Shown: in pieces, positions 1 to 64,000 of the stretch
Position numbering within the stretch: the first letter of the stretch is position 1
Layout of the letters: every line of letters starts with the position of its first letter
Origin: Hungatella sp.
GTDB taxonomy: Bacteria > Bacillota > Clostridia > Lachnospirales > Lachnospiraceae
Direction: 5' to 3'
NCBI GenBank assembly: GCA_022792815.1
Contig: JAAWBS010000063.1
Span: 1 to 64,000 of the forward strand
Length of the DNA stretch: 64,000 bases
Made by a program: the position numbers and the translations under genes
Notes under the pieces: model-generated
Databases searched by the model: none
What the model was told of the DNA's origin: nothing
The model's input: the letters and a program-made list of their open reading frames with translations, nothing else

Positions 1-175
1 GGAGTTCGTCAAGTGCCTTGCCCATGTTAAAAGCAAGCGGCTTGAACATTTCCGGGAAGTCTGCCCCGTCCATGACCTGTGCAGTATGCTCCGGGTTCAC
101 ATACAGGCTGCCCGCCCCGCCGACAACCAGAAGCCTTGTCTCTTTGCCGCTTACAAGGTCGCAAAGATGTTTCAG
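1..175 (-). pseudogene. Truncated NAD(P)-binding (NmrA/YwnB-like) reductase
   Basis: The minus strand reads LKHLCDLVSGKETRLLVVGG followed by AGSLYVNPEHTA, which is the middle of the NAD(P)H-binding atypical-SDR family; the right-hand part of the gene is what should come first. Upstream of the conserved segment (beyond about position 175) the frame stays open but turns into a lysine/asparagine-rich stretch that does not resemble the Rossmann N-terminus, and no start codon with a ribosome site is seen. The C-terminus lies off the window. I infer that the first 80 or so residues were lost, with the break next to the hxlR-type promoter. It may be a dead remnant; the homology call is from recalled family motifs. 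Confidence 0.5.
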
Positions 176-217
176 AGTTTTATTTCTCCTGTTTTCTTTT
201 TTGGTTTTGTTTGCGGC

Positions 218-246
218 TTGTTTTTTCTCGCCTGCAAGATTATAAT
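218..246 (+). promoter_or_regulatory. Promoter of the HxlR-type regulator gene
   Basis: TTGTTT (218-223) and TATAAT (241-246) are separated by 17 bp and read toward the regulator starting at 334. It sits directly at the junction where the truncated reductase loses homology. Confidence 0.5.
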
Positions 247-333
247 ATATCTGTAGGGCGAAAACGTAAAGTAAGCACTTTATTGTGCCGTAGTTACCTA
301 AAAGAAACTATTGTGAAGAAATGGGGGATTTTC

Positions 334-654
334 ATGGAAAAAAATCTACCTGCCTGCCCGGTAGAAACCACTTTAATGCTTATCAGTGACCGCTGGAAAG
401 TTCTTATTATCCGTGATTTATTAGACGGTACAAAACGATTTGGAGAACTAAAAAAATCTGTCGGAAATATATCTCAAAAGGTTTTAACTGCTAATCTGCG
501 CTCAATGGAAGATAGCGGGTTACTCACCCGGAAAGTATATCCAGAAGTACCGCCACGGGTAGAATATACTTTAACGAAAACGGGGTATAGCCTAAAACCT
601 ATTTTAGACGCTATGGTAGAGTGGGGAATGGAATATAAAAAGAAAAATAGTTAG
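334..654 (+). CDS. HxlR-family winged-helix regulator
   Basis: This 106-residue protein is a typical single-domain HxlR/MarR-like winged helix. The conserved start CPVETTLMLISDRWKVLIIR and the later wing residues with PRVEYTLT are visible. HxlR proteins bind DNA as dimers and often sense aldehydes, quinones or redox stress, frequently controlling a divergent reductase gene. Here the divergent neighbour is the truncated NAD(P)-binding gene, which fits that arrangement but is broken. The ATG at 334 is chosen because GGGGG lies 7-11 bases upstream and the protein then has normal family length; an in-frame extension to 79 has no supporting homology. The ligand is unknown. Confidence 0.85.
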   Translation: MEKNLPACPVETTLMLISDRWKVLIIRDLLDGTKRFGELKKSVGNISQKVLTANLRSMEDSGLLTRKVYPEVPPRVEYTLTKTGYSLKPILDAMVEWGMEYKKKNS

Positions 655-728
655 TATGTAGTGTGGAACTTTATCATTTATAATGATGGGAATGAGTGGG
701 ATCCTGTAATAGCCGGCATTGCGCCGTA

Positions 729-799
729 ATGTGCATAACGGAATAGCCTGTTATGCACATATATTTTTCGATTATCCACTTTCGCCATTTTGATAATCG
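729..799. repeat. Two consecutive inverted repeats in the gap after hxlR-type gene
   Basis: ATGTGCATAAC (729-739) pairs perfectly with GTTATGCACAT (750-760) around a 10-base loop and is followed by ATATTTTT, so it can act as the terminator of the plus-strand regulator gene. A second perfect pair, CGATTATC (769-776) and GATAATCG (792-799), follows at once. The rest of 655-903 shows no gene. Confidence 0.6.
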
Positions 800-903
800 C
801 TTCAATTTTACTATTTGATAGAAGTCACCCTACGCTGAGTACGACCTGGCTTTTGGAAAAATTTACTATATCCTTCTTGGGCCAAAAACAGACACACTCC
901 ACC

Positions 904-1368
904 TCAAAATTTAGAATTTTCGTAATTGTACGGAATGCTTGTTCCTACAATAACATCTTCAATCTTTTCTAAAATAAGCCAATCGTCCATATTCCCCTGA
1001 TGCTCAAACGCAAGGGGGGATATTTCCCTGACAGCCTCAAATTCCACCAAGCATAGACACTTTTTATGCCACCGCACTTTTTGCTTATCGGATAAGTTTA
1101 ATTTGCTCTGATTGTCCGCAAGAGTTTTTGTGATCTCTTCATCAGACAGTTTCACAAAATTCTGCACTTCTTTTACAACAGCGGTTGCCGTTACCTCCCC
1201 GCTTCCTTTTTCCATGAAATAAAGCTTCTCGCCCTCAAAAACCCTGCTGTGAGGAATTTTTCTTCCCGCTGCTCCGCGCACAATCATGGTCTTCGTTCCT
1301 GCTAAAATTTTATCTAATACTTTCTCGCCTTTTTTGCCTGCATTATCGCAATAAACTAAATGTACCAT
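904..1368 (-). CDS. ASCH/PUA-like domain protein
   Basis: The 154-residue product starts MVHLVYCDNAGKKGEKVLDK and contains the pattern KTMIVRGAAGRKIPHSRV followed by GEKLYFMEKGSGEVTATA, which resembles ASCH/PUA-fold small proteins that bind RNA or modified nucleotides. Catalytic function is not known for this type. It lies 3 bp downstream of the AraC-type gene on the same strand, so the two are almost certainly co-transcribed. The AT-rich composition matches its neighbours in the left 2.3 kb and differs from the GC-richer remainder, suggesting an acquired segment. The assignment to ASCH rests on overall pattern only. Confidence 0.55.
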   Translation of the reverse strand: MVHLVYCDNAGKKGEKVLDKILAGTKTMIVRGAAGRKIPHSRVFEGEKLYFMEKGSGEVTATAVVKEVQNFVKLSDEEITKTLADNQSKLNLSDKQKVRWHKKCLCLVEFEAVREISPLAFEHQGNMDDWLILEKIEDVIVGTSIPYNYENSKF

Positions 1369-1371
1369 TTT

Positions 1372-2235
1372 TTATTCCTCCTCTATGATTGGTATCCATA
1401 TTTGGCTTAAATAGTCGCTTTCATATACATTTCCATTGCTATACCATTCCACTTCCGGGCACTGTGCGTGCTGAAACGGATATTTCACAAGCCATTCTTC
1501 ATTAAGATATTGCCAGCCCTTCTGTATTGCCTGGGGAAGGGAACCTCTGCAGTCAAAAATTGCCCATGTGGCATTTGGAATATTGATTTCAGTAAACCCC
1601 TGCGGAGGTTCCTGATCAGATATAGCCATAATCGAATATTCCATTTCATTTAATTGTTCATCATAAGTGCCGAATACACCAAAGAGCCCTTTTGGGTCAG
1701 CAGTATCTATGGAAATTAGTTTTGCAAAAATACCGCTGCGTTGACATTCATTCCAAAATTCCGGTATTTCCCTGAAATGAAGATTATTTTCGCAGGACAC
1801 ACGGATGCTCTTGCCCACTAACCGAAAACTGTCTTTTTGTTCCAGTCTCCAGGAATAATCATGGCGTTCTAATATCTGCATTTTCGGAACAACCTTTAAA
1901 ACAGCGTTCCGATTCCGCGCTTCTCTTGGCGATACTCCGTGAAAAAGTTGAAATGCTTTTGCAAATGATGTAGGAGAATCATAGCCATATTTGTAGCTAA
2001 TATCAATGACCTTTAAATCAGTGCTTTTCAAATCATAGCCGGCTAGAGTTAATTTTCTTGAGCGAACATATTCAGCAAAGCTAATACCGTTCATGTATGA
2101 AAATACCTTTTGAAAAAAGCCAAAAGAACATTCTGCAATTTTTGAGATTTCTGCACTGTCAATCGATTCTTCTTCCCGCTGCAAATGATTTTCGACATAG
2201 TCGATAATTATTTGTAGTTTTTCATTCCACTCCAT
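1372..2235 (-). CDS. AraC-type regulator with GyrI-like effector domain
   Basis: The 287-residue protein has an N-terminal AraC/XylS DNA-binding domain (about residues 8-108: two helix-turn-helices, signature IDISYKYGYDSPTSFAKAFQ, then HGVSPREAR) and a C-terminal AraC effector-binding/GyrI-like domain (about 125-287), seen in RLVGKSIRVSC and ATWAIFDCRGSLPQAIQKGW. This Rob/BmrR-like order usually marks regulators responding to small hydrophobic compounds and drugs. It is the first gene of a two-gene unit with the ASCH-like protein. The start at 2235 is preceded by AAAGGAAG. Its target genes are not evident in the window. Confidence 0.85.
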   Translation of the reverse strand: MEWNEKLQIIIDYVENHLQREEESIDSAEISKIAECSFGFFQKVFSYMNGISFAEYVRSRKLTLAGYDLKSTDLKVIDISYKYGYDSPTSFAKAFQLFHGVSPREARNRNAVLKVVPKMQILERHDYSWRLEQKDSFRLVGKSIRVSCENNLHFREIPEFWNECQRSGIFAKLISIDTADPKGLFGVFGTYDEQLNEMEYSIMAISDQEPPQGFTEINIPNATWAIFDCRGSLPQAIQKGWQYLNEEWLVKYPFQHAQCPEVEWYSNGNVYESDYLSQIWIPIIEEE

Positions 2236-2475
2236 GTTGACTTCCTTTCGCTTTAACTCATATTATTTTAGCAAAATTCTTCCGGCACTTCCTCTTATTT
2301 TGGGTTCTGTATGGATAGTATGATACACTTAATGGGGTAAATAAACATATAGAAACTTGCAGACAGGGCAAATACTCGGTGGATGGCTCCCGACAAAAAC
2401 AGGCGCAGAGATTAAAACATATCGGTGAGCGATTAGACCAATGGATTAAATTTAATCATTTGCGCCAGTTTCCTC

Positions 2476-3153
2476 TTATAAAGTAATATGATGATTATCG
2501 GGACTGTCGAATATGAGCCGGAAGGCAGCCTGCCTGGACTGCTCTAAGTGGAAGGTTAGACTCTGGGATGCTTCCTCCCACTTCTTCTCCAGACATGCAT
2601 CAATGACAGCCAGATGCTCCTGGAGAGTATCTTTTAAGCGCTGGGGAGACAGATTTCCGGTCATAAACCGGAAGCGCTCATTGTGGGTTTGAATCAGTTC
2701 ATAATTCTGACAAAGGTATATATTCTGGCAGGCATTGACGATCATCTGGTGAAAAGCAGTGTCCAGACTGTAAAATACCTGATTATCCTTGAACCATTCA
2801 CTACTTTTATTTGTGAGAGAAAAGTCCTTATAAAATTTGTGAAGAGCTTCCTCATCAAGTGCACTTCCGTAGTTTTTTATAATATAAGGTTCGTACAGTT
2901 TGCGGATTTCAAAAATCATAGTGACATCTTTAATGGACAGAGGAGTCACAATGATCCCTTTTTTGGGCCGAATCTCTAAAAGTCCCTCCTGTTCCAGCCG
3001 TCCCAAAGCATCGCGGATAGGAGTTCTGCTGATCTTTAATTCTTCAACCAGTAATTCCTCGCTTAAAAAAGTCCCAGGAGCATATTCACAAGTAGCGATT
3101 TTCTGCTTAATGGTGATATATGCCTGGGTTTTTAAGTTGATCTTCTTCATCAT
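2476..3153 (-). CDS. FadR-subfamily GntR regulator (FCD domain)
   Basis: The 225-residue protein has an N-terminal winged helix (about 8-75; SEELLVEELKISRTPIRDAL and LEQEGLLEIRPKKG) and an all-helical FCD ligand domain (about 85-215) with the metal/ligand histidines in DTAFHQMIVNA and QEHLAVIDA. FCD-type GntR proteins normally repress operons for sugar acids or related carboxylates. The gene diverges from the zinc dehydrogenase operon, whose promoter carries a GTATAC operator-like core, so this is the probable local repressor. The first of two ATGs (3153, 3150) is used; AAGGGA lies upstream. Confidence 0.88.
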   Translation of the reverse strand: MMKKINLKTQAYITIKQKIATCEYAPGTFLSEELLVEELKISRTPIRDALGRLEQEGLLEIRPKKGIIVTPLSIKDVTMIFEIRKLYEPYIIKNYGSALDEEALHKFYKDFSLTNKSSEWFKDNQVFYSLDTAFHQMIVNACQNIYLCQNYELIQTHNERFRFMTGNLSPQRLKDTLQEHLAVIDACLEKKWEEASQSLTFHLEQSRQAAFRLIFDSPDNHHITL

Positions 3154-3199
3154 ATTAGAAAATCCCTTCTTTGTAAAATGCAGTCAAAGGTGCAAATCC

Positions 3200-3249
3200 C
3201 ACTAACGTGCTGATACCGTTACTTTCAGCCAAACGACGCAGAATGAAAT
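3200..3249. repeat. Partial copy (one arm) of a dispersed palindromic repeat
   Basis: The segment containing CTTTCAGCCAAACGACGCAG then AATGAA, with CCACT and GTGCTGA some 25 bases before it, closely matches 53294-53342, where the repeat has both arms. Only the left arm is recognisable here, in the leader of the FadR-type gene. Confidence 0.55.
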
Positions 3250-3313
3250 ATGGCTCTATTCTAGCATAGAAAAAACATAGTTTCAATGTAAAAAGCAAAG
3301 TCAAAAAGGGCAG

Positions 3314-3353
3314 TTGACATTTAGAATATATCGATATATACTTTAATGTATAC
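3314..3353 (+). promoter_or_regulatory. Dehydrogenase-operon promoter with FadR-type operator core
   Basis: TTGACA (3314-3319), a 17-bp spacer and TATACT (3337-3342) form a near-consensus sigma-70 promoter. GTATAC (3348-3353) falls on the predicted transcription start; GTATAC cores are typical of FadR-subfamily GntR operators such as those of UxuR/ExuR. A further palindrome, TATATCGATATA, lies in the spacer. Confidence 0.7.
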
Positions 3354-3389
3354 AACAATGTATTTAAAAGCACAATGGAGGGTAAAGCA

Positions 3390-4409
3390 ATGAAATGTAT
3401 GTACATTATGGAACCAGGGAAAGTAGAGTTTCGTAAGGGGGAGATGCCGGTTCGAAAGAAGGGCCAGGTGCTTTTGAAGCTTCTGTATGGCGGAATCTGC
3501 GGAAGTGATCTAGGTTCTTACAAGGGCACATTTGCTTACTTTGATTATCCCAGGATTCCGGGACATGAATTTTCCGCAGAAATTATAGAAGTGGATGAAG
3601 ACAATGAACAGGGGCTTAAGCCGGGAATGATTGTTACATGTAATCCTTACTTTAATTGCGGCCATTGCTATTCCTGTGATCATGGTCTGGTCAATGCCTG
3701 TATGGATAATCAGACCATGGGATGCCAGAGGGACGGGGCGTTTCAGGAGTATATTACAATGCCTGCCGAACGTGTATATGATGGAAAGGGTCTGGATCCG
3801 AAACTTTTGGCCGCTATAGAACCCTTCTGCATCAGCTATCATGGAGTGAGCAGGGCTGATGTAAAACAGGGCGAGAAGGTTCTGATCCTGGGAGCGGGCA
3901 CCATAGGCGTGCTGGCAGCCGTAGCTGCTGTTGCCAGAGGAGCGGAAGTTTACATATCTGACGTATCGGAGGGGAAACTTGAGATGGCCAGAGAATTCGG
4001 TGTACATGGTACGATTCTCAATGATACTCCGGAGCATTTTGAGGAGAAGGTAAAAACCATTACAGGCGGAAACGGATTTGATGTTACAATTGAGGCAGTG
4101 GGACTTCCGTCTACGTTCCAAAACTGCATAGATGGGGCCTGTTTTGGGGGCCGGGTGGTTCTTATCGGCGTGGGAAAGAAGAATCTGGATTTTAATTTTA
4201 CCATGATTCAGAAAAAAGAGCTTCACGTACTTGGCTCCAGAAATGCTTTAAAGAAAGATTTTCTGGAACTGATTGATCTTGTAAAAGAGGGGAGAGTGCC
4301 GCTTGAAAAAATAATCACCAATATGTATTCTTTTGATGAGGGAGACAAAGCTTTCTATGATTTTGCCCACAATCAGGGGATTATGCTGAAAGTGATGTTA
4401 AAATTCTAA
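3390..4409 (+). CDS. Zinc-dependent medium-chain polyol/sugar dehydrogenase
   Basis: This 339-residue protein is a COG1063-type zinc dehydrogenase. The catalytic zinc ligands appear as CGSD (Cys37) and GHE (His59-Glu60), the structural zinc site as Cys90, Cys93, Cys96 and Cys104, and the NAD(P) Rossmann motif as LGAGTIGVLAAVAA. Relatives oxidise polyols, galactitol phosphate, gluconate-type acids or threonine; the exact substrate is not readable. I place the start at 3390 rather than 3375 because GGAGGG (3377-3382) is then an ideal ribosome site. It is first in a plus-strand operon with the serine hydrolase and the PrpR-like regulator, divergent from the FadR-type repressor. Confidence 0.87.
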   Translation: MKCMYIMEPGKVEFRKGEMPVRKKGQVLLKLLYGGICGSDLGSYKGTFAYFDYPRIPGHEFSAEIIEVDEDNEQGLKPGMIVTCNPYFNCGHCYSCDHGLVNACMDNQTMGCQRDGAFQEYITMPAERVYDGKGLDPKLLAAIEPFCISYHGVSRADVKQGEKVLILGAGTIGVLAAVAAVARGAEVYISDVSEGKLEMAREFGVHGTILNDTPEHFEEKVKTITGGNGFDVTIEAVGLPSTFQNCIDGACFGGRVVLIGVGKKNLDFNFTMIQKKELHVLGSRNALKKDFLELIDLVKEGRVPLEKIITNMYSFDEGDKAFYDFAHNQGIMLKVMLKF

Positions 4410-4429
4410 ATAAATAGGAGGAAAGGATC

Positions 4430-5758
4430 ATGAAAGATGCAGTTGACAAATTTTTAGAGGAACTGAAAAACAGTGACCTTGATCTGCACAGTATGGCGCT
4501 TATTTATGATGGAGAAGTGGTGGACAAACGGTATTTTGAACCGTTCAGAGAGGACACGCTTCAGCGCATGTATTCTGTCAGCAAAAGTTTTGTTTCCATA
4601 GCCATAGGTTTTTTACAGGAGGAGGGAAAGCTGCGTCTCTCTGATCCGATCCTTTCGTTTTTCGAAGAGTATTCTCCTGAGATTGTCTGCCCTGAACTGG
4701 CACGTATGACCATTGAAGACATGTTAAGGATGGAGACCTGCCATGCAGGGACTACCTATAAGAGCAATCCAAGAGAACCTTGGGTTCCCAGCTTTTTTTC
4801 CAAGAAACCTCATCATGAGCCGGGGATGATTTTTATGTATGATACGTCATCTTCTGACACCTTGTGCGCTCTGGCAGAAAGATTGTCGGGAAAGGAGATA
4901 CTTACGTATTTAAGGGAAAAATGTCTTGATGAAATTGGCTTTTCCAGGGAAGCATATGTTATGAGGAATCGTTTTGATGAGGCCATGGGGGGAAGCGGTC
5001 TCATGACTACCACAGATGACCTGGTGAAGTTTGCCATACTGCTTATGAGTGGGGGGAAATTCCGCGGCCGACAGCTCCTTCCAAAAGGCTATATAAAGCA
5101 GGCCACCTCGTTTCAGACAGCTACCAGAATGAGGGATGGAGTCAGGGAAGAGCGACAGGGCTATGGCTATCAGTTCTGGCGCCTGACTCACAATGGCTTT
5201 GGATGCTATGGAAAAGGCGGGCAGTTCATCCTGTGCTATCCCGATAAAAAACTTGCCCTTGTGACTACGGCAGATACAACGGATTCCAGAGAGGGAAATC
5301 AGGTAATCTTTAACAGCCTTTACCGAAATATCTTCCCCGCTGTTACAGATGAAAAGAGGATATGCGGAGAGGAAAACGAAAGCTGTGCAGACAGGACAGG
5401 GATTTTCCTGCCAGGAGAAGGAAAAAGGTATGAGTGTCAGGGAGGAGCGTTCTGGGACTGGCTGGAGTTTAGGGAGGAAAAAGTGATATTTGGCAGAAAA
5501 GAAGAGAGATACGAATTGGCTGTAGGATGGGAAGAGGCAGTAAAAGGAAGGTTCCCGCTCTATGGCCATGAGTGTATGACAAAGGCAGTAGGGTTGGATC
5601 ATAAATCTATTTATCTTCAGACAAAGTTTTTGGGAGAATATATGGCCTCCTTTGAGATGCAGGCTTCTTTTCGGGATGACCGGCTGCTGTGTTACATGAA
5701 GAATACCCAGGATTTTGACTATGAGGAATTCAAGGGCTGGATTCAGGCCAGGAGGTGA
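4430..5758 (+). CDS. Serine hydrolase of the beta-lactamase/class C-like fold
   Basis: The 442-residue protein belongs to the beta-lactamase-related penicillin-binding/esterase family (PF00144). The SxxK nucleophile motif is SVSK (Ser49, Lys52), the tyrosine motif is YDTSSSD, and a glycine motif GKGGQF sits where KTG/HTG is expected. No signal peptide or transmembrane segment is seen, so it is probably a cytoplasmic esterase rather than an antibiotic-resistance enzyme; removal of acyl groups from imported sugars is one possible role. It follows the dehydrogenase by 20 bp with an AGGAGG site and is followed by the regulator after 4 bp. Confidence 0.82.
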   Translation: MKDAVDKFLEELKNSDLDLHSMALIYDGEVVDKRYFEPFREDTLQRMYSVSKSFVSIAIGFLQEEGKLRLSDPILSFFEEYSPEIVCPELARMTIEDMLRMETCHAGTTYKSNPREPWVPSFFSKKPHHEPGMIFMYDTSSSDTLCALAERLSGKEILTYLREKCLDEIGFSREAYVMRNRFDEAMGGSGLMTTTDDLVKFAILLMSGGKFRGRQLLPKGYIKQATSFQTATRMRDGVREERQGYGYQFWRLTHNGFGCYGKGGQFILCYPDKKLALVTTADTTDSREGNQVIFNSLYRNIFPAVTDEKRICGEENESCADRTGIFLPGEGKRYECQGGAFWDWLEFREEKVIFGRKEERYELAVGWEEAVKGRFPLYGHECMTKAVGLDHKSIYLQTKFLGEYMASFEMQASFRDDRLLCYMKNTQDFDYEEFKGWIQARR

Positions 5759-5762
5759 AAGG

Positions 5763-7673
5763 ATGTCAGGAATCGCTATTTTTCTTCCCAATGAAACTAT
5801 GAGACGGCAGGCAGAGGCCATATTGAAAAAGAAAAAGCACCATGTAATCGTCAACGAGGCCACCACCATCGACACAGTGGTGGAGGAAGCAAGAAAGGCG
5901 ATTGAATTGGGGGCCAATATTGTTGTGGCAAGAGGGCATCAGGCAGCGGATGTAAGGGAATATACAAGCATCACTACCATAGAAGTGGTCATGACGGCTC
6001 AGGAATTGGGGCTTTTGATTGTAAAGGCCAAGAAAATGCTGAATAAACCTATGCCTAAGATCGGGATTTTCTGTTGGAAGGGGATGCTCTGCGATACCAC
6101 GTATTTTGAGGAACTCTATGATGTGAAACTGGCCATTTACTGGATGGGCGTGGGAGAAGATTACTTTGAAAAGGTGGAGGCCGGTATTTTAGACGGAATT
6201 GATGTGGTGATCGGAGGGGAAAAATGTGTTCAGTATGCAACTCAGAAAAATTTTCCGGTTTTGTTTATGGGCACCACAGGAGAATCCATAGAATTTGCCA
6301 TTAACCAGGCAGAGACCATGTATGCCATGGTAGAAAAGGAGATGCACAATTATGCCCAGTTCAGTACAGTCCTGGACAGTTCCAACAATGGCATTATCAA
6401 AATCGGAGCTGACGGGCTGGTGCAGACCATGAACCGGGTGATGGAGGAGATCTTAAAGGTTTCGGGTGAGTCCGCAATCGGAAGGCATATCACAGAACTG
6501 TTTCCAACCATAGATAAAGAGGCAGTGGAACGGATTCTTGAGGGGGAGGAGGAGATTTATTCCACATTTGTCAGCAACGGCGCTAAAGTAGAGGTGGTCA
6601 CCATGGAGCCAATCATGGTGGAGCAGGTGATCTGGGGAGCAATCATCTCCTGCAGCCGCACCAGGAGGCTGAGCTGGTCTGAGGACAAGATGAAGGAAAA
6701 ACTTTTGTCCGGATTTGTGGCCTATGAGAACCTGAATAATCTGTTGTTAAAAAGACCGGGTCTTAAAGAAGTGATTGATCTGGCAAAAGTATATGCCCAG
6801 TCCAATACCCCCATCCTCATTGAAGGGTCTTCAGGGGATGAGCTGGAACAGCTTTGTCAGGGAATTCACAATTACAGTCTGAGAAAAAATGGTCCCTTTG
6901 TGATTGTCAACATGGAGACCATTCCTGTGGAACAGCAGATGCAGGCTTTGTTCGGCATTTCCGAAAACAGCTTTAGTCAGAAGAGGAAAAGTGCATTTGT
7001 GAAGGCCAGCGATGGAACCATTGTGATTCGGGAAATCAGCAGAATGAGTCTTCCTGCCCAGTATTGTCTTCTCAATGTGATTCGAAAAAGGTGGATTGGG
7101 CAGCAGGATGTGGAAAACGAAAGCATACAGCGTCTGAATTCACGAATCATAGCCCTTTCATCAAGGGGTTTAAAGGAATTGGTGCTTCAGGGGAAGTTTC
7201 GAAAAGATTTATATCATGTGTTAAAGGCTTTTTATATCGCCCTTCCCGGAGTGTCGGAACGGAGGGAGGAGCTTGCAATTCTGTTAGACCAATATTATCG
7301 TCACTATCTGGACAAATACTCCCGATACCATGTTCTTACACAGGAAGCCCGAGAGAGGATTTTGAATTTTCCCTGGGACAATAATGACATTCAATTGGAA
7401 TCCTTTTGTGAGAGAATGATCTTAACAGCCAAAAAAAGGAGAATCACGGAAGAGTATGTGGAACACCTGCTTGGGGAGGTATATGACCTGGCAGATGAAG
7501 AACCTCAGACAAGGGAAAACCACAGGGGCAAGGGGATTCTGGAGGAAAGAAGAATACATGATATAGAAACATGCCTGTTAAAATATAACGGAAACAGAAC
7601 TCTTGCGGCGGAAGAACTGAATATCAGCAAATCCACTCTTTGGAGATATATGAAAAAATATGACATAAAATAA
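5763..7673 (+). CDS. PrpR-like regulator with degenerate sigma-54 activator domain
   Basis: The 636-residue protein has a PrpR N-terminal sensor domain (about 1-185; ATTIDTVVEEARKAIELGAN), a PAS-like segment (about 195-300), an AAA+ enhancer-binding-like region (about 320-560) and a C-terminal Fis-type helix-turn-helix (NGNRTLAAEELNISKSTLW). The AAA+ part lacks the key motifs: Walker A is EGSSGDELEQL instead of GxxGxGKE, the GAFTGA loop is replaced by ENSFSQKRKSAF, and Walker B is DGTIVIREI. It therefore should not remodel sigma-54 polymerase and probably acts as an ordinary sigma-70 activator or repressor. The start at 5763 follows AGGAGGTGAAAGG. It sits just before the sugar importer it may control. 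Confidence 0.85.
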   Translation: MSGIAIFLPNETMRRQAEAILKKKKHHVIVNEATTIDTVVEEARKAIELGANIVVARGHQAADVREYTSITTIEVVMTAQELGLLIVKAKKMLNKPMPKIGIFCWKGMLCDTTYFEELYDVKLAIYWMGVGEDYFEKVEAGILDGIDVVIGGEKCVQYATQKNFPVLFMGTTGESIEFAINQAETMYAMVEKEMHNYAQFSTVLDSSNNGIIKIGADGLVQTMNRVMEEILKVSGESAIGRHITELFPTIDKEAVERILEGEEEIYSTFVSNGAKVEVVTMEPIMVEQVIWGAIISCSRTRRLSWSEDKMKEKLLSGFVAYENLNNLLLKRPGLKEVIDLAKVYAQSNTPILIEGSSGDELEQLCQGIHNYSLRKNGPFVIVNMETIPVEQQMQALFGISENSFSQKRKSAFVKASDGTIVIREISRMSLPAQYCLLNVIRKRWIGQQDVENESIQRLNSRIIALSSRGLKELVLQGKFRKDLYHVLKAFYIALPGVSERREELAILLDQYYRHYLDKYSRYHVLTQEARERILNFPWDNNDIQLESFCERMILTAKKRRITEEYVEHLLGEVYDLADEEPQTRENHRGKGILEERRIHDIETCLLKYNGNRTLAAEELNISKSTLWRYMKKYDIK

Positions 7674-7785
7674 AATTATTTGAAAAAAAATAACACAAAA
7701 AGTTTTCAAAAACAGAGAAATGGGAGAAATGATAAAAAATAGAGGTTATCTTATTTAATTTGTCAATTGAAAGGGCAAGAGAATT

Positions 7786-7801
7786 CTGACAAAATAGTCA
7801 G
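7786..7801. promoter_or_regulatory. Inverted repeat upstream of the importer operon
   Basis: CTGAC-AAAATA-GTCAG lies 45 bp before the first permease gene and is a candidate operator for the PrpR-like or FadR-type protein. No convincing sigma-54 -24/-12 element is present in 7674-7845. Confidence 0.3.
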
Positions 7802-7845
7802 CAGGAATAAGGGGTTGCATAACCGTTTTGTGAGGAGGGGAATTG

Positions 7846-8763
7846 ATGAAAAAAAACAAGAAAAGAGAACGCTATCTATATTACAAACGCCAGGCAACAC
7901 CATATATTTTGCTGGCCCCTATTTTACTGTTTGTATCCCTGTTTTTATTATGGCCTATGGTTAACGTATTTCTTATGAGTATTCAGGAATACCAGCTCTT
8001 AAAACCTGATTCCAGAAAGTTTATCGGATTTAAGAACTTTGTTGAGGTATTCACAAAAGATAAGTTTTTCATGAAAGCCATTAAAAACTCGGTTGTGTGG
8101 GTATTTGTCAGTGTGGCAGTTCAGACCGTGTTGGGATTCTGGGTGGCATATCTGCTCAATCAGAAATTTAAAGGCAGAGGGTTATACAGAGCACTGGTAC
8201 TGTCACCTTGGGCGGTAGCCGGTGTCATGGTTGCCATTATCTGGTCATTGATTTATGGAGAGACTTTTGGAGTTCTCAATGACCTGCTTTTAAAGCTTGG
8301 AATCATTAAGAGAAATATTTCCTGGTTCTCCAACAGCAGCCGGGCCATGGCAGCTGTAATCATAGCCAATGTGTGGAGAGGAGTTCCCTTTTTTACCATC
8401 AGCTATCTGTCTGCCCTGGCAGGAATTTCCGATGATATCTACGAGTCAGCTAAGATTGACGGAGCTAAGACATGGGTAACCTTATTTAAGATCACCCTGC
8501 CAATGATAAAAGACACCATTGTCATCACCACTCTTCTTCGCTCCATATGGACATTCAATGCAGTAGATCTGATTAACACACTGACAGGAGGCGGACCCAA
8601 CAATGCAACCATAACCATGCCTCTATACATTATGCAGAAATTTAAACTGGAGTATAATTATGGCTACGCATCAGCCCTGGCAGCCATTGCAAGCTGCATT
8701 ATGATGGTTGTTGCATTTATCTATATCAATCTGGGAAAACTGGGCAAGGAGGAGATGTATTAA
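7846..8763 (+). CDS. ABC sugar importer permease (MalF/UgpA type)
   Basis: This 305-residue membrane protein has about six transmembrane helices and the binding-protein-dependent inner-membrane signature EAA loop at YESAKIDGAKTWVTLFKITL. It pairs with the next gene to form the translocation pore of a CUT1-type oligosaccharide importer. TTG (7843) and ATG (7846) adjoin behind GAGGAGGGG; I use the ATG. The ATPase (MsmX/UgpC type) is not encoded nearby, as is common where one ATPase serves many CUT1 importers. Confidence 0.92.
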   Translation: MKKNKKRERYLYYKRQATPYILLAPILLFVSLFLLWPMVNVFLMSIQEYQLLKPDSRKFIGFKNFVEVFTKDKFFMKAIKNSVVWVFVSVAVQTVLGFWVAYLLNQKFKGRGLYRALVLSPWAVAGVMVAIIWSLIYGETFGVLNDLLLKLGIIKRNISWFSNSSRAMAAVIIANVWRGVPFFTISYLSALAGISDDIYESAKIDGAKTWVTLFKITLPMIKDTIVITTLLRSIWTFNAVDLINTLTGGGPNNATITMPLYIMQKFKLEYNYGYASALAAIASCIMMVVAFIYINLGKLGKEEMY

Positions 8764-9605
8764 TGAGTATAAAGACAAAAAGAGGACTCAAAAGATTTTT
8801 CTTTCTTATCGTGCCCCTGGCAATCTTCCTTGTAATCACTCTTGCGCCGTTTTACTGGATTGTTGTCACCTCTTTAAAGACAAGTACAGAAGTATTTGCC
8901 AAGCCCATTACTTACTGGCCCAGGCACCTGACGCTTGAGAATTATGTAAATCTGTTTAAGAACCTTCACTTTGAACAATATTTTCTTAACAGTTTTATTG
9001 TGTCCATAAGCGTTACTGTTATGGTCAGCATTATGGCTCTGGTAGGCGGCTATGCCATGTCGCGATATAAATTTAAAGGCAAAGCTTTTGTCTATGTACT
9101 GCTTTTGTGTACACAGATGTTTCCGGCAGTGGTGCTCATGATTCCTCTGTTTGAAACCATGAACAGCTTAAAGCTGATTAATGACTTAAAATCCTTGATT
9201 ATCGTATGTTCGTGTACGAATCTGCCTTATTGTATGTTTATGATGATGGGATATTACAATGCGATTCCGAGAACCCTTGAGGAAGCGGCTCAGGTAGACG
9301 GCTGCAGTCTGCTTCAGGCGGTATTTAAGATTCTGCTTCCCTCCATGAAGCCCAGTATTGTGGCCACAGGTTCCTATGCATTTATCAATTCATGGAATGT
9401 TTATGTTTACGCTACCGCGTTTATTACAAGAAAAGAAAAGTACACCATTCCTCTGGCTCTCAGTATTTTCCAGGGAGAGGCAAATACCAATTATGGCGGA
9501 ATCGCAGCGGCCTGTGTGGTTGCACTGATTCCTGCGCTGGTTTTGTTTGGCATCATCCAAAAGCACCTGACAGGCGGAGCTACAAGCGGAGCCGTTAAGG
9601 GATAG
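8763..9605 (+). CDS. ABC sugar importer permease (MalG/UgpE type)
   Basis: The 280-residue protein has six predicted membrane helices and the EAA signature as EEAAQVDGCSLLQAVFKILL. Its start overlaps the stop of the preceding permease by one base (TAATG), a sign of translational coupling. It forms the second half of the importer channel. The C-terminus GGATSGAVKG is typical of this subfamily. Confidence 0.93.
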   Translation: MSIKTKRGLKRFFFLIVPLAIFLVITLAPFYWIVVTSLKTSTEVFAKPITYWPRHLTLENYVNLFKNLHFEQYFLNSFIVSISVTVMVSIMALVGGYAMSRYKFKGKAFVYVLLLCTQMFPAVVLMIPLFETMNSLKLINDLKSLIIVCSCTNLPYCMFMMMGYYNAIPRTLEEAAQVDGCSLLQAVFKILLPSMKPSIVATGSYAFINSWNVYVYATAFITRKEKYTIPLALSIFQGEANTNYGGIAAACVVALIPALVLFGIIQKHLTGGATSGAVKG

Positions 9606-9635
9606 AAACACATATTATATGAGGAGGAGAAATAC

Positions 9636-11033
9636 ATGAAAAAGACACTTGCAGTAATCTTAGCCACAGCTATGACCATGGGAAGTCTTGCAGGATGTGG
9701 CGGGTCCGGCGACAGCCAGACAACAACAGCAGCGCAGCCGGGCCGGGAGTCGGCGGCAGCGTCACAACCATCGGAAGGGCAGAAGCAGGCTGCTGAATCT
9801 ACAGGAGAAAAGCAGAAGATTGAATTCTGGTATCATGCGGCGGACGAGCAGTCCACTGCTATGTTTGAGAAGATTTTTGAGGAGCTCAATGCTTCCCAGA
9901 GTAATTATGAGTTTGTTTATACAGGATTTGCCAACAAGGACTTTCCTGATGCGTTTGCCACGGCGATTGCTACAGGAACTATGCCGGATGTAGTAAGCCT
10001 TGGATTTTCCAATGTAATGACCTATGTAGCTATGGATGCCCTTCATCCCATGCAGGCAGAGTTTGAAGGCTGGTCTGATTCCGGCAAGATCGTTCCCTCG
10101 CTGGTATCAACCCTTAAGAACCTGGCAGGAGGGGAAGACCTTTATGGCGTTCCCTATGGATATAATCAGGACTTGTCCTGGTACAATGCAGCTGCATTTA
10201 CCGAAAAAGGAATTGAGGTTCCTCAGACCCAGAACGATTTCCTTGCTCTCTGCCAACAGTATGCGGACAGCGCAAATGGAAACTATTTCTTTAGCTTAAG
10301 AGGCAACAAACCATATGACAATCTGTTGGGATGGCTCTTTACCTACACAGACGGACTGGGATATGAGGGTTCCTATTTTGATGAGAATGGAACATGTATT
10401 ATCAATGCTCCCGAATTTGTAGAGGCTATGGATGCTTACGTGAATATCTACAAAAATGGATGGGTGTCCGGTGACTGCGTAAACAATGGATTCAACGAGA
10501 TGGTTGCAGAGTTTGGTGCCGGAACCGCACTGTATATTATGCATAACTCTTCTTCTGAGAAGAACCATCTGTCCAATTTGGGTGAGGGCAATTATGGAAT
10601 TACCAAAGCTCTTACCAATGACAAGGGAAGATATCTGACCTCTTCCATGCAGCCCAATATTTTTTCTATCTGCAACAAAGGAGAAGGTGCGGATTACAGC
10701 GGTGCTATGGAACTGATTGGGGCTCTCTGCTCTGCAGATACCATGAATACCATGTGTGAAACGATGGCGAAGGTTCCCACCAACACAGACTGCTATGAGA
10801 CTGACTGGTTCAAGAATGACACCACAATGAAGACCTGTATGGAAATTGTTGAGGATAAGAACTTTGTTCAGATTCAGAATCCATACTGGCTGACTTCCTA
10901 TTTTACCTTTATCAACGGGGATATGACAACGGATTTCCAGGCAGTACTTTTGGGAGAAATGACCTCTCAGGAATGTCTGGACAAATGGGCAGAGTTTCTG
11001 ACTCAGGAACAGGCGGCTTATCTGGCACAGTAG
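9636..11033 (+). CDS. Extracellular sugar-binding lipoprotein
   Basis: The 465-residue product starts with a lipoprotein signal (MKKTLAVILATAMTMGSLAGC, lipobox LAGC, lipidated Cys at residue 21 after the hydrophobic stretch) followed by a Ser/Thr/Gln-rich linker and a type-1 solute-binding fold beginning IEFWYHAADEQS. It captures oligosaccharide outside the membrane for the two preceding permeases. Given the adjacent GH105 gene, an unsaturated rhamnogalacturonan oligosaccharide is the likely ligand, by inference only. It ends just before a strong hairpin. Confidence 0.92.
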   Translation: MKKTLAVILATAMTMGSLAGCGGSGDSQTTTAAQPGRESAAASQPSEGQKQAAESTGEKQKIEFWYHAADEQSTAMFEKIFEELNASQSNYEFVYTGFANKDFPDAFATAIATGTMPDVVSLGFSNVMTYVAMDALHPMQAEFEGWSDSGKIVPSLVSTLKNLAGGEDLYGVPYGYNQDLSWYNAAAFTEKGIEVPQTQNDFLALCQQYADSANGNYFFSLRGNKPYDNLLGWLFTYTDGLGYEGSYFDENGTCIINAPEFVEAMDAYVNIYKNGWVSGDCVNNGFNEMVAEFGAGTALYIMHNSSSEKNHLSNLGEGNYGITKALTNDKGRYLTSSMQPNIFSICNKGEGADYSGAMELIGALCSADTMNTMCETMAKVPTNTDCYETDWFKNDTTMKTCMEIVEDKNFVQIQNPYWLTSYFTFINGDMTTDFQAVLLGEMTSQECLDKWAEFLTQEQAAYLAQ

Positions 11034-11043
11034 TAAAACAGAG

Positions 11044-11074
11044 GTGCAGCCATAGGAACATGGCTGCACTTTTT
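11044..11074 (+). terminator. Terminator-like hairpin after the binding-protein gene
   Basis: GTGCAGCCA (11044-11052) and TGGCTGCAC (11061-11069) form a perfect 9-bp stem followed by TTTTT. It lies between the binding protein and the downstream enzyme genes, so it may end most transcripts or stabilise the 3' end of the importer message. Confidence 0.8.
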
Positions 11075-11096
11075 ATGCACAGAAAGGAGACTGCTT

Positions 11097-13103
11097 ATGA
11101 TGGACCACATATTGCTGCAGGATAATTTTCAATCATTTCCAATCGGGTCTTTTCCTTTTGACCATGCACACTCTGCTATGGGGGAATATCATTATTATCC
11201 CGTAACAGGTTACACGGGCCAGTGGTATGATCCCATTGTAAATGCCGATTACCGGGGGCCGAGCTGGCTTATAACCGAAATGAACGGGACAAAGTACATA
11301 GAACAGATGCGGGTGCGCAATCCCCTTACACGCAATGTAAGCCCCCTCCTGGTGGCTGGAGATGTGAGATGGCGGGACTACAGGGTTCAGGTACTGGTAA
11401 GAGCTCTGAGTACACAGGAGGAGGCAGGGATTGTTTTCCGATATCAGACATCACTGATGAATTATGCCTTCTGCTTAAATAACGGAAAGGTCCAGTTCTG
11501 GAAGATCTGCAAGAAGAACCGTATCCTCATGGGGGAGAAGGAGTATCCCTATAACTGTGATGATTACTATTTGCTGGAGGTAGACTGCCGGGGAAACCAT
11601 TTTTCAGGGAAGGTTAACGGAGCAGAGATTCTCACCGCACAAGATGGGGATTATGAATATGGCAAGATTGCTCTTTTCAGCTATATGCCGGCCCAGTTCA
11701 CCAATGTGTGTGTCACTGCAGATGAAGAGGCTTATAACCGTCTGATTCAGGAAAAGGCGGAGGAGGAGAAGCGGGTTGCGCAGAAGAGACTTCAATATGC
11801 TCAGCCAAAACTCCACAAAGTAATTGACCTGAAAAATTACGGAGCGGCAAGGCAGATTCGTTTTGGTCATCTTATGGGCGGCAATGACTGGTATTTTGTT
11901 ATGGCTCAGCATCAGAAGCGGGTTCACAAAGACCGGTATTCCAATATCAGCTGTCTGACGGCAGTGAATATGGAGACAGGGGAGATTTTGTGGCAGATAG
12001 GTAAACCGTCAGACATGAGGGAGAATCAGAATGTGACTGCCGATCTTCCTTTCCAGATATATGATATTAACGGAGACGGTTATGATGAGGTCATTATGGC
12101 CAGGGATTTTAAGCTGATGATTCTGGATGGGCGGACCGGTGAGGTGATGAGATGGATTCATACCCCTATGAACGACATACCAGGAGATCAGCTGCTGGGG
12201 ATCGAGTTTAAAAAACATGGATTTGATCGCCTGAATGTAGATGCCATTCGAATTGTCAATGTGTCCGGAAATGAGCGTCCTTCTGATATTCTGATCAAAG
12301 ACAGATATGCCCGTCTGTGGGTGTATAACAGTAACTTAGAGCTGTTATGGAAATTTCAATATAAAAATACAGGCCATTTCCCCTATGGATATGACTTTAA
12401 CAAAGACGGAAAAGACGAGATCTTCAGCTGTTATAATATGATAGGAAGCGATGGAACACTTATGTGGACCCTTCCCATAGAAGTGGATCATACGGATGAG
12501 ATAATCGTAGGTCCCTTTGACCCGGACGAGGACGAGATGATTGCCATGGTTTCTGGCTGGGAAGGCTTTATGATCGTGGATAAACAGGGAAATATCCGTC
12601 ACAGGGACTTAAATGGCCATGGCCAGAGAATCAGCGCTGCAAACTATTGCCCGGAGCGGAAAGGGCTTGAGATATGTACTACCACTTACTGGGAGTATCA
12701 GGGAATCATATACCTTCATGACTGTACAGGAAAGGAACTTTGGCATATGGAACCCGGCTCCAACGGCAATATGATAGCGCCTGTCAACTGGCAGGGAGAC
12801 GGAACGGAGCTGATTCTGTTAAACGGCAATATTACCTATGGAGGCATGGTGGACGGAGAAGGGGATGTGGTGGTGACGTTCCCGGATGACAGACACTCGG
12901 ACTTGTGTGCAGAAGTCATCAACATGACTGGTGATGCCAGAGACGAGATTGTCCTGTGGGATGCCAGCCGTATGTTCATCTATACTCAGGACCGTCCATG
13001 TGAGATAAAGGATAAAGAATATGTTCCGGAAAAATACCCCCACTATAATGGTTCCAATTATCGGGGGGAATACTCATTTGCAAAATGGGTTTCCAGGGAA
13101 TAA
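11097..13103 (+). CDS. Cytosolic LamG-like/beta-propeller protein, candidate lyase
   Basis: The 668-residue protein has an N-terminal concanavalin-like region (about 1-215; an RGLY-like fold ending near ALFSYMPAQFTNVCV) and a C-terminal region of FG-GAP/VCBS-like propeller blades with calcium-type loops such as DINGDGYDEV and DFNKDGKDEI. Such blades are found in rhamnogalacturonan lyases of PL11 and in other polysaccharide lyases. There is no signal peptide, so it would act on imported oligosaccharides. It lies between the importer and the GH105 gene, consistent with producing or processing unsaturated oligosaccharides, but no catalytic residues were identified. AAAGGAGA precedes the ATG pair at 11097/11100. 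Confidence 0.6.
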   Translation: MMDHILLQDNFQSFPIGSFPFDHAHSAMGEYHYYPVTGYTGQWYDPIVNADYRGPSWLITEMNGTKYIEQMRVRNPLTRNVSPLLVAGDVRWRDYRVQVLVRALSTQEEAGIVFRYQTSLMNYAFCLNNGKVQFWKICKKNRILMGEKEYPYNCDDYYLLEVDCRGNHFSGKVNGAEILTAQDGDYEYGKIALFSYMPAQFTNVCVTADEEAYNRLIQEKAEEEKRVAQKRLQYAQPKLHKVIDLKNYGAARQIRFGHLMGGNDWYFVMAQHQKRVHKDRYSNISCLTAVNMETGEILWQIGKPSDMRENQNVTADLPFQIYDINGDGYDEVIMARDFKLMILDGRTGEVMRWIHTPMNDIPGDQLLGIEFKKHGFDRLNVDAIRIVNVSGNERPSDILIKDRYARLWVYNSNLELLWKFQYKNTGHFPYGYDFNKDGKDEIFSCYNMIGSDGTLMWTLPIEVDHTDEIIVGPFDPDEDEMIAMVSGWEGFMIVDKQGNIRHRDLNGHGQRISAANYCPERKGLEICTTTYWEYQGIIYLHDCTGKELWHMEPGSNGNMIAPVNWQGDGTELILLNGNITYGGMVDGEGDVVVTFPDDRHSDLCAEVINMTGDARDEIVLWDASRMFIYTQDRPCEIKDKEYVPEKYPHYNGSNYRGEYSFAKWVSRE

Positions 13104-13134
13104 TAAGTAAGGAAATAAAGGAGGAAGAAAAGCT

Positions 13135-14235
13135 GTGTGGTTGGAATATTTTTCTCAATATATGGAGACGATTTTACCCGGTTCCCTAAAAAAAGAGGCA
13201 TGGAATTATAAAATTGATCTCTGTATGCTGGGAATGTCATATCTTGCGGAAGCAACGGGAGATAAAAAGTGGAGCTGCTACGCAAAGGACAATGGAACAT
13301 GGCTGGTGAAGGAGGACGGCTCTGTTGCCAACTGGGAGGGAGCCGAACATAATATTGACAAAATAAGCTTCGGAAAATCCCTGCGGATTTTAAGAGATTT
13401 GACAGGGGATGAACGCTATGGGGAAGGGGTGAAAAAGGCATACCGTTTCTTGGACAGCTACCCCCGTACGGAGACCGGCAATTTCTGGCATAAAAATATT
13501 TATCCCAACCAGGTGTGGTTAGACGGACTTTATATGGCTATGCCTTTTTATGCCAAGTGCCTGGTGGAGACAGGGGATGACAAATGGGATGACATTATAG
13601 ATCAGTTTCTGAGTGCACACCGTCTGTTATGGGATGAGGGAAAAGGACTGTACATCCACGGCTGTGATGTGAGCCGCAAGGCGGATTGGGCGGATCCTGA
13701 GACAGGGCGGAGTCCGGCAGTGTGGCTGCGGGCGGAAGCCTGGTTTCTGATGGCCCTGGTGGATACCTATGAGCTGGCGAAAGATCACACTCCAAGAGCA
13801 GAAGAGTTAGTAACTCTGTTAAGGAGAAGTGTTGACGGACTTCTGCCCTATAAAGATGAGAAGACCGGTATGTTCTTACAGGTTGTGGATATGCCGGACC
13901 TGAAAGGTAATTATCCGGAGACCTCCGGAAGTGCCATGATTGCCTATGCACTGATGAAAGGTGCCAGACTGGGTATTCTGGAGGATTCCTGCGGGATGGA
14001 GGGAAGTCAGATCATTGACGGTATCAGGGATACCTATCTGAAGAAGGAGGACGACGGATGGCATCTCTATGGAATCTGCGCAAGCGCAGGTCTGGGTGAT
14101 GGACCAGACCCCTACAATCCCAAAGGGCGCAGCGGCAAACCGGAATATTATGTCAGTGAGGTGCAGATAAGAGATAATGAGCATGGCAGCGCTGCCTGTA
14201 TGATGGCTGTCAGTGAACAGATACGAAGAAAATAA
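13135..14235 (+). CDS. GH105 unsaturated rhamnogalacturonyl/glucuronyl hydrolase
   Basis: The 366-residue protein has the (alpha/alpha)6 barrel pattern of GH105/GH88 enzymes, including YPNQVWLDGLYMAMPFYAK with the catalytic-type Asp, GRSPAVWLRAEAWFLMALVD and GNYPETSGSAMIAYALMKG. These enzymes hydrate the 4,5-unsaturated uronic acid left by polysaccharide lyases and release 5-keto-4-deoxyuronate. No export signal is seen. The start is GTG at 13135 behind AAAGGAGG, giving full family length. It is the last gene of the locus and supports a pectin side-chain or similar uronate-containing glycan as substrate. Confidence 0.85.
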   Translation: MWLEYFSQYMETILPGSLKKEAWNYKIDLCMLGMSYLAEATGDKKWSCYAKDNGTWLVKEDGSVANWEGAEHNIDKISFGKSLRILRDLTGDERYGEGVKKAYRFLDSYPRTETGNFWHKNIYPNQVWLDGLYMAMPFYAKCLVETGDDKWDDIIDQFLSAHRLLWDEGKGLYIHGCDVSRKADWADPETGRSPAVWLRAEAWFLMALVDTYELAKDHTPRAEELVTLLRRSVDGLLPYKDEKTGMFLQVVDMPDLKGNYPETSGSAMIAYALMKGARLGILEDSCGMEGSQIIDGIRDTYLKKEDDGWHLYGICASAGLGDGPDPYNPKGRSGKPEYYVSEVQIRDNEHGSAACMMAVSEQIRRK

Positions 14236-14241
14236 AAGACA

Positions 14242-14298
14242 GAGCTTGATCGCGTCGGTATGATCTTTGTATCCCAACGCTTTTGCAACGTCGCTTGC
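14242..14298 (-). pseudogene. Scrap of a phage BRO/KilA-type antirepressor
   Basis: On the minus strand the bases encode ASDVAKALGYKDHTDAIKL, the hallmark helix region of BRO-N antirepressors found in prophages. Only about 19 residues remain, with neither start nor the rest of the domain. It marks the boundary between the sugar locus and the GC-richer block to the right. Confidence 0.55.
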
Positions 14299-14353
14299 CC
14301 CATGCTGTGGATGGATTAGTCCTGGAGGCCCGACAGGAGAGGATTACAGTGTC

Positions 14354-15289
14354 TCAAAACAGCTCCATCTGCTCCTCCCTCAACGACCGCATCCTGCGAT
14401 CCTTTATCACGTCCCCAGCCCCCACCGCACCAAAGAGCAAGGGCGATGAGGGATTATGCAGGCGGCTGTTTTTCACAGCCGCCTGCTCACTGCGGTTGGC
14501 ATAGCAATACCGGCATCCGCTGGGGCAGGTCCCATAGGCCCCGATGTCGATGCTTTCCACGCATCCGCACTCAGGCCGCTGGTTCGGATCCTTCTTTGCG
14601 GACAGCCTGCAGCCCCCGATCCGCTCCAGCCTCTCCCGATCGATACAGTGGGCACGGCGGATTCCGCAGGCCTCAAAGTCGCCCGCCTCGGCACAGGTGT
14701 CGAGGACAAGGCCGTACTCCCCGGCAATCTCTGCCAGTCTCTCCATGATCTCCCTCTGCTGTCCGCTGGTCTCCGCCTTCACCTTAAGGATCTCCATATT
14801 TTTGGCAATCGTTTGGTACCAGTCGAGAAAGCTGACCGTACACTTCTCCGTATACCCGCAAAGCTTTGACGCCAATACCCGAAAATATCGGCAGTGATAT
14901 TCCATAGTATAGCGGTCACTGAGAAAAATCGGATCATACCTCCATACCACTCTGTCCCTGCCCACGGCCTTTGACAGCTTCCGGAAGGCGGGGATAAGGA
15001 TGTCATTTTTTGACGGAAGGTTGGGTTCCACATCCCGTCCGTAGGCAGTTAAGGTAAATTGAACATAATAATGCCAGGGCTCCAACTCTCCCAGGTACCC
15101 GAGTATGGGGACCGGATTCTTTGTCCACAGGACGATCCCGTCGACCACGTCCGGGGATAGACTGATCCTCCCGATCTGGTGGGCGTTCATAGGGTTTCTC
15201 ACCAGGACATACCTCTCCCTGAGACGGTTAAACAGCCACTGAGAATAATATGCGGGAATGTCGGTTCTTCGGCTGGCGCTTATGATCAT
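14354..15289 (-). CDS. DUF1848 protein (Fe-S/radical-SAM-like, uncharacterised)
   Basis: The product (311 residues from 15289) begins MIISASRRTDIPAYYSQWLF, the DUF1848 hallmark, and has WTKNP and a C-terminal cysteine cluster with CGCVES, GTCPSGCRYCYA. The cluster suggests an iron-sulfur site and distant kinship to SPL-type radical-SAM proteins; the reaction is unknown. I prefer ATG 15289 over 15304: its ATGA overlaps the stop of a 38-codon ORF, and GGAGG lies 4 bases upstream. It runs convergently to the GH105 gene and diverges from the RsmH paralogue. Confidence 0.8.
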   Translation of the reverse strand: MIISASRRTDIPAYYSQWLFNRLRERYVLVRNPMNAHQIGRISLSPDVVDGIVLWTKNPVPILGYLGELEPWHYYVQFTLTAYGRDVEPNLPSKNDILIPAFRKLSKAVGRDRVVWRYDPIFLSDRYTMEYHCRYFRVLASKLCGYTEKCTVSFLDWYQTIAKNMEILKVKAETSGQQREIMERLAEIAGEYGLVLDTCAEAGDFEACGIRRAHCIDRERLERIGGCRLSAKKDPNQRPECGCVESIDIGAYGTCPSGCRYCYANRSEQAAVKNSRLHNPSSPLLFGAVGAGDVIKDRRMRSLREEQMELF

Positions 15290-15402
15290 AGGCCCTCCAT
15301 CCACCCCAACATATCAAAGCAGATATCCGCAGGCGGTTCCGGTTTCTGTTCCCTGCAGAATCCACTGATAGATTCCTTTTCTATGCCAATCAATCGGTTC
15401 AT
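15286..15402 (-). CDS. Possible 38-residue ORF coupled to the DUF1848 gene
   Basis: The ORF MNRLIGIEKESISGFCREQK continues for 18 more residues and stops with a TGA that overlaps the ATG of the DUF1848 gene (ATGA). GGGAGG stands 10 bases before its start. It has no hydrophobic segment and no family I recognise. The tight overlap suggests translational coupling, but the length alone does not exclude chance. The rest of 15403-15634 shows no gene. Confidence 0.4.
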   Translation of the reverse strand: MNRLIGIEKESISGFCREQKPEPPADICFDMLGWMEGL

Positions 15403-15634
15403 ACCTTGTAATCCTCCCAAAAATATGATATTTTGAATTGAGATATCCCCATTCATACCGCTGCGGCACCGTACCATCATAGCATATCTGCCGAGGACTT
15501 TCAATCCGATTCTCTCCCGCCGCAGCCCCGGAGCCGGAAAGACCGATCTGTCATCTTCTGACACGGACAACCGGAACCCACGCCCCTGTCCGCGAAGGAC
15601 GGAAAACGAACAATACAAACCAAGGAGAATCTTC

Positions 15635-16705
15635 ATGGAACAGCAAAATCAGCACAGACGCAGGCCCCGTTACAACGGCGCCTACCCGAAACATTTTCAC
15701 GAAAAATACAAGGAACTGCAGCCGGAAAAATACGGCGACACCATAGAGAAAGTCATCCGCAAAGGCAACACCCCGGCTGGGATGCACCGGTCTATCTGTG
15801 TCCGGGAGATCCTGGATTTCCTGCAGATAAAGCCAGGGCAAAAGGGACTCGACGCCACCCTGGGATATGGCGGGCACACGGAGGCCATGTTGAAATGTCT
15901 GGATTCCTGCGGACACATCTACGGTCTGGATGTGGATCCCATCGAGTCGGAAAAGACCCGGTCACGGCTGGATGGCCTCGGATACGGGCCTGAGATTCTG
16001 ACGGTATGTCATATGAATTTCGCAGACATCGACCGGATCTCTGCCGAGGCAGGTCCCTTTGATTTTATCCTGGCCGACTTAGGCGTGTCTTCCATGCAAA
16101 TCGACAACCCACAGAGAGGCTTTTCCTACAAATTCGACGGACCCTTGGACCTGCGGCTGGATCCCACCCAGGGGATGTCCGCTGCCCAGAGACTGGCCCG
16201 GATCTCACGGGAAGAGCTGGCCGGGATGCTCACCGAAAACAGTGACGAGCCCTATTCCCAGGAGATCGCCCGGGCTATCGTGGCCGCCGCGAGAAGAGGA
16301 AAACCTGTGGACACCACCCTAAAACTGCGGGTAGCCATCGAGGAGGCTCTGTCGGAACTGCCTGCCGAGAACCGGAGAGAAGAAGTGAAAAAAGCCTGCG
16401 CCAGGACCTTTCAGGCTTTGAGAATCGATGTGAACAATGAATTTGAGGTATTGTACGAATTTCTTGAAAAACTGCCTGCTGCCCTCTCGCCGGGCGGAAG
16501 GACAGCCATCCTCACCTTCCACTCCGGGGAGGACCGACTGGTGAAGCAGTCTTTTAAAGAATACCGGAAGGCCGGCGTGTACAGCGACATCGCAAAGGAT
16601 GTGATCCGTCCCGACGCCCAGGAGTGTGCTTCCAACAGCCGGGCCCGGTCAGCCAAGCTGCGGTGGGCCATCCGCGGGGAGGAGGCCGTCACCTCGGTAA
16701 AGTAA
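15635..16705 (+). CDS. RsmH-like S-adenosylmethionine methyltransferase paralogue
   Basis: The 356-residue protein carries RsmH (16S rRNA m4C1402 methyltransferase) motifs: GLDATLGYGGHTEAML for SAM binding, FDFILADLGVSSMQID, FSYKFDGPLDLRLDP, LTFHSGEDRLVKQSF and ECASNSRARSAKLRWAI. Compared with standard RsmH (about 310 residues) it has an extra basic N-terminus rich in Arg, His and Tyr. Standard rsmH sits with ftsL/ftsI in the division cluster; none of those genes is here, so this is probably a second, specialised copy. The start is an ATG shortly after AAGGAG. Substrate rRNA position is inferred. Confidence 0.82.
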   Translation: MEQQNQHRRRPRYNGAYPKHFHEKYKELQPEKYGDTIEKVIRKGNTPAGMHRSICVREILDFLQIKPGQKGLDATLGYGGHTEAMLKCLDSCGHIYGLDVDPIESEKTRSRLDGLGYGPEILTVCHMNFADIDRISAEAGPFDFILADLGVSSMQIDNPQRGFSYKFDGPLDLRLDPTQGMSAAQRLARISREELAGMLTENSDEPYSQEIARAIVAAARRGKPVDTTLKLRVAIEEALSELPAENRREEVKKACARTFQALRIDVNNEFEVLYEFLEKLPAALSPGGRTAILTFHSGEDRLVKQSFKEYRKAGVYSDIAKDVIRPDAQECASNSRARSAKLRWAIRGEEAVTSVK

Positions 16706-16769
16706 CTGCCTTATCTTTGGAGGCCATAAAGGTCTCGGCCGGCGGCAACTCATCTTCCGCTGTCCGCCG

Positions 16770-18122
16770 TCAGGCTCGGGCCGCCTCCCGACACTTTCGA
16801 AACTGCCGCGGATACACATACCCGATGAGGATGATGGACACCGCCCACGCCGCCACGGTGGCATAGTAGATTCCCGAATAACCGATCAACTTTGTCAGTC
16901 CGCCTGCCGTGAGAACTCTCACCACCAGCTGAAGCAGGGCGGCGATCAGTGGAATCCGCACATTGCCCAGGGCCTGAACCGTCTGCCGCAGAAAATACAT
17001 GGGGTACATCAAAAGCACGCCAAAGCTGTACACATTGAGATACTCCACGCCAAACCGGACCGCCTCCCCCTCCACAAACAGGGACAAAATCGGCTTTCCC
17101 ATCCCTGCCAGAAAGAGTCCCGTGGCCCCTGCCAGGAGAAGGGATACGCCCAGAATCTGGCGGATGGCCGTCCGGATGCGCTCAAACTGTCTGCCTCCTA
17201 CATTCTGGCTGACAAAGGAGGCACAGGCAGATGCCAGGGCGATGGCGCCTGTCTCCACCAGGGAGAAGATCTTTCCGGCTCCGCTCACTCCCGCCGCAAA
17301 GAGGACTCCGATCTGGTTCACGCAGGACTGGACATAGGTACCTCCCGCTGCGATAACCAGGCTCTGAGCCATCATGGGAAGACTTAAGCCGATATATTCT
17401 CTCAGGATCTCCTTATCCGGGCAAAGAAATTCCCGCTCCGGCTTCAGCATGGGATAATCCTGAAGCCGATACAGACAGATCAGAGCAGAAACCGCCTGGG
17501 AGATGACCGTCGCGGCAGCCGCTCCCGCCACTCCCATGTGAAACCCGGCCACAAAGATGATATCCATAACCACATTGATCACCGCAGACACCGCGATGGC
17601 CAAAAAGGAGGTGTAGCTGTCCCCCATGGCCCTCAGAAGGGAGGACATGATATTGTATGCCAAGAGGAACAGAGTTCCGCCGAAGATGATCCGCAGATAT
17701 CTCACGGCCTCCTCGAAGATCTCTGCGGGGGTCTCCTGCATGTGCAGAAACGGCACGACGACCCCCTGGGGCACTGTAAAAAGAAGGATTCCCAATAGGA
17801 TGGAGACCATATAGATGTTTCCCACCGCCCGTCTCAGCCCCGTCTCGTCCTTCGCTCCGTATCGGACTGCCGTGGTCAGACAGGCAGCCTGTCCGAAATT
17901 AGTCAAAATACTCACCTGAAACCAACAGGGCCAGGAGCAGACTCCCACTGCCGCCAGGCCCTGATTGCCGCTGCAGATTCCCAAAATCATGAGATCCGTC
18001 AGAGAAAACAGCTGCTGGATCACACTGGCAGCCGCCAGCGGAACCGCGAACCATAAAATCATCTTCACCGAATTGCCTGAGGTCATATCTACCGTATGCC
18101 CCCGCTGTCTGTTGGCAAACAC
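16770..18122 (-). CDS. MATE-family multidrug/metabolite exporter
   Basis: The protein (450 residues) has 12 predicted membrane helices and the MATE opening MTSGNSVKMILWFAVPLAAA followed by QQLFSLTDLMILG. MATE proteins export organic cations and drugs using Na+ or H+ gradients. I choose the GTG at 18122 because GGGAGGA lies 6 bases before it; an earlier GTG at 18176 has no such site. The MerR-type gene lies 148 bp upstream on the same strand and may regulate it. Confidence 0.88.
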   Translation of the reverse strand: MFANRQRGHTVDMTSGNSVKMILWFAVPLAAASVIQQLFSLTDLMILGICSGNQGLAAVGVCSWPCWFQVSILTNFGQAACLTTAVRYGAKDETGLRRAVGNIYMVSILLGILLFTVPQGVVVPFLHMQETPAEIFEEAVRYLRIIFGGTLFLLAYNIMSSLLRAMGDSYTSFLAIAVSAVINVVMDIIFVAGFHMGVAGAAAATVISQAVSALICLYRLQDYPMLKPEREFLCPDKEILREYIGLSLPMMAQSLVIAAGGTYVQSCVNQIGVLFAAGVSGAGKIFSLVETGAIALASACASFVSQNVGGRQFERIRTAIRQILGVSLLLAGATGLFLAGMGKPILSLFVEGEAVRFGVEYLNVYSFGVLLMYPMYFLRQTVQALGNVRIPLIAALLQLVVRVLTAGGLTKLIGYSGIYYATVAAWAVSIILIGYVYPRQFRKCREAARA

Positions 18123-18269
18123 TGTCGTTCCTCCCGTCTCGCTTTGTATAAGATTAATTCTAACACGGGCTGTCACGAGAAAGAACCGACAAAATTGACT
18201 TGCTGGTGGAGATTATTGATCTTTTGCCGGATGTCAGGCCCTATGGGAACGCCGTAAGACGTGGGCAGG

Positions 18270-18674
18270 CTATTCCAAACAACTGTCTCCCCCATGATCC
18301 GAGTCCCAAGTCAAAACTCCTGTCCTCGCTGCCTCCTCATATCGGGAAATCTTATGGTTCAGCCTCGTCACGGCTGTGTCGATCTGTTCTCTTTGGGCCA
18401 GAAGCAGCTCTCTCTGTCCCTCAAGAAGTTCCAATCTGTCTTTGATAGTGGAGTCTCCCACCTGGCACAGCCTGACATATTTGATGATGGCCTCCACCGT
18501 AAGCCCTGCACCCCGCATACATTTCACCAGCTCCACCCACTCAAGGTCTTTCTTCTGGTAATCTCTGTTGCCGCTGTCCGCCCTGGTGACAGGCGGGATC
18601 ATGCCTACCCGCTCATAATAGCGGAGCGTGGCCTGTGAAATCCCATACTCACAGCTGACTTCTCTTATGGTCAT
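18270..18674 (-). CDS. MerR-family regulator, AdhR/NmlR-like
   Basis: The 134-residue protein has a MerR winged helix (MTIREVSCEYGISQATLRYY and GMIPPVTR) and a long dimerisation helix with EGQRELLLAQREQIDTAV. A cysteine falls at residue 52 (ELVKCMRGAG), the position of the aldehyde-sensing Cys in Bacillus AdhR. I infer response to reactive aldehydes, acting on itself and perhaps the downstream MATE gene. ATG 18674 has GGGAGG 6 bases upstream; a longer ORF to 18782 overlaps the promoter and is unlikely. Confidence 0.85.
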   Translation of the reverse strand: MTIREVSCEYGISQATLRYYERVGMIPPVTRADSGNRDYQKKDLEWVELVKCMRGAGLTVEAIIKYVRLCQVGDSTIKDRLELLEGQRELLLAQREQIDTAVTRLNHKISRYEEAARTGVLTWDSDHGGDSCLE

Positions 18675-18708
18675 TAGTATCCTCCCGCAACATAACATTT
18701 TGGGACTT

Positions 18709-18739
18709 ATTATAATCGTTAGAGTAAACTTTAAGTCAA
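18709..18739 (-). promoter_or_regulatory. MerR-type 19-bp-spacer promoter
   Basis: On the minus strand TTGACT (18734-18739) and TATAAT (18709-18714) are separated by 19 bp, the over-long spacer typical of MerR-activated promoters. The spacer holds the dyad TTAAAGTTTACTCTAA. It reads into the MerR gene itself. Confidence 0.75.
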
Positions 18740-18748
18740 GGTCTTCCC

Positions 18749-19792
18749 TCAGTTTTCTTCCCGAAAACGCTGCCGGATCCACTGGCCGGACTCACTCAGG
18801 TCCTCTGCGGACCATCCCCCGGTCTTTTGGCATTCCGGTTTCAGCACACTGCTCTTCTCGTTTTTGTTGGCCAGGTTCCAGCACAGATAGCTGATATCAT
18901 AGCGTCTGATCAGGTCCAGCCACTGCGAGGCCTGACTGAAATCATTGGCCCCGTTGCCGGAGGCGTCGCACATGCCGAATTCACTGACAAATATGGGAAG
19001 CCCTTTGCCGATACATTCCTCGCACCTGCTGCGGAGCCAATCCGTGTGGGTGCCTGCATAAAAATGGAGGGCATACATCACATTGTCAAACTCCAGGGGA
19101 CTGGCCAAGGCCTGATCGATGTCCTGGCTCCAGGTGGGAGTCCCCACGATGATCACCGCGTCCGGGTCGTGGCGGCGGATCACCGGGATCACTTCGCCTG
19201 CGTATTCTTTGATGCCCTGCCAGGAAGCCCCGGAGTTAGGCTCATTGCAGATCTCGTAGATCACATTGTCCTGATCCTTCCACTTCTCTGCCATCTGGTC
19301 GAAAAATCTCACTGCCTCTTCCCTGTGGACATTGGGATCACGGTCATTTAGTACATGCCAGTCCACGACCACATACATGCCAAGCTCCGTGGCATAGGAG
19401 ACTCCGTTCTCCACCAGCTTCCTCAGCTCCTCCTGATTGCCTCCGCTGCAATAGCCGTTGTACTCATCGGTATAGAGGGCCAGGCGCACACAGTTGGTCC
19501 CCCAGTCATCCCGCAGAGTCTGAAAGGCCTCCTGATTGACATACTGAGGGAACCAGGCCAGACCGTGGGTGGACATGCCGTACAGCTGATACTTCTCACC
19601 CTTAGAATCCACCAGGCTCCCTCCCTCCACTCTCAGGGCACCGTGTGCGCCCACCGGAGTGTCTGCCTGCCCTTTTGCCGAATCCGCGGCTGCCCACACC
19701 GGTTCTGTCCTCCACAGGGCGGCTGTCATAAATACTGCCATGAACACCGCTGCCGCCCGAAACCATCTGTTTTTCCTGTTCATCGTCCTCAT
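18749..19792 (-). CDS. Secreted GH5 endoglucanase-like glycoside hydrolase
   Basis: The 347-residue protein has a signal peptide (NRKNRWFRAAAVFMAVFM and cleavage near WAAADSA) and a GH5 (subfamily 2-like) TIM barrel. The acid/base Glu is in YEICNEPN, the nucleophile Glu in FVSEFG, and CVRLALY, VVVDWHV and ALHFYAGTH are conserved strands. It would cleave beta-1,4-glucan or similar chains outside the cell. Start 19792 is supported because its ATG overlaps the TGA of the zinc-ribbon gene (ATGA) with GGAGG just before. No carbohydrate-binding module is attached. Confidence 0.87.
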   Translation of the reverse strand: MRTMNRKNRWFRAAAVFMAVFMTAALWRTEPVWAAADSAKGQADTPVGAHGALRVEGGSLVDSKGEKYQLYGMSTHGLAWFPQYVNQEAFQTLRDDWGTNCVRLALYTDEYNGYCSGGNQEELRKLVENGVSYATELGMYVVVDWHVLNDRDPNVHREEAVRFFDQMAEKWKDQDNVIYEICNEPNSGASWQGIKEYAGEVIPVIRRHDPDAVIIVGTPTWSQDIDQALASPLEFDNVMYALHFYAGTHTDWLRSRCEECIGKGLPIFVSEFGMCDASGNGANDFSQASQWLDLIRRYDISYLCWNLANKNEKSSVLKPECQKTGGWSAEDLSESGQWIRQRFREEN

Positions 19793-20190
19793 CTCTCCTC
19801 CAATCTGCCGCCGCATTTGGGGCAAAAACTGAAATCCTCTTCCGTCTCATATCCGCAGTTTCCGCAGCGCATCTTTCTTCCCTGTCCGGGCCTCCAGGCC
19901 TCCCGCGTCCCTGCCTGCACCAGGGTTAAGTCCGCCGGTGTGATCTCCACCTGCTCTCCCCTGCCGATCCGCCACCCTATGTCGGGATCCAGCCTGTACA
20001 GCGTCCCGCAGCAGGACATTTTCACATAGTATTGTCTCCCCCACTTCAGTATGGGGATGAAAAACAGGCTGAGACTCATATAGGTCATAAAGACCTGATA
20101 CCGCCCGTAACCGCCGCAGCTGCCGCAGATCACCAGCTGGCTGTGGGACAGCTCCTTCTGCCCCTGATTCACTCCGCAGATAAAAAACAT
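19789..20190 (-). CDS. Zinc-ribbon protein with membrane segment
   Basis: The 133-residue protein has two Cys pairs at the N-terminus (CGSCGGYG), one hydrophobic stretch (YMSLSLFFIPILKWG), an SCCG motif and a C-terminal zinc ribbon (CGNCGYET and FCPKCGGRLEE). This family is common in Firmicutes without a known role. ATG 20190 follows AGAGGAAGAGCC. Its stop overlaps the start of the secreted glucanase, so both are translated from one message although no functional link is known. Confidence 0.75.
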   Translation of the reverse strand: MFFICGVNQGQKELSHSQLVICGSCGGYGRYQVFMTYMSLSLFFIPILKWGRQYYVKMSCCGTLYRLDPDIGWRIGRGEQVEITPADLTLVQAGTREAWRPGQGRKMRCGNCGYETEEDFSFCPKCGGRLEER

Positions 20191-20303
20191 GGCTCTTCCT
20201 CTGATTCCTTCATTTTTGCGGGCCCCAAGTCCAAAAATCCTCTGCAGGCAAGCCCGCATCGGAGTTTAGACTTTTTCCCCTGGTATCTTGTTACATATTA
20301 TAG

Positions 20304-20326
20304 TATAATTTACTGGAAATTTCCAG
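20304..20326 (+). promoter_or_regulatory. Promoter -10 box with palindromic operator
   Basis: TATAAT (20304-20309) is followed within 4 bases by the perfect palindrome CTGGAAATTTCCAG (20313-20326), which would cover the transcription start of the 78-residue protein gene. No good -35 box is seen. Confidence 0.5.
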
Positions 20327-20355
20327 AGTCAAGACATGTAGGAGGAATGAAACTT

Positions 20356-20592
20356 ATGGCAATCAATCCTGTGATGCTGCTGCAGCTGAAAGCTTCCTGG
20401 GACCGTTTTAACCAGGATCACCCTAAATTTTTAAAGTTCTGGAGATCTGCCTATAAAAATGGGCTGGAAGAGGGAACCATCGTGGAATTTAAGATCACGG
20501 CACCGGATGGGAAAGAGATGGGCTCCAATCTGAAGCTGAAGTCAGAAGATGTGGAGCTTATGAGACAGGTGCTGGAGATGTATTCTATGTAA
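20356..20592 (+). CDS. Conserved small protein, 78 residues
   Basis: The ORF starting MAINPVMLLQLKASWDRFNQ is predicted to be a mixed helix/strand soluble protein ending in EDVELMRQVLEMYSM. GGAGGA stands 9 bases before the ATG at 20356. I believe similar short proteins occur in Lachnospiraceae, but know no function. It has its own promoter with a palindromic operator and a strong terminator, so it is a monocistronic, regulated gene. Confidence 0.65.
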   Translation: MAINPVMLLQLKASWDRFNQDHPKFLKFWRSAYKNGLEEGTIVEFKITAPDGKEMGSNLKLKSEDVELMRQVLEMYSM

Positions 20593-20656
20593 AAGGACGT
20601 TCGTTTTATCAAGATATGGATTGACTTTACAGAGCTGGGACTGTAATCTTTCCCCG

Positions 20657-20687
20657 AAAAGCCTCCCGGACATGCCAGGAGGCTTTT
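20657..20687. terminator. Bidirectional terminator
   Basis: AAAAGCCTCC (20657-20666) pairs with GGAGGCTTTT (20678-20687) around an 11-base loop, with T runs on both strands. It separates the 78-residue protein gene from the convergent lipase gene. Confidence 0.85.
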
Positions 20688-20761
20688 CTCCGTTTCAAGC
20701 CCTTATGCTATGTCGCGCATCTCCTCCGCAAAACCCATGCTCCCGCATAGAGTGAGGGTTT

Positions 20762-21568
20762 TCATCCGATCCGCTCCTCGACCCACCGCAGCGCATCTCC
20801 TATCACTTCGTCCCTGCAGTATTCATTAAAGATCTCATGGAACAGCCCGCCGTAAATCTTCATCTGCTTATCTTTCGAAGCTGCATGATCAAAGAACTCA
20901 TAGGTGTCCTTCACGCTGACCAGTCCGTCCTTTTCTCCGTGAAGCATCAGCACCGGGTAGGCGAACTCTTTCTCCTTCTCCTTAAACCAGTCAAGCCCGC
21001 CGCACAGGGCATAGCACAGCCCGGTGGTGAAGGTCTTGGTGTTGTGCGGATCTTTTCCGTACCAGTCCACCACCTCTGCCACGGAGCACACACCGCCGCC
21101 CAGCTCGTTGGGAAGCTGGGTATGGGGATCCAATCCCTTGGGCGCTCCGGTGATCAGTCCCTGGTTGTCATGAGTCAGGGCGCCGCTGGTGACGATTCCC
21201 TTAAGCTTCTTGTCCGGATACTTGGCGCCGTAGAGGGATACCGTAAATCCGCCCATGCTGTGCCCCATCAAAAACACCGGGATGTCCGGATTCTCGGCGA
21301 TAGCCATGTCCACCACCACATTGGTGTCGTCCAGAAGTTCATTAAAATCGCTGTAATAGGTCCTCTCCCCCTCAGAACGGCCGTGGCCCCGGTGGTCGAA
21401 CCGATAGGTGCCGATCCCTGCCTTGTGGAATAACTCTGCCAAGTAGTCATACCGTCCCTGGTGCTCACACAGCCCGTGCACGATCACCAGCACTGCCTTC
21501 GCTTCTTCCGGAACCTCCTTGTTTAAGTACAGTTTCATGCCGTCGAACGATGAAATCATCTCTCCCAT
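20762..21568 (-). CDS. Alpha/beta hydrolase, monoacylglycerol-lipase-like
   Basis: The 268-residue protein is a serine aminopeptidase S33/lysophospholipase-type hydrolase. The oxyanion motif is HGLCEHQGRY, the nucleophile elbow GHSMGG (Ser104), the acid is in LMLHGEKDGLVS and the catalytic His in GGLFHEIFNE. It likely hydrolyses monoacylglycerols or lysophospholipids in the cytoplasm. AGGAGGG lies 9 bases before the ATG. It is a single gene between a terminator and a MITE. Confidence 0.88.
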   Translation of the reverse strand: MGEMISSFDGMKLYLNKEVPEEAKAVLVIVHGLCEHQGRYDYLAELFHKAGIGTYRFDHRGHGRSEGERTYYSDFNELLDDTNVVVDMAIAENPDIPVFLMGHSMGGFTVSLYGAKYPDKKLKGIVTSGALTHDNQGLITGAPKGLDPHTQLPNELGGGVCSVAEVVDWYGKDPHNTKTFTTGLCYALCGGLDWFKEKEKEFAYPVLMLHGEKDGLVSVKDTYEFFDHAASKDKQMKIYGGLFHEIFNEYCRDEVIGDALRWVEERIG

Positions 21569-21596
21569 AGCGTAACCCTCCTATTTAAAATTATTG

Positions 21597-21814
21597 TTAG
21601 GTAATTGCGAAACTCAAAATTTGGCTGAATATTCTGACAATATATTCCGGGAAAAGCCATTACACCATGGAGCTGAGACCAGAAAAAACAGGAGGGCCCT
21701 CTGCCCGAGTGTTTTTTGTCCTACTGGGCTCAGCGGAATGCTTGGTGTACGAAGGCTTTGTATGGAATATATGGTCAGAATATTCTCCGGGCTTTGACTT
21801 TCGCAATTACCTAA
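21597..21814. mobile_element. MITE with about 70-bp imperfect terminal inverted repeats
   Basis: The left end starts TTAGGTAATTGCGAAA and the right end is its reverse complement. The inverted match continues about 70 bp inward (AATATTCTGAC, ATATATTCC, AAAGCC and ACACC shared) and weaker pairing reaches the centre near 21705 (AAAAAACA with TGTTTTTT). The whole 218 bp folds into one long hairpin and encodes nothing. TA dinucleotides at both ends would fit Tc1/IS630-type mobilisation, but the target duplication is not certain. ORFs on both strands here are by-products of the palindrome. Confidence 0.8.
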
Positions 21815-21953
21815 AAATTTGTGTTGCTTGTTACTACAACTATTATACACGATTTCCATGGTTTTTCATAGGACAACCTGAACATTCTTTCGTCTGTTTC
21901 TGCCGCAGCGGCCGCATTCACATGATACCTGGGAACGCAGCGGCCGTCACGGT

Positions 21954-23747
21954 TCATTCCACCACATAACACCGCCCCGAAAACGGCGGCAGGGTAAGCC
22001 GCACTGTCCCGTCGGCCGCCTTTGAGGCCGCCTTCTTTTGCAAGCCCTGGTCATTTCCCCCATAGATATCAAGGTCCGTATCCAAAAGCAGGGTAAGCCC
22101 CCTGGCTCCGGGCACCTTCACCTCATAGTCCTCCTGCACGGAATCGGAGAAATTAAACACTGCTGCGATCCTCTGTCCCTCTCCCCTTCTCTCGAAGGCG
22201 TAGATACACCGCTCCTCCTGGTGGCAGTCCAGCCACTGAAATCCCTCCCTGTCATAGTCCCTCTGCCACAGCGCCGGACTCTTCTCATAGACCTCATTTA
22301 AGTCCTTCATAAACCGCCGAAATCCATCATGGCTGGGATATTTCAGGATATCCCAATCCTGCTGCCGCTTCTCGTCCCACTCCCTCAGCTGGCCCAGCTC
22401 ATTGCCCATAAAGTTCAGCTTTTTCCCCGGATGAGTATACATATACAGATAAAACGCCCGCGCCTGAGGGAATTTCAGCTCATAATCCCCATACATCTTC
22501 TGCAGAATCGTGGCCTTCCCATGGACATTCTCGTCGTGGGACAAGGGAAGCAGGTAACGCTCCTCATAATAATACTGCATGGAAAAGGTCAGCTTGTGAT
22601 ACCTCTCCCTCCTCTGCCGGGGCCATGACTGGAAATAAGAGAGTGTGTCATTCATCCACCCCATATCCCACTTGTAGTCGAATCCCAGCCCGCCCTCGCT
22701 CACCGGTTTCGTGATCCCCGGCCTGGCCGTGGAGTCCTCGGCGATGAGCATGGCCGACGGATGCCTCTGCTTCAGCCCTTTATTCAGGTTCTGGAGAAAC
22801 ATTACCGCCCCTCTGTTCTCCCCCCTGGCCGGATCGCCCTGCCAGTAGATCATATTGCTGATGGCATCCATCCGCAGTCCGTCAAAATGAAACTCCGACA
22901 GCCAGTAGTCGGCCGCCGACTGGAGGAAGCTTCGCACCTCCCCCCTGGAATGCATGAAATTACAGCTCCCCCACTCACTCTGTCCCACATCCCGGTTCGG
23001 ATACTCATACAGCGCCGTACCGTCATAATTCCAAAGCCCGTAATCGTCCACTGCAAAATGAACCGGCACAAAATCCATGATCACGCCGATGTCATGGTCA
23101 TGACACATTTTCACAAACTTTTTCAGCTGCCTTGGCGTCCCGTACCTGGATGTCGGACTGAAAAATCCGGTGATCTGATACCCCCAGGACTCATCACAGG
23201 GGTGCTCCGCCAATGGCATCATCTCCACATAATCATACCCCTGCTCCTTCAGATATGGAACCAGCCGCTCCCCCAGTTCCTCATAATCATACCAGTCCTC
23301 CGCCTCATCCGAAGGTCTTCTCCAGGAGCCTGCATGGATCTCATAGATATTGAGAGGCCTGTCCATACAGGTCCCCCTCCGCCTCATCCACTGGTCGTCC
23401 CCAAACTCAAATCCTCCGTCCCCGCACACAAAGGAAGCACTGTGAGGACGCAGCTCCATCCAAGTCCCATAGGGGTCACAGTGATCCCGACAGCTCCCGT
23501 CCGCCCCTGTGATCCGATACTTATACATCTCCCCCGGCTTCGCTCTCTCAACCCGGCACTCCCAAAAATTCCCGTCATGTATCTTATACATCTCAGTTCC
23601 GTTCCACCCATTAAACTCCCCGATCACCTGAATCCTTCTTGCCCCCGGCGCAAAGGTCCGAAACACCACACCGTTCCCCTCTGCATGCGCCCCCAAAAAC
23701 CGATACGCCTCAAACTCCTCCCCCATATAAAACCCATAAAAATCCAT
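21954..23747 (-). CDS. glgB: 1,4-alpha-glucan branching enzyme
   Basis: The 597-residue protein has an N-terminal CBM48/E-set domain (about 20-110; VIGEFNGWNGTEMYKI) and a GH13 barrel. Catalytic regions are VIMDFVPVHF, GLRMDAISNM (nucleophile Asp), AEDSTARPG (acid/base Glu) and SHDENVHGK, followed by a C-terminal beta domain. It forms alpha-1,6 branches in glycogen. ATG 23747 has GGAGGAGA 6 bases upstream; the longer ORF to 23831 has no family match. Other glycogen genes are not adjacent. It diverges from a TetR-type regulator. Confidence 0.9.
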   Translation of the reverse strand: MDFYGFYMGEEFEAYRFLGAHAEGNGVVFRTFAPGARRIQVIGEFNGWNGTEMYKIHDGNFWECRVERAKPGEMYKYRITGADGSCRDHCDPYGTWMELRPHSASFVCGDGGFEFGDDQWMRRRGTCMDRPLNIYEIHAGSWRRPSDEAEDWYDYEELGERLVPYLKEQGYDYVEMMPLAEHPCDESWGYQITGFFSPTSRYGTPRQLKKFVKMCHDHDIGVIMDFVPVHFAVDDYGLWNYDGTALYEYPNRDVGQSEWGSCNFMHSRGEVRSFLQSAADYWLSEFHFDGLRMDAISNMIYWQGDPARGENRGAVMFLQNLNKGLKQRHPSAMLIAEDSTARPGITKPVSEGGLGFDYKWDMGWMNDTLSYFQSWPRQRRERYHKLTFSMQYYYEERYLLPLSHDENVHGKATILQKMYGDYELKFPQARAFYLYMYTHPGKKLNFMGNELGQLREWDEKRQQDWDILKYPSHDGFRRFMKDLNEVYEKSPALWQRDYDREGFQWLDCHQEERCIYAFERRGEGQRIAAVFNFSDSVQEDYEVKVPGARGLTLLLDTDLDIYGGNDQGLQKKAASKAADGTVRLTLPPFSGRCYVVE

Positions 23748-23906
23748 ATTCTCTCCTCCTCCAAAAACCACCGTCCCTTTTTCTGGACACCCGTCGGTTT
23801 TCCTACTATAATGGATTATAGAAAAAAACACCTCCCCAGGCCACAGACAATTTCTCCGCCTGGTAGGTTAAACAACAAATTTTCAAAAATGTCGGGGGAA
23901 TTTTAT

Positions 23907-24461
23907 ATGGATTTACGGATTACAAAGACAAAAAATGCCATCATCAACACGTTCCTTTCTCTCCGGGCCAAAAAGCCTCTGGAGAAGATCACTGTCAAGG
24001 AACTGTGTGAGACAGCCATGATCAACAAATCAACTTTTTATTCTCATTATTCTGATATCTATGACCTGTCCGACTCCCTGGAGACCGAGGTGGTGCTGTC
24101 TGTCATCCAGTCCATGGACCACCCGGAATATATATTCGAAAATCCCGGAGAATTTACCAGACAGCTGTTTCTGGGCTACCTGTCCCAGGACAGCCTGATC
24201 CAGATCCTCTTTTCCCACAACCGCAGCAGTATCCTGGTGTCAAAGATCGAGAAGGCTGTCAAGGAGATGGCCTTCGAGAGATACCCGCAGTTTCGCACCC
24301 AGCCGGCTCAGAACATCGGACTGACCTTCGCCATCTACGGCGGCTATTATGCCTACGCGGAAAGCCGCCACTATGACAGAGAGACCGTGATATCCGTCCT
24401 GGGCGAGATCACCAGGAAAGTGGGCGAACTGCTGACACTGCCCAAAGACCGGGAGGCCTGA
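23907..24461 (+). CDS. TetR/AcrR-family regulator
   Basis: The 184-residue protein has a TetR helix-turn-helix (about 5-50; EKITVKELCETAMINKSTFY then SHYSDIYDL) and a variable helical ligand domain. The C-terminal region is of the TetR_C type common in Clostridia (SHNRSSILVSKIEKAV). The ATG at 23907 has GGGGGA 8 bases upstream. It is divergent from glgB, with AT-rich sequence between them suitable for overlapping promoters, so glgB is a possible target. The ligand is unknown. Confidence 0.82.
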   Translation: MDLRITKTKNAIINTFLSLRAKKPLEKITVKELCETAMINKSTFYSHYSDIYDLSDSLETEVVLSVIQSMDHPEYIFENPGEFTRQLFLGYLSQDSLIQILFSHNRSSILVSKIEKAVKEMAFERYPQFRTQPAQNIGLTFAIYGGYYAYAESRHYDRETVISVLGEITRKVGELLTLPKDREA

Positions 24462-24570
24462 GCCCCGGACTTCCTCCCAGGCCGTCTGTATCCTCGCCGC
24501 AGGGGGCCTTCCGCCTGCATCCCCGCCGCTGAGAATCATCGTCAGGGCTTCCCTCCATCGCCGGCAGTAT

Positions 24571-25776
24571 CTACCGCTTCCCTATCTGCCGGGCCACCTC
24601 AGCCGCCTCCCTGGCGATCTCCAGCTCCTCATTGGTCCGGATCACCAGCACATTGACCCTGGAACCTCCCTCGGAGATCTTCACCGCCTCCGCCTGCTCC
24701 CGGTTCTTCAGCTGATCGACGGAGAGTCCCAAAAATTCCAGGTAGCTGCAGATCTCCTCCCGGATATCCGAGTCATTCTCTCCCACCCCGGCGGTAAAGA
24801 CGATATTGTCCACACCGTTCATGGCCGCCGCATAACTGCCCACATATTTTGCCACCTTGTAGGCAAAGATCTCCCGGGCCAGCGCCGCCTTCTCATTATA
24901 TTTGATCTCCGCGTCCTTCAGCTCCCTGAAATCGCTGGAGAAATTCTTTGATATACCCAGAACTCCTGACTCCTGGTTTAAGATGGCCATGATCTGAGGA
25001 AAATCCAGATTCTCCTTCTTGGCCAGAAATTCCAGGGCTCCCGGGTCCACGTCCCCGCACCGGGTTCCCATGACAAGGCCTTCTAACGGGGTGAATCCCA
25101 TGGAGTTATCCACTACTTTTCCGTACTTCACCGCACTGATGCTGGCTCCGTTGCCTAAGTGGCACACGATGGTCTTCACATGTCTGGGATCCTGGCCCAT
25201 AAACTCTGCCGCTCTCTGGGACACATATTTGTGGCTGATGCCGTGAAATCCGTAGCGCCGGATCTTGTATTTCTCGTAATAGCGGTAGGGCAGGCCGTAG
25301 AGATAAGCCTTGGGCTCCATGGTCTGATTAAAAGCCGTGTCAAAGACACCTACCATCAGAGTGTCGGGCATCAGCTTTCGGCAGGCATCCACGCCGATCA
25401 GATTGGCCGGATTATGCAGCGGAGCCAGGTCATTGCACTCGGTCATGGCCTGGATCACCTCATCGGTGACCACCACGGAGCCGGTAAATTTCTCGCCTCC
25501 GTGGACCAGGCGGTGACCGATGACATCGATCTGGGAGAAATCGCTGATCACCCCTTTTTCGCTGTCTATCAGAGTGTCCAAAAGAGTATGTACTGCCTGA
25601 GTGTGATCCTTCATCTCCACCGGTTCCCTGACGGACACCTGCTCCGTCTTGTAGGTAAAGATGCCGTCGATGCCGATGCGCTCGCACAGCCCTTTGACCA
25701 GCACCTGCTCCGTATCCGAGTCGATCACCTGGAATTTGAGGGAGGAACTTCCGCTGTTGATCACCAGTATCTTCAT
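24571..25776 (-). CDS. ackA: Acetate kinase
   Basis: The 401-residue protein has both acetate kinase signatures: MKILVINSGSSSLKFQ at the start and the phosphate-binding region with VCHLGNGASISAVK and TPLEGLVMGTRCGD. It makes ATP and acetate from acetyl phosphate, the main energy step of fermentation. ATG 25776 overlaps the TGA of the upstream diguanylate cyclase (ATGA) and follows GGAGGAG. The usual partner pta is not adjacent; pairing with a GGDEF gene is unusual. Confidence 0.96.
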   Translation of the reverse strand: MKILVINSGSSSLKFQVIDSDTEQVLVKGLCERIGIDGIFTYKTEQVSVREPVEMKDHTQAVHTLLDTLIDSEKGVISDFSQIDVIGHRLVHGGEKFTGSVVVTDEVIQAMTECNDLAPLHNPANLIGVDACRKLMPDTLMVGVFDTAFNQTMEPKAYLYGLPYRYYEKYKIRRYGFHGISHKYVSQRAAEFMGQDPRHVKTIVCHLGNGASISAVKYGKVVDNSMGFTPLEGLVMGTRCGDVDPGALEFLAKKENLDFPQIMAILNQESGVLGISKNFSSDFRELKDAEIKYNEKAALAREIFAYKVAKYVGSYAAAMNGVDNIVFTAGVGENDSDIREEICSYLEFLGLSVDQLKNREQAEAVKISEGGSRVNVLVIRTNEELEIAREAAEVARQIGKR

Positions 25777-26945
25777 GACTTCTCCTCCCGGCGGCGGCGA
25801 TACAGCTCTTTGTTTCTGCGCTTGCACTCGTACATGGCAGCATCCGCCTCCTCGATGATCTCCTTCAGGGGCCTGGTCTCCTCCCCGCACTTCACTTCCA
25901 CCACTCCGAAGCTGAAGCCATGGGTATATTCCTTGTCGTCAAAGGACTGAAACTCCTTCATGGCCGCATTCAGCTTGTCCATCACCACTTCTCTCTGAAT
26001 GTCCTTTAACACCAGACAGAATTCGTCCCCTCCGATCCTGGAAAATTTGTCACTGGTGCGGAAGTATTTGCGGATGGTGGACACAAATCGAAGGATATAG
26101 GCATCTCCTTCCGCATGTCCATACTGGTCATTGACTGTCTTTAAGCAGTCTAAATCCAGATAACCCAGATTGATATTCTCTTTCTCTGCCAAAACCCGCT
26201 CCATGTATTCTTCAAAATAGACCCGGTTGTAAACTCCCGTCAGAGCGTCGTGGTATGCCTTGTCCTTCAGGGAACTGGTCTTTTTCTTCTCGTCGGTGAT
26301 GTCTGTGAGAATGTGGGCATAGGCCTCCCGCTTCCTCCACTCCAGCGGAAAGGTGGTGGCCCTGTAATAGTGGCCGTCTCCGTCTCCGATCTCCCAGATA
26401 TTACTCTGTCCTTTGTCCTCCCAGCCCAGGATCTTCTGGCGAAAAGGCAGCCGATGCTCACACACTTCACAGAAAGCCGAGTCATGAAGTTCTTCCTGTC
26501 CCGGCCCTCTCTTGTTGCAGTATACGATATCCTTGGTCTCCACATCCACCACCAGAATCCACTCTTTCTGCTTTCTGGTCAGCTCCAGAAGGAGTTCATT
26601 GTAGCCTTTTACGATCTCTGCCTCCTGCTCTACCTGATACTTCTCCCTTTTCAGCTGAGACTCTCTCTCCTTGAGCTGGGCAGTCATGGTGTTAAACGCC
26701 TCCGCAAATTCTCCCGGATAGGTAAATGTCTGGGAGTAGTCCCCCGCAGCCACCTGCTCTGCCTGCCAGGTCAGACGCTTTAAGCTGTCGTGAAGGTTCT
26801 TTAAATTCTCACAGAAAGGATTATCTCCGGATGGATAACTTCTTGAGATTTTCCCCTGGGAAAGCTCTGCCGAATAAGCTACCAGCTCCTTTACCCACTT
26901 CTCGATCAGATCTCGGTCTTGTAAAAATATATCTTCTTGGTTCAT
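25773..26945 (-). CDS. Diguanylate cyclase with HAMP-like, PAS and GGDEF domains
   Basis: The 390-residue protein has an N-terminal cytoplasmic HAMP-like/coiled region (about 1-115), a PAS-like sensor with a CEVCEHRLPF cysteine motif (about 125-225) and a GGDEF domain (about 235-390). The active site is RIGGDEF and an inhibitory I-site RTSD lies exactly five residues before it, so cyclic-di-GMP synthesis with product inhibition is expected. No membrane segment is present. It is preceded by a structured leader and overlaps ackA. Confidence 0.9.
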   Translation of the reverse strand: MNQEDIFLQDRDLIEKWVKELVAYSAELSQGKISRSYPSGDNPFCENLKNLHDSLKRLTWQAEQVAAGDYSQTFTYPGEFAEAFNTMTAQLKERESQLKREKYQVEQEAEIVKGYNELLLELTRKQKEWILVVDVETKDIVYCNKRGPGQEELHDSAFCEVCEHRLPFRQKILGWEDKGQSNIWEIGDGDGHYYRATTFPLEWRKREAYAHILTDITDEKKKTSSLKDKAYHDALTGVYNRVYFEEYMERVLAEKENINLGYLDLDCLKTVNDQYGHAEGDAYILRFVSTIRKYFRTSDKFSRIGGDEFCLVLKDIQREVVMDKLNAAMKEFQSFDDKEYTHGFSFGVVEVKCGEETRPLKEIIEEADAAMYECKRRNKELYRRRREEKS

Positions 26946-26978
26946 CAGGCTTCCTCTCTTTCAAGACACTCATACAAT

Positions 26979-27160
26979 GGCTGGATGTGCAGTGTCTGAG
27001 GCTGCACCAGCCGCCCTGTGAAAGTCGATTGCTCCGCGCCTTTGGCGCTCACGCAATCGCCGCCGGTATTCGCAATCCGGCCTGTCGGCCTGCTTGCTCA
27101 ATATCGGCTTGGCTGTCCGATCTCTATGTGTCCTTGCATGTAAGCACGCAGTCCACATAG
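26979..27160 (-). ncRNA. Structured leader/possible dispersed structured RNA
   Basis: Between a good promoter and the GGDEF gene the minus strand can fold into several stems: CTATGTG/CACATAG (27154-27160 with 27124-27130), a GGCC-GACA-GGCC hairpin, a stacked helix CGATTGC/GCAATCG enclosing GCGCC-AAA-GGCGC with a GTGA/GGA internal loop (27026-27059), and GGCTGG-TGCAG paired with CTGCA-CAT-CCAGCC (26979-27012). A short reading frame MKVLTGSYVDCVLTCKDT starts near the transcription start. Similar sequence is, to my recollection, recurrent in Lachnospiraceae. No known riboswitch class was recognised. Confidence 0.5.
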
Positions 27161-27185
27161 CTGCCGGTCAACACTTTCATAGTAA

Positions 27186-27214
27186 ATTATACCATCGCAG
27201 AATGCGGATTACAA
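27186..27214 (-). promoter_or_regulatory. Promoter of the structured leader and GGDEF-ackA operon
   Basis: On the minus strand TTGTAA (27209-27214), a 17-bp spacer and TATAAT (27186-27191) are seen, placing transcription start near 27180 and giving a leader of about 235 bases. Confidence 0.7.
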
Positions 27215-27284
27215 GAAGCAATCAGGCAAATTATCGGCGGCAAATTTGTCACCGTGTCACTGTTTGCAGATGGCCTGTGAACAA

Positions 27285-30200
27285 TCATTGGCTCATAAAC
27301 TCAAACAGACTCATCTGCCGTCCTCCCCAGTCCTCCGCCTTCTGCCTGGTATGCTGCCTTTCTGCCGTCCCTTCCGGCAATTCCACCAGAAACGGAGACA
27401 GCTCCCCGGAAGCAGTCATAATCAGCTCCTCTTTCGCCCTGGTCAGGGCCACATACAAAAGCCTTCTCTCCTCCTCCATGTCCGTATCCCGCCCGGGAGT
27501 CCGCAGAGGAACCGTGCCGTCTTTCAGCCCGCAGACAAAGACCGCCGGAAATTCCAGTCCCTTAGAGCCGTGCACAGTCATCAGGGTGACCGCGTCGGAG
27601 GTGTAGGATTTCTCCCCGCATCGCTTCAAATCGCTTTCTCTCCCAAATGCCAGGGCTCTCAGCATCTCCTCCATCGTCTTATAGAATACAGCCATGTCCC
27701 TCAGTTTTTCCATGGCCTGATCTTCTCCAAGCTCCATGTCCTCTATCCAGGAACTCCAGATGTTCTGAGGCTTTCCCCGCCTGACCAATACCGTGTACTT
27801 TTCTGCCAATGTCTCATACTCACAGACAGATTTCTCAGCCGCCCCGGCATTCCACAGAAGCTTCAGGCACAGGTTCTTAGCCAGCTGATCCCGGGAATCC
27901 GAGATGCTCCTGAAAAATGCCAGGCTGCCGCGGACGGTTCTCTCCTCGAGAAACTCCTCCCGGCCTGTGACAATATAGGGAATGCCCTCTTTTTTCAGAC
28001 ACAACTCCAACAGAGCTGACTGGCGGTGAGTCCGATATAAGACGGCGATGTCCGCAAAACTTCTGGGCTTTCTCTCGTCCGGGCAGGCAAATCCCTCATG
28101 GGCATCCACCATATCCAGCCCGCCCATGAGCCGGTTGATCTCCTTGGCCACAAAGATGGCCTCCGCCATGTCCCCGCGGGCCTCTGTCAGGCGGACCGGC
28201 AGACCGGACTCCAATACCGGCTTTAGAGGAGTCTCCTCATCTCTGAGGATCCCTCCGGCCGCGCGGAGAATCTCCGGCGTGGACCGATAATTATTCTTCA
28301 GACGGATGATGTGAGCTCTCTCCTCCTGACAAAATCGGCGGAAACTTTTGCAGTCCGCTCCCCGAAAGCCATAGATGGCCTGATTGGGATCACCGATGAT
28401 AAAGACCTCTCTGCCTCCTCCCGCCCAGGCCTGAATCAGACGATACTGCAGGGGGCTGATATCCTGAAACTCATCTGCCAGAAGGTAAGAAAATCCCTTC
28501 ACTCCGCCTTCTGCCAGCTTCAAGGCCTCCAGAAGCAGATCGTCAAAGTCCAGCGCCGACATCTCTGCCAACCGCTGCTGATACCTTGCCAGGATCCGTT
28601 CCGTGTCCGCCTGGGACAGACGCCCATCAGTATCTCTCTCTTCCTCTGTCCGTCCTGATTTCCCGGTCCGAACCGACTCCGATGTCTCACCGGATTCTCC
28701 GTCCCATGTCGCTTCCGATGCCCTGCCGGCTTCACCGGTCTTTTCCTCCGCCGCCTCTGACACCTCGCCGGATTTCCTGTCCGTTCTCTCCTCCGCCTCG
28801 CCGGCCGTACATTTTCTCACGGATATGGCCTGTCGGACGGTCTTTGGCCGTCTCTTGATTCCCAGCTCTTCCAGAATCTCCCTCACCAGCTCCGTCGCCG
28901 TCTCCTCGTCCGCCAGGATAAATTCCCTCCCCGCTGCCCTGAGAAGTTCATGGCAGATAGAGTGAAAGGTCCCGATTCGAAGGTTCTTCGCTGCCCTTTT
29001 TCCGCCCAGTTCCTGCTCCAGACGGTTTCTCATCTCCTGTGCAGCCTGATTGGTAAATGTCACCGCCGTGATCTCTGACGGCTTTACCCTGCGGTTTTGG
29101 AGAAGATACAGGATTCGGGAGACCAGAGTCTTGGTCTTTCCTGTCCCCGGCCCCGCGATGACGGCGATTCTGGGGGCAATGGAAGTGACGGCCTGCAGCT
29201 GTTCCTCATTGAGATCAGCCTTGGTGGGAGCCGAAACCCGGCCGCTGTCCTCTCCGCTCCCGCTTTGTGCCGTACCACAGCCCTGAGCTGTCACATCTTC
29301 CTCCGGCTGCTGTGGTTTTGCCTCTGTAGCGGGATCCTGCCCCTTCTTCGAGGCCGCATCTGAACCCATGTCCGTCCACCCAAACATGGTCATCTGTCCG
29401 TCCATGGATTCCAGCTCCGAGGGCTCAAACAGCTTGATGGTGCCGTATTCCCCGTCAAATCCCGGGAACCGCTGCACCTTTCCCGCTCTCAGGCGCCGGA
29501 TTCCCTCGGCGATAAAGTAGCCGGCCTCCCTCTGGATCTCCTCTGTCGATCTCTCCCTCAGGATCTCGAACTCCGTCCCCAGCACTCTCAGCATCTCCTG
29601 ATATTGTCTCTGCACTTTTTTGCTGGCCTCAGAACTGCCCATGGAGGCGGCGATCACCTCCGGAAGAGGTACCAGGCTCTCAAACGCCGCCCCTCCTGAG
29701 CGCACAAATCCCTCTTCCCGGTCCGCCAGCTGCTCGATGCGGTGGGACACTCCCAGGGTCAGCTTCTTTCCGCACACCGGACATCTCCCCTGATACCGCT
29801 TTGCCTCCCGGGGGCTCAGACACAGATGGCATTTGCGGTGGCCGTCATAATGGTATTTTCCCTCTTCCGGAAAAAACTCGATGGTGCCTTTCAGGCCGAC
29901 CCCCTCCTGAACGGCGCCGTAAAGGCCGTCATAGGACATGGAGATATCCAGCAGATTGGCCTCTCTCCCCAGCTTGGCCGGGGAGTGGGCGTCGGAGTTG
30001 GAGATCATCTGCAGCCGGTCCAGGGCCGAGAGCCTCCAGTTCATGGGCGGGTCCGAGGAGAGCCCTGTCTCGAAGGCCCGGATATGGGGTGTCAGATCTT
30101 CGAAACACTCCTCCATCGTGTCAAAGCCGGAAAACGCCCCGAACATGGAGAAATGAGGCGTCCAGATATGGGCCGGCACAAAAATAGCCCTGGGACAGAT

Positions 30201-30647
30201 CTCCAGGGTAATCTCCAGCAAATCCCGGCTGTCCAGGCCTAAGATGGGCCTTCCGTCGGAATGGATATTGCCGATAGTCTCCAGCTTCCGGGACAAAAGC
30301 CCGGCCTCGTGAAGGCCGGGCAAAAGGATCACATTGTGTACCTTCCGCACCCGGCCGTTTTTCTTATAGATAGAACTGATCTCCCCGGAGATGACGAACC
30401 TGGGAGCCGCTGCCTTCGGAGCCCACTCCCCCGGCCTCAGCTCCTCTTTTAACCGGTAAAGTCCTTCTTCTGCCGGAATCAGTTTCTCTTCCAGCTCCTG
30501 CCTCCAGGCCGGATGGGTAAAGTCTCCGGTTCCAAGCAGATGGATCCCCTTCCTTCTCGCCCATAAATCCAGATACTCCGGGGTACACTCTCTGCTGGTT
30601 GCCCGGGAATATCTGGAATGGATATGCAGATCTGCAATGTACATCAT
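27285..30647 (-). CDS. PHP-domain/UvrD-type helicase fusion
   Basis: The 1120-residue protein joins an N-terminal PHP phosphoesterase (about 1-245; YIADLHIHSRYSRATSRE and ISNSDAHSP metal motifs), a short zinc ribbon (CHLC and CPVC, about 275-300) and a UvrD/PcrA superfamily 1 helicase (about 475-1110). Helicase motifs are AGPGTGKTKTLVSRI, LLADEFQDISP, IGDPNQAIYGFRGAD, LKNNYRST, VTLMTVHGSKGLEFP and LLYVALTRAKEEL. A Gly/Ser/Glu-rich low-complexity insert lies near residues 625-690. It probably works in DNA repair or processing, the PHP part acting as nuclease or phosphatase. GGGAGG precedes the ATG. Confidence 0.87.
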   Translation of the reverse strand: MMYIADLHIHSRYSRATSRECTPEYLDLWARRKGIHLLGTGDFTHPAWRQELEEKLIPAEEGLYRLKEELRPGEWAPKAAAPRFVISGEISSIYKKNGRVRKVHNVILLPGLHEAGLLSRKLETIGNIHSDGRPILGLDSRDLLEITLEICPRAIFVPAHIWTPHFSMFGAFSGFDTMEECFEDLTPHIRAFETGLSSDPPMNWRLSALDRLQMISNSDAHSPAKLGREANLLDISMSYDGLYGAVQEGVGLKGTIEFFPEEGKYHYDGHRKCHLCLSPREAKRYQGRCPVCGKKLTLGVSHRIEQLADREEGFVRSGGAAFESLVPLPEVIAASMGSSEASKKVQRQYQEMLRVLGTEFEILRERSTEEIQREAGYFIAEGIRRLRAGKVQRFPGFDGEYGTIKLFEPSELESMDGQMTMFGWTDMGSDAASKKGQDPATEAKPQQPEEDVTAQGCGTAQSGSGEDSGRVSAPTKADLNEEQLQAVTSIAPRIAVIAGPGTGKTKTLVSRILYLLQNRRVKPSEITAVTFTNQAAQEMRNRLEQELGGKRAAKNLRIGTFHSICHELLRAAGREFILADEETATELVREILEELGIKRRPKTVRQAISVRKCTAGEAEERTDRKSGEVSEAAEEKTGEAGRASEATWDGESGETSESVRTGKSGRTEEERDTDGRLSQADTERILARYQQRLAEMSALDFDDLLLEALKLAEGGVKGFSYLLADEFQDISPLQYRLIQAWAGGGREVFIIGDPNQAIYGFRGADCKSFRRFCQEERAHIIRLKNNYRSTPEILRAAGGILRDEETPLKPVLESGLPVRLTEARGDMAEAIFVAKEINRLMGGLDMVDAHEGFACPDERKPRSFADIAVLYRTHRQSALLELCLKKEGIPYIVTGREEFLEERTVRGSLAFFRSISDSRDQLAKNLCLKLLWNAGAAEKSVCEYETLAEKYTVLVRRGKPQNIWSSWIEDMELGEDQAMEKLRDMAVFYKTMEEMLRALAFGRESDLKRCGEKSYTSDAVTLMTVHGSKGLEFPAVFVCGLKDGTVPLRTPGRDTDMEEERRLLYVALTRAKEELIMTASGELSPFLVELPEGTAERQHTRQKAEDWGGRQMSLFEFMSQ

Positions 30648-30764
30648 TTGTCCTCCCCGTCTTTTTTTCTATTTTGCAGATTATCCCCGCATATGTCAAG
30701 AAGAATTCCCTTTTTCGTTTCGTTCAAAGCCGTCTGCCCCCAGAATGGAATTTTCTGCCGCCGG

Positions 30765-30997
<233 letters not shown>

Positions 30998-31006
30998 GGC
31001 GTTCTC

Positions 31007-31392
31007 CTAATTCATCTCCTGTCTTTCAGGGTCTGTAACGGCCAGATCATACCGGCGGCTCTCATGACTATGGGCTGCCATCACCCAGAAATACGCATTT
31101 CTCGTCCCCGGCGAGGCCACGGTGGGATGATAGCCCCGGGGAGCTAAGACCATGGTGCCGCTGTCTACCGTGTGGACCGCGATCTCATGGATATCCCCCC
31201 CTCCGCTTAACTTAAGTGCAGGCCGAAATGAGGGGCATCCATGTCAAAATAGCAGTAGACCTCCTCTAAATCCCTCTCGTGTTCATGGGGCGGCCAGCTG
31301 GTCCAGGTTCCGTTCTCGCTCCAGGTCAGGCCTGCCAAAAGCCTTGAGGCAGGTGCTTCCGGATTCACCGTCAGAAACACCTCCCTGCCGCC
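31007..31392 (-). pseudogene. Truncated, frameshifted IolB/KduI-family isomerase
   Basis: The minus strand encodes LLAGLTWSENGTWTSWPPHE, HERDLEEVYCYFDMDAP, then after a stop and a frame change at a G-run near 31190, DIHEIAVHTV and GYHPTVASPGTRNAYFWVMA. This is the C-terminal part of a 5-deoxy-glucuronate/5-dehydro-4-deoxyuronate isomerase; the N-terminal half is gone, cut at the stop of the neighbouring ABC gene. It directly precedes the kduD remnant, so a former isomerase-dehydrogenase pair has decayed here. Confidence 0.7.
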
Positions 31393-33366
31393 CTACTGAT
31401 ACCACTTGGCCTGGGCCCGGTACATTCTCGCATACACCCCGTCCCGGGCCATCAGCTCCTCATGGCTTCCGTCCTCCACGATCCGCCCTTTATCAAACAC
31501 CAGGATCCGGTTCACCACCGAGGCGATGCCAAGCCTGTGGGAGATCAACAGCGTCGTCTTATCCTCCGTCAGCCCTGTAAACCTGCGGTACAGCCGGGCC
31601 TCCGCCATAGGATCTAAGGCGGCGGTGGGTTCGTCCAATATAATGATACGGCTCTTCTTTCGGATCAGAGCCCGGGTCAGGGCCAGCTTCTGCCACTGGC
31701 CGCCTGACAGGTTATTGCCCCTCTCGCTGAAGCTTCCGATCATCTCGGACAGGCCGTCCTTTTGCGCCGCGATGACCTGATCCGCCCCGGTCCCGGCGGC
31801 AAGATCCAGTATCTCCTGATCCTCCACGGTCCTGGAGGTGTCTCCCACCGTCACATTGTTCCGAAGGCTGGTCTCATAACGCCCGAAATTCTGAAATGCC
31901 ACGGAGATGGCATTGCGGACCGATGCAAGGTGGTCGTAGACCTTTAGGTTCCCCACCTGCACCTGCCCTTTCGCAGGCTCATAGAGCCCGCACAGCAGGT
32001 TGATAAAGGTGGACTTTCCCGAGCCGTTGCGGCCCACGACAGCGATCTTCTCCCCCTGGCGGATGGTGACGCTGATGTCTTCCAGAGCCTCGGTCTTTGC
32101 GCCCGGATAGGTGAAGCTCACATGGTCGTACACGATATCCGCCTGTTTAAGCTCCACAGGTGCACGCTCCTCCGGCTCCCTGGGCACGTCCTTTAAAGCA
32201 AAGAAATCCTTCATATAGGGAACGTCCCCCAGCATGGCGGCCCCGTCGGTAAACAGAGTCCCGGTCACCTTCTGCAGCTGTCTGGACAAAAGATAGACAG
32301 ACATAAACATTCCCAGCCCCAAGGCCGGAGTCTCATAGATTTTCCATGCTGTCAGAAGCAGGACCACCAGCAGAACACCGTTGCGCAGCAGATCCGCCAG
32401 CAGGTTCCAGCCGATAAATTTTCTGGCGATCCGACGCTTCTTGGCGATATAGTCGTCCGCGGTCTCCCTCCACCTCTTTTTCAGCCACGGGTAAGCCCCC
32501 GCAAACTGGATCGTATATCTGGCCCTTCCCTGGTAGATCATGCCGTCGGCGATGCTGTAAAACTTGTTGACCATGCGCATCTCCTTCATATTCCGGGCAT
32601 TGGCCTTGTAATCCGCCGCGTTCTGCGCCGCGGAAAGCCACATGGCCGGGAGCCCTGTGGCGAGAAGCAGGATCAGGATGCGCCAGTCGATGACAGCCAG
32701 AGAGCCTGCCACCGTGACAAAGGTCAGACCGGACTGGGCCAGCCTGATAACCAGGTTCATACTCAGAGCCACCTTATAGGTTCCGTACTGCTCCAGAAAT
32801 GACAGTCTGTCCTGAAAATCGTCTTCGTTTTCTATGTATTGGTACCGAACAGCCGCGCTGCAGTCCATGATGGTCTCCTGGATGTACAGCTCCACCGCCG
32901 CCTTGTCCGCCTCCGTGCAGTACTCCTGGCCGATGCGGAGCAGTTCCTGCAAAAGATACAGCACCAGGATCAGCGCCATGACTCCCAGAGCCGCCTCCAT
33001 GGTCTCCCGCCCGGTATAGATCCCCTGGACGTGGTCCGTAAACCGGCCCATATACCGGGAGATCGCCGCCGGAATCAGCGCCGCCGGAAATCCGGCCAGG
33101 CTGATCACCAGGGAGTAGGGCTTCTTCACCCTCATGCTGACTCCCAGAGCTCTGCCGATGACCCGGAGTGTGTCTGTCGGTCCCGATTTCCCCGGCTGTT
33201 TCCCGGTTACGTGTGTCCCGGATTGCTCAGACTGCCTCCCTGCCGCGCCTCTCCCGGTCTTCTCAGACTGCCTCTCAGACGCGCCTCTCCCGGTCTTCCA
33301 CGGCTGCCTCCCAGACACACTTTTCTCTGGTTCCTTCTGTGCAGCACCGGCATTCACTCTCCTCAT
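31393..33366 (-). CDS. ABC exporter half-transporter (ATPase-permease) B
   Basis: The 657-residue protein has a low-complexity N-terminus (about 1-70), a six-helix membrane domain (about 75-385) and an ATPase domain with Walker A GRNGSGKST, signature LSGGQWQKLALTRA and Walker B RIIILDEPTAALDP. It is one half of a heterodimeric type IV exporter; the substrate is unknown. The ATG at 33366 overlaps the TGA of its partner gene (ATGA) and follows GGAGG. The N-terminus contains four imperfect repeats of about 12 residues such as RQSEKTGRGAAG. Its C-terminus abuts a decayed isomerase gene. Confidence 0.87.
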   Translation of the reverse strand: MRRVNAGAAQKEPEKSVSGRQPWKTGRGASERQSEKTGRGAAGRQSEQSGTHVTGKQPGKSGPTDTLRVIGRALGVSMRVKKPYSLVISLAGFPAALIPAAISRYMGRFTDHVQGIYTGRETMEAALGVMALILVLYLLQELLRIGQEYCTEADKAAVELYIQETIMDCSAAVRYQYIENEDDFQDRLSFLEQYGTYKVALSMNLVIRLAQSGLTFVTVAGSLAVIDWRILILLLATGLPAMWLSAAQNAADYKANARNMKEMRMVNKFYSIADGMIYQGRARYTIQFAGAYPWLKKRWRETADDYIAKKRRIARKFIGWNLLADLLRNGVLLVVLLLTAWKIYETPALGLGMFMSVYLLSRQLQKVTGTLFTDGAAMLGDVPYMKDFFALKDVPREPEERAPVELKQADIVYDHVSFTYPGAKTEALEDISVTIRQGEKIAVVGRNGSGKSTFINLLCGLYEPAKGQVQVGNLKVYDHLASVRNAISVAFQNFGRYETSLRNNVTVGDTSRTVEDQEILDLAAGTGADQVIAAQKDGLSEMIGSFSERGNNLSGGQWQKLALTRALIRKKSRIIILDEPTAALDPMAEARLYRRFTGLTEDKTTLLISHRLGIASVVNRILVFDKGRIVEDGSHEELMARDGVYARMYRAQAKWYQ

Positions 33367-35183
33367 GCCAGACCTCCTCTCTCCGGCTGTGCCGTGTCGT
33401 ACCACTGGGCCTGCTCATGGAACAGCCGGGCATAGAGGCCGTCTTTCTCCATCAGCTCCTGGTGGGTTCCGCTTTCCTCCAGACAGCCCTCGTTCAGCAC
33501 CAGGATCCGGTCCGCCAGCCTGGCAAATCCGATCCGATGGCTGACCAGGATGGCGGTATGGCCTTCCAGCTTCTCTCTGATATGGTTGAATTGCTCCAGC
33601 TCCGCGACAGGATCCAGCATGGAGGCGGGCTCGTCGAAAATCAGGATCTCCTTGTTGCTCATGTGAGTCCTGGCCACAGCCATCCTCTGCCCCTGGCCGC
33701 CAGACAGGATTATGCCGTCGGTGTAGACCTCCTTGAGAAGTATCTGGTCGACACCCCTGTCCCAGGAATCTACCAGGTCCGCCACGCCGCCCCTGACCAG
33801 GGCATCCCGTACCATCTTCTGGTCTTCCATGCAGTCGACGTTGCCCAGCCCGATATTCTCCTTCACCGTCATGTGGAACAGGAAAAAGTCCTGAAAAAAG
33901 GTACCGATTTTACTTCTGATATACGTATGCCGGTACTCCCCCGGCTCCCGTCCCTGAAACTTAAGGCTCCCCGGCTCTGCCCGGTACAGTCCCATGAGCA
34001 GTTTGAGGAGCGTGGTCTTTCCGCTGCCGTTGACCCCCACCAGAGCCACCGTCTCCCCCTTCCTGATCTGAAAGGTCACATCCTGCAGCACCGGTTTGCC
34101 GCCGGGGTAGGAGAAATTCAGGTGGTCTGCCCGAAAGCACACCTCCTCATCGGCCGGCGTGTCCGCCTTGGCCATCTCCTCCTTCTCATCGATGAGAGGA
34201 GTCCGCTCCAGGAACCCTTTTTGCAGCCCCAGCCCGTACAGTCCATAGTCTAGGCGCTGATAGCACACCGGAATCTCCTCCACGGCCTCGGACAGATTGA
34301 TCCCAAGGGTAAACAGCATCAGCAGGACCTCCGGCCCCATAGCCCCTATAGCCACCTGTGTCAGGGAAAATCCCATAACCGTTCCCAAAAATCCGTAGAA
34401 TCCCACCCGGCACACCAGGTTGATCCGGGCAAATCCCGCCACCCGTCCAAGACGCATCCCTTCCGCCTCTCCCATGGCCTTCCTCCAGTCCTCCTTCAGC
34501 CACTCCAGATTGCCAAAGATCCGAACCTCCTTGGACGTGTCTCCCTCCTGTACCAGGCTCTTGATGTAATTCGCCTTTCGCTGCTTTCGATCCAATTCCT
34601 GAAACACCACCCTGCACCGCTCTGCCATGGACACATTGACCCAAAGGACCAGCGCCACATAGGCCGCTGCCGATGTCCCCACCAGGGGCGATACGGTCCA
34701 CGCCACCAGGAGAATAGAGGCCGATGACATCAGACATCTCAGGAGGGCACACCCTGCGCTGGTCAGATCCGTCAGGGCCCCGCATCGGCTGTGGGCGGCA
34801 AAAAACTCATCCACGGTCTCCTTCTTCGCCAGCTCTGTCAGATCGATCTTCTGAGAAGCCTCCATCACCACTTCCTCCAGCCCCAGATAGAAGGAGTCGT
34901 ACATGGTCACATAGAGGAAATCCTGGTTCAGTCTGGCCGACAGACCGGAGATGACGATAAAACATCCCAAAAACAAGATGGGGCCGGCGATGTCGCCGAA
35001 ACTCCCCATCCCCTGTGCCAAAAAGGCGGAAAGCACTCCCACCGCCTCCCTGTAACCGGCCAATATCAGTGCCGGGAACATGGCCAGCACCGCGCTGAGC
35101 ATCCCCCAGAACAAAAGCATCCGTTTATCGATCTTCCAGGCGAGGGCTACACCCCATCGGAAGACGCTGAGTTTCTCTTTCAT
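33363..35183 (-). CDS. ABC exporter half-transporter (ATPase-permease) A
   Basis: The 606-residue protein has a membrane domain (about 1-330) and an ATPase domain with Walker A GVNGSGKTTLL, signature LSGGQGQRMAVART and Walker B ILIFDEPAS. It lies upstream of and overlaps its partner by 4 bp. Together they would export a peptide, lipid or drug; neither an attached peptidase domain nor an adjacent precursor-peptide gene is present. The start at 35183 follows an AGAGAAG-type ribosome site. Confidence 0.87.
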   Translation of the reverse strand: MKEKLSVFRWGVALAWKIDKRMLLFWGMLSAVLAMFPALILAGYREAVGVLSAFLAQGMGSFGDIAGPILFLGCFIVISGLSARLNQDFLYVTMYDSFYLGLEEVVMEASQKIDLTELAKKETVDEFFAAHSRCGALTDLTSAGCALLRCLMSSASILLVAWTVSPLVGTSAAAYVALVLWVNVSMAERCRVVFQELDRKQRKANYIKSLVQEGDTSKEVRIFGNLEWLKEDWRKAMGEAEGMRLGRVAGFARINLVCRVGFYGFLGTVMGFSLTQVAIGAMGPEVLLMLFTLGINLSEAVEEIPVCYQRLDYGLYGLGLQKGFLERTPLIDEKEEMAKADTPADEEVCFRADHLNFSYPGGKPVLQDVTFQIRKGETVALVGVNGSGKTTLLKLLMGLYRAEPGSLKFQGREPGEYRHTYIRSKIGTFFQDFFLFHMTVKENIGLGNVDCMEDQKMVRDALVRGGVADLVDSWDRGVDQILLKEVYTDGIILSGGQGQRMAVARTHMSNKEILIFDEPASMLDPVAELEQFNHIREKLEGHTAILVSHRIGFARLADRILVLNEGCLEESGTHQELMEKDGLYARLFHEQAQWYDTAQPERGGLA

Positions 35184-35233
35184 CCTTTGGCCCTCACACT
35201 TCTCTTCTCTCCTTAAGCAGTCTCCTCAGGAAA

Positions 35234-37117
35234 TCACAGTTCTTCCTCCCCCACCTCAATCACCTGATCATAAGAAGTAAGCCACTGCCGCTTCTCCACC
35301 TCCACGGCCCGCAGAAGCACCTGATTTCCAAACACGCTCACCATATAGCCCGTATGAAGATTTACCTCCCCTAAAAGCTTCGACATACCATACCCGAATT
35401 GATTCTGGGCAAAGCAGGGCACATCGATGGCGTGATACCCGGCCCTCGTCTTCACCGCACCGCAGCAGTCCCCCAGGCCGTGGTGCACATGCCCGGTGCA
35501 GACCACCACCTCCGGATACCGGTCCAAGATCTGGTAGAACTCATGGGCCCAGGTAGAGAGGATCACCGACAGCTCCTTATAGTTGCCGTCTGTCTGTCTG
35601 GCAAGCACTTCCCGGACAGAATTATGGATAAAGAGAAACACCGGCCTTTTGTGTCCGCTGTAAGCCTCCAGCTTCTCCTCCAGCCATACCAGCTGCTCCT
35701 TCTTCAGATCCCCCGCGTGAACCCAAAGCCCCTTATATCCCGTAAGGGTATAGGTATCACTGATCTGGGACAGCACCAGAAAATGGCACCCGCCCGCTTC
35801 ATACTCATAATACAGCTTGTCATACCCCTTGGGCACCATGCCCATCTGCGCCAGCTTTCCCGTGTGATAAGCCTTTAATTCCCCGCTGCTCATCTCCAGA
35901 GTCTCGTGATTACCCAGAGTCACCAGCGCTGCCAGTCTCCCCCGGTTCTTCTCCACAGCCTCCCAATACCCTTCAAGCTCCGGATCCTTCCCGAAATTCG
36001 AATAATCCCCGCAGTCCGCAAATGCATCGAATCCCAATTCATTAGCCCAGGTCAAAGCCTTCCCGTAAGCCAGGGCCTTCGGCATACCAGGCCCCTCCAC
36101 ATGGGCGTCGGAGACCAGAAGGAAGGACACATCCGGTTTCTCCGTATTCAAAAGAAACTCCTCATATGCCGAGACAATCCGGCCCCGGAGCGCCGCCGCC
36201 TCTTCCTCCCGCTTCTTCCAGTCTCCCTCACCTTCCTCTCTCCATCGCTCTTTCAGTCTCTCAGCCTCACCCTCCGCTGTCTTCACGGTCTCCAGGATCT
36301 CCCTCACCCTCTCCTCCCGGTAGATCTTCGAGGGCAGAGGACGTTTCCCAAGCTCCTCCCTGATTCTTGCGATATCTCCCAGGGCGAACCCTGCACCGAT
36401 CTCCTCCCCTGTCATCACCCGTCCGCAGATCCTCAGACTGCTGATTGTCACCTCTCCCAGACCATTGCGCCCCTGTCCGTCGGCACCAAGCACCAGCCGT
36501 CCCTGTCCCAGGCTCTTCCCTTTCTCCGATTCCAGACTGGCTTCCCTCAAAAGCTCCCCGTCCAGATACACTCTCTCCGAAATCTCCCGGTCAAACACCA
36601 CCGTCACCAAGTGCCATCTGTCGTCATCCGGCTCCTTCATGCTCCCCAGCCGGATCACCTCCCCGCCTTCCCCCCGAAAGCAGGTGCTGAAATAGACCTG
36701 ATACTGAGCATTCGCCAGAGAAAAACCCGCCTGTCCTTCCTCCACGTACCCTCCGTCCCACGGCATATTGGCCAGGATGACTCCCCCATACCGTCTCTGC
36801 TTCCTGGTCCTCTGATTCCCCTGCTCAAAATCCTGAGGCGGCATCACCTCGTCATAAGGCCACCCGTTGCAGCCGTTCCTGTGAGTCCGCATCCACAGGC
36901 TCACCGAAAAACTGTCCTCCCCCAGATCCACGGAACCGAAATCCACATACTGACCGGCCTCCCCGCCCCCCTGATTATCAAAATACAGGCTTGGCCTCCC
37001 GTCATACCCTCTCACCACCGCCGGATCACCATGAATCTCCCCCTGATTCCCCGTCCGGGAGATCACCCGATTCCCCTCAATCCGACTAAAATCCACATCC
37101 AAAATCACTCTCTCCAT
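35234..37117 (-). CDS. LamG-like domain fused to calcineurin-type phosphoesterase
   Basis: The 627-residue protein has an N-terminal concanavalin/LamG domain (about 1-225; VDLGEDSFSVSLWMRTH and VTVVFDREISERVYLDGELL), a helical linker (about 250-320) and a metallophosphoesterase domain (about 325-600) with metal motifs LVSDAHVEG, ADCGDYSN, TLGNHET, FIHNS and CTGHVHHG. No signal peptide is present. Such proteins accompany glycan loci and may remove phosphate from a sugar polymer fragment. A TGT-N4-ACA palindrome lies at 37159-37168, so it may belong to the regulon to its right. Role is inferred. Confidence 0.78.
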   Translation of the reverse strand: MERVILDVDFSRIEGNRVISRTGNQGEIHGDPAVVRGYDGRPSLYFDNQGGGEAGQYVDFGSVDLGEDSFSVSLWMRTHRNGCNGWPYDEVMPPQDFEQGNQRTRKQRRYGGVILANMPWDGGYVEEGQAGFSLANAQYQVYFSTCFRGEGGEVIRLGSMKEPDDDRWHLVTVVFDREISERVYLDGELLREASLESEKGKSLGQGRLVLGADGQGRNGLGEVTISSLRICGRVMTGEEIGAGFALGDIARIREELGKRPLPSKIYREERVREILETVKTAEGEAERLKERWREEGEGDWKKREEEAAALRGRIVSAYEEFLLNTEKPDVSFLLVSDAHVEGPGMPKALAYGKALTWANELGFDAFADCGDYSNFGKDPELEGYWEAVEKNRGRLAALVTLGNHETLEMSSGELKAYHTGKLAQMGMVPKGYDKLYYEYEAGGCHFLVLSQISDTYTLTGYKGLWVHAGDLKKEQLVWLEEKLEAYSGHKRPVFLFIHNSVREVLARQTDGNYKELSVILSTWAHEFYQILDRYPEVVVCTGHVHHGLGDCCGAVKTRAGYHAIDVPCFAQNQFGYGMSKLLGEVNLHTGYMVSVFGNQVLLRAVEVEKRQWLTSYDQVIEVGEEEL

Positions 37118-37158
37118 CTTCCTCTCCTCTCATTTTCCTATACAGACAGCGCCAATCC

Positions 37159-37168
37159 TGTCATTACA
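37159..37168. promoter_or_regulatory. TGT-N4-ACA operator-like palindrome
   Basis: TGTCATTACA lies between the divergent phosphoesterase and DUF624 genes. It matches the motif repeated at other promoters of the 37-53 kb region. Confidence 0.45.
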
Positions 37169-37182
37169 TCTCATCGCTTTTC

Positions 37183-37211
37183 TTGACTTTGTAATAACAT
37201 CATGCTAAAAT
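37183..37211 (+). promoter_or_regulatory. DUF624 gene promoter with operator in spacer
   Basis: TTGACT (37183-37188), a 17-bp spacer and TAAAAT (37206-37211) form a promoter toward the DUF624 gene. The palindromic element TGTAATAACA (37190-37199) occupies the spacer. Confidence 0.65.
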
Positions 37212-37313
37212 CATACCATACAACTATCTTCCGTGAATTATCCGAGAAGACTATCAAAGGAATCGGTTTTTCAAAAACCAATCTCCGCCCTCCAAGAAAG
37301 GCCCGGTACCACC

Positions 37314-37904
37314 ATGAAATGGAATCAGGACAACTTCCTCTTTACAATTTTAAGCAAAGGCCTGGACATCTGCTGCGCCAGCCTGCTGTGGTTTCTCTGC
37401 TGTGCCCCCATCATCACCGTCGGGGCCTCCACCACTGCCCTCCATGCCGCCATGCAGAAGCTGTGCCGGGATGAGGGGAGCGGCATGACCCGCACTTTTT
37501 TCCATTCCTTTCGGCGCAATTTCCGCCAGGCCACCTGCATCTGGCTGGTCATGATGGTGTTTCTCGCGGTGCTGGTCGGCGACATCTATGCCTTTCTCAC
37601 CATGAAAGTGATCCCCATGTGGCTTCAGATCGTCCCCTTTTTCTGCGGCATCCTGTTTCTGCTCCTGTGGCTCTGGGTCTTCAGCTACCTGGCCCGGTTC
37701 GAGGGCACTGTCCTTCAGGTGGTGAAAAATTCCCTGCTCATGTCCGTACGCCATCTGGGCTGGAGTCTTCTGATCCTCTTCATCTTTGTCATGACTGCCG
37801 TGACCGGAGCCGCCGTGGCCATCCTTCTGATCTTTGTCCCCGGCATCTACGCCTATCTGAAGGCGGTGATCCAGCGCAGAGTCTTTGATCAGTACGAATC
37901 CTGA
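37314..37904 (+). CDS. DUF624 (YesL-like) membrane protein
   Basis: The 196-residue protein has about five membrane helices and the DUF624 opening LFTILSKGLDICCASLLWFL then CCAPIITVGASTTALHAA. YesL-type proteins are encoded beside CUT1 sugar importers and glycan enzymes in Firmicutes, with unknown function, perhaps importer assembly or control. It lies divergently from the phosphoesterase and convergently to the TIM-barrel gene, and carries an operator shared with the regulon. The ribosome site is weak (GAAAGG). Confidence 0.82.
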   Translation: MKWNQDNFLFTILSKGLDICCASLLWFLCCAPIITVGASTTALHAAMQKLCRDEGSGMTRTFFHSFRRNFRQATCIWLVMMVFLAVLVGDIYAFLTMKVIPMWLQIVPFFCGILFLLLWLWVFSYLARFEGTVLQVVKNSLLMSVRHLGWSLLILFIFVMTAVTGAAVAILLIFVPGIYAYLKAVIQRRVFDQYES

Positions 37905-37933
37905 GATTTCGTCAGCAGACGCCCTTATGAAAG

Positions 37934-37960
37934 GCAGCCGGATATCTCACCGGCTGCTTT
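37934..37960. terminator. Bidirectional terminator
   Basis: GCAGCCGG (37934-37941) pairs with CCGGCTGC (37950-37957), with TTT following and AAA-type flank on the other side, between the convergent DUF624 and TIM-barrel genes. Confidence 0.75.
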
Positions 37961-37966
37961 CTTAAT

Positions 37967-38863
37967 CTAACTGTTCTCTATCTCTTCCACCATCTTCCTG
38001 GCCACCAGACATGCAAATTTCATGCTCTCTGTATGTAGAAAGCCAGGCTCAAATCCGCTGGTAAAGTTGTGAATCTCATAGGTAAAGTCCCCTGCGTATC
38101 CGATCTCTTTCAACGCTTTCAGCACCGGCCCCCACTGGATATGTCCCACATAGGGCAGGACATGATCGTCCTTCTGTCCCCTGTTGTCATTGATGTGGAG
38201 GGCCTTTAAACGGCTTCCGATCTGACGCAGAGACTCTGGCTGATTTAAGCGGTTTAGATGGGCATGGCCTGTGTCCCAGCAGATTCCGAATAATTTGTCG
38301 TCTCCCAGCCGGTCCAAAAGCTCCATCAGGTCTTCCGCCGTCCCGCCGAACCGCCGCTCGGCCTTGTTGTCAATCATGTTCTCGATGGCAATGCCTACAT
38401 TCCACTTAGCCGCCAGCTCTCCGAATCGCTTGCAGCGCTCGGTCTCCTTTTCCAGAGAAAGCCTCCGGGAGTATCCCGCCTCATCCCACGCCGTATCCGG
38501 GTGCAGCACCATCCAAGGGACTCTGCAGATGCCCGAGGCCTCGATATCCCGCAGGATGCGGCCCGTATTGTCCTCCCACTGGAGAGGTGTGTAGATCCGG
38601 CTGTCCCACACACTGTAGTAGTGGGCATGGCTCTGAGTGACAGGGAGACCGACTTCATCACAGATCTCCTTCTGACGTTTCACCCAATCTTGCCACCCAG
38701 GCTCCGCCATGGGATAGCCGTCCCGGCCGTAGACCACAAATCCCAGGTCAACGGCATCGTATCCCGCAGCCGCGATGGCTCTCACAGACTCCTCACATGT
38801 AAAATACACCTTGCTGTCCCACTGTACCCGGCAGCACATTCCTGTAGATGTTGAAACTCTCAT
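37967..38863 (-). CDS. Xylose-isomerase-like TIM barrel (sugar isomerase/epimerase family), copy 1
   Basis: The 298-residue protein belongs to the AP-endonuclease-2/xylose-isomerase-like family (PF01261). Metal-site motifs are SHAHYY, IENMIDN, CWDTGHAHLN, LKALHINDN and FTYEIH. Members isomerise, epimerise or beta-eliminate sugars, including 3-keto-glycosides. It is the last gene of the importer operon, directly after flavoenzyme copy 1, and is a paralogue of the protein at 52369-53262. GGAGGAG lies 7 bases before the ATG. Substrate is unknown. Confidence 0.85.
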   Translation of the reverse strand: MRVSTSTGMCCRVQWDSKVYFTCEESVRAIAAAGYDAVDLGFVVYGRDGYPMAEPGWQDWVKRQKEICDEVGLPVTQSHAHYYSVWDSRIYTPLQWEDNTGRILRDIEASGICRVPWMVLHPDTAWDEAGYSRRLSLEKETERCKRFGELAAKWNVGIAIENMIDNKAERRFGGTAEDLMELLDRLGDDKLFGICWDTGHAHLNRLNQPESLRQIGSRLKALHINDNRGQKDDHVLPYVGHIQWGPVLKALKEIGYAGDFTYEIHNFTSGFEPGFLHTESMKFACLVARKMVEEIENS

Positions 38864-38984
38864 TTTTGCTCCTCCTGGTCCCTGTCATGATCAGAACCGC
38901 CTCCTCGGCAAACTCGTGGGGTTACATATGCCCGGCAGCCTCTTCCTGCTGGGATTCCCTCCCCTACGAGAAGCCCGTCCTCTG

Positions 38985-40835
38985 TTAATATACTCTCACC
39001 TCATACACCACGACTCTCTCGGAACCGTTGGTGCTCACCGGCGTCACCCGAACCGTGTCGGCCTCCGCACCGCCTGCCTCGATGCGGCACAGCCTCTGGT
39101 GGTTATCCCGAACCCGGACCGTCTCCACTACCTGGCCGTCCTTTAAAAACTCCACATCCACGTCTTTCACCAGCTCCCGGGGAACACCGGGACGCTGCTG
39201 TTTCTGCCGGTTGGGCGCCATGGTCACCCGGATGGGGTAGGCAAAATTAGAGTCAAAGGTCAGACGAACCTGGCTGATCCTGTGGACACCGTCCAGGGCC
39301 AGAGTCAGGCTATCCCCCGGTCTGGCAGCCCAGCCGTTTAACTCCTCCCCCAGCTTTCGGGAGATTCCGTTGATCACCTTCTCAGCCTCCCCGCCGGGCT
39401 CTGCCCAGGTGGCGGACACCCTGGCCCTAAGAGCCAGATCCTCCGGATCCTCATTCTTGAATCCCGGCAGGAAGCCGTCCTCCTTCAGGATCCTCTGCTG
39501 CAGCTCCTTCATGTGGGGTACCAATTCTTTGGGCTCGCACCCGTACCTGACGCACATGGAGGCCGCGATTCCCACCGCCTCCCCTCCGACGGCGCAGGTG
39601 CCGATGATCCGGGAGCTGGCCATGCCCAACCTGGTAGCGCTGATGTCCCTGCCTGCCATGTACAGGTTGTGAATATTTTTCGAGTAGTAGGAGCGGTAGG
39701 GAATGGTATACACCCCCTCATAAAAATTGCAGTCCGAAGGAAGCTTATCAAAATCCATCAGCCCGTGGGGAGCGTGGAGATCCACACACCATCCGCCGTA
39801 GCACACCGCATCCTCAAAGATCCTATGATTTAAGATATCCGTCTCCGACAGCAGGTGGTCGCCTACCAGACGGCGGCTTTCCCTGACTCCCGGCAGAGCC
39901 CCCACCCACTCCAGAGCAAAATTCTCCGCCTGATGGTCATGAACCCCCTCGCCATTGTTCTTGATGTGGTCCCAGATACCGTAGGCATAGGCCATTAAAT
40001 CGTCCCTTATGGTTTCAAATTCCGCTATAATGTCGTCCCCCTCGCCGCACAGCTCCAGCCACCAGTAACCGTAGTCATTGCAGGCACTGCTGGTCATAGA
40101 GGTACGCTTGTACTCCTCCGGGTCCGGAGAATCGCTGCAGTCGATGGTGTCCCTCATCTGGACACAGTGGATCCTCTTGGCCAGCTGCTTCTCCGTCAGC
40201 TTCTTGGCAAAGCTGGGCGGCGTAAACTTCACCGGATGTCCCATGTCCTTGGCTTTCATCATGATGGTGTTGCCCATGCGGTAGTTATTCGGCTCCTCGG
40301 GTGCATGAAGCTCCCCAAACTCACTTTTCGCCTCGCTGCCCGCACGCCACCGGGCCCCTGCGTAGTAGCCCAGAGTGCCGTTGCCCGTGGCATCCACAAA
40401 GACCGGGGCACTTAGTCGATAACGCATCTCCGTGGTCTCCTGGACACACATGACTGCCGTGATCCGATTATCCGCCACGTCACAGTCATACATCACCGTG
40501 TTAAAGAATACATCCAGGTTTTTCTCCGCCTTCGCCTTGTCAAACAGCACCATGTCCCAGGTGGAATAGCTGAAGTTGTCATTACAGCTTTTATTTTCCA
40601 GCATCAACTCGTACAGCAGGCCGCCCTCGGCGTAGTCCGGCTGTTTGATGGACTGGTCCGCCCCGGATATATGGATGCGGATTTCACTGGATGCATTGCC
40701 CCCCAGCACGGGACGGGCATTGATAAGAGCCGTGTGAGCCCCCTGGCGGGCCGAGGCCATAGCGGCACAGAGGCCGGACATCCCCGCCCCCACGACGATC
40801 ACATCAAAGACTTTCTCTTCATATCTCACATTCAT
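38985..40835 (-). CDS. FAD-dependent oxidoreductase (PF12831 type), copy 1
   Basis: The 616-residue protein starts with a Rossmann FAD site (VIVVGAGMSGLCAAMASARQ) followed by GGNASSEIRIHISGAD, a second nucleotide-binding region with VDATGNGTLGYYAGA, and the C-terminal FAD loop MASSRIIGTCAVGGEAVGIA (about 400-420). Residues about 480-616 form a separate discoidin-like beta-sandwich (VRLTFDSNFAYPIRVTM, ending VYEVRVY). No export signal is visible, so it is cytoplasmic. I infer oxidation of a sugar or glycoside hydroxyl. ATG 40835 follows GGAGGAGAC. It lies in the importer operon. Confidence 0.82.
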   Translation of the reverse strand: MNVRYEEKVFDVIVVGAGMSGLCAAMASARQGAHTALINARPVLGGNASSEIRIHISGADQSIKQPDYAEGGLLYELMLENKSCNDNFSYSTWDMVLFDKAKAEKNLDVFFNTVMYDCDVADNRITAVMCVQETTEMRYRLSAPVFVDATGNGTLGYYAGARWRAGSEAKSEFGELHAPEEPNNYRMGNTIMMKAKDMGHPVKFTPPSFAKKLTEKQLAKRIHCVQMRDTIDCSDSPDPEEYKRTSMTSSACNDYGYWWLELCGEGDDIIAEFETIRDDLMAYAYGIWDHIKNNGEGVHDHQAENFALEWVGALPGVRESRRLVGDHLLSETDILNHRIFEDAVCYGGWCVDLHAPHGLMDFDKLPSDCNFYEGVYTIPYRSYYSKNIHNLYMAGRDISATRLGMASSRIIGTCAVGGEAVGIAASMCVRYGCEPKELVPHMKELQQRILKEDGFLPGFKNEDPEDLALRARVSATWAEPGGEAEKVINGISRKLGEELNGWAARPGDSLTLALDGVHRISQVRLTFDSNFAYPIRVTMAPNRQKQQRPGVPRELVKDVDVEFLKDGQVVETVRVRDNHQRLCRIEAGGAEADTVRVTPVSTNGSERVVVYEVRVY

Positions 40836-40931
40836 AAGTTTGTCTCCTCCTGGTACGCTCGTAAGCATTTTGTATACAATCAGCCCTCTCACAGCCCTCA
40901 AGAGTCCTGTAAGCGCGGCTCCATGTCCTCG

Positions 40932-41564
40932 TCATTCTCCTGCGGCAGTCTCCGGCCCCTCGTATCCTCCGTACATGGTAAACCGATCCAGCCCCATGTA
41001 GGACAGCTCCTCAAATCCTTCCATATAATTGTCCGGAAGATAGTTCTTGTCAAACTTGATGTCCTGCTTGATGGTGTTCATGGTATACACATACACAATA
41101 TGATTCCACGGTTCATCTAAAAGGGCGTACTCGTAACAGAAATCGTAGCCCTCGATGGCAGAATAACCGGGATAGGCAAATCCTCTGGCTTCCCTGACAG
41201 ACAGTGTCCCTGCCTCGCTTTGAAAGGACAATCCTGCCAGCCGCTCTTTCTCCGCTTCATACTCCTCCTGGCTCAGCGTACAGGACAGATAGATCTGACA
41301 CATAGGGCGGGTCCACCCGTTTTCAAACTTGTAAAAATACTGCACATTCTCCGCGGAAGATGGCACGTTCTCGGGAAATACCAGAAGACGAGAATATTTC
41401 TCCGGCACCGCCCATTGGCCGTATTTTGAGATATCATTGGCCGACTCCCTCACGTCCCCTCTCAGCAGATATGGCAAAATGAGGGCGGCAGCCATAAGGA
41501 TGAGCATGAACACGATGCTCACCCCCATTAAAACCGCCGCCCTCTTTCCGGGTCTTCGTCTCAC
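40932..41564 (-). CDS. Membrane-anchored protein of unknown function
   Basis: From the GTG at 41564 the product has 210 residues: a basic start (RRRPGKRAA), one transmembrane helix (VLMGVSIVFMLILMAAALIL) and an outer domain of about 170 residues rich in Tyr and Glu, with YFYKFENGWTRPMCQIYLSC and SAIEGYDFCYEYALLDEPW. I recognise no family. The start falls 9 bp beyond the permease stop, and the open frame that continues upstream only shadows the permease gene. Its place between importer and flavoenzyme suggests an extracytoplasmic accessory to uptake. Confidence 0.6.
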   Translation of the reverse strand: MRRRPGKRAAVLMGVSIVFMLILMAAALILPYLLRGDVRESANDISKYGQWAVPEKYSRLLVFPENVPSSAENVQYFYKFENGWTRPMCQIYLSCTLSQEEYEAEKERLAGLSFQSEAGTLSVREARGFAYPGYSAIEGYDFCYEYALLDEPWNHIVYVYTMNTIKQDIKFDKNYLPDNYMEGFEELSYMGLDRFTMYGGYEGPETAAGE

Positions 41565-41572
41565 TGTCCCTG

Positions 41573-42451
41573 TTATCCCTTGACGGCTCCCACAGTCAGA
41601 CCTTTGATAAAGAACTTCTGACCGCTTAAGAACACGATAAATACAGGGATGGTAGCCAGGGCGCAGGCTGTCATGGATAAGTTGTACTGGGTCACCTCGA
41701 TACCCGCAAACTGGTCCAGTGCCAGCGGAATGGTCCAAAGCTTCCAGCTGGACAGGAAAATCAGCGGATCCTGATAGGCGTTCCAGGAATTCAAAAACTG
41801 TACTGTGGCGATGGCTGCGATGGTAGGCTTCACCAGGGGCACCATGATCCACATAAAGGTGCGAAATTCACTTGCTCCGTCGATCTTAGCCGACTCTCTC
41901 AGCTCTTCCGGGGCCCCCATAAATGCCTGGCGCATCATGAAACAGGAGGACACTGCCACGATCTTAGGAAGGATGACCGCCCAGTGGGTGTTGAACAGAC
42001 CTACCTGGTTGAAGATGATAAACCGGGGGATCAGAGTCAGCTGGGACGGGATCATCATCTGGGACAGATACAGCATAAACAGGATGTTCTGCCCCTTAAA
42101 TCTCATCTTTCCGAATGCATATCCTGCCAGAGTGGAGCTGACCACTGCCACCAGAGTCGCACAGACAGCCACCTTGATGGAATTCCAGTAGGACAGCAGG
42201 AAATGATAGTTAGTGTAGGATTTAAAATAACCCAGGTTCAGTACCCTCGAATAGTTGTCCGTATACCAATAGTTGGGAAACAGCTTAAAGGGTGTTGCCA
42301 TAACATCCCTCTCCAGCTTAAAGGAGGAGGATACCATCCACACAAAAGGAATCAGCATGAAAATGGTCAGGGCGATGATAAAAATGGTCACAACAGTACG
42401 GGTAATCATATTTTTCGGCGATTTGCTGCCGACTACAGTCGTTTTTGCCAT
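41573..42451 (-). CDS. ABC sugar importer permease (MalG type)
   Basis: The 292-residue protein has six membrane helices and the EAA loop ESAKIDGASEFRTFMWIMVP. It pairs with the next upstream gene, 12 bp away, as the channel of a CUT1 sugar importer and ends with the usual KGLTVGAVKG. AGGAGGAGAG precedes its ATG. No ATPase gene is nearby. Confidence 0.93.
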   Translation of the reverse strand: MAKTTVVGSKSPKNMITRTVVTIFIIALTIFMLIPFVWMVSSSFKLERDVMATPFKLFPNYWYTDNYSRVLNLGYFKSYTNYHFLLSYWNSIKVAVCATLVAVVSSTLAGYAFGKMRFKGQNILFMLYLSQMMIPSQLTLIPRFIIFNQVGLFNTHWAVILPKIVAVSSCFMMRQAFMGAPEELRESAKIDGASEFRTFMWIMVPLVKPTIAAIATVQFLNSWNAYQDPLIFLSSWKLWTIPLALDQFAGIEVTQYNLSMTACALATIPVFIVFLSGQKFFIKGLTVGAVKG

Positions 42452-42463
42452 AGCGCTCTCCTC

Positions 42464-43399
42464 CTAGTCCTCCTGTTTATTGTTGTGCACCCACTGGATG
42501 ACGGTGATGGCCAGCAGGATCAGGAACAGTACCATAGAAATGGCGGAGCCATAGCCGGTGCGGTAGTATTTAAATGCTGTGGTATAGATGTAGTATACCA
42601 TAGTATTGGTGGCATTTAAAGGACCGCCCTGGGTCATAACTTTCGAGTAGCCGAATACCTGGAAACTGCTGATGATACCGGTTATGGTCAGGAAAAATGT
42701 GGTTGCAGACAAAAGGGGCACGGTCAGATGGAAAAACTGCTGACGCTTGTTTGCTCCGTCAAGAGCCGCGGATTCGTACAGATCCGACGGCAGGGCTGCC
42801 ATGGAGGCGCCGTAGATAAACACATTATATCCCAACTTTGCCCACATAGCTACCAGGATTACTGCCGGAAGCGCCCAGTTTTCATTGCCCAGCCACCGGG
42901 GCGGGTTACTCCAGCCTAAAGCCCTCATCAAGTTGGTGAAGGGACCGTAGGAGGAATACAGCGCGCGCCAGATGGTAGATGTGGCAACGATATTACAGAT
43001 ATTGGGCATATACAGGGCGATACGGATGATTCCCGCCACCTTTACATTACAATAATTGTCAATCAGAGAAGCAACAACCAGAGCCACCAAAATGCCGATC
43101 GGCACCGTGACTACGGTGAAGATAATCGTATTTACCAGAGCCTGGATGAACACATCATCCTGAAACAGGAGCACGAAATTCTCCAGACCCACAAAATTCC
43201 AATTAAAAAGTCCGTCTGTGTACACCCAGTCTGTCATGGATGTATACAGGGCAATCAACATGGGGATCAGATTTAAAAACAGCAGACCAAACAAGCTGGG
43301 CACCAGAAACAAAAGGGCCATACGTCCCTCTAGCTTTTTCAGCCTGTGGCCCGGAGCGGGCTGTCGTCCATTTGCCGCAATTTTCGCATTTTTACTCAT
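42464..43399 (-). CDS. ABC sugar importer permease (MalF type)
   Basis: The 311-residue protein has six membrane helices, a cytoplasmic start with KKLEGRMALLFLVPSLFGLL, and the EAA loop YESAALDGANKRQQFFHLTV. It forms the other half of the importer channel. It is separated from the binding-protein gene by a strong hairpin, which probably lowers its expression relative to that gene. Confidence 0.93.
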   Translation of the reverse strand: MSKNAKIAANGRQPAPGHRLKKLEGRMALLFLVPSLFGLLFLNLIPMLIALYTSMTDWVYTDGLFNWNFVGLENFVLLFQDDVFIQALVNTIIFTVVTVPIGILVALVVASLIDNYCNVKVAGIIRIALYMPNICNIVATSTIWRALYSSYGPFTNLMRALGWSNPPRWLGNENWALPAVILVAMWAKLGYNVFIYGASMAALPSDLYESAALDGANKRQQFFHLTVPLLSATTFFLTITGIISSFQVFGYSKVMTQGGPLNATNTMVYYIYTTAFKYYRTGYGSAISMVLFLILLAITVIQWVHNNKQED

Positions 43400-43480
43400 C
43401 GAATCTACCTCACAAGCCGCATATTTTCATAGGTTTTCGGGGAGAGGGCCTTCTGTGGCCCATGATTTAAGAACAAAAAT

Positions 43481-43508
43481 GGAGCCATTGCCATATCGCA
43501 ATGGCTCC
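43481..43508 (-). terminator. Hairpin between binding-protein and permease genes
   Basis: GGAGCCATTGC (43481-43491) pairs perfectly with GCAATGGCTCC (43498-43508) around a 6-base loop. On the minus strand it is followed by ATTTTTG. It likely acts as an attenuator or RNA stabiliser that raises binding-protein levels. Confidence 0.8.
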
Positions 43509-43532
43509 GCTTTTCACACAAAACAGAAGATT

Positions 43533-45023
43533 TTACTTTGCGTACTGTGCAGCCAGGACATCCGCTTCTTCCTTGAGAGCCTTCATACCTTCCTCAACGC
43601 CTACTTTTCCGCTAAGGATTTCCTGTACACGATTCCACAGCATATCGCCGATCTCCGAAGAGGCATCGGATGATACTCTTGCGACAACCTTATTCTTGTC
43701 AACTGACATGAAGTTGGCAATACACTGACCGTCGACAGAAGTTCCTGCAAGCTGAGAAATAATGTCTACCACCTCTTCGCTGGGGATTCCGCTGTACAGC
43801 GGGATACGTCCGCCTTTGATGAGAGGAAGAATTCCACCAGTAATATACCAGCGGGCAAACTCTGCACAGGCTTCCGGATAAGAAGTTGTAGCGGCTACAC
43901 TGATAACGTCAGACTGTGACACTCTGTTGGCGTGAAGCATCTGGTCTACATCTCCGTCATATCTGTCCGGAACCGGATGGGGTACATAGCCTGTCATAAA
44001 GGTATGGCCGTAGGTAGCAGTATCCATAGCCAGACGGATCTGAGAGTTGTTCAGATACATGGCACACTTTCCTGTCAAGAAATAGGAAGCCGTGTCGGCG
44101 CCTTCTGCGATCTCCTCATCAAGGGGAACTGCCCAGCCGTTGTCTATCGTATCTTTGATTAAGCCGACGCCTTCAGCCCACTCAGGTGCGTCAAAGTTGG
44201 TCTCTTTTACTGACTCATCCTTAAACGTTTGGAAGGGAGCCAAGGTGTCTCCGCAGAAACCGGTGGTGTGAGAGTTCTCGAAATTCAGTCCCCAGCAGAT
44301 ACCATATACCTTATTCTGGCCTTCGCCGCTGGTCAGCTTCTCAACAACCTCCCGGAACTCGGTGTAGGTCCATCCTTCATAGGGGATCTCAAGACCTGCA
44401 GCCTTAAACATATCCTCATTGATCATCATCCATCCGGAGTTGGAAAGTGTAGTCGGAAGACCATACACCGCACCGCCTTCGTACACGAACTCTGTAGCTG
44501 CCGTGGTTCCCAGAGACTCTTCAATGTTGAATCCGGCTTCATTCAGATAGGAGCTGTAATCCTGAAGCAGGCCGGACTTCACTCTGCGGTCCAGTCTTGT
44601 AGATCCGCCGTAACCGATGAGAACGTCGATATTGTCCTCGCCGCCGCCCTGAAGCAGCAGATCGATACGGGTATTTCCGTCTGTATTGTTCATATAACGC
44701 ACATACTCGGCTTCGATGCCCTTGTCCTTATAGGCCTCGTTAAAATTCTCGATAATGGTGGAGTAGCCGTACTCAGGCTGGATACCCGCCCAGACCTTGA
44801 TATGTACCGGTGTCTTGCCGTCGGCCTCGCCGAACCACTCCTTGGCACCCTCTGCCGCCGGCGCTGCCGTGGTCTCTACCGCCGCCGTGGTCTGCTGTTC
44901 CGCCTGGCCCTGTGATGCCGCGGTGGTGTCTTCCGTCTTCTGATTCATGTTGCCGCCGCTGCAGGCACCAAGACAGCTGGCTGTCATGGCGGCGCACAGT
45001 ACCAATGCAAGTTTCTTCTTCAT
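43533..45023 (-). CDS. Extracellular sugar-binding lipoprotein, importer 2
   Basis: The 496-residue protein has a lipoprotein signal (MKKKLALVLCAAMTASCLGAC, lipobox LGAC), a Thr/Ala/Gln-rich linker and a type-1 solute-binding fold from HIKVWAGIQPEYGY onward. It would deliver a glycan fragment to the two following permeases. It heads the operon importer-anchored protein-flavoenzyme 1-TIM barrel 1 behind a perfect-consensus promoter. The ligand is not known; the binding protein differs clearly from that at 9636. Confidence 0.93.
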   Translation of the reverse strand: MKKKLALVLCAAMTASCLGACSGGNMNQKTEDTTAASQGQAEQQTTAAVETTAAPAAEGAKEWFGEADGKTPVHIKVWAGIQPEYGYSTIIENFNEAYKDKGIEAEYVRYMNNTDGNTRIDLLLQGGGEDNIDVLIGYGGSTRLDRRVKSGLLQDYSSYLNEAGFNIEESLGTTAATEFVYEGGAVYGLPTTLSNSGWMMINEDMFKAAGLEIPYEGWTYTEFREVVEKLTSGEGQNKVYGICWGLNFENSHTTGFCGDTLAPFQTFKDESVKETNFDAPEWAEGVGLIKDTIDNGWAVPLDEEIAEGADTASYFLTGKCAMYLNNSQIRLAMDTATYGHTFMTGYVPHPVPDRYDGDVDQMLHANRVSQSDVISVAATTSYPEACAEFARWYITGGILPLIKGGRIPLYSGIPSEEVVDIISQLAGTSVDGQCIANFMSVDKNKVVARVSSDASSEIGDMLWNRVQEILSGKVGVEEGMKALKEEADVLAAQYAK

Positions 45024-45155
45024 AAATAATACCTCCTGTTCTTAATGTGGGTTGGGACGTACCGGGCCGGAAATCCTCCGGGCCAGGAATACCCATTCTT
45101 TCTGTAGGAATCCTCCCTTTGCATTTCATCCTATGCCTCTGCTGTAAATCCAACC

Positions 45156-45165
45156 TGTAATTACA
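45156..45165. promoter_or_regulatory. TGT-N4-ACA operator-like palindrome before binding-protein gene
   Basis: TGTAATTACA is a perfect palindrome about 20-30 bases downstream of the predicted transcription start of the binding-protein operon, a position suited to repression by roadblock. Confidence 0.5.
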
Positions 45166-45190
45166 AGTATGGGTTAATGCCTATGTTGTC

Positions 45191-45219
45191 ATTATATCTT
45201 ATCCATAGTCACTTGTCAA
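45191..45219 (-). promoter_or_regulatory. Consensus promoter of the importer 2 operon
   Basis: On the minus strand TTGACA (45214-45219), a 17-bp spacer and TATAAT (45191-45196) match the sigma-70 consensus fully. A degenerate operator, TGTCATTATA, overlaps the -10 box. Confidence 0.85.
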
Positions 45220-45289
45220 CAGTGTTTTATGTATTTTGCATAGATTTTTCGGTGTCTCCCCCCTCTTTTCAGTCCTTTGTTCAACAAGG

Positions 45290-45352
45290 AAAAGGCGGCA
45301 TTCTGCCTCTCATAGAATAAACTGCTCTGTATGCCCGGAAATACCGCCTTTT
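45290..45352 (-). terminator. Terminator downstream of flavoenzyme copy 2
   Basis: AAAAGGCGG (45290-45298) pairs with CCGCCTTTT (45344-45352) at the ends of a longer hairpin that also has a GGCAT/ATGCC pair, with a T run on the minus strand reading out of the flavoenzyme 2 gene. Confidence 0.6.
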
Positions 45353-45377
45353 TCGTTGTCCAGTCTGACATGATGCA

Positions 45378-47225
45378 TTATGAGTAAATACGCACTTCCT
45401 GTACCATAATGTCCTTACAACCATTGGTATTCAGGAAACATATCCGTACCTGATCGCACAGGCAGGTTTCAAAATCCACCGCATTCAGTCTCTGGTAATT
45501 CCCTCTGACACTCTTTTGAGCTATGGGGGTCCCGTCTTTTAAAAGAATCACATCATAGTCTTTCACCAGCTCAGGGGGCACGCCGATCCTCTGCTGGGCT
45601 CTCCTCCGGTCGGACAGGGTCAGTTTGATGGGATAGCGGAAGTTGGGATCAAAGGTAAGCCGCACCTGGGAGACCTTCTCCGGGGTTTTCAGAGTCAGAG
45701 TCAGAGTCTCTCCCTCCGGACTTATGCCGTCGGACTCCCAGAGATTGGCCATACCCTTTTCCTCTCTGCTGACACCGTTTACCACATTGGTACAGGGGGA
45801 TTCCCGCTTCTCGGAGCTGGCCGACACCGCCGCCTTCAGAGCCAGATCCCCGGCATCGGTGTTATGATATCCCGGCAGATAGCAGTCATCCTTGAGAAGC
45901 TGCTGCTGCAGCTCCTCCATGTGGGAGGCGATGCCTCTGGGACCGCAGCCGTAGCGGATACACATGGCTGCCGCCGTCCCCACCGCCTGGCCTCCGATGG
46001 CGCAGGTACCCATGACCCGGGTGCTGGAGAACGCCTGCTTGCTGGTACTGATAATCCGCCCCGCCATATACATGTTTTCCAGGTCTTTGGAGTAGAAGCA
46101 GCGATAGGGAATGGTGTAGGCTCCCTCGAAACATTTCACGGTAGACGGCAGCTCGTCAAAGTCAAAGAGGGATACGTGATTGTCCATGGCCCAGCCGCCG
46201 TAGGCCACTGCATCCGGAAAGATCCGATTGGACAGGATATCCTGCTCCACGAGTATGTAGTCTCCCTCCAGCCTTCTGCTCTCCCTCATGCCGGGCATCA
46301 TGCCCACCCACTCTAAGTCAAAGTTCTCCGCCCCGTGATCGCCGCCGTTTTTCACATGGTCCCAGATACCGTAGATACAGGCCACCAGCTCGTCCCGAAT
46401 CTCTTCGTATTCATCTACAATATCCTCCTTGTTCCCCGGCACCTCGATCCACCAATAACCATAGTCCACGGATGAGGTGCTGTAGTTAGCCATGCGTGCA
46501 TAGTCGTCGTCTGAACCGGAGTCGTCAAAAGTACTGTACTTCTTGGCGGCATGGTTGCGGAACCGCAACTGCTCTTCCGTAAATGTCTGAGCAAAGGAAG
46601 GACGTTTGAAATTCACCGAGGTCCCCCTGTCCACCGCCTTGAAAAGCAGGGTATTGCCCATCCGGTGATTGTCCGCTTTCTCCGGCGCATCCGGCTCCCC
46701 GAACTCCTCCCGGCTCTCGCTTCCCTGACGGTAAGAAGCCCCCGCGTAATATCCCAGACTTCCGTTCCCCGTGGCGTCCACAAAGATATCCCCGGCGATG
46801 TCCCAGAAGGTCTCTGTGGTCTGCTGATAGCAGCGGACCTCGGTAATCCGGTTTCCCGAAAGAGTACACCGTTCCATAGCTGTGTTGAAGTAGACTGTCA
46901 GGTTCTCCTGCTTTTTCACTTTCTCAAACAATACCATGTCCCATATGGAATAATTGAAGTAGTCATTGCGGCTTTTATTCTCCAGCATCAGCTCGTAGAG
47001 GATCCCCCCCTCCTCCAGCTCCGGCTTTTTCATGTTCTCCGAGGCCCCGCAGATATGCATCCTGATCTCACTGGAGCTGTTGCCTCCCAGCACATGACGG
47101 GCCTGGATCAGAGCCGTCTTCGCCCCGTGACGCGCTGCCGCCAGAGCCGCACACATACCGCTTAAACCTCCGCCTACAACTACTACCTCATAATTTGCCT
47201 GCTTCCTCTTCTCCCGTATCGCCAT
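45378..47225 (-). CDS. FAD-dependent oxidoreductase (PF12831 type), copy 2
   Basis: The 615-residue protein aligns end to end with the other two copies: VVVVGGGLSGMCAALAAARH for FAD, GNSSSEIRMHICGASENMK, VDATGNGSLGYYAGA, the C-terminal FAD loop FSSTRVMGTCAIGGQAVGTA, and a discoidin-like tail with VRLTFDPNFRYPIKLTL ending VQEVRIY. I use ATG 47225, which gives the same length as its paralogues and an AGGAAAGGA site, rather than 47249. It is transcribed alone from its own promoter with an operator. A cytoplasmic sugar-oxidising role is inferred. Confidence 0.82.
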   Translation of the reverse strand: MAIREKRKQANYEVVVVGGGLSGMCAALAAARHGAKTALIQARHVLGGNSSSEIRMHICGASENMKKPELEEGGILYELMLENKSRNDYFNYSIWDMVLFEKVKKQENLTVYFNTAMERCTLSGNRITEVRCYQQTTETFWDIAGDIFVDATGNGSLGYYAGASYRQGSESREEFGEPDAPEKADNHRMGNTLLFKAVDRGTSVNFKRPSFAQTFTEEQLRFRNHAAKKYSTFDDSGSDDDYARMANYSTSSVDYGYWWIEVPGNKEDIVDEYEEIRDELVACIYGIWDHVKNGGDHGAENFDLEWVGMMPGMRESRRLEGDYILVEQDILSNRIFPDAVAYGGWAMDNHVSLFDFDELPSTVKCFEGAYTIPYRCFYSKDLENMYMAGRIISTSKQAFSSTRVMGTCAIGGQAVGTAAAMCIRYGCGPRGIASHMEELQQQLLKDDCYLPGYHNTDAGDLALKAAVSASSEKRESPCTNVVNGVSREEKGMANLWESDGISPEGETLTLTLKTPEKVSQVRLTFDPNFRYPIKLTLSDRRRAQQRIGVPPELVKDYDVILLKDGTPIAQKSVRGNYQRLNAVDFETCLCDQVRICFLNTNGCKDIMVQEVRIYS

Positions 47226-47297
47226 CTCGTTCTTAGTCCTTTCCTGCATCCTTTTTTGAGCAAAGTTGTCCGTATTTACTGGTGCCTTTTCCGAAGA

Positions 47298-47342
47298 TGT
47301 TATTACAAGTTCTATTATACCGTGAATGTCCTGTCAGTTCAA
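47298..47342 (-). promoter_or_regulatory. Flavoenzyme 2 promoter with downstream operator
   Basis: On the minus strand TTGAAC (47337-47342), a 17-bp spacer and TATAAT (47314-47319) form the promoter. The motif TGTAATAACA (47298-47307, read on the minus strand) covers the start of the transcript. Confidence 0.7.
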
Positions 47343-47394
47343 GTGATATTTCAAAAAAGAATCTCTTTTTTCGGCATAATGCCTTTTCCGCACC

Positions 47395-47423
47395 AAAAAA
47401 GGGCTGCAAAAACAGCCCTTTTT
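47395..47423. terminator. Terminator after the GntR/UTRA gene
   Basis: AAAAAAGGGCTG (47395-47406) and CAGCCCTTTTT (47413-47423) form a strong stem-loop with A/T flanks working in both directions. Confidence 0.85.
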
Positions 47424-47448
47424 CACAATTCTCCGGCGATAACCGCCC

Positions 47449-48165
47449 CTACACGCTCATCTGCAGGATAAACGTGTTTCTGTCTGAGGGGTAGTAGCTC
47501 AGCGTATACTCCACCACCTGATCCCGATCCTCCAGAAAACTTATAGACTGAATCAGGATACCCAGACTTCCGTCATCGACTCCCAGGATCCTGGCCAGCC
47601 GGTTGGTGATGAACACCGCGCTGATGGTCTTTCTCAGATGGCGGCGTTCCAGGCGATTTCTCTTATAGATACTGGTCAGGGATTCCTTCTCAAAGTTTTC
47701 CTTCTGAAGGAATATGTATCGGCTGGGAATATAGGTAATATTGTACACGATGGGCCCCCGATCAAAGGAGTCTTTCACATAACGCAGTCTGGACAGTTTG
47801 AACACCTCGTCCCCCACCTTGATTCCCAGATGGGAGGCCACGTCCTCGTCCGCCGATATCACCCGCTGTTCCAGCACCTCCGTCTCGATCTCCATCCCCC
47901 GGGCTCTCATCTCCTTGCTGAAGCTCTCGATAAAGATGGTGGTGTCCTCCATCACCCTGGGTCTGGATACGAAGGAGCCTTTTCCCTTGATTCTGATCAC
48001 ATAGCCCTGATTCACCAGCATGGACAGGGCAGAGCGCACGGTGGGCCGGCTCACCTCAAACTGCTGACACAATTCTTTCTCCGATGGCAGCATATACCCG
48101 GGAGCCCACTCCCCGGATTTGATCTTCTCTAATATAATGTCCGCTATTTTTGTGTAAAGAGACAT
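47449..48165 (-). CDS. GntR/HutC-family regulator (UTRA domain)
   Basis: The 238-residue protein has a GntR winged helix (about 1-70; PGYMLPSEKELCQQFEVSRP then TVRSALSMLVNQGY) and a UTRA effector domain (about 90-235; VFKLSRLRYVKDS and FLEDRDQVVEYTLSYYP). UTRA repressors bind sugar or amino-sugar phosphates. Its promoter spacer holds a perfect palindrome and related TGT-N4-ACA motifs occur at four other promoters of this region, so it is the likely master repressor of the flavoenzyme locus. ATG 48165 follows AAAGGA. Confidence 0.88.
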   Translation of the reverse strand: MSLYTKIADIILEKIKSGEWAPGYMLPSEKELCQQFEVSRPTVRSALSMLVNQGYVIRIKGKGSFVSRPRVMEDTTIFIESFSKEMRARGMEIETEVLEQRVISADEDVASHLGIKVGDEVFKLSRLRYVKDSFDRGPIVYNITYIPSRYIFLQKENFEKESLTSIYKRNRLERRHLRKTISAVFITNRLARILGVDDGSLGILIQSISFLEDRDQVVEYTLSYYPSDRNTFILQMSV

Positions 48166-48202
48166 GTCCGGTCGTCCTTTCCATGTTGCAATAATTAAAA
48201 AC

Positions 48203-48231
48203 ATTATATAAATATGTAAACATATTGTCAA
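48203..48231 (-). promoter_or_regulatory. Consensus promoter of the GntR gene with operator in spacer
   Basis: On the minus strand TTGACA (48226-48231), a 17-bp spacer and TATAAT (48203-48208) are a perfect consensus. The palindrome AATATGTAAACATATT (48211-48226) fills the spacer, implying autorepression. Confidence 0.8.
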
Positions 48232-48276
48232 TGTTTTCCTTTCTGTCCTGACAAACCGTAGAGACAGGGGTACCGA

Positions 48277-48966
48277 TTACTGTCCGTCTCCAGATACTCT
48301 GTCCTTAAAAATCTTCCATATCTCCCCCGCCACCGCCTCGGCCAGCTTTTCGTGGGATTCCGGCATCCAGTGAAGACCGTCTGCCTCGCTGGGCCCCGCA
48401 TAGTCGGCGGCATTCAGGAAATAACACCCCAGTTCCCCGGCCGCCTGTCGGTACACTTCAGGAAACATCAGGCTGAGCCTGCGGCCTTTTTCACAGCCAA
48501 ACTTGGGGTAGACCTCTGTCCGTCCCTTGGCCAGGCTGATCTGGGTCGGAGCGAGGAGCAGAACCGGGGGAGGCGTGTTGCCTCTGCCGCAGGACGGTGT
48601 GTCCTGAATGATCTTGACCAGTGTGCGGATCCCGTCTCCCAGATGGGCTTCATCCGGCTGCACTGCCAGTTGGAGATCATTGGATCCCAGCATCAGAACC
48701 ACCAGATCCAGAGGCCTGTGGGTCAAAAGGCAGGGCAGAAGATAAGGCTTTCCGTTTAGATAGGCTTTCTCCGGCAGATCGTAGATCGTGGTCCGCCCAC
48801 CCAGGCCTTCCTCTATGATGTGATAATCCGGCCCCAGAAGCTTCGCGACCCGGCCGGTCCACCGAGTGTCCCGGTCATACCGCTCCGACGGAACCCCCAG
48901 ATCTTTCCATCTGGGGATGGATCCCCAGGTGTTTGAATCTCCATAACACAAGATTTCTCTTCGCAT
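48277..48966 (-). CDS. SGNH/GDSL-type esterase
   Basis: The 229-residue protein has SGNH block I as LCYGDSNTWG (Ser11), block II GLGGRTT, block III MLGSNDLQ and block V DGLHWMPESH with the catalytic Asp-His. Relatives include carbohydrate acetylesterases and arylesterases. There is no signal peptide, so it would deacylate imported sugars. It is the last gene of the operon TIM barrel-sulfatase-flavoenzyme 3-esterase, following the flavoenzyme by 64 bp. Confidence 0.87.
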   Translation of the reverse strand: MRREILCYGDSNTWGSIPRWKDLGVPSERYDRDTRWTGRVAKLLGPDYHIIEEGLGGRTTIYDLPEKAYLNGKPYLLPCLLTHRPLDLVVLMLGSNDLQLAVQPDEAHLGDGIRTLVKIIQDTPSCGRGNTPPPVLLLAPTQISLAKGRTEVYPKFGCEKGRRLSLMFPEVYRQAAGELGCYFLNAADYAGPSEADGLHWMPESHEKLAEAVAGEIWKIFKDRVSGDGQ

Positions 48967-49030
48967 GTTCCCTTCCTTCTTTCATCTGTTTTGGCCTGAC
49001 GGCCGTCGTGACTGAAACCCGGGCAGAGCA

Positions 49031-50878
49031 TCAGTATGCGCGAATCTCAAAAATCCGCGCCCTGTCGATGCCATAAGCCTCCAACACCGTCACGGTCAGT
49101 TTATCACACTCCACTCCGTCCTTCCATTCCAGACGGTTTAAACGCTGATAATTGTCCTCTATGTCCCTGGCGCAGACTTCCTGTCCGTCTTTAAACAGCT
49201 GAACCCGGTAGCGCTTTACCAACTCGTGGGGCATCCCCTTTACCTGGCGGTCACGGACATTTTTCGTCAGGGAAGGCATGATCTCACGGTTTAAGTTGGA
49301 GTCAAAGGTCAGCTGAACCTGGGTCAGCACCGTCTCCCCTTCAAAATCCACAGTGATCCACGCGCCGTCTCTGCCGATCTCGGCCTCCCAGCAGTTGTCG
49401 CCCTCATCCGTGGGGCGGGAGATGCCGTTGATCACATGTTCCGGCTCATTGCCCTCCGTGTAACCGGAAGCAGTCACCTTGGCCTTTCTCGCCCGGTCCG
49501 TCGGGTCGTGGCTGGCAAAGCCCGGGATATAGCAGTCGTCTCTCAAAAGCTCCTGCTGCAGCTCATCGATGTGGTCTCCGATCTCCCTGGGCGTACATCC
49601 GTAACGGACAGCCATAGCCGCGGCGGTTCCCACCGCCTGGCCTCCTATGGCACAGGTACCCATGACCCGGGTGGATCCAAATGCCATCTTGGTCGTGCTG
49701 ATATCCCGCCCGGCCAACATCACATTGGACAGGTCTTTGGTGTAATAACATCTCCATGGAATGGTGTAGCAGCCGTCAAAGTTGAGAATCCGGGAAGGAA
49801 GCTTGTCAAAATCCATGATTCCGCCCCTCACGTGCTGATCCATCTGCCAGCCGCCGTAGGCAACCGCATCCGGGAAGACCCGGTTGGCCCTGATGTCGTG
49901 CTCGGTCAGCAGATAGTCTCCCTCGATCCTGCGGCTCTCCCGGTACCCGGGCACCATGCCCACCCAGTCCAGATCCAGGGTCTCCACGCCGTGGTCCCCC
50001 ACATTTTTCAGGTGATCCCACACTCCGTAGACACATTTGAGCAGTTCGTCCCGAATCTCCTCTCCCTCCCGGACGATATCATCGTACTGGCCTCCCATCT
50101 CGATCCACCAGTATCCGGAATCCACGTTGGAAAAATGGGGCAGACGGCTGCTGCCTTCCTCCAGCTCCACCAGCTTGCCGCCTTCCGCATGGGAGCCCAC
50201 GCTGTTGTTGTGGGTCCGGTATTTCAAGTCGTCCTCCGAGAAGGAATAAGCCCAGAAGGGTTTCACGAAGGTCACCGGTTCGCCCCGGTCTATGGCCGTG
50301 AACATCACCGTGTTGCCCATGGTATCCGTATCCGGCTCCTCGGGTGCCCCGGGCTCTCCGAACTCCGCTCTCCCCTCGCTTCCCATCCGGCTTGCGGCTC
50401 CCGCCAGGACACTCAAGGTCCCATGGCCGGTGGCATCGATAAAGAGCGGGGCAAAAAACCGGTACTCGGTCTCCGTAGTGTTCTGATGGCACACGATGGA
50501 TACCACCCTGCCTCCCTCCACCTTCACATCGTCCATATTGGTGTTGAGATAGGAGTCCAGATTCTCCTGAAAATGCACTTTCTCCCAGATCACCGAGTCG
50601 AACACCGGGAAGGAAGCATAAGGGTTGCGGTGCTTGTTCTCCAGAAGAATCTCGTGGAGAATCCCTGTCTCTGCCAGATTCTTTTTGGCGCAGTGGGCGC
50701 TCGCCCCCACCACATGCATGCGGATCTCGGAGCTGGCGTTGCCGCCGAACACGGACCGATTCTGGACAATGGCCGTCTTTACCCCTTTTCTGGCACAGGC
50801 CACGGCCGCACACACTCCCGACAGGCCTCCGCCCACCACTACTACCTGGTAGTTCTTCTCGATACAATACTTTGACAT
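49031..50878 (-). CDS. FAD-dependent oxidoreductase (PF12831 type), copy 3
   Basis: The 615-residue protein has the same plan as copies 1 and 2: VVVVGGGLSGVCAAVACARK for FAD, GNASSEIRMHVVGASAHCAK, IDATGHGTLSVLAGA, the FAD loop FGSTRVMGTCAIGGQAVGTA, and a discoidin-like tail with VQLTFDSNLNREIM ending RIFEIRAY. GGAGGAACCGGAC precedes the ATG. It lies 12 bp downstream of the sulfatase gene. The three copies have diverged strongly in the active-site face regions, suggesting different sugar substrates in one pathway; this is inference. Confidence 0.82.
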   Translation of the reverse strand: MSKYCIEKNYQVVVVGGGLSGVCAAVACARKGVKTAIVQNRSVFGGNASSEIRMHVVGASAHCAKKNLAETGILHEILLENKHRNPYASFPVFDSVIWEKVHFQENLDSYLNTNMDDVKVEGGRVVSIVCHQNTTETEYRFFAPLFIDATGHGTLSVLAGAASRMGSEGRAEFGEPGAPEEPDTDTMGNTVMFTAIDRGEPVTFVKPFWAYSFSEDDLKYRTHNNSVGSHAEGGKLVELEEGSSRLPHFSNVDSGYWWIEMGGQYDDIVREGEEIRDELLKCVYGVWDHLKNVGDHGVETLDLDWVGMVPGYRESRRIEGDYLLTEHDIRANRVFPDAVAYGGWQMDQHVRGGIMDFDKLPSRILNFDGCYTIPWRCYYTKDLSNVMLAGRDISTTKMAFGSTRVMGTCAIGGQAVGTAAAMAVRYGCTPREIGDHIDELQQELLRDDCYIPGFASHDPTDRARKAKVTASGYTEGNEPEHVINGISRPTDEGDNCWEAEIGRDGAWITVDFEGETVLTQVQLTFDSNLNREIMPSLTKNVRDRQVKGMPHELVKRYRVQLFKDGQEVCARDIEDNYQRLNRLEWKDGVECDKLTVTVLEAYGIDRARIFEIRAY

Positions 50879-50890
50879 GTCCGGTTCCTC

Positions 50891-52348
50891 CTATTTTTTT
50901 CCGTCGGCTGCCTTGGGGGAAGCGCCCCGGATGGGCACATTGGCAAAATCCGGGGTCTCTGACCTGCCTCCCCGGGCCGCGTTCATCCGGTGATCCTCTC
51001 TGGCCTGATAGCGCATGTATTCCTGCGTGAGGCGCAGCACCGTGGGCAGGTACTCCGGTTCTTTCGACAGATCATGAAGTTCGTCAGGGTCCTCCTCCAT
51101 ATCGAAGAGCTGAGTCTCGCAGGTGTCATAAAACATGTTCAGTTTATATTTATCGGTCCGGTACATGGTGGCAAGCACCGGATAGGGGAATACATCGTCG
51201 TCACATTTGCCGCTGCCCCGATATTCACAGACGGCAAAAGGCCTCTCGTTCTCATCCTGCAGGGCCAGGCTTTCGGGACGGATGGACACATCTCCGCCTC
51301 CGGCCTGTAAAAGTGTGGAGAACAGGTCATTGAGCTGAACCAGCCTATTGCTTCTCACCATCTGTTTCTGTCCCGGATACTTGATCAGCAGGGGAACATT
51401 GGTACAATCCTCATAGAAATCAGAGCCCTTGGTGTACAGGTAGTGGTCGCCCAGCATATCTCCGTGATCTGAGGTAAACACGATCAGGGTATCATCGTAG
51501 ATTCCCTCCTCCTTGAGGGCATCGATCAGCTTCCCCACCTGCCGGTCCAGGAAGGAGATGCTTGCAAAATAGTCCCGTCTCATGTCATGGAGCTGCTGAT
51601 CTGTAGGCGGTGTCTTACTTCCGTGGAGCTCCCGCTCCAGCTTCACGCCTTCCGGACAGTCAAAATCTGCTTCCGAGCGAACCGGCTCCTCGTAGCAGTC
51701 CTCATTGAGCCACGAGGCTGCCTCCTGGGGATAGTGGTCATAAGGATTATGGGGATCAAACAGGCCTGACATCAGGAAAAACGGCTTTTCGCCTCTCTCC
51801 CGGACATACTCTGCCGAGCGCTCGCCTACCCAGGTGCTGAAATGTGTCGAGGCAGGGCGGAATTTTCTCTTACGGCCCTCTGTGTACACCCGCTCATATT
51901 CCTCCGGATCCTTCTCCTTCAGCCAGCGGGCATAGCCGTTGAACTTGCCGTCCATGTGGATGCTGGCCTCATGGCACAGCTCATAGACGTCAAAGCCGTC
52001 GCCTGCGTTGCGGTGGTCACGCTCAAAGACGATGCCGCTGACATGGAGCTTTCCGATAAGCGCGGTATCATAGCCCTGATCCTTCAGATAGGACGGCAGA
52101 AGCCGTTCCTCCTGGGGAAGGATGTCAAAGAGATTGTAAACTCCGTGACCGGTGATATTCTTACCTGTCATGACACTGGCCCGGCTGGGGGTACAGACCG
52201 GGGTGTTGCAGTAACAGTGGTCGTAGACCGTGCTCTCCTGGGCCAGACGGTCCAGATTCGGTGTGCTCACATATCCGCAGCCATACACGCCCAGGGAATC
52301 CCGGCGCTGCTGATCGGTCATAATCAATACAATATTCGGTTTTTTCAT
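50891..52348 (-). CDS. S1-family sulfatase (Cys type)
   Basis: The 485-residue protein has the alkaline-phosphatase-like sulfatase fold with metal motif MTDQQRRDSLG and the maturation signature CTPSR (Cys52, converted to formylglycine), followed by ASVMTGKNITGHGVYN, and later FTSDHGDMLGDH. It removes sulfate esters from a carbohydrate. The Cys form needs the anaerobic sulfatase-maturating enzyme, which is not encoded in this window. No signal peptide is seen, so it acts inside the cell on imported oligosaccharides. It is second in the operon. Confidence 0.9.
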   Translation of the reverse strand: MKKPNIVLIMTDQQRRDSLGVYGCGYVSTPNLDRLAQESTVYDHCYCNTPVCTPSRASVMTGKNITGHGVYNLFDILPQEERLLPSYLKDQGYDTALIGKLHVSGIVFERDHRNAGDGFDVYELCHEASIHMDGKFNGYARWLKEKDPEEYERVYTEGRKRKFRPASTHFSTWVGERSAEYVRERGEKPFFLMSGLFDPHNPYDHYPQEAASWLNEDCYEEPVRSEADFDCPEGVKLERELHGSKTPPTDQQLHDMRRDYFASISFLDRQVGKLIDALKEEGIYDDTLIVFTSDHGDMLGDHYLYTKGSDFYEDCTNVPLLIKYPGQKQMVRSNRLVQLNDLFSTLLQAGGGDVSIRPESLALQDENERPFAVCEYRGSGKCDDDVFPYPVLATMYRTDKYKLNMFYDTCETQLFDMEEDPDELHDLSKEPEYLPTVLRLTQEYMRYQAREDHRMNAARGGRSETPDFANVPIRGASPKAADGKK

Positions 52349-52368
52349 CGTTTTCCTTTCTTCACATT

Positions 52369-53262
52369 TTACATGCCCAGCAGATATTGACCCAGCTCGT
52401 AGGAGAATCCCACCAGCTGCCTCTGAACCTGTGCGGGATACATGCTGGTCAGATTGTGGATCTCGAAGGCAAAAGCCTCCTCATAGCCGATCTCTCTTAA
52501 GGCGCTCATGGTGTCGGACCAGTCGATGGTTCCGTTGAAGGGTGCAAAGTGCTCGTCCTTATTCTGGTGGTTGTCAGCGATATGGGTGGCCTTCAGGCGG
52601 CTTCCCATCTGCCGGATCATCTTGGCCGGACTGATGCCTGACAGGTGTGCATGGCCTGTGTCGACACAGATCTGTACCATGGGATTGTCGATGGCATCGA
52701 CCAGCTCCAGCAACTCCTCGCCCCGGGCGCAGTAGCTGACCTTCTGAGGGTTCTTGGCCATGTTCTCGATAGCCATGCCCACCTGATGGTCGGCATAGAT
52801 CTCTCCCCAGCGCTTGAAATATTCCCGGTTGTACGCAAAAGATTCCTTGTAGTGATACCAGCTCTCCTGCCACACCGTGAAAGGATGAACCACCATCCAC
52901 TTGGCTCCCAGCCTCTGCGCGGCGATGACGCTGCGGCGCATCAGCTCCTCGCCCCATTCCCCGTCCGCGCGGGTAAGATTCCCGGAAGTGGAGCTGTCGG
53001 TAAACGGGTTGCCGATGACCCAGTAGGCGTGGGCCTGGATAAATTCCACCCCAAGCTCCTCTGCCAGCCTTATGGCATCCTCCACCCACTGCTCCCATCC
53101 GTCCCCCGCAAGGGGCTGCCCCGGTCTGGCAAAGCCGCAGAGGTTGGCGTCGATGTACTTGTAGCCCGCTGCCGCACAGGCTCTCACCGCCTCCTCCAGG
53201 GAGATGGAGTAGGGCTTTCCCAGATCAAAATTCATAATGTTTGTCGATGTACACAGTTTCAT
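52369..53262 (-). CDS. Xylose-isomerase-like TIM barrel, copy 2
   Basis: The 297-residue protein is a paralogue of that at 37967-38863, sharing CVDTGHAHLSG, the segment MGSRLKATHIADNHQNKDEH, IENMAKN and FAFEIHNLTSMYP. These are metal ligands of the PF01261 family. It heads the operon with sulfatase, flavoenzyme 3 and esterase. ATG 53262 follows GGAGGACAAG; a longer ORF to 53313 lacks a ribosome site. By analogy with 3-keto-glycoside-processing relatives it may act after the flavoenzyme; that link is a hypothesis. Confidence 0.85.
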   Translation of the reverse strand: MKLCTSTNIMNFDLGKPYSISLEEAVRACAAAGYKYIDANLCGFARPGQPLAGDGWEQWVEDAIRLAEELGVEFIQAHAYWVIGNPFTDSSTSGNLTRADGEWGEELMRRSVIAAQRLGAKWMVVHPFTVWQESWYHYKESFAYNREYFKRWGEIYADHQVGMAIENMAKNPQKVSYCARGEELLELVDAIDNPMVQICVDTGHAHLSGISPAKMIRQMGSRLKATHIADNHQNKDEHFAPFNGTIDWSDTMSALREIGYEEAFAFEIHNLTSMYPAQVQRQLVGFSYELGQYLLGM

Positions 53263-53293
53263 CTTGTCCTCCTGACCTTCCGTTCTTACGGAA

Positions 53294-53463
53294 CCACTGG
53301 TGTGCTGACACATTTCCTTTCAGCCAAATGACGCAGAATGAATTTTCAGTCTGCAAGGCGGCGGAGAGAGGCGATGCGGCAGCATCGTTGACCGACAACA
53401 ACGCAGCAGACGGAAATTCAGGAAAATCATTTGGCGAAACGGAAACGTGCCTGTACAAAAGGT
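53294..53463. repeat. Palindromic dispersed repeat (MITE-like)
   Basis: The left arm (CTTTCAGCCAAATGACGCAG, then AATGAATTTTCAGTCTGC) is mirrored by the right arm (GCAGACGGAAATTCAGG, then AATCATTTGGCGAAACG), with weaker pairing outward and a central CGATGC-GGCA-GCATCG hairpin (53372-53387). It lies inside the predicted 5' leader of the TIM-barrel operon. The arm at 3200-3249 is a second, partial copy. Confidence 0.65.
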
Positions 53464-53471
53464 ATGGTTTC

Positions 53472-53523
53472 AGTATATTACATGTCAGGACATATGTCAA
53501 TGTTCTTTTCATATGTTATTACA
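53472..53523 (-). promoter_or_regulatory. Promoter of the sulfatase-flavoenzyme operon with two operators
   Basis: On the minus strand TTGACA (53495-53500), a 17-bp spacer and TATACT (53472-53477) are near consensus. TGTCAGGACA (53483-53492) occupies the spacer and TGTTATTACA (53514-53523) lies just upstream of the -35 box; both fit TGT-N4-ACA. Confidence 0.8.
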
Positions 53524-53676
53524 TGTTGTAGGAGAGGAAGTTTACTGTTCCGTGTCTTGCTGACGGATCAGATATGCTCCAGCACCTGCTTTGGCATCAA
53601 TTGGGCAGATATACCCAGACATTTATATATTTTGAACGTGTTCATGCCTGTGCGCATTTAAGATTCAGGGCACCAA

Positions 53677-53701
53677 AAAACGGAGCGGCAAACTCCGTTT
53701 T
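53677..53701 (-). terminator. Terminator after kdpE
   Basis: AAAACGGAG (53677-53685) and CTCCGTTTT (53693-53701) form a stem-loop with T-rich tail on the minus strand, just past the stop of kdpE. Confidence 0.8.
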
Positions 53702-53712
53702 CCCGTATCATC

Positions 53713-54411
53713 TCATTCGATTTTCACCATCCGATACCCGATCCCAATGTGGGTCTGAATATACTGAGGTGCACCGGGGGATCTCTCCAGTTTTTTCCGC
53801 AATGTCGCCATGAAGACCCGGAGGGAGCCTACGTCGTTGTCCCAACTGCTCCCCCAGACACTTTGTGTGATAAATTTGTGGGTCAATACCTTACCCGTGT
53901 TCTGCGCCAGCAGGCACAGCAGCCGATACTCCATGGGAGTCAGGTGCATCTCTTCATCATTCAAGTAAGCACAGCCGGAGACATAGTCGATGCGCAGCCG
54001 GCTGTTGATATACACGGCCTCCTGACTGCCGCTGCCATTCATCAGAGCCAGCCGGCGCTGAGTGACGCGGAGCCGAGCCAGCAGCTCCTCTACGGAAAAC
54101 GGCTTTGTCAGGTAATCGTCGGCGCCGGCATCCAGAGCATCGATCTTGTCGCTGTCTTCGCTTCTGGCGCTGATGACGATGATGGGCACATTGGACCAGC
54201 TGCGGATACGCCGGATCACCTCCACACCGTCTATATCCGGAAGCCCCAGATCTAACAGGATGATATCCGGATTATGGGAGGCTGCCTCCATGACGGCAGT
54301 GCTGCCATCAGCTGCAGTGACAAAGCGATACTCATGGGCTTTTAATGTGGTGGTGATGAGATTGCGCACCGGGGCATCGTCTTCCACCACTAAGATCTGA
54401 CATTTATTCAT
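53713..54411 (-). CDS. kdpE: KdpE response regulator
   Basis: The 232-residue OmpR-type regulator has a receiver domain (acidic pair VVEDDAP, phospho-Asp in DIILLDLGLPDIDG, Lys in YLTKPF) and a winged-helix output domain (LTPMEYRLLCLLAQNTGKVL). It overlaps the stop of kdpD by 8 bp, which fits the KdpDE pair. Its natural target kdpFABC is absent; ktrAB and the small membrane protein upstream are likely targets. Confidence 0.92.
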   Translation of the reverse strand: MNKCQILVVEDDAPVRNLITTTLKAHEYRFVTAADGSTAVMEAASHNPDIILLDLGLPDIDGVEVIRRIRSWSNVPIIVISARSEDSDKIDALDAGADDYLTKPFSVEELLARLRVTQRRLALMNGSGSQEAVYINSRLRIDYVSGCAYLNDEEMHLTPMEYRLLCLLAQNTGKVLTHKFITQSVWGSSWDNDVGSLRVFMATLRKKLERSPGAPQYIQTHIGIGYRMVKIE

Positions 54412-56989
54412 ATAAGATCACCTCCTGAAGGGGGAGGGAGAAGAGAAAGATTGCCCCGCGGGGGTGATTGTCCCTCACGCAGATCGTTCCTCCATGGGCT
54501 TCTGCGATGGCTCTGCACAGATACAGACCCAGCCCCAGGCTACGGCGGTTGTCCGCGATCTTGTTGGTTCCGCAGTAAAATTTTTCAAAAATCTTTTCCT
54601 TCTCTTCATCCGGAATCCCTTTTCCGTTATCTGCGATTTCAATTTCGGCCATGGGGCCCCTCTTCCTGGCAGTGACAATGATGGAAGAGTCCGTCTCTGT
54701 ATATTTTATCCCGTTGTCCACGATATTGACAATCACCTGAACTACCAGCCTTGCATCCGCTTTCACCAGCAGAAACTCGTCTTCACAGACAGTCAAGAGC
54801 CTGTGTCTGTCTGCCTTCCTCCCCACATGCCTCATGGCCTCGTCTACGATATCACTCAAAAGCTCTGTGTTAGTGTGAAGGGTCATACGTCCTTCCTCGA
54901 TCCGGGTCGCATACAGCAGATTCTCCACCAGATTGATAAGCCACATGGAATCTTCATAGATATCCGAGTAAATCTGCCTCCTGGTAGCCTCGTCGAAACT
55001 GTCTTCACTGTTCAGCAGATTGCTGGCATTGCCGGAAATCGTCGTGAGAGGAGTGCGCAGATCATGAGAAATAGTGCGCAGCAGATTAGCCCGCAGCTGC
55101 TCGCTCTCGGCCAGGACGGCCGCCTCCTCTTTCTCCCGGACATTCTTCTCATTCTCCAGCGCCAGCGCGCACTCTCCCAGCATAGACAGCAGGATGCCGT
55201 GCTCCGAGGCATCCAACGGCCCCTCATCTGCCTCGATTCCCACCACGCCATAGACTCTCTTGTTGACCCGCAGGGCCAGATACATATACCTGGCCTCGGA
55301 GAGAGTGTCTGTGGTGGCGCCTGCGGCGTGATTGTGTTCCAACACCCATCTGGCGGTTTCCCTCTCTTTTTCCGGGTCATAAGAAGGGGGCTTGAGTCCC
55401 CCTGGACCGAAAAGATGAGGCTCAGACAGTCTGCCGTCCACATTTTCATAGATGACCAGATTTCTGTCCAGGAGCTTCCTGATCTGCTCCGCCGCGGCAG
55501 CGATGATCTCCTCCTTGTCGCTGGCCTTGGACAGGAGCTGATCCGTGTCAAAGAGGATCTTAGTCCTATGGGCAATCTTCGCCGACTGCCCTGCCTGCTC
55601 CTTGTACCGTATGGCAAAGGTTCCGGTGATGTAGGCTGTCAGAAACATAACGAGAAAGGTCACCGGATACCCGGTCTCATAGGCTGTTAGGGAAAATCGG
55701 GGATGGGTGAACAAAAAGTTAAAGATAAACACGCTGGCGACAGAGGAGACCAAACTGTATATCTGGTGAGAAGTCGCAGTAGATGTCAGCAATACTCCGA
55801 GAATATATACCATAATGATATTGGCTTCCGTAAATCCCATCTGGTAGAACCCCAGGCTCAACAGAGTGGCGCCTGTTAAAATGCATACGCTTTTCGCCGT
55901 ATTTTCCAGAATATTCCGCCTGCTCCTCGCCTTTTTGGGACGGTAAACCACCTCCGCGGTGCCGTCCGGGATAATGTGGATGTCGATCTCCGGCACGTAG
56001 GTGATCAGCTGCTCTGTCAACGTCTTCTTTCCAAACAGATGTCTCCTGGTGATGGTGCTCCGCCCCAGCACGATCTTTGTGATCCCGGAAAGCCGGGCAA
56101 ATTCGGCGATCTGATAGGGCACATCCTCCCCGTAGACCGTCTCGATGTGGGCCCCCAGCTGCCGGGCCAGGTTCTGATTATCCCTCAGCCGTTGCTGGTT
56201 CTGTGCCGTGGCTTTATCGAAATCAGGAGTCTCTACAAAAAGCGCAGTAAACTGGCTATTAAATGCCCCCGCCATCCGGGCAGCTGTGCGGATAATCTTC
56301 GCGTTAGAGGGCGCGGAGGAAAGGCAGACCAAAATATGTTCATCGGCGCGGAAACTGTTGGTCCTCTGCTGATCAGCCAGCCTTTTTACCCTGTCAGCGC
56401 ACCGGCGCAGAGCCACCTCCCGCAAGGCGGTCAGCTGCTCTACCGTAAAGAGAGAATCGGCGGCATCAGACTCTCTCCGGCGTTCAATCAGCTCCTCTGG
56501 TTCGATGTCAATCAGCTCCACCTGATCAGCCTCATCAAACACAGAATCCGGAATCCGCTCCCAGGCGGTCAAGCCAGTGATCGCGATCACGGTATCGTGA
56601 AGACTCTCGATATTACCTACATTGACCGTGGTATAGACATCGATCCCGGACTGCAGCAGTTCATCGATATCCTGATATCGCCTGCGGTGACGGCTGCCGG
56701 GGCCGTTGGGGTGAGCCAATTCATCCACCAGAATCAGATCCGGTTTCCTGACAAGAGCCTGATCCAGATCCAACTCCTCCCTGCCCTCTGTCCCTACAGG
56801 CGAAAGTCTCTCAAACTCCTCCAGAAGGGCTTCCGCCTCCTCCGACAGGCTGGGCGCAAGATATCCGACCACAACGTCCGCTCCCTGAGTTTTCGCGCTC
56901 CGGGCCGCTTTCAGCATGGCCATAGTCTTTCCGATACTCTCCCCATAGCTGAAAAATATTTTCAGATGGCCTCTCTTCGTCTGCCCCAT
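54404..56989 (-). CDS. kdpD: KdpD osmosensitive K+ sensor kinase
   Basis: The 861-residue protein has the KdpD N-terminal domain with the GESIGKTMAML nucleotide loop and LILVDELAHPNGPGSRHRRR, a universal-stress-like domain (about 210-335), four membrane helices (about 365-460), a GAF-like domain, and a histidine kinase core with TISHDLRTPLTTI (phospho-His), NIVDNGIKYT and DNGKGIPDEE. It senses K+ limitation. Length and order are normal for KdpD. It lies 51 bp downstream of the 46-residue peptide gene. Confidence 0.94.
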   Translation of the reverse strand: MGQTKRGHLKIFFSYGESIGKTMAMLKAARSAKTQGADVVVGYLAPSLSEEAEALLEEFERLSPVGTEGREELDLDQALVRKPDLILVDELAHPNGPGSRHRRRYQDIDELLQSGIDVYTTVNVGNIESLHDTVIAITGLTAWERIPDSVFDEADQVELIDIEPEELIERRRESDAADSLFTVEQLTALREVALRRCADRVKRLADQQRTNSFRADEHILVCLSSAPSNAKIIRTAARMAGAFNSQFTALFVETPDFDKATAQNQQRLRDNQNLARQLGAHIETVYGEDVPYQIAEFARLSGITKIVLGRSTITRRHLFGKKTLTEQLITYVPEIDIHIIPDGTAEVVYRPKKARSRRNILENTAKSVCILTGATLLSLGFYQMGFTEANIIMVYILGVLLTSTATSHQIYSLVSSVASVFIFNFLFTHPRFSLTAYETGYPVTFLVMFLTAYITGTFAIRYKEQAGQSAKIAHRTKILFDTDQLLSKASDKEEIIAAAAEQIRKLLDRNLVIYENVDGRLSEPHLFGPGGLKPPSYDPEKERETARWVLEHNHAAGATTDTLSEARYMYLALRVNKRVYGVVGIEADEGPLDASEHGILLSMLGECALALENEKNVREKEEAAVLAESEQLRANLLRTISHDLRTPLTTISGNASNLLNSEDSFDEATRRQIYSDIYEDSMWLINLVENLLYATRIEEGRMTLHTNTELLSDIVDEAMRHVGRKADRHRLLTVCEDEFLLVKADARLVVQVIVNIVDNGIKYTETDSSIIVTARKRGPMAEIEIADNGKGIPDEEKEKIFEKFYCGTNKIADNRRSLGLGLYLCRAIAEAHGGTICVRDNHPRGAIFLFSLPLQEVILYE

Positions 56990-57040
56990 CCGCCTGTCCT
57001 CCCACCTCTTTTATGTGAATTCTATCACAAAACCGAATTT

Positions 57041-57181
57041 TTATCTATAGGGAGCAGTGCCCCTGCCCTCTGTATTTGGCTCCGGCAGATTTTTCCTGAT
57101 AAATTCATCCACCCTTTTCATGACGGAAAAGCCAACCCTAAAGATTACCATTGTAGAGCAAAACAACGCGAGATCTTTCAT
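57041..57181 (-). CDS. 46-residue membrane peptide between ktrA and kdpD
   Basis: The ORF starts MKDLALFCSTMVIFRVGFSV, giving one hydrophobic segment, and ends in a polar tail MKRVDEFIRKNLPEPN plus ten residues. AAAGGAGG stands 8 bases before the ATG, a much better site than expected by chance. It resembles small K+-transporter peptides such as KdpF in size and position only; I see no sequence match. Likely a small membrane partner or regulator of KtrAB or KdpD. Confidence 0.6.
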   Translation of the reverse strand: MKDLALFCSTMVIFRVGFSVMKRVDEFIRKNLPEPNTEGRGTAPYR

Positions 57182-57212
57182 CTGTGTGACCTCCTTTCTC
57201 CGGTCATCAAAG

Positions 57213-57860
57213 TCATATATGGAAACATTTCTGAACTGCTTTCGGTTTCCCCAGAACCAACATGGATTTCTCTCTGCCAAGAACCGTATCCGGGCTGATA
57301 TTCATATTCAGCTTTCCGTTTTCCCGAACTCCCAGGATGTTGATCCCGTACCTTTTGCGGATATCCAGCTGTATGATCGTACTCCCTCCCCATTCTTCGG
57401 GGACAGACAGCTCAAAGATGGAATAATCCCCGTCCAGCTCTATGTAATCCAGAATGTGCTGAGAGGTACAGCGGATGGCTGTCCAGGCCGCCAGCTGCTT
57501 TTCCGGATAGACCACCTCATCGGCACCGTTTCTCAGCAGAAACTTCTCCTGAACCCCTCTGGCTGCCCGGGCGATCACCTTCTTGGCTCCCAGCTCTTTT
57601 AATAAGGAAGCCGTCTCCAGAGAATTTTGAAAATCGTCGCCAATAGCCACGATACAGGCATCAAAGTTGCGGATCCCAAGAGCGGAGAGAAACTCCTCAT
57701 TGGTGCTGTCGCCGATCTGTGCATTAGTGACAAATGACATGACGGCATTGACACGCTCCTCATTGATATCCACTGCCATCACCTGGCAGTTCAAGTCATA
57801 CAGCTTCATGGCGATATGTCTGCCGAATCTCCCAAGCCCGATCAATAATACAGATTTCAT
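57213..57860 (-). CDS. ktrA: KtrA/TrkA-type K+ channel regulatory subunit (RCK)
   Basis: The 215-residue protein has an RCK_N Rossmann domain (VLLIGLGRFGRHIAMKL then acidic VDINEERV and GDSTNEEFL) and an RCK_C ligand domain (about 135-215). Single-RCK length matches KtrA rather than the double TrkA. It gates the KtrB pore by nucleotide and perhaps cyclic-di-AMP binding. It lies 10 bp downstream of ktrB. Confidence 0.92.
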   Translation of the reverse strand: MKSVLLIGLGRFGRHIAMKLYDLNCQVMAVDINEERVNAVMSFVTNAQIGDSTNEEFLSALGIRNFDACIVAIGDDFQNSLETASLLKELGAKKVIARAARGVQEKFLLRNGADEVVYPEKQLAAWTAIRCTSQHILDYIELDGDYSIFELSVPEEWGGSTIIQLDIRKRYGINILGVRENGKLNMNISPDTVLGREKSMLVLGKPKAVQKCFHI

Positions 57861-57870
57861 AAGTTCCTCC

Positions 57871-59202
57871 CTATCCGACAGTGATTTTTTCCTGTGGAAA
57901 TCTTATGGTGCAGCCATGTTTGCTGCCTGACAGGGCAGCAAAGATCAGCGTCAGGCCTCCCACTCTGCCCACATACATCAGCAAGATCAAGATCCCTCTG
58001 GACAGCAGGCTGAGATTCGGTGTGATGCCCAGCGTCAGCCCCACTGTGGCGACCGCCGATGCCGTCTCAAACAGCGATTCCAACAAAGGAATTCCCTCCC
58101 GGCAGCTGATCACAAACCCTCCTCCCAAGAACAATACCAGATACATGGTCAAGACAGCCACCGCGTTTCGGACCGTCTCGTCGTCGATCCTGCGGCCGAA
58201 GAAATGGGTGTGCTCCCTGTGGCGGAACACAGAAACCGCAGTGCACACCAGGACCGCAAAGGTAGTGGTCTTCATGCCGCCTGCCGTGGAGCCCGGGGAG
58301 CCTCCAATCAGCATCAGGAGGATCATCAACGCCCGCCCGTTCTCGCTTAAACGGTTTAGATCTGCCGTGTTGAATCCGGCTGTCCTGGGGGTGACGGACT
58401 GAAAGACAGAAAGCTGTATCCTCCGGGACAGCGGCACATCCGAAAATTCAAAAAAGAAAAAGTACCATGCTGGAATCAAAATCAGCAAACAGGTGGACGT
58501 CAGGATCACCTTGCTCTGCATTCGGTACCTGCGAAGCCGGTGCCGGTTCGTCTTTATGTCATCCCATGTCATAAACCCGATGCCGCCTGTGACAATCAAT
58601 GCCATGATCCCAAGATTGACTGTCCAGTTATCAGCAAAGCCAGTGAGGGATGAGTAGGGCTCCCTGACTCCCATCAAATCAAAACCGGCATTGCAAAAGG
58701 CGGAAACCGAGTGAAAGACTGCATACCAGATCCCTTTTCCGAGACCAAATTCCCTGCAAAAAGACGGAGCTATAATCACGGCGCCGGACACCTCACAGAG
58801 GATGGTCATCTTAATGATAAAACCAGTCAGTCTCACGATCCCTCCCACCTTGTGGGCACAAATGGCCTCCTGCATCGTACTGCGCTGCTTTAAGCTGATC
58901 TTTTTCCCCGATGCGGTGAAGATCGCCACGGCGACGGTGATCACTCCCATGCCTCCGATCTGGATTAAGACCAGAATAACCGCCTGCCCAAATACGCTCC
59001 AGTAGGACGCCGTATCCCTCACCACCAGTCCGGTGACGCAGACCGCCGAGACCGACGTAAAAAGGGAATCGGCAAAGGCGGCGCCTCTGTGGTCCGCCGT
59101 GGCGATAGGAAGCATCAGAAGCAGGCTTCCCAGCAAAATCACGGTTCCGAACCCAAGTATGATAATCTGCGAAGAGGATAACCGCTTCTCGATTCCTCCC
59201 AT
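57871..59202 (-). CDS. ktrB: KtrB/TrkH-type K+ (Na+) uptake channel
   Basis: The 443-residue membrane protein has the fourfold pore pattern of the SKT superfamily, with selectivity loops in TSVSAVCVTGL, SVSAFCNAGFD, VTPRTAGFNT and TASAVATVGL, and the GGSPGSTAGGMKTT intramembrane loop. Its length fits KtrB. GGAGGTGCAGAC precedes the ATG at 59202. It is the first gene of the module ktrB-ktrA-small peptide-kdpD-kdpE. Confidence 0.93.
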   Translation of the reverse strand: MGGIEKRLSSSQIIILGFGTVILLGSLLLMLPIATADHRGAAFADSLFTSVSAVCVTGLVVRDTASYWSVFGQAVILVLIQIGGMGVITVAVAIFTASGKKISLKQRSTMQEAICAHKVGGIVRLTGFIIKMTILCEVSGAVIIAPSFCREFGLGKGIWYAVFHSVSAFCNAGFDLMGVREPYSSLTGFADNWTVNLGIMALIVTGGIGFMTWDDIKTNRHRLRRYRMQSKVILTSTCLLILIPAWYFFFFEFSDVPLSRRIQLSVFQSVTPRTAGFNTADLNRLSENGRALMILLMLIGGSPGSTAGGMKTTTFAVLVCTAVSVFRHREHTHFFGRRIDDETVRNAVAVLTMYLVLFLGGGFVISCREGIPLLESLFETASAVATVGLTLGITPNLSLLSRGILILLMYVGRVGGLTLIFAALSGSKHGCTIRFPQEKITVG

Positions 59203-59307
59203 GTCTGCACCTCCACCGTGTTTTTATAATTTTATTATGGAAGATTCTGCATGAAATGTGTGTTAACGTATTACCTCTGGCATTAAAATTGTATTAAGAA
59301 GAAAAAA

Positions 59308-59334
59308 GCAGCCCTCACATCCCCACGGCTGCTG
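59308..59334 (-). terminator. Terminator-like hairpin upstream of ktrB
   Basis: On the minus strand AGCAGCC and GGGCTGCT form a stem around a 12-base loop followed by TTTTTT. It ends whatever is transcribed from 59335-59600 before ktrB, so it could be an attenuator in a ktrB leader; no known riboswitch was recognised. Confidence 0.6.
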
Positions 59335-59404
59335 TCCGGGGAGGCCGGTACTCTCCTCTCTGGAGGGCACCTGTCTCCCATGTCTTGATTTAAACGGGTA
59401 TCTT

Positions 59405-59508
59405 GGAAAAGCAGAAGAAAGCGGCAGGAAAGATTTTATCCAGGAGAAAGCCCGCCTGGCAGTGGATTACGGCCAGTGGTTCGGCCCCGGAGGAAATGGG
59501 GTCATCAC
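59405..59508 (+). pseudogene. C-terminal scrap of a PLP aminotransferase (PatB/MalY-like)
   Basis: One plus-strand frame reads FIQEKARLAVDYGQWFGPGG followed by NGVIT and a stop. This resembles the C-terminal region of cystathionine beta-lyase/PatB-type aminotransferases. No start or remaining domain is present. The identification rests on a short motif. Confidence 0.35.
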
Positions 59509-59596
59509 CTGAATAGGTGAAAAAAGCGATGGACAGACTAATAAAGGCGTCACAAACCTAACAACAGACAGAAGGAGTACTTCTTGTGTCTTCCAT

Positions 59597-59655
59597 GAAA
59601 AACCGGGGCGCGGCGGCTCTGTGACAGCTGCCCCGTCCCGGTTCCTTTTTACTTT
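59597..59655. terminator. Terminator of the 4-hydroxybutyrate dehydrogenase operon
   Basis: AAAAACCGGG and CCCGGTTCC-TTTTT flank a GC-rich stem with GGGGC and GCCCC pairs, just after the stop of the minus-strand operon; T runs lie on both strands. Confidence 0.65.
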
Positions 59656-59666
59656 CTCATCTCAGT

Positions 59667-60788
59667 CTACTCATATAAGTCCTCATAGATTTCCAGCACC
59701 CGTTCCCTGTCAAGGGGCACAAAGCTGTTTGCCATCAGCCGCTTCTGGCCCTGGATCACATCGTCCGCCCACTTATCCAGCATCTCACGGGACGCTCCGT
59801 ATTCTTTCATAGTCTTCTTGGAGAGGATCTGGTCCAACAGCTCCTCCAGCTTTTCATATACCTGCTCATACCCGCAGTCTAAAAGCTGCGCCAAAAACCG
59901 ATTCAGCCTTTGAATCTTTCCGTCCTGCCTGATCTCCAGATACTTCTTCATCACACCCAAAAACACGGCATAATTGGCCTCTCCGTGAGCCACATGAAAG
60001 GTTCCGCCCAGAGGATAGCTCATGGCATGGACCGCCCCGCAGCCTGCTGCTGCGAAAGCCAGACCGGCAAAATTGCTGGCTGTCAAAAACCGGTCCAGAA
60101 GCTCCGTTCTCGCCTCCGGTCCTCTCTGCGCAATGAGCTGATAGCCCCGGATGATCTCCTCCACAGCCTTGTAGCCGAAAAGCTCTGTATAAGGCGTAGC
60201 TTTGGGAGAAAGGCTGGACTCCACCCCATGGATCAGGGCATCGATGGAGCTGGCAGCAAAGACCCCATAGGGAAGACCCTCAAGCAGCTGGGGGATCAGG
60301 ATCGCCGTATCCGCATACATGGCATCGGCGGCCAGACCCATCTTCACATGTCTCGAAAGAAACGCCAGGATGGAAATGTTAGTGACCTCAGAGCCGGTGC
60401 CGCAGGTGGTGGGAATCAGGCACAGCCCCTTTTCCCTCACTGCCTCCCTCTTATGCTCATAGAGTTCCTCGATCGGAGAACCGTCTTTTAAGGCCAAAAG
60501 CTTAGCGAGATCCAGGACAGTGCCTCCGCCGATCCCGAAGACACGCTTATATGCCTTTTGCGGATCGACTGCTGCCCAAAGGGCCTCAAACATCTGGTCG
60601 GTCGGCTCACCGCTTCCGTATTCCTCCTGAAAGATCATATCCGCCTCTAGGCCAAGTTCCCCGAAACAGGGGTCATAGATAAAACGATTGGTCAGGATCA
60701 GATCTCCTTCTCCGATCTCAAAGGCCTCCGCAAATTCTCTGCAGGTCTCAAATCGGTAAATCTCCGGCTTCATCACAATCTGTCTCAT
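59667..60788 (-). CDS. 4-hydroxybutyrate dehydrogenase-like iron-containing alcohol dehydrogenase
   Basis: The 373-residue protein is a group III Fe-dependent alcohol dehydrogenase. NAD(P) and metal regions include VFGIGGGTVLDLAKLLALK, PTTCGTGSEVTNISI, DALIHGVES and HAMSYPLGGTFHVAHGEANY. The start KPEIYRFETCREFAEAFEIG is characteristic of clostridial 4-hydroxybutyrate dehydrogenase, which interconverts succinate semialdehyde and 4-hydroxybutyrate. ATG 60788 overlaps the TGA of the M20 gene (ATGA). Other 4-hydroxybutyrate pathway genes are not present, so another aldehyde substrate remains possible. Confidence 0.8.
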   Translation of the reverse strand: MRQIVMKPEIYRFETCREFAEAFEIGEGDLILTNRFIYDPCFGELGLEADMIFQEEYGSGEPTDQMFEALWAAVDPQKAYKRVFGIGGGTVLDLAKLLALKDGSPIEELYEHKREAVREKGLCLIPTTCGTGSEVTNISILAFLSRHVKMGLAADAMYADTAILIPQLLEGLPYGVFAASSIDALIHGVESSLSPKATPYTELFGYKAVEEIIRGYQLIAQRGPEARTELLDRFLTASNFAGLAFAAAGCGAVHAMSYPLGGTFHVAHGEANYAVFLGVMKKYLEIRQDGKIQRLNRFLAQLLDCGYEQVYEKLEELLDQILSKKTMKEYGASREMLDKWADDVIQGQKRLMANSFVPLDRERVLEIYEDLYE

Positions 60789-61984
60789 GGTTTCCGTCTC
60801 CCTTCCTCCCAGGCCTCCTCCAGCCACCGGGCTGCGCACTGGGCTTCTACCGCCGCACCTTTGTATAATACACTTTCATTGTGAAGAACTCTGGGATTGT
60901 GCTGCCCGTAAGGCCAGCCTCTGAGCTCATCCGGTCCTGCCCCCAGGAAAAAATATCCGCCGGGAACCTGCCTGCACACATGGGCAAAATCCTCGGATCC
61001 CACCTTCTTGAACGGTTCTGCAGCCACATAGCCCTCCCCCAGCAGTTCATCGGCATATCGCCTCAGCCTGTCCGACAGCTTCTCGTCACAGAAGAGCGCC
61101 GGAATGCCGTCCCCTAAGTAATTCACCTCACCCCGGGCCCGAAAGGCGGCGGCTGTTGTGCGGACCAGTTCCTCCAGCCTTTTTCTCAAAAGACTCCTCT
61201 GTCCCTCGTCGTAGGTCCTCAACGTTCCCCGCATAACCGCCTTGTCCGGAATAATATTGTAGGCAGTTCCTCCCGCCTCCACGGAAGTAATGGAGATCAC
61301 GTTGGTCTGTGCCGGATCCGCCTCCCTGCTGATCAGGGACTGAATCCCAAGCTGAACATAAGCCATCACATTGATGGGATCGACGGCATCCGCCGGTCTC
61401 GCCCCATGTCCTCCCCTTCCTGTAATCACGATATCAAAAAAATCATTGGACGCAAAAGCATAGCCCCTGTCTCCGGTCAGATACCCCAATGGCATGGTGG
61501 CGTCGATATGCAGGGCCATAGCCCCGTCCACACCTTCCAGCCCGTTGTCACGGATCATGTCAGCCGCACCGAACAACCCCTCCTCATTGGGCTGAAACAT
61601 CAGCCTCACCCGGCCCTTTAAGGCGGCTTCGTTTTCTTTCAGCAGCTTTGCCGCACCTAAAAGCATGGCCACATGGGTGTCATGACCACAGGTATGGGCC
61701 CGATCCGGATAGGGGGAGGAAAAGGCCAGCCCGCTTTCCTCCGGCATGGGCAGCGCATCCATATCCGCCCGGAGGAGAAAAGTCTTCTCTCCCGCTCCCA
61801 CCTCAGCCAGGATTCCGTAACGGGCACAGCGCCTCGGCTCATACCCCATCTCCTTCAATCGTTCCGTCACATACCCATATGTCTCAGGCAGCTCGTCTCC
61901 CACCTCCGGGTTCCGGTGGATGTGCCTGCGGTCTCTCAAGATATCTTCTTCCAGTTCCTTTGCCCGTTTCAGATAGTCATACAT
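60785..61984 (-). CDS. M20-family amidohydrolase/deacylase
   Basis: The 399-residue protein belongs to the M20D carboxypeptidase/amidohydrolase group (hippurate, N-acyl amino acid or indole-acetyl-amino acid hydrolases). Metal motifs are HTCGHDTHVAMLLGAAK, FQPNEEGLFGA, MALHID and the C-terminal GSEDFAHVC. A lid domain lies near 190-300 (GRGGHGARPADAVDPI). It frees an amino acid from an acylated form. AAAGGAGAGG precedes the ATG. It lies between the YfcC carrier, which may import its substrate, and the Fe-dehydrogenase. Confidence 0.9.
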   Translation of the reverse strand: MYDYLKRAKELEEDILRDRRHIHRNPEVGDELPETYGYVTERLKEMGYEPRRCARYGILAEVGAGEKTFLLRADMDALPMPEESGLAFSSPYPDRAHTCGHDTHVAMLLGAAKLLKENEAALKGRVRLMFQPNEEGLFGAADMIRDNGLEGVDGAMALHIDATMPLGYLTGDRGYAFASNDFFDIVITGRGGHGARPADAVDPINVMAYVQLGIQSLISREADPAQTNVISITSVEAGGTAYNIIPDKAVMRGTLRTYDEGQRSLLRKRLEELVRTTAAAFRARGEVNYLGDGIPALFCDEKLSDRLRRYADELLGEGYVAAEPFKKVGSEDFAHVCRQVPGGYFFLGAGPDELRGWPYGQHNPRVLHNESVLYKGAAVEAQCAARWLEEAWEEGRRKP

Positions 61985-62059
61985 CGCTTTCCTCTCCTTT
62001 TAGATTTCCCGGCTGTCTGTACCCTCCGTGAACAAGAAAACACACGGATGGTGTTGATG

Positions 62060-63490
62060 TTAGAAGGGACCCAGATTGATGGTTGCCGCTATCAGGAGCA
62101 TGATAAAACCGATTACCATATAGGTGGCATAATGTCTCCATGCCCTGCGCAGATACTGGGGATAGGTGATCCCGGAGATCGCGCAGGCTCCCATGATGGA
62201 GGCATTCATCGGAAGAAGAATGTTGGAAAAGCCGTCGCCGTACAAAAACGCCATGACGACCGTCTGCTGCGTCAGACCGAGGACATCGCCCAAGGGGGAC
62301 ATGATCGGAATCGTCGCTGCCGCCTGGCCGCTGGAGGAGATGATGAAGCAGTTTAATATGGACTGGATCAGAAGCATGGCCATAGCGCCGATCTGCTTGG
62401 GCAGTCCCACAACCAGGGAGGACAATGCATATACGATGGTGTCAATAATATGGGCATCTGCAAGGATCACGCTGATCCCCTTGGAAAAACCGGTTACCAG
62501 TGCGCCCACCAGCACCACCTTGGCTCCGCTGACAAATTCATCCGCGATCCGGTTCGGCGAGAAGCCTGCAGTCAGTCCGATGACAATCGCCATGATGATA
62601 AAGACCGCGGGGAAACGGGTCTTAAAATCCCAGCCGGCCAGGGCCGCATAAACAATGGTGCAGATTCCGAGCAAAAATTCCAGCAGGCACAGTTTTCTCC
62701 TGAGAGTCAGCTCAACGATCTCAGCCTCCCCCTCGTCTCCTGACTGCTGCTCCAGCTCATAGCAATAACTCTTCTTGGGGTCCTTCTGCACCATACGTGC
62801 ATACTTCACGGTCCAGAAGGCAGCAGCCGCAAACAGAAGCACTGCGCCCACAACGCGGAACCACAGGCCGGAGAAAGTGGGCAGTCCGCACAGACTCTGA
62901 GCCGTACCTGTGGAGAAGGCGCTGAACAATCCGGTACAGTATCCGGTGGAGGACGCCAATGTCACGATGCACAGGCCTGTCATGGCGTCAAACCCTAGGG
63001 AGCGGGCGATCAAAATCCCTAAAGGCAGGAAGGCCAGCATGGACTCGCCGTTTCCAGTAATAGCCGGAAGCATGAAGAACGGGAGCATCAGAACAGGGAG
63101 CAGATAAGCGCCGTGCTTTCCGCGGAGCCGATTCATAAACTTTCCGATCAGCGCTCTGGTGGCTTTGGTACTCTCAATCACGTGGAAGGAACCTCCGATG
63201 ATCAGGACCATCCACGCGATCCATCCGGCTTCGCTCAACCCTCTCGGGATGGCAGTGAATACATCGAAGGGATTCGCAGGCGTACTCTCGATCCGATGGT
63301 AGGAGGCCGCGTCGACGATCATACGTCCCGTAGCCCCGTCTTCCACTCGGGTATACTCGCCCGCCGGAATCACCCAGGTCATCACCGCCGCAACACAAAT
63401 CAAGAGAAAGATGATGATTAAAGAATGGGGGAACGCAAATTTTTTTTGCGCTCCTTGTACATTAGAAGCTGGTTTACTCATATTTGTCAC
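62060..63490 (-). CDS. YfcC-family (DcuC-like) carrier
   Basis: The 476-residue membrane protein has about 12 helices and the YfcC/arginine-ornithine antiporter pattern: VAAVMTWVIPAGEYTRVEDG, GEAGWI-like SEAGWIAWMVLIIGG, GNGESMLAFLPLGIL and SSSGQAAATIPIMSPLGDVL. It moves carboxylates, peptides or acylated amino acids. It is second in the operon after the M24 peptidase and has its own promoter. Substrate is inferred from the M20 neighbour. Confidence 0.88.
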   Translation of the reverse strand: MTNMSKPASNVQGAQKKFAFPHSLIIIFLLICVAAVMTWVIPAGEYTRVEDGATGRMIVDAASYHRIESTPANPFDVFTAIPRGLSEAGWIAWMVLIIGGSFHVIESTKATRALIGKFMNRLRGKHGAYLLPVLMLPFFMLPAITGNGESMLAFLPLGILIARSLGFDAMTGLCIVTLASSTGYCTGLFSAFSTGTAQSLCGLPTFSGLWFRVVGAVLLFAAAAFWTVKYARMVQKDPKKSYCYELEQQSGDEGEAEIVELTLRRKLCLLEFLLGICTIVYAALAGWDFKTRFPAVFIIMAIVIGLTAGFSPNRIADEFVSGAKVVLVGALVTGFSKGISVILADAHIIDTIVYALSSLVVGLPKQIGAMAMLLIQSILNCFIISSSGQAAATIPIMSPLGDVLGLTQQTVVMAFLYGDGFSNILLPMNASIMGACAISGITYPQYLRRAWRHYATYMVIGFIMLLIAATINLGPF

Positions 63491-63575
63491 CTCAACATAT
63501 TTTTTGACCTATGGCCGGCCCTTTGGTGAAAATATTACTTCTAATTAAAAATACATATCAGCAAATTGTATTTTT

Positions 63576-63604
63576 ATTATCACATTTTATACAATTTTTG
63601 TCAA
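63576..63604 (-). promoter_or_regulatory. Promoter of the YfcC-M20-dehydrogenase operon
   Basis: On the minus strand TTGACA (63599-63604), a 17-bp spacer and GATAAT (63576-63581) form a promoter about 85 bases before the carrier gene. Confidence 0.7.
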
Positions 63605-63623
63605 TAGGAAAGTGGAAATCCTG

Positions 63624-64000
63624 TCACTTTACCACCAATAATTCTCTCGTGAAATCATGCAGCACCCGTGTTCCCTCCTCTGTAATCAGAACCTGGTCCT
63701 CGATGCGCACGCCGAATCTTCCAGGCAGATAGATCCCGGGCTCCACGGAAAAGGCCATTCCCGCCCCAATGACCGTGGTCTCTCCTTCCCCGGCGGATGG
63801 TCCTTCATGACCGTCAATCCCGATGCCGTGTCCGGTCCTATGGGTAAAATACGGACCATAGCCCTGGGCTTCAATATAGCTTCTGGCCGCCCGATCCACA
63901 TCCTGAAGCCGGTTGCCTGCCTTTGCAGCCTCCCTCCCCCGTCGGTTGGCCTCCAGGACAATCTCATACACTCGCCGAAACTCCTCCGACGGTTCCCCGA
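63624..64000 (-). CDS. M24 Xaa-Pro-type peptidase, C-terminal part
   Basis: The frame enters from the right edge and encodes at least 125 residues of the pita-bread fold of aminopeptidase P/prolidase, with FTHRTGHGIGIDGHEGP (metal His), FSVEPGIYLPGRFGVRIEDQ (metal Glu) and VLITEEGTRVLHDFTREL. The open frame continues past 63971 to the window edge, so the ATG there is internal. It cleaves Xaa-Pro peptides in the cytoplasm. It precedes the YfcC carrier gene and may share its amino acid salvage role. Confidence 0.9.
   Translation of the reverse strand, partial: GEPSEEFRRVYEIVLEANRRGREAAKAGNRLQDVDRAARSYIEAQGYGPYFTHRTGHGIGIDGHEGPSAGEGETTVIGAGMAFSVEPGIYLPGRFGVRIEDQVLITEEGTRVLHDFTRELLVVK

Follow-up and report, generated by a model that had tools for sequence, protein, structure and literature searches.

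A putative Hungatella regulon of PF12831 flavoenzymes, epimerase-like TIM barrels and a sulfatase as a candidate pathway for imported decorated sugars

How might a bacterium use a sugar-import locus that encodes three flavoenzymes, two TIM barrels and a sulfatase, and in which no glycoside hydrolase is recognised? The question is raised by a contig of Hungatella sp. (JAAWBS010000063.1), of which positions 1 to 64,000 were analysed (the window). A first-pass annotation had proposed that the flavoenzymes might supply an oxidation step and that glycosidic bonds might then be broken by TIM-barrel elimination. The genes on which this idea was built were found at 37114–53523, on the minus strand. 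The block contains three PF12831 flavoenzymes, two PF01261 TIM barrels, a Cys-type sulfatase, an SGNH esterase, a CUT1 importer and a GntR regulator (Pfam). Neither a sugar kinase nor an NAD dehydrogenase was recognised in the block with Pfam, GH4 and Gfo/Idh-type GH109 proteins gave no Pfam match within it, and it holds no phosphorylase. The absence of ordinary glycoside hydrolases stood for the block itself (Pfam), but elsewhere on the contig, at 11.1–14.2 kb, a distinct plus-strand locus some 21 kb from the block encodes a GH88 protein and one weakly similar to PL11 (RGL11_C). A zinc alcohol dehydrogenase (Zn-ADH) is encoded at 3375–4406, more than 30 kb from the block.

The flavoenzymes FAD_A (38985–40901), FAD_B (45378–47249) and FAD_C (49031–50878), all on the minus strand, have 638, 623 and 615 residues and are 46–54% identical in pairs. 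They are full-length, as first described, since they cover positions 1–415 or 1–416 of the 416 of the PF12831 profile, with scores of 275.7, 305.7 and 297.0 bits, respectively (Pfam cut-off, 27 bits). The true start of FAD_A is probably internal, and its alignment was used from 40832. A GMC-type glycoside oxidase identity was dropped, none of the three having a GMC match in Pfam at E up to 0.001. Foldseek retrieved fumarate reductase, Fix/Etf chain C, geranylgeranyl reductase and monooxygenases, folds that commonly pass electrons to or from partner proteins or NADPH. Among the 60 listed of 86 matches to solved structures, no relative extended beyond the Rossmann end of the family. In its predicted fold, FAD_C ends in a beta-sandwich similar to carbohydrate-binding modules and resembling the fucose-binding structures 2j1r and 2j22 (TM to target 0.79–0.82). 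A signal peptide was not obvious by eye in the flavoenzymes, the TIM barrels or the sulfatase.

The TIM barrels TIM_A (37967–38863, minus strand; 112.4 bits) and TIM_B (52369–53313, minus strand; 109.2 bits) both match PF01261 and, at 38% identity, are the paralogues they had been taken for. The sulfatase (50891–52348, minus strand) combines PF00884 with a CTPSR sequence. The S1 formylglycine type is indicated by PF00884, the CxPSR motif and an anaerobic sulfatase-maturing enzyme encoded in the genome (365.6 bits, against an NCBIfam cut-off of 349.45). The closest PDB relatives of the SGNH/GDSL esterase (48277–48966, minus strand), of the aryl esterase type, are 7bxb (GDSL-like) and 2q0q (aryl esterase). 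The importer consists of a solute-binding lipoprotein (SBP; 43533–45023, PF13416) and the permeases B (42464–43399) and C (41573–42451; both PF00528), on the minus strand; no gene for its ATPase is present in the block. Also part of the block are a GntR/UTRA regulator (47449–48231, minus strand; PF00392 and PF07702), the real start of which is probably at about 48165, and MEM (about 40932–41555, minus strand; limits approximate), a protein whose N-terminal segment looks membrane-like by eye; it has no Pfam match and has an 84% homologue in the genome G022.

Do these genes form a unit? The window contains the motif TGTAATWACA five times, where 0.12 matches would be expected, and four of these sites precede transcription units of the block. 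The first (TGTAATAACA, 37190–37199, plus strand) lies between MPE, a calcineurin-like metallophosphoesterase with a LamG/ConA-like domain (35234–37117, minus strand; PF00149, PF13385), and a divergent gene for a small DUF624-like membrane protein (37233–37904, plus strand), assigned from the syntenic G022 gene, which is PF04854. On the minus strand, the perfect palindrome TGTAATTACA (45156–45165) is situated 26 bp downstream of a promoter-like site at 45219–45191, TGTAATAACA recurs at 47298–47307, 7 bp downstream of another such site (47342–47314), and once more at 53514–53523, before the TIM_B–sulfatase–FAD_C–SGNH unit. The fifth site (TGTAATAACA, 49741–49750) lies inside the FAD_C gene. The motif is a putative GntR operator, and the block looks like one regulon, which probably reaches MPE, just outside the interval first delimited. 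In G022, counterparts of the motif precede the orthologues of SBP (L053) and TIM_B (L040 and L105, the same place), and MPE homologues (71% and 57%) stand beside sulfatase, SGNH and flavoenzyme genes. A chance assembly of the block was rejected on account of the shared motif and this synteny. In the same genome, the exact motif is missing upstream of the FAD_B orthologue and between MPE and DUF624 (L054), and FAD_C and TIM_B sit on a different contig from the other genes; the claim of a single pathway is therefore limited to the window and not extended to the genus.

Among 79 loci with related flavoenzymes, a CUT1 permease was found in 45, at least two flavoenzymes in 36, a Zn-ADH in 16, and a TIM barrel within 250 bp of a flavoenzyme on the same strand in 13. 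Because genes were called by open frame, these partner counts are lower bounds, and a few of the ORFs are probably spurious; the TIM barrels of L083 and L120, absent from the tally, were found by profile search. The loci are not phylogenetically independent, and Fisher values are only indicative. From the 134 flavoenzyme ORFs of these loci, 94 had 560–680 residues, 74 were kept at 85% identity, and 62 of those were aligned with the three window proteins (alignment A2). The resulting tree, from which the lists for partner counts were taken, separates clade I (FAD_A and FAD_B) from clade II (FAD_C). TIM-adjacent rows amounted to 7 of 25 in clade I and 0 of 33 in clade II; rows whose locus has a Zn-ADH numbered 1 of 25 and 16 of 33 (12 loci), respectively. 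The simplest unit, fully visible in L068, comprises GntR, a flavoenzyme, DUF624, SBP and two permeases, with no other enzyme on that strand; L077 and L131 have the same order, on contigs that start just before GntR or inside the flavoenzyme gene. The recurrence with CUT1 permeases, together with these units, makes it credible that a flavoenzyme opens the catabolism of a sugar taken up by the cell.

On the other side, four more contigs of this genome (C65, C18, C23 and C1) have TIM barrels of the same family at no more than 10 kb from a sulfatase. PF12831 is represented there by no full-length protein and, on three of the four, by Rossmann-end matches (23–43.5 bits); the sulfatase proximity statistics used 32 of 34 matches, the two weakest being left out. 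Oxidation may therefore not precede the TIM-barrel step, and this part of the original proposal is weakened. The idea that the TIM barrels go with flavoenzymes alone was also weighed. Across 250 genomes of the family, 46 TIM matches were listed (E up to 1e-40, with no more than nine candidates scored per genome), and only 3 of them had a listed flavoenzyme match (E up to 1e-100, no more than five scored) inside 10 kb. Even so, among listed matches, a TIM barrel was present in 7 of 11 genomes with a flavoenzyme versus 14 of 239 others (Fisher test ignoring relatedness and genome size).

We then considered what reaction the TIM barrels might catalyse. Alignment A3 combines the two window proteins with 13 of 15 TIM ORFs available at that stage, without the short L103 and L119; in it, E160, D196, H222 and E262 (numbering of the first row) are invariant in 15 of 15. 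By motif alignment to epimerases these are presumably metal ligands, and the residues of a metal site running from beta-5 to beta-8, with a ligand role that we presume, are present as in the CGE/OGE eliminases. According to the available part of PMC10628242, eliminases also carry a catalytic histidine two residues after the beta-5 ligand (His134 in AtOGE, where it is essential, and His143 in PuCGE). At this position, assigned by motif and not by structural superposition, the TIM barrels have Met (13 of 15) or Ile (2 of 15), and E. coli YcjR has Leu. With TIM_A as query, Foldseek listed 50 of 398 PDB matches (E up to 0.001); these were mostly sugar 3-epimerases, which came first, with glucose isomerases and YcjR (6wn6, rank 50) last, and no C- or O-glycoside eliminase was described among these best 50. 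The TIM barrels thus resemble ketose 3-epimerases and YcjR, although their sequence similarity to the latter is weak (19.1 bits, in a database of seven proteins), and the missing histidine lowers the odds that they are eliminases.

These observations bear on the reading closest to the first-pass annotation, in which the flavoenzymes would make 3-keto-glycosides, the TIM barrels would beta-eliminate them and a third enzyme would re-reduce or hydrate the product. The direct TIM–flavoenzyme neighbours, the block without a glycoside hydrolase and the same pairing of flavoenzyme and TIM eliminase chemistry elsewhere (in the available parts of PMC10646112 and PMC10628242) favour it, and one of the invariant His residues 78, 120, 199, 222 and 233 could act as base. 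Against this stand the replaced histidine, the Foldseek result and the TIM barrels beside sulfatases. Moreover, glycoside hydrolases (GH16 and GH39-like) do adjoin a flavoenzyme in L094, the only locus with such matches (2 of 60 proteins of related or other examined loci). Overall, the first-pass proposal is borne out only in part, and we regard bond cleavage by this route as unlikely.

We instead favour, tentatively and with somewhat less than even confidence, a single co-regulated cytoplasmic pathway of oxidation, epimerisation and reduction acting on a small sugar or glycoside that is taken up in decorated form. The gene content, upstream motif, recurrent neighbourhoods, predicted folds and conserved metal-type residues come directly from the analysis; its substrate class, the order of its steps, the direction of each redox step, its electron acceptor and the operator role of the motif are what we infer. 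The CUT1 importer would take up a sulfated or acylated sugar or short glycoside, and the sulfatase and SGNH esterase, perhaps with MPE, would strip the decorations inside the cell. A PF12831 flavoenzyme would then convert a secondary hydroxyl to a ketone, and a metal-dependent TIM barrel would move or invert the stereochemistry at the carbon beside it by epimerase/isomerase chemistry. A second flavoenzyme, or in sister loci a Zn-ADH or short-chain dehydrogenase, would reset the ketone and yield a sugar entering central metabolism. G106 has a FAD–TIM–FAD triplet; some 7–9 kb from it, on the opposite strand, lie genes for an FGGY kinase and a member of the ribulose-phosphate-3-epimerase family, a possible hint that the product is a ketose.

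The logic would be that of E. coli ycjQRS (D-guloside 3-dehydrogenase, 3-dehydro-D-guloside 4-epimerase and D-glucoside 3-dehydrogenase, with the importer YcjNOP), flavoenzymes replacing one or more NAD enzymes. Both systems have a CUT1-like importer (permeases 25–29% identical) and a PF01261-type epimerase-like TIM barrel, weakly linked in sequence to YcjR, and relatives of the window locus add a Zn-ADH similar to YcjQ. In contrast, E. coli uses a Zn-ADH, a second dehydrogenase, YcjS, which we take to be of the Gfo/Idh type, and glycoside phosphorylases, whereas the block has flavoenzymes, a sulfatase and an esterase, and no YcjQ/YcjS-type NAD dehydrogenase. Four further loci of the same genome (L137–L140) share the TIM family, sulfatase and importers with the block, and L140 also DUF624 (Pfam), but their mapped stretches have no flavoenzyme, and three of the four contain a BadF/BadG-family gene, possibly a sugar kinase, absent from the block.

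Alternatively, the flavoenzymes could act on cyclitols, sugar acids or alditols, the TIM barrels being IolO/IolE-like inosose or keto-acid isomerases or dehydratases. Three observations are consistent with this: in NCBIfam, TIM_A scored best, though in every case far under cut-off, against IolO, psicose epimerase and CbiR; L094 carries a gene of the enolase superfamily (MR_MLE) next to its flavoenzyme; and GDPD, HAD and MPE are present in 4, 3 and 4 of the 79 loci. Yet the permeases are nearest to the UgpA/UgpE/maltose/glucose types, FAD_C bears its carbohydrate-binding-module-like domain and nothing else from an inositol pathway could be recognised in the block, which makes such substrates distinctly improbable.

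A further possibility is that the flavoenzymes are redox-neutral, FAD taking a hydride, the keto intermediate eliminating or epimerising in the same site and the hydride being returned. The unit visible in full in L068, like those seen in part in L077 and L131, has a flavoenzyme as its sole enzyme; no ferredoxin, ETF or flavodoxin-type electron carrier was found among the subset of neighbour clusters that was annotated, and many relatives come from animal-gut Clostridia, presumably anaerobes. However, the Zn-ADH, SDR or TIM genes of many loci suggest that later steps have enzymes of their own, the L068 unit is followed on the opposite strand by a gene of the NAD-dependent epimerase/dehydratase family, and in one relative an aldo-keto reductase with ferredoxin-type domains directly precedes FAD_B. 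The electron-exchanging habit of the related folds also speaks against this mechanism, which appears highly doubtful. Its stronger form, that PF12831 enzymes cleave glycosides in this way in place of glycoside hydrolases after import, as a flavin counterpart of GH4 and GH109, would share the oxidation–elimination logic of those NAD-dependent glycosidases; we give it equally little credence.

How novel would such a pathway be? Glycoside oxidation by GMC flavoenzymes followed by TIM-barrel elimination is described for soil bacteria in the available parts of PMC10646112 and PMC10628242, so that the idea is less unprecedented than first claimed, even though the literature searched yielded no PF12831 protein in an oxidation–elimination role. 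As far as those parts go, these systems (the GMC 3-oxidases CarA/PsG3Ox and FAD-GO, and GlycDH, with the eliminases CarBC and AtOGE) likewise pair flavin glycoside oxidation with a metal-site TIM barrel. They differ in the GMC fold of G3Ox and FAD-GO, O2 as acceptor in G3Ox, eliminases (CarBC, AtOGE) with the catalytic His that the window TIM barrels lack, and the absence from these accounts of a sulfatase or CUT1 importer. The gut C-glycoside system of strain PUE likewise has, in a gut anaerobe, a redox step followed by a TIM barrel, but it uses an NAD oxidoreductase (PMC10646112), and PuCGE is a heterodimeric eliminase with catalytic His143 (PMC10628242).

In the part of PMC10646112 available, the first oxidation of C-glycosides is assigned to NAD enzymes in intestinal microbes and to FAD (GMC) enzymes in soil microbes. 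Sugar redox by non-GMC flavoenzymes in gut clostridia would, if true, break this division. It would give a function to a PF12831-type family for which no solved relative was seen past the Rossmann end among the 60 of 86 matches listed, and would account for sugar-import loci without a glycoside hydrolase. Were the redox-neutral mechanism true, a flavin counterpart of GH4 and GH109 would be spread over gut Clostridia and, in one or more operons visible in full, would be the only enzyme accompanying a sugar importer. The favoured pathway, if true, would give gut microbes living without oxygen a new means of starting on unusual sugars.

The gene content claimed by the first-pass annotation was borne out: the block comprises three full-length PF12831 flavoenzymes, two PF01261 TIM barrels, a sulfatase, an SGNH esterase and an importer. 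It lies on the minus strand (35.2-53.5 kb) of a window belonging to a draft genome of 3.8 Mb (G000) and is transcribed in the order TIM_B (TIM barrel), sulfatase, FAD_C (flavoenzyme), SGNH esterase, GntR/UTRA, FAD_B, solute-binding protein (SBP), two CUT1 permeases, an uncharacterised membrane protein (MEM), FAD_A, TIM_A and metallophosphoesterase (MPE), with a DUF624-like gene on the plus strand between TIM_A and MPE. The three flavoenzymes match the PF12831 profile end to end and share 46-54% identity, while TIM_A and TIM_B, both with a PF01261 match, are 38% identical. Among the matches listed by an NCBIfam scan of ten block proteins (without the sulfatase and TIM_B), none reached the cut-off. 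The original observation stands, and the analysis extends it by a putative regulon, a division of the flavoenzymes into clades and a gene neighbourhood that is conserved. A separate sugar locus on the plus strand (7843-14235), with CUT1 permeases, an SBP, a GH88 family gene and a weakly PL11 (RGL11_C)-like protein, is preceded by a sigma54/PrpR-type regulator gene.

The motif TGTAATWACA is common to upstream regions of the block. It occurs at five places in the 64 kb, against 0.12 matches expected from shuffling (the palindromic site, listed twice in the motif search, was counted as one place). One copy stands between MPE and the DUF624-like gene, and one each ahead of SBP, FAD_B and TIM_B; the fifth falls within FAD_C, a position that makes a role as operator very unlikely. 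The MPE/DUF624-like copy falls within a promoter-like site, and those before SBP, FAD_B and TIM_B lie 26, 7 and 13 bp from one, a proximity that is weak evidence with 23 promoter-like sites in the window versus 12.9 expected. In a genome of the same genus (G022), the motif precedes the SBP and TIM_B orthologues, and no exact copy was found at the FAD_B orthologue or the MPE/DUF624 place; it was absent from 119 of the 136 loci searched. We infer that the upstream copies are sites of the GntR protein of the block, which, judged from sequence, would form one regulon.

Screening GTDB contigs yielded 100 relatives, of which 79 distinct flavoenzyme loci were retrieved, mostly from Clostridia but also from Treponema, Spirochaetaceae and one Bacteroidales record; by their record titles, many originate from gut or rumen samples. 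Since many contigs are short, all neighbour counts are lower bounds: CUT1 permease in at least 45 loci, SBP 27, zinc-dependent alcohol dehydrogenase (Zn-ADH) 16, GntR 15, sulfatase 12 and ROK 11, followed by at least 8 for SGNH, 7 for DUF624, 5 for SDR and 4 each for GDPD, FGGY and MPE. At least 36 of the 79 contain two or more flavoenzymes, and at least 21 two long ones. TIM barrels of the window family (aligned as 13 relatives plus both window proteins) occur in at least 17, at least 13 of which have them adjoining the flavoenzyme on the same strand. Two further PF01261 subfamilies were seen in L085 and L093, and L076 and L095 hold members of the same clusters. A minimal unit, in L068, consists of GntR, flavoenzyme, DUF624, SBP and two permeases, followed on the opposite strand by an NAD-dependent epimerase/dehydratase family gene. 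This gene order is repeated in L077, whose contig starts 0.3 kb upstream of GntR, and the contig of L131 starts inside the flavoenzyme gene, so that its GntR is not visible.

The orthologues in G022 are spread over three contigs: C110 (FAD_B 89%, SBP 84%, PermB 91%), C102 (PermC 95%, MEM 84%, FAD_A 87%, TIM_A 88%, DUF624, MPE 71%, sulfatase 89%, SGNH 82%, GntR 84%) and C9 (FAD_C 83%, TIM_B 80%, a second importer and a second FAD_B-like protein). The window therefore looks like two combined modules. The SGNH-GntR-FAD_B-importer-sulfatase arrangement recurs in L104 and L106, and likewise in L100 with just one permease called. Directly before the G022 FAD_B orthologue lies an aldo-keto reductase with C-terminal ferredoxin-type domains (L053:9156-10271), a possible electron partner. 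Another flavoenzyme locus holds a glycerophosphodiester phosphodiesterase family gene (L070:9259-9984; PF03009 tested), with cluster mates in L074, L091 and L117. Proteins with BspA-type leucine-rich repeats and a metallo-beta-lactamase domain also recur beside flavoenzymes (cluster c8, L104:10750-12180 and 11 other loci, part of which may be joined by repeats only; also L043:6357-9035, which has a GDSL domain as well).

In a midpoint-rooted FastTree phylogeny of 65 flavoenzyme sequences, four of them outgroup, FAD_A and FAD_B share clade I and FAD_C falls in clade II (local support 0.99 each). Leaving out the three window rows and ignoring relatedness, TIM adjacency was found in 7/25 rows of clade I versus 0/33 of clade II (Fisher 0.0016), and a Zn-ADH in the locus in 1/25 versus 16/33 (Fisher 0.0003), the latter 16 representing 12 loci. 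One genome (G106) carries a tandem FAD-TIM-FAD triplet. The AlphaFold2 model of FAD_C (mean pLDDT 92.4, pTM 0.94) retrieved, among its best 50 Foldseek matches, FAD folds like those of fumarate reductase, geranylgeranyl reductase, monooxygenases and Fix/Etf proteins, with low TM-scores (maximum 0.34 when normalised to the query length and 0.47 when normalised to the target length); its C-terminal beta-sandwich resembles fucose-binding modules (TM to target 0.79-0.82). A profile search against solved structures matched 86 chains, the best 60 of which reach no further than position 64.

We considered whether the TIM barrels act as eliminases, as had been proposed together with oxidation of glycosides by the flavoenzymes. 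In AtOGE and PuCGE, the catalytic His stands two residues after the beta-5 metal ligand, and AtOGE H134A is inactive (excerpts of PMC10628242). The window family, unlike these enzymes, carries Met or Ile there (E-N-M in 13 sequences, E-N-I in 2), YcjR, a 3-keto-D-glucoside 4-epimerase, reads E-P-L, and metal-type residues are kept. The absence of the His together with the intact metal-type residues favours epimerase chemistry, as far as sequence can tell, although the His test leaves room for elimination through another base. Sugar 3-epimerases top the structural ranking of the TIM_A model (pLDDT 88.4), in which YcjR is rank 50 of the best 50.

G000 holds such TIM barrels on C8 (the window contig; two), C65, C18, C3, C23 and C1. 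Outside C8 there are five, four of them with a sulfatase no more than 10 kb away, a distance within which about 11% of the genome falls (binomial 0.0008, indicative), and a BadF/BadG-family gene is near three of these four. No flavoenzyme of the block's PF12831 family was found in the mapped stretches around the four; the TIM barrels thus belong independently to a context of sulfated sugars. Tandem TIM pairs, which might be heteromers, accompany sulfatases in L143 (3477-5354) and a flavoenzyme in L123 (8078-9865) and L132 (8155-9942).

Flavin-based oxidative deglycosylation is already known with GMC enzymes, namely FAD-GO (excerpt of PMC4650693) and G3Ox with CarBC-type deglycosidases (excerpt of PMC10646112, which assigns the first oxidation step to NAD enzymes in intestinal microbes and to FAD enzymes in those of soil). 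The ycj cluster, annotated in E. coli K-12, is described in PMC11543891. Our literature search, on which this statement depends, found no PF12831 sugar pathway; the term PF12831 itself turned up in a paper on the Brucella flavoproteome. The mechanism is better described as a putative oxidation combined with epimerase-type TIM barrels, the substrate being a sugar or glycoside that is taken up and desulfated, and glycosidic cleavage by redox chemistry is possible in this candidate pathway. The whole genome has 34 sulfatase and 20 PF01261 matches, which suggests that the organism is a user of sulfated glycans.
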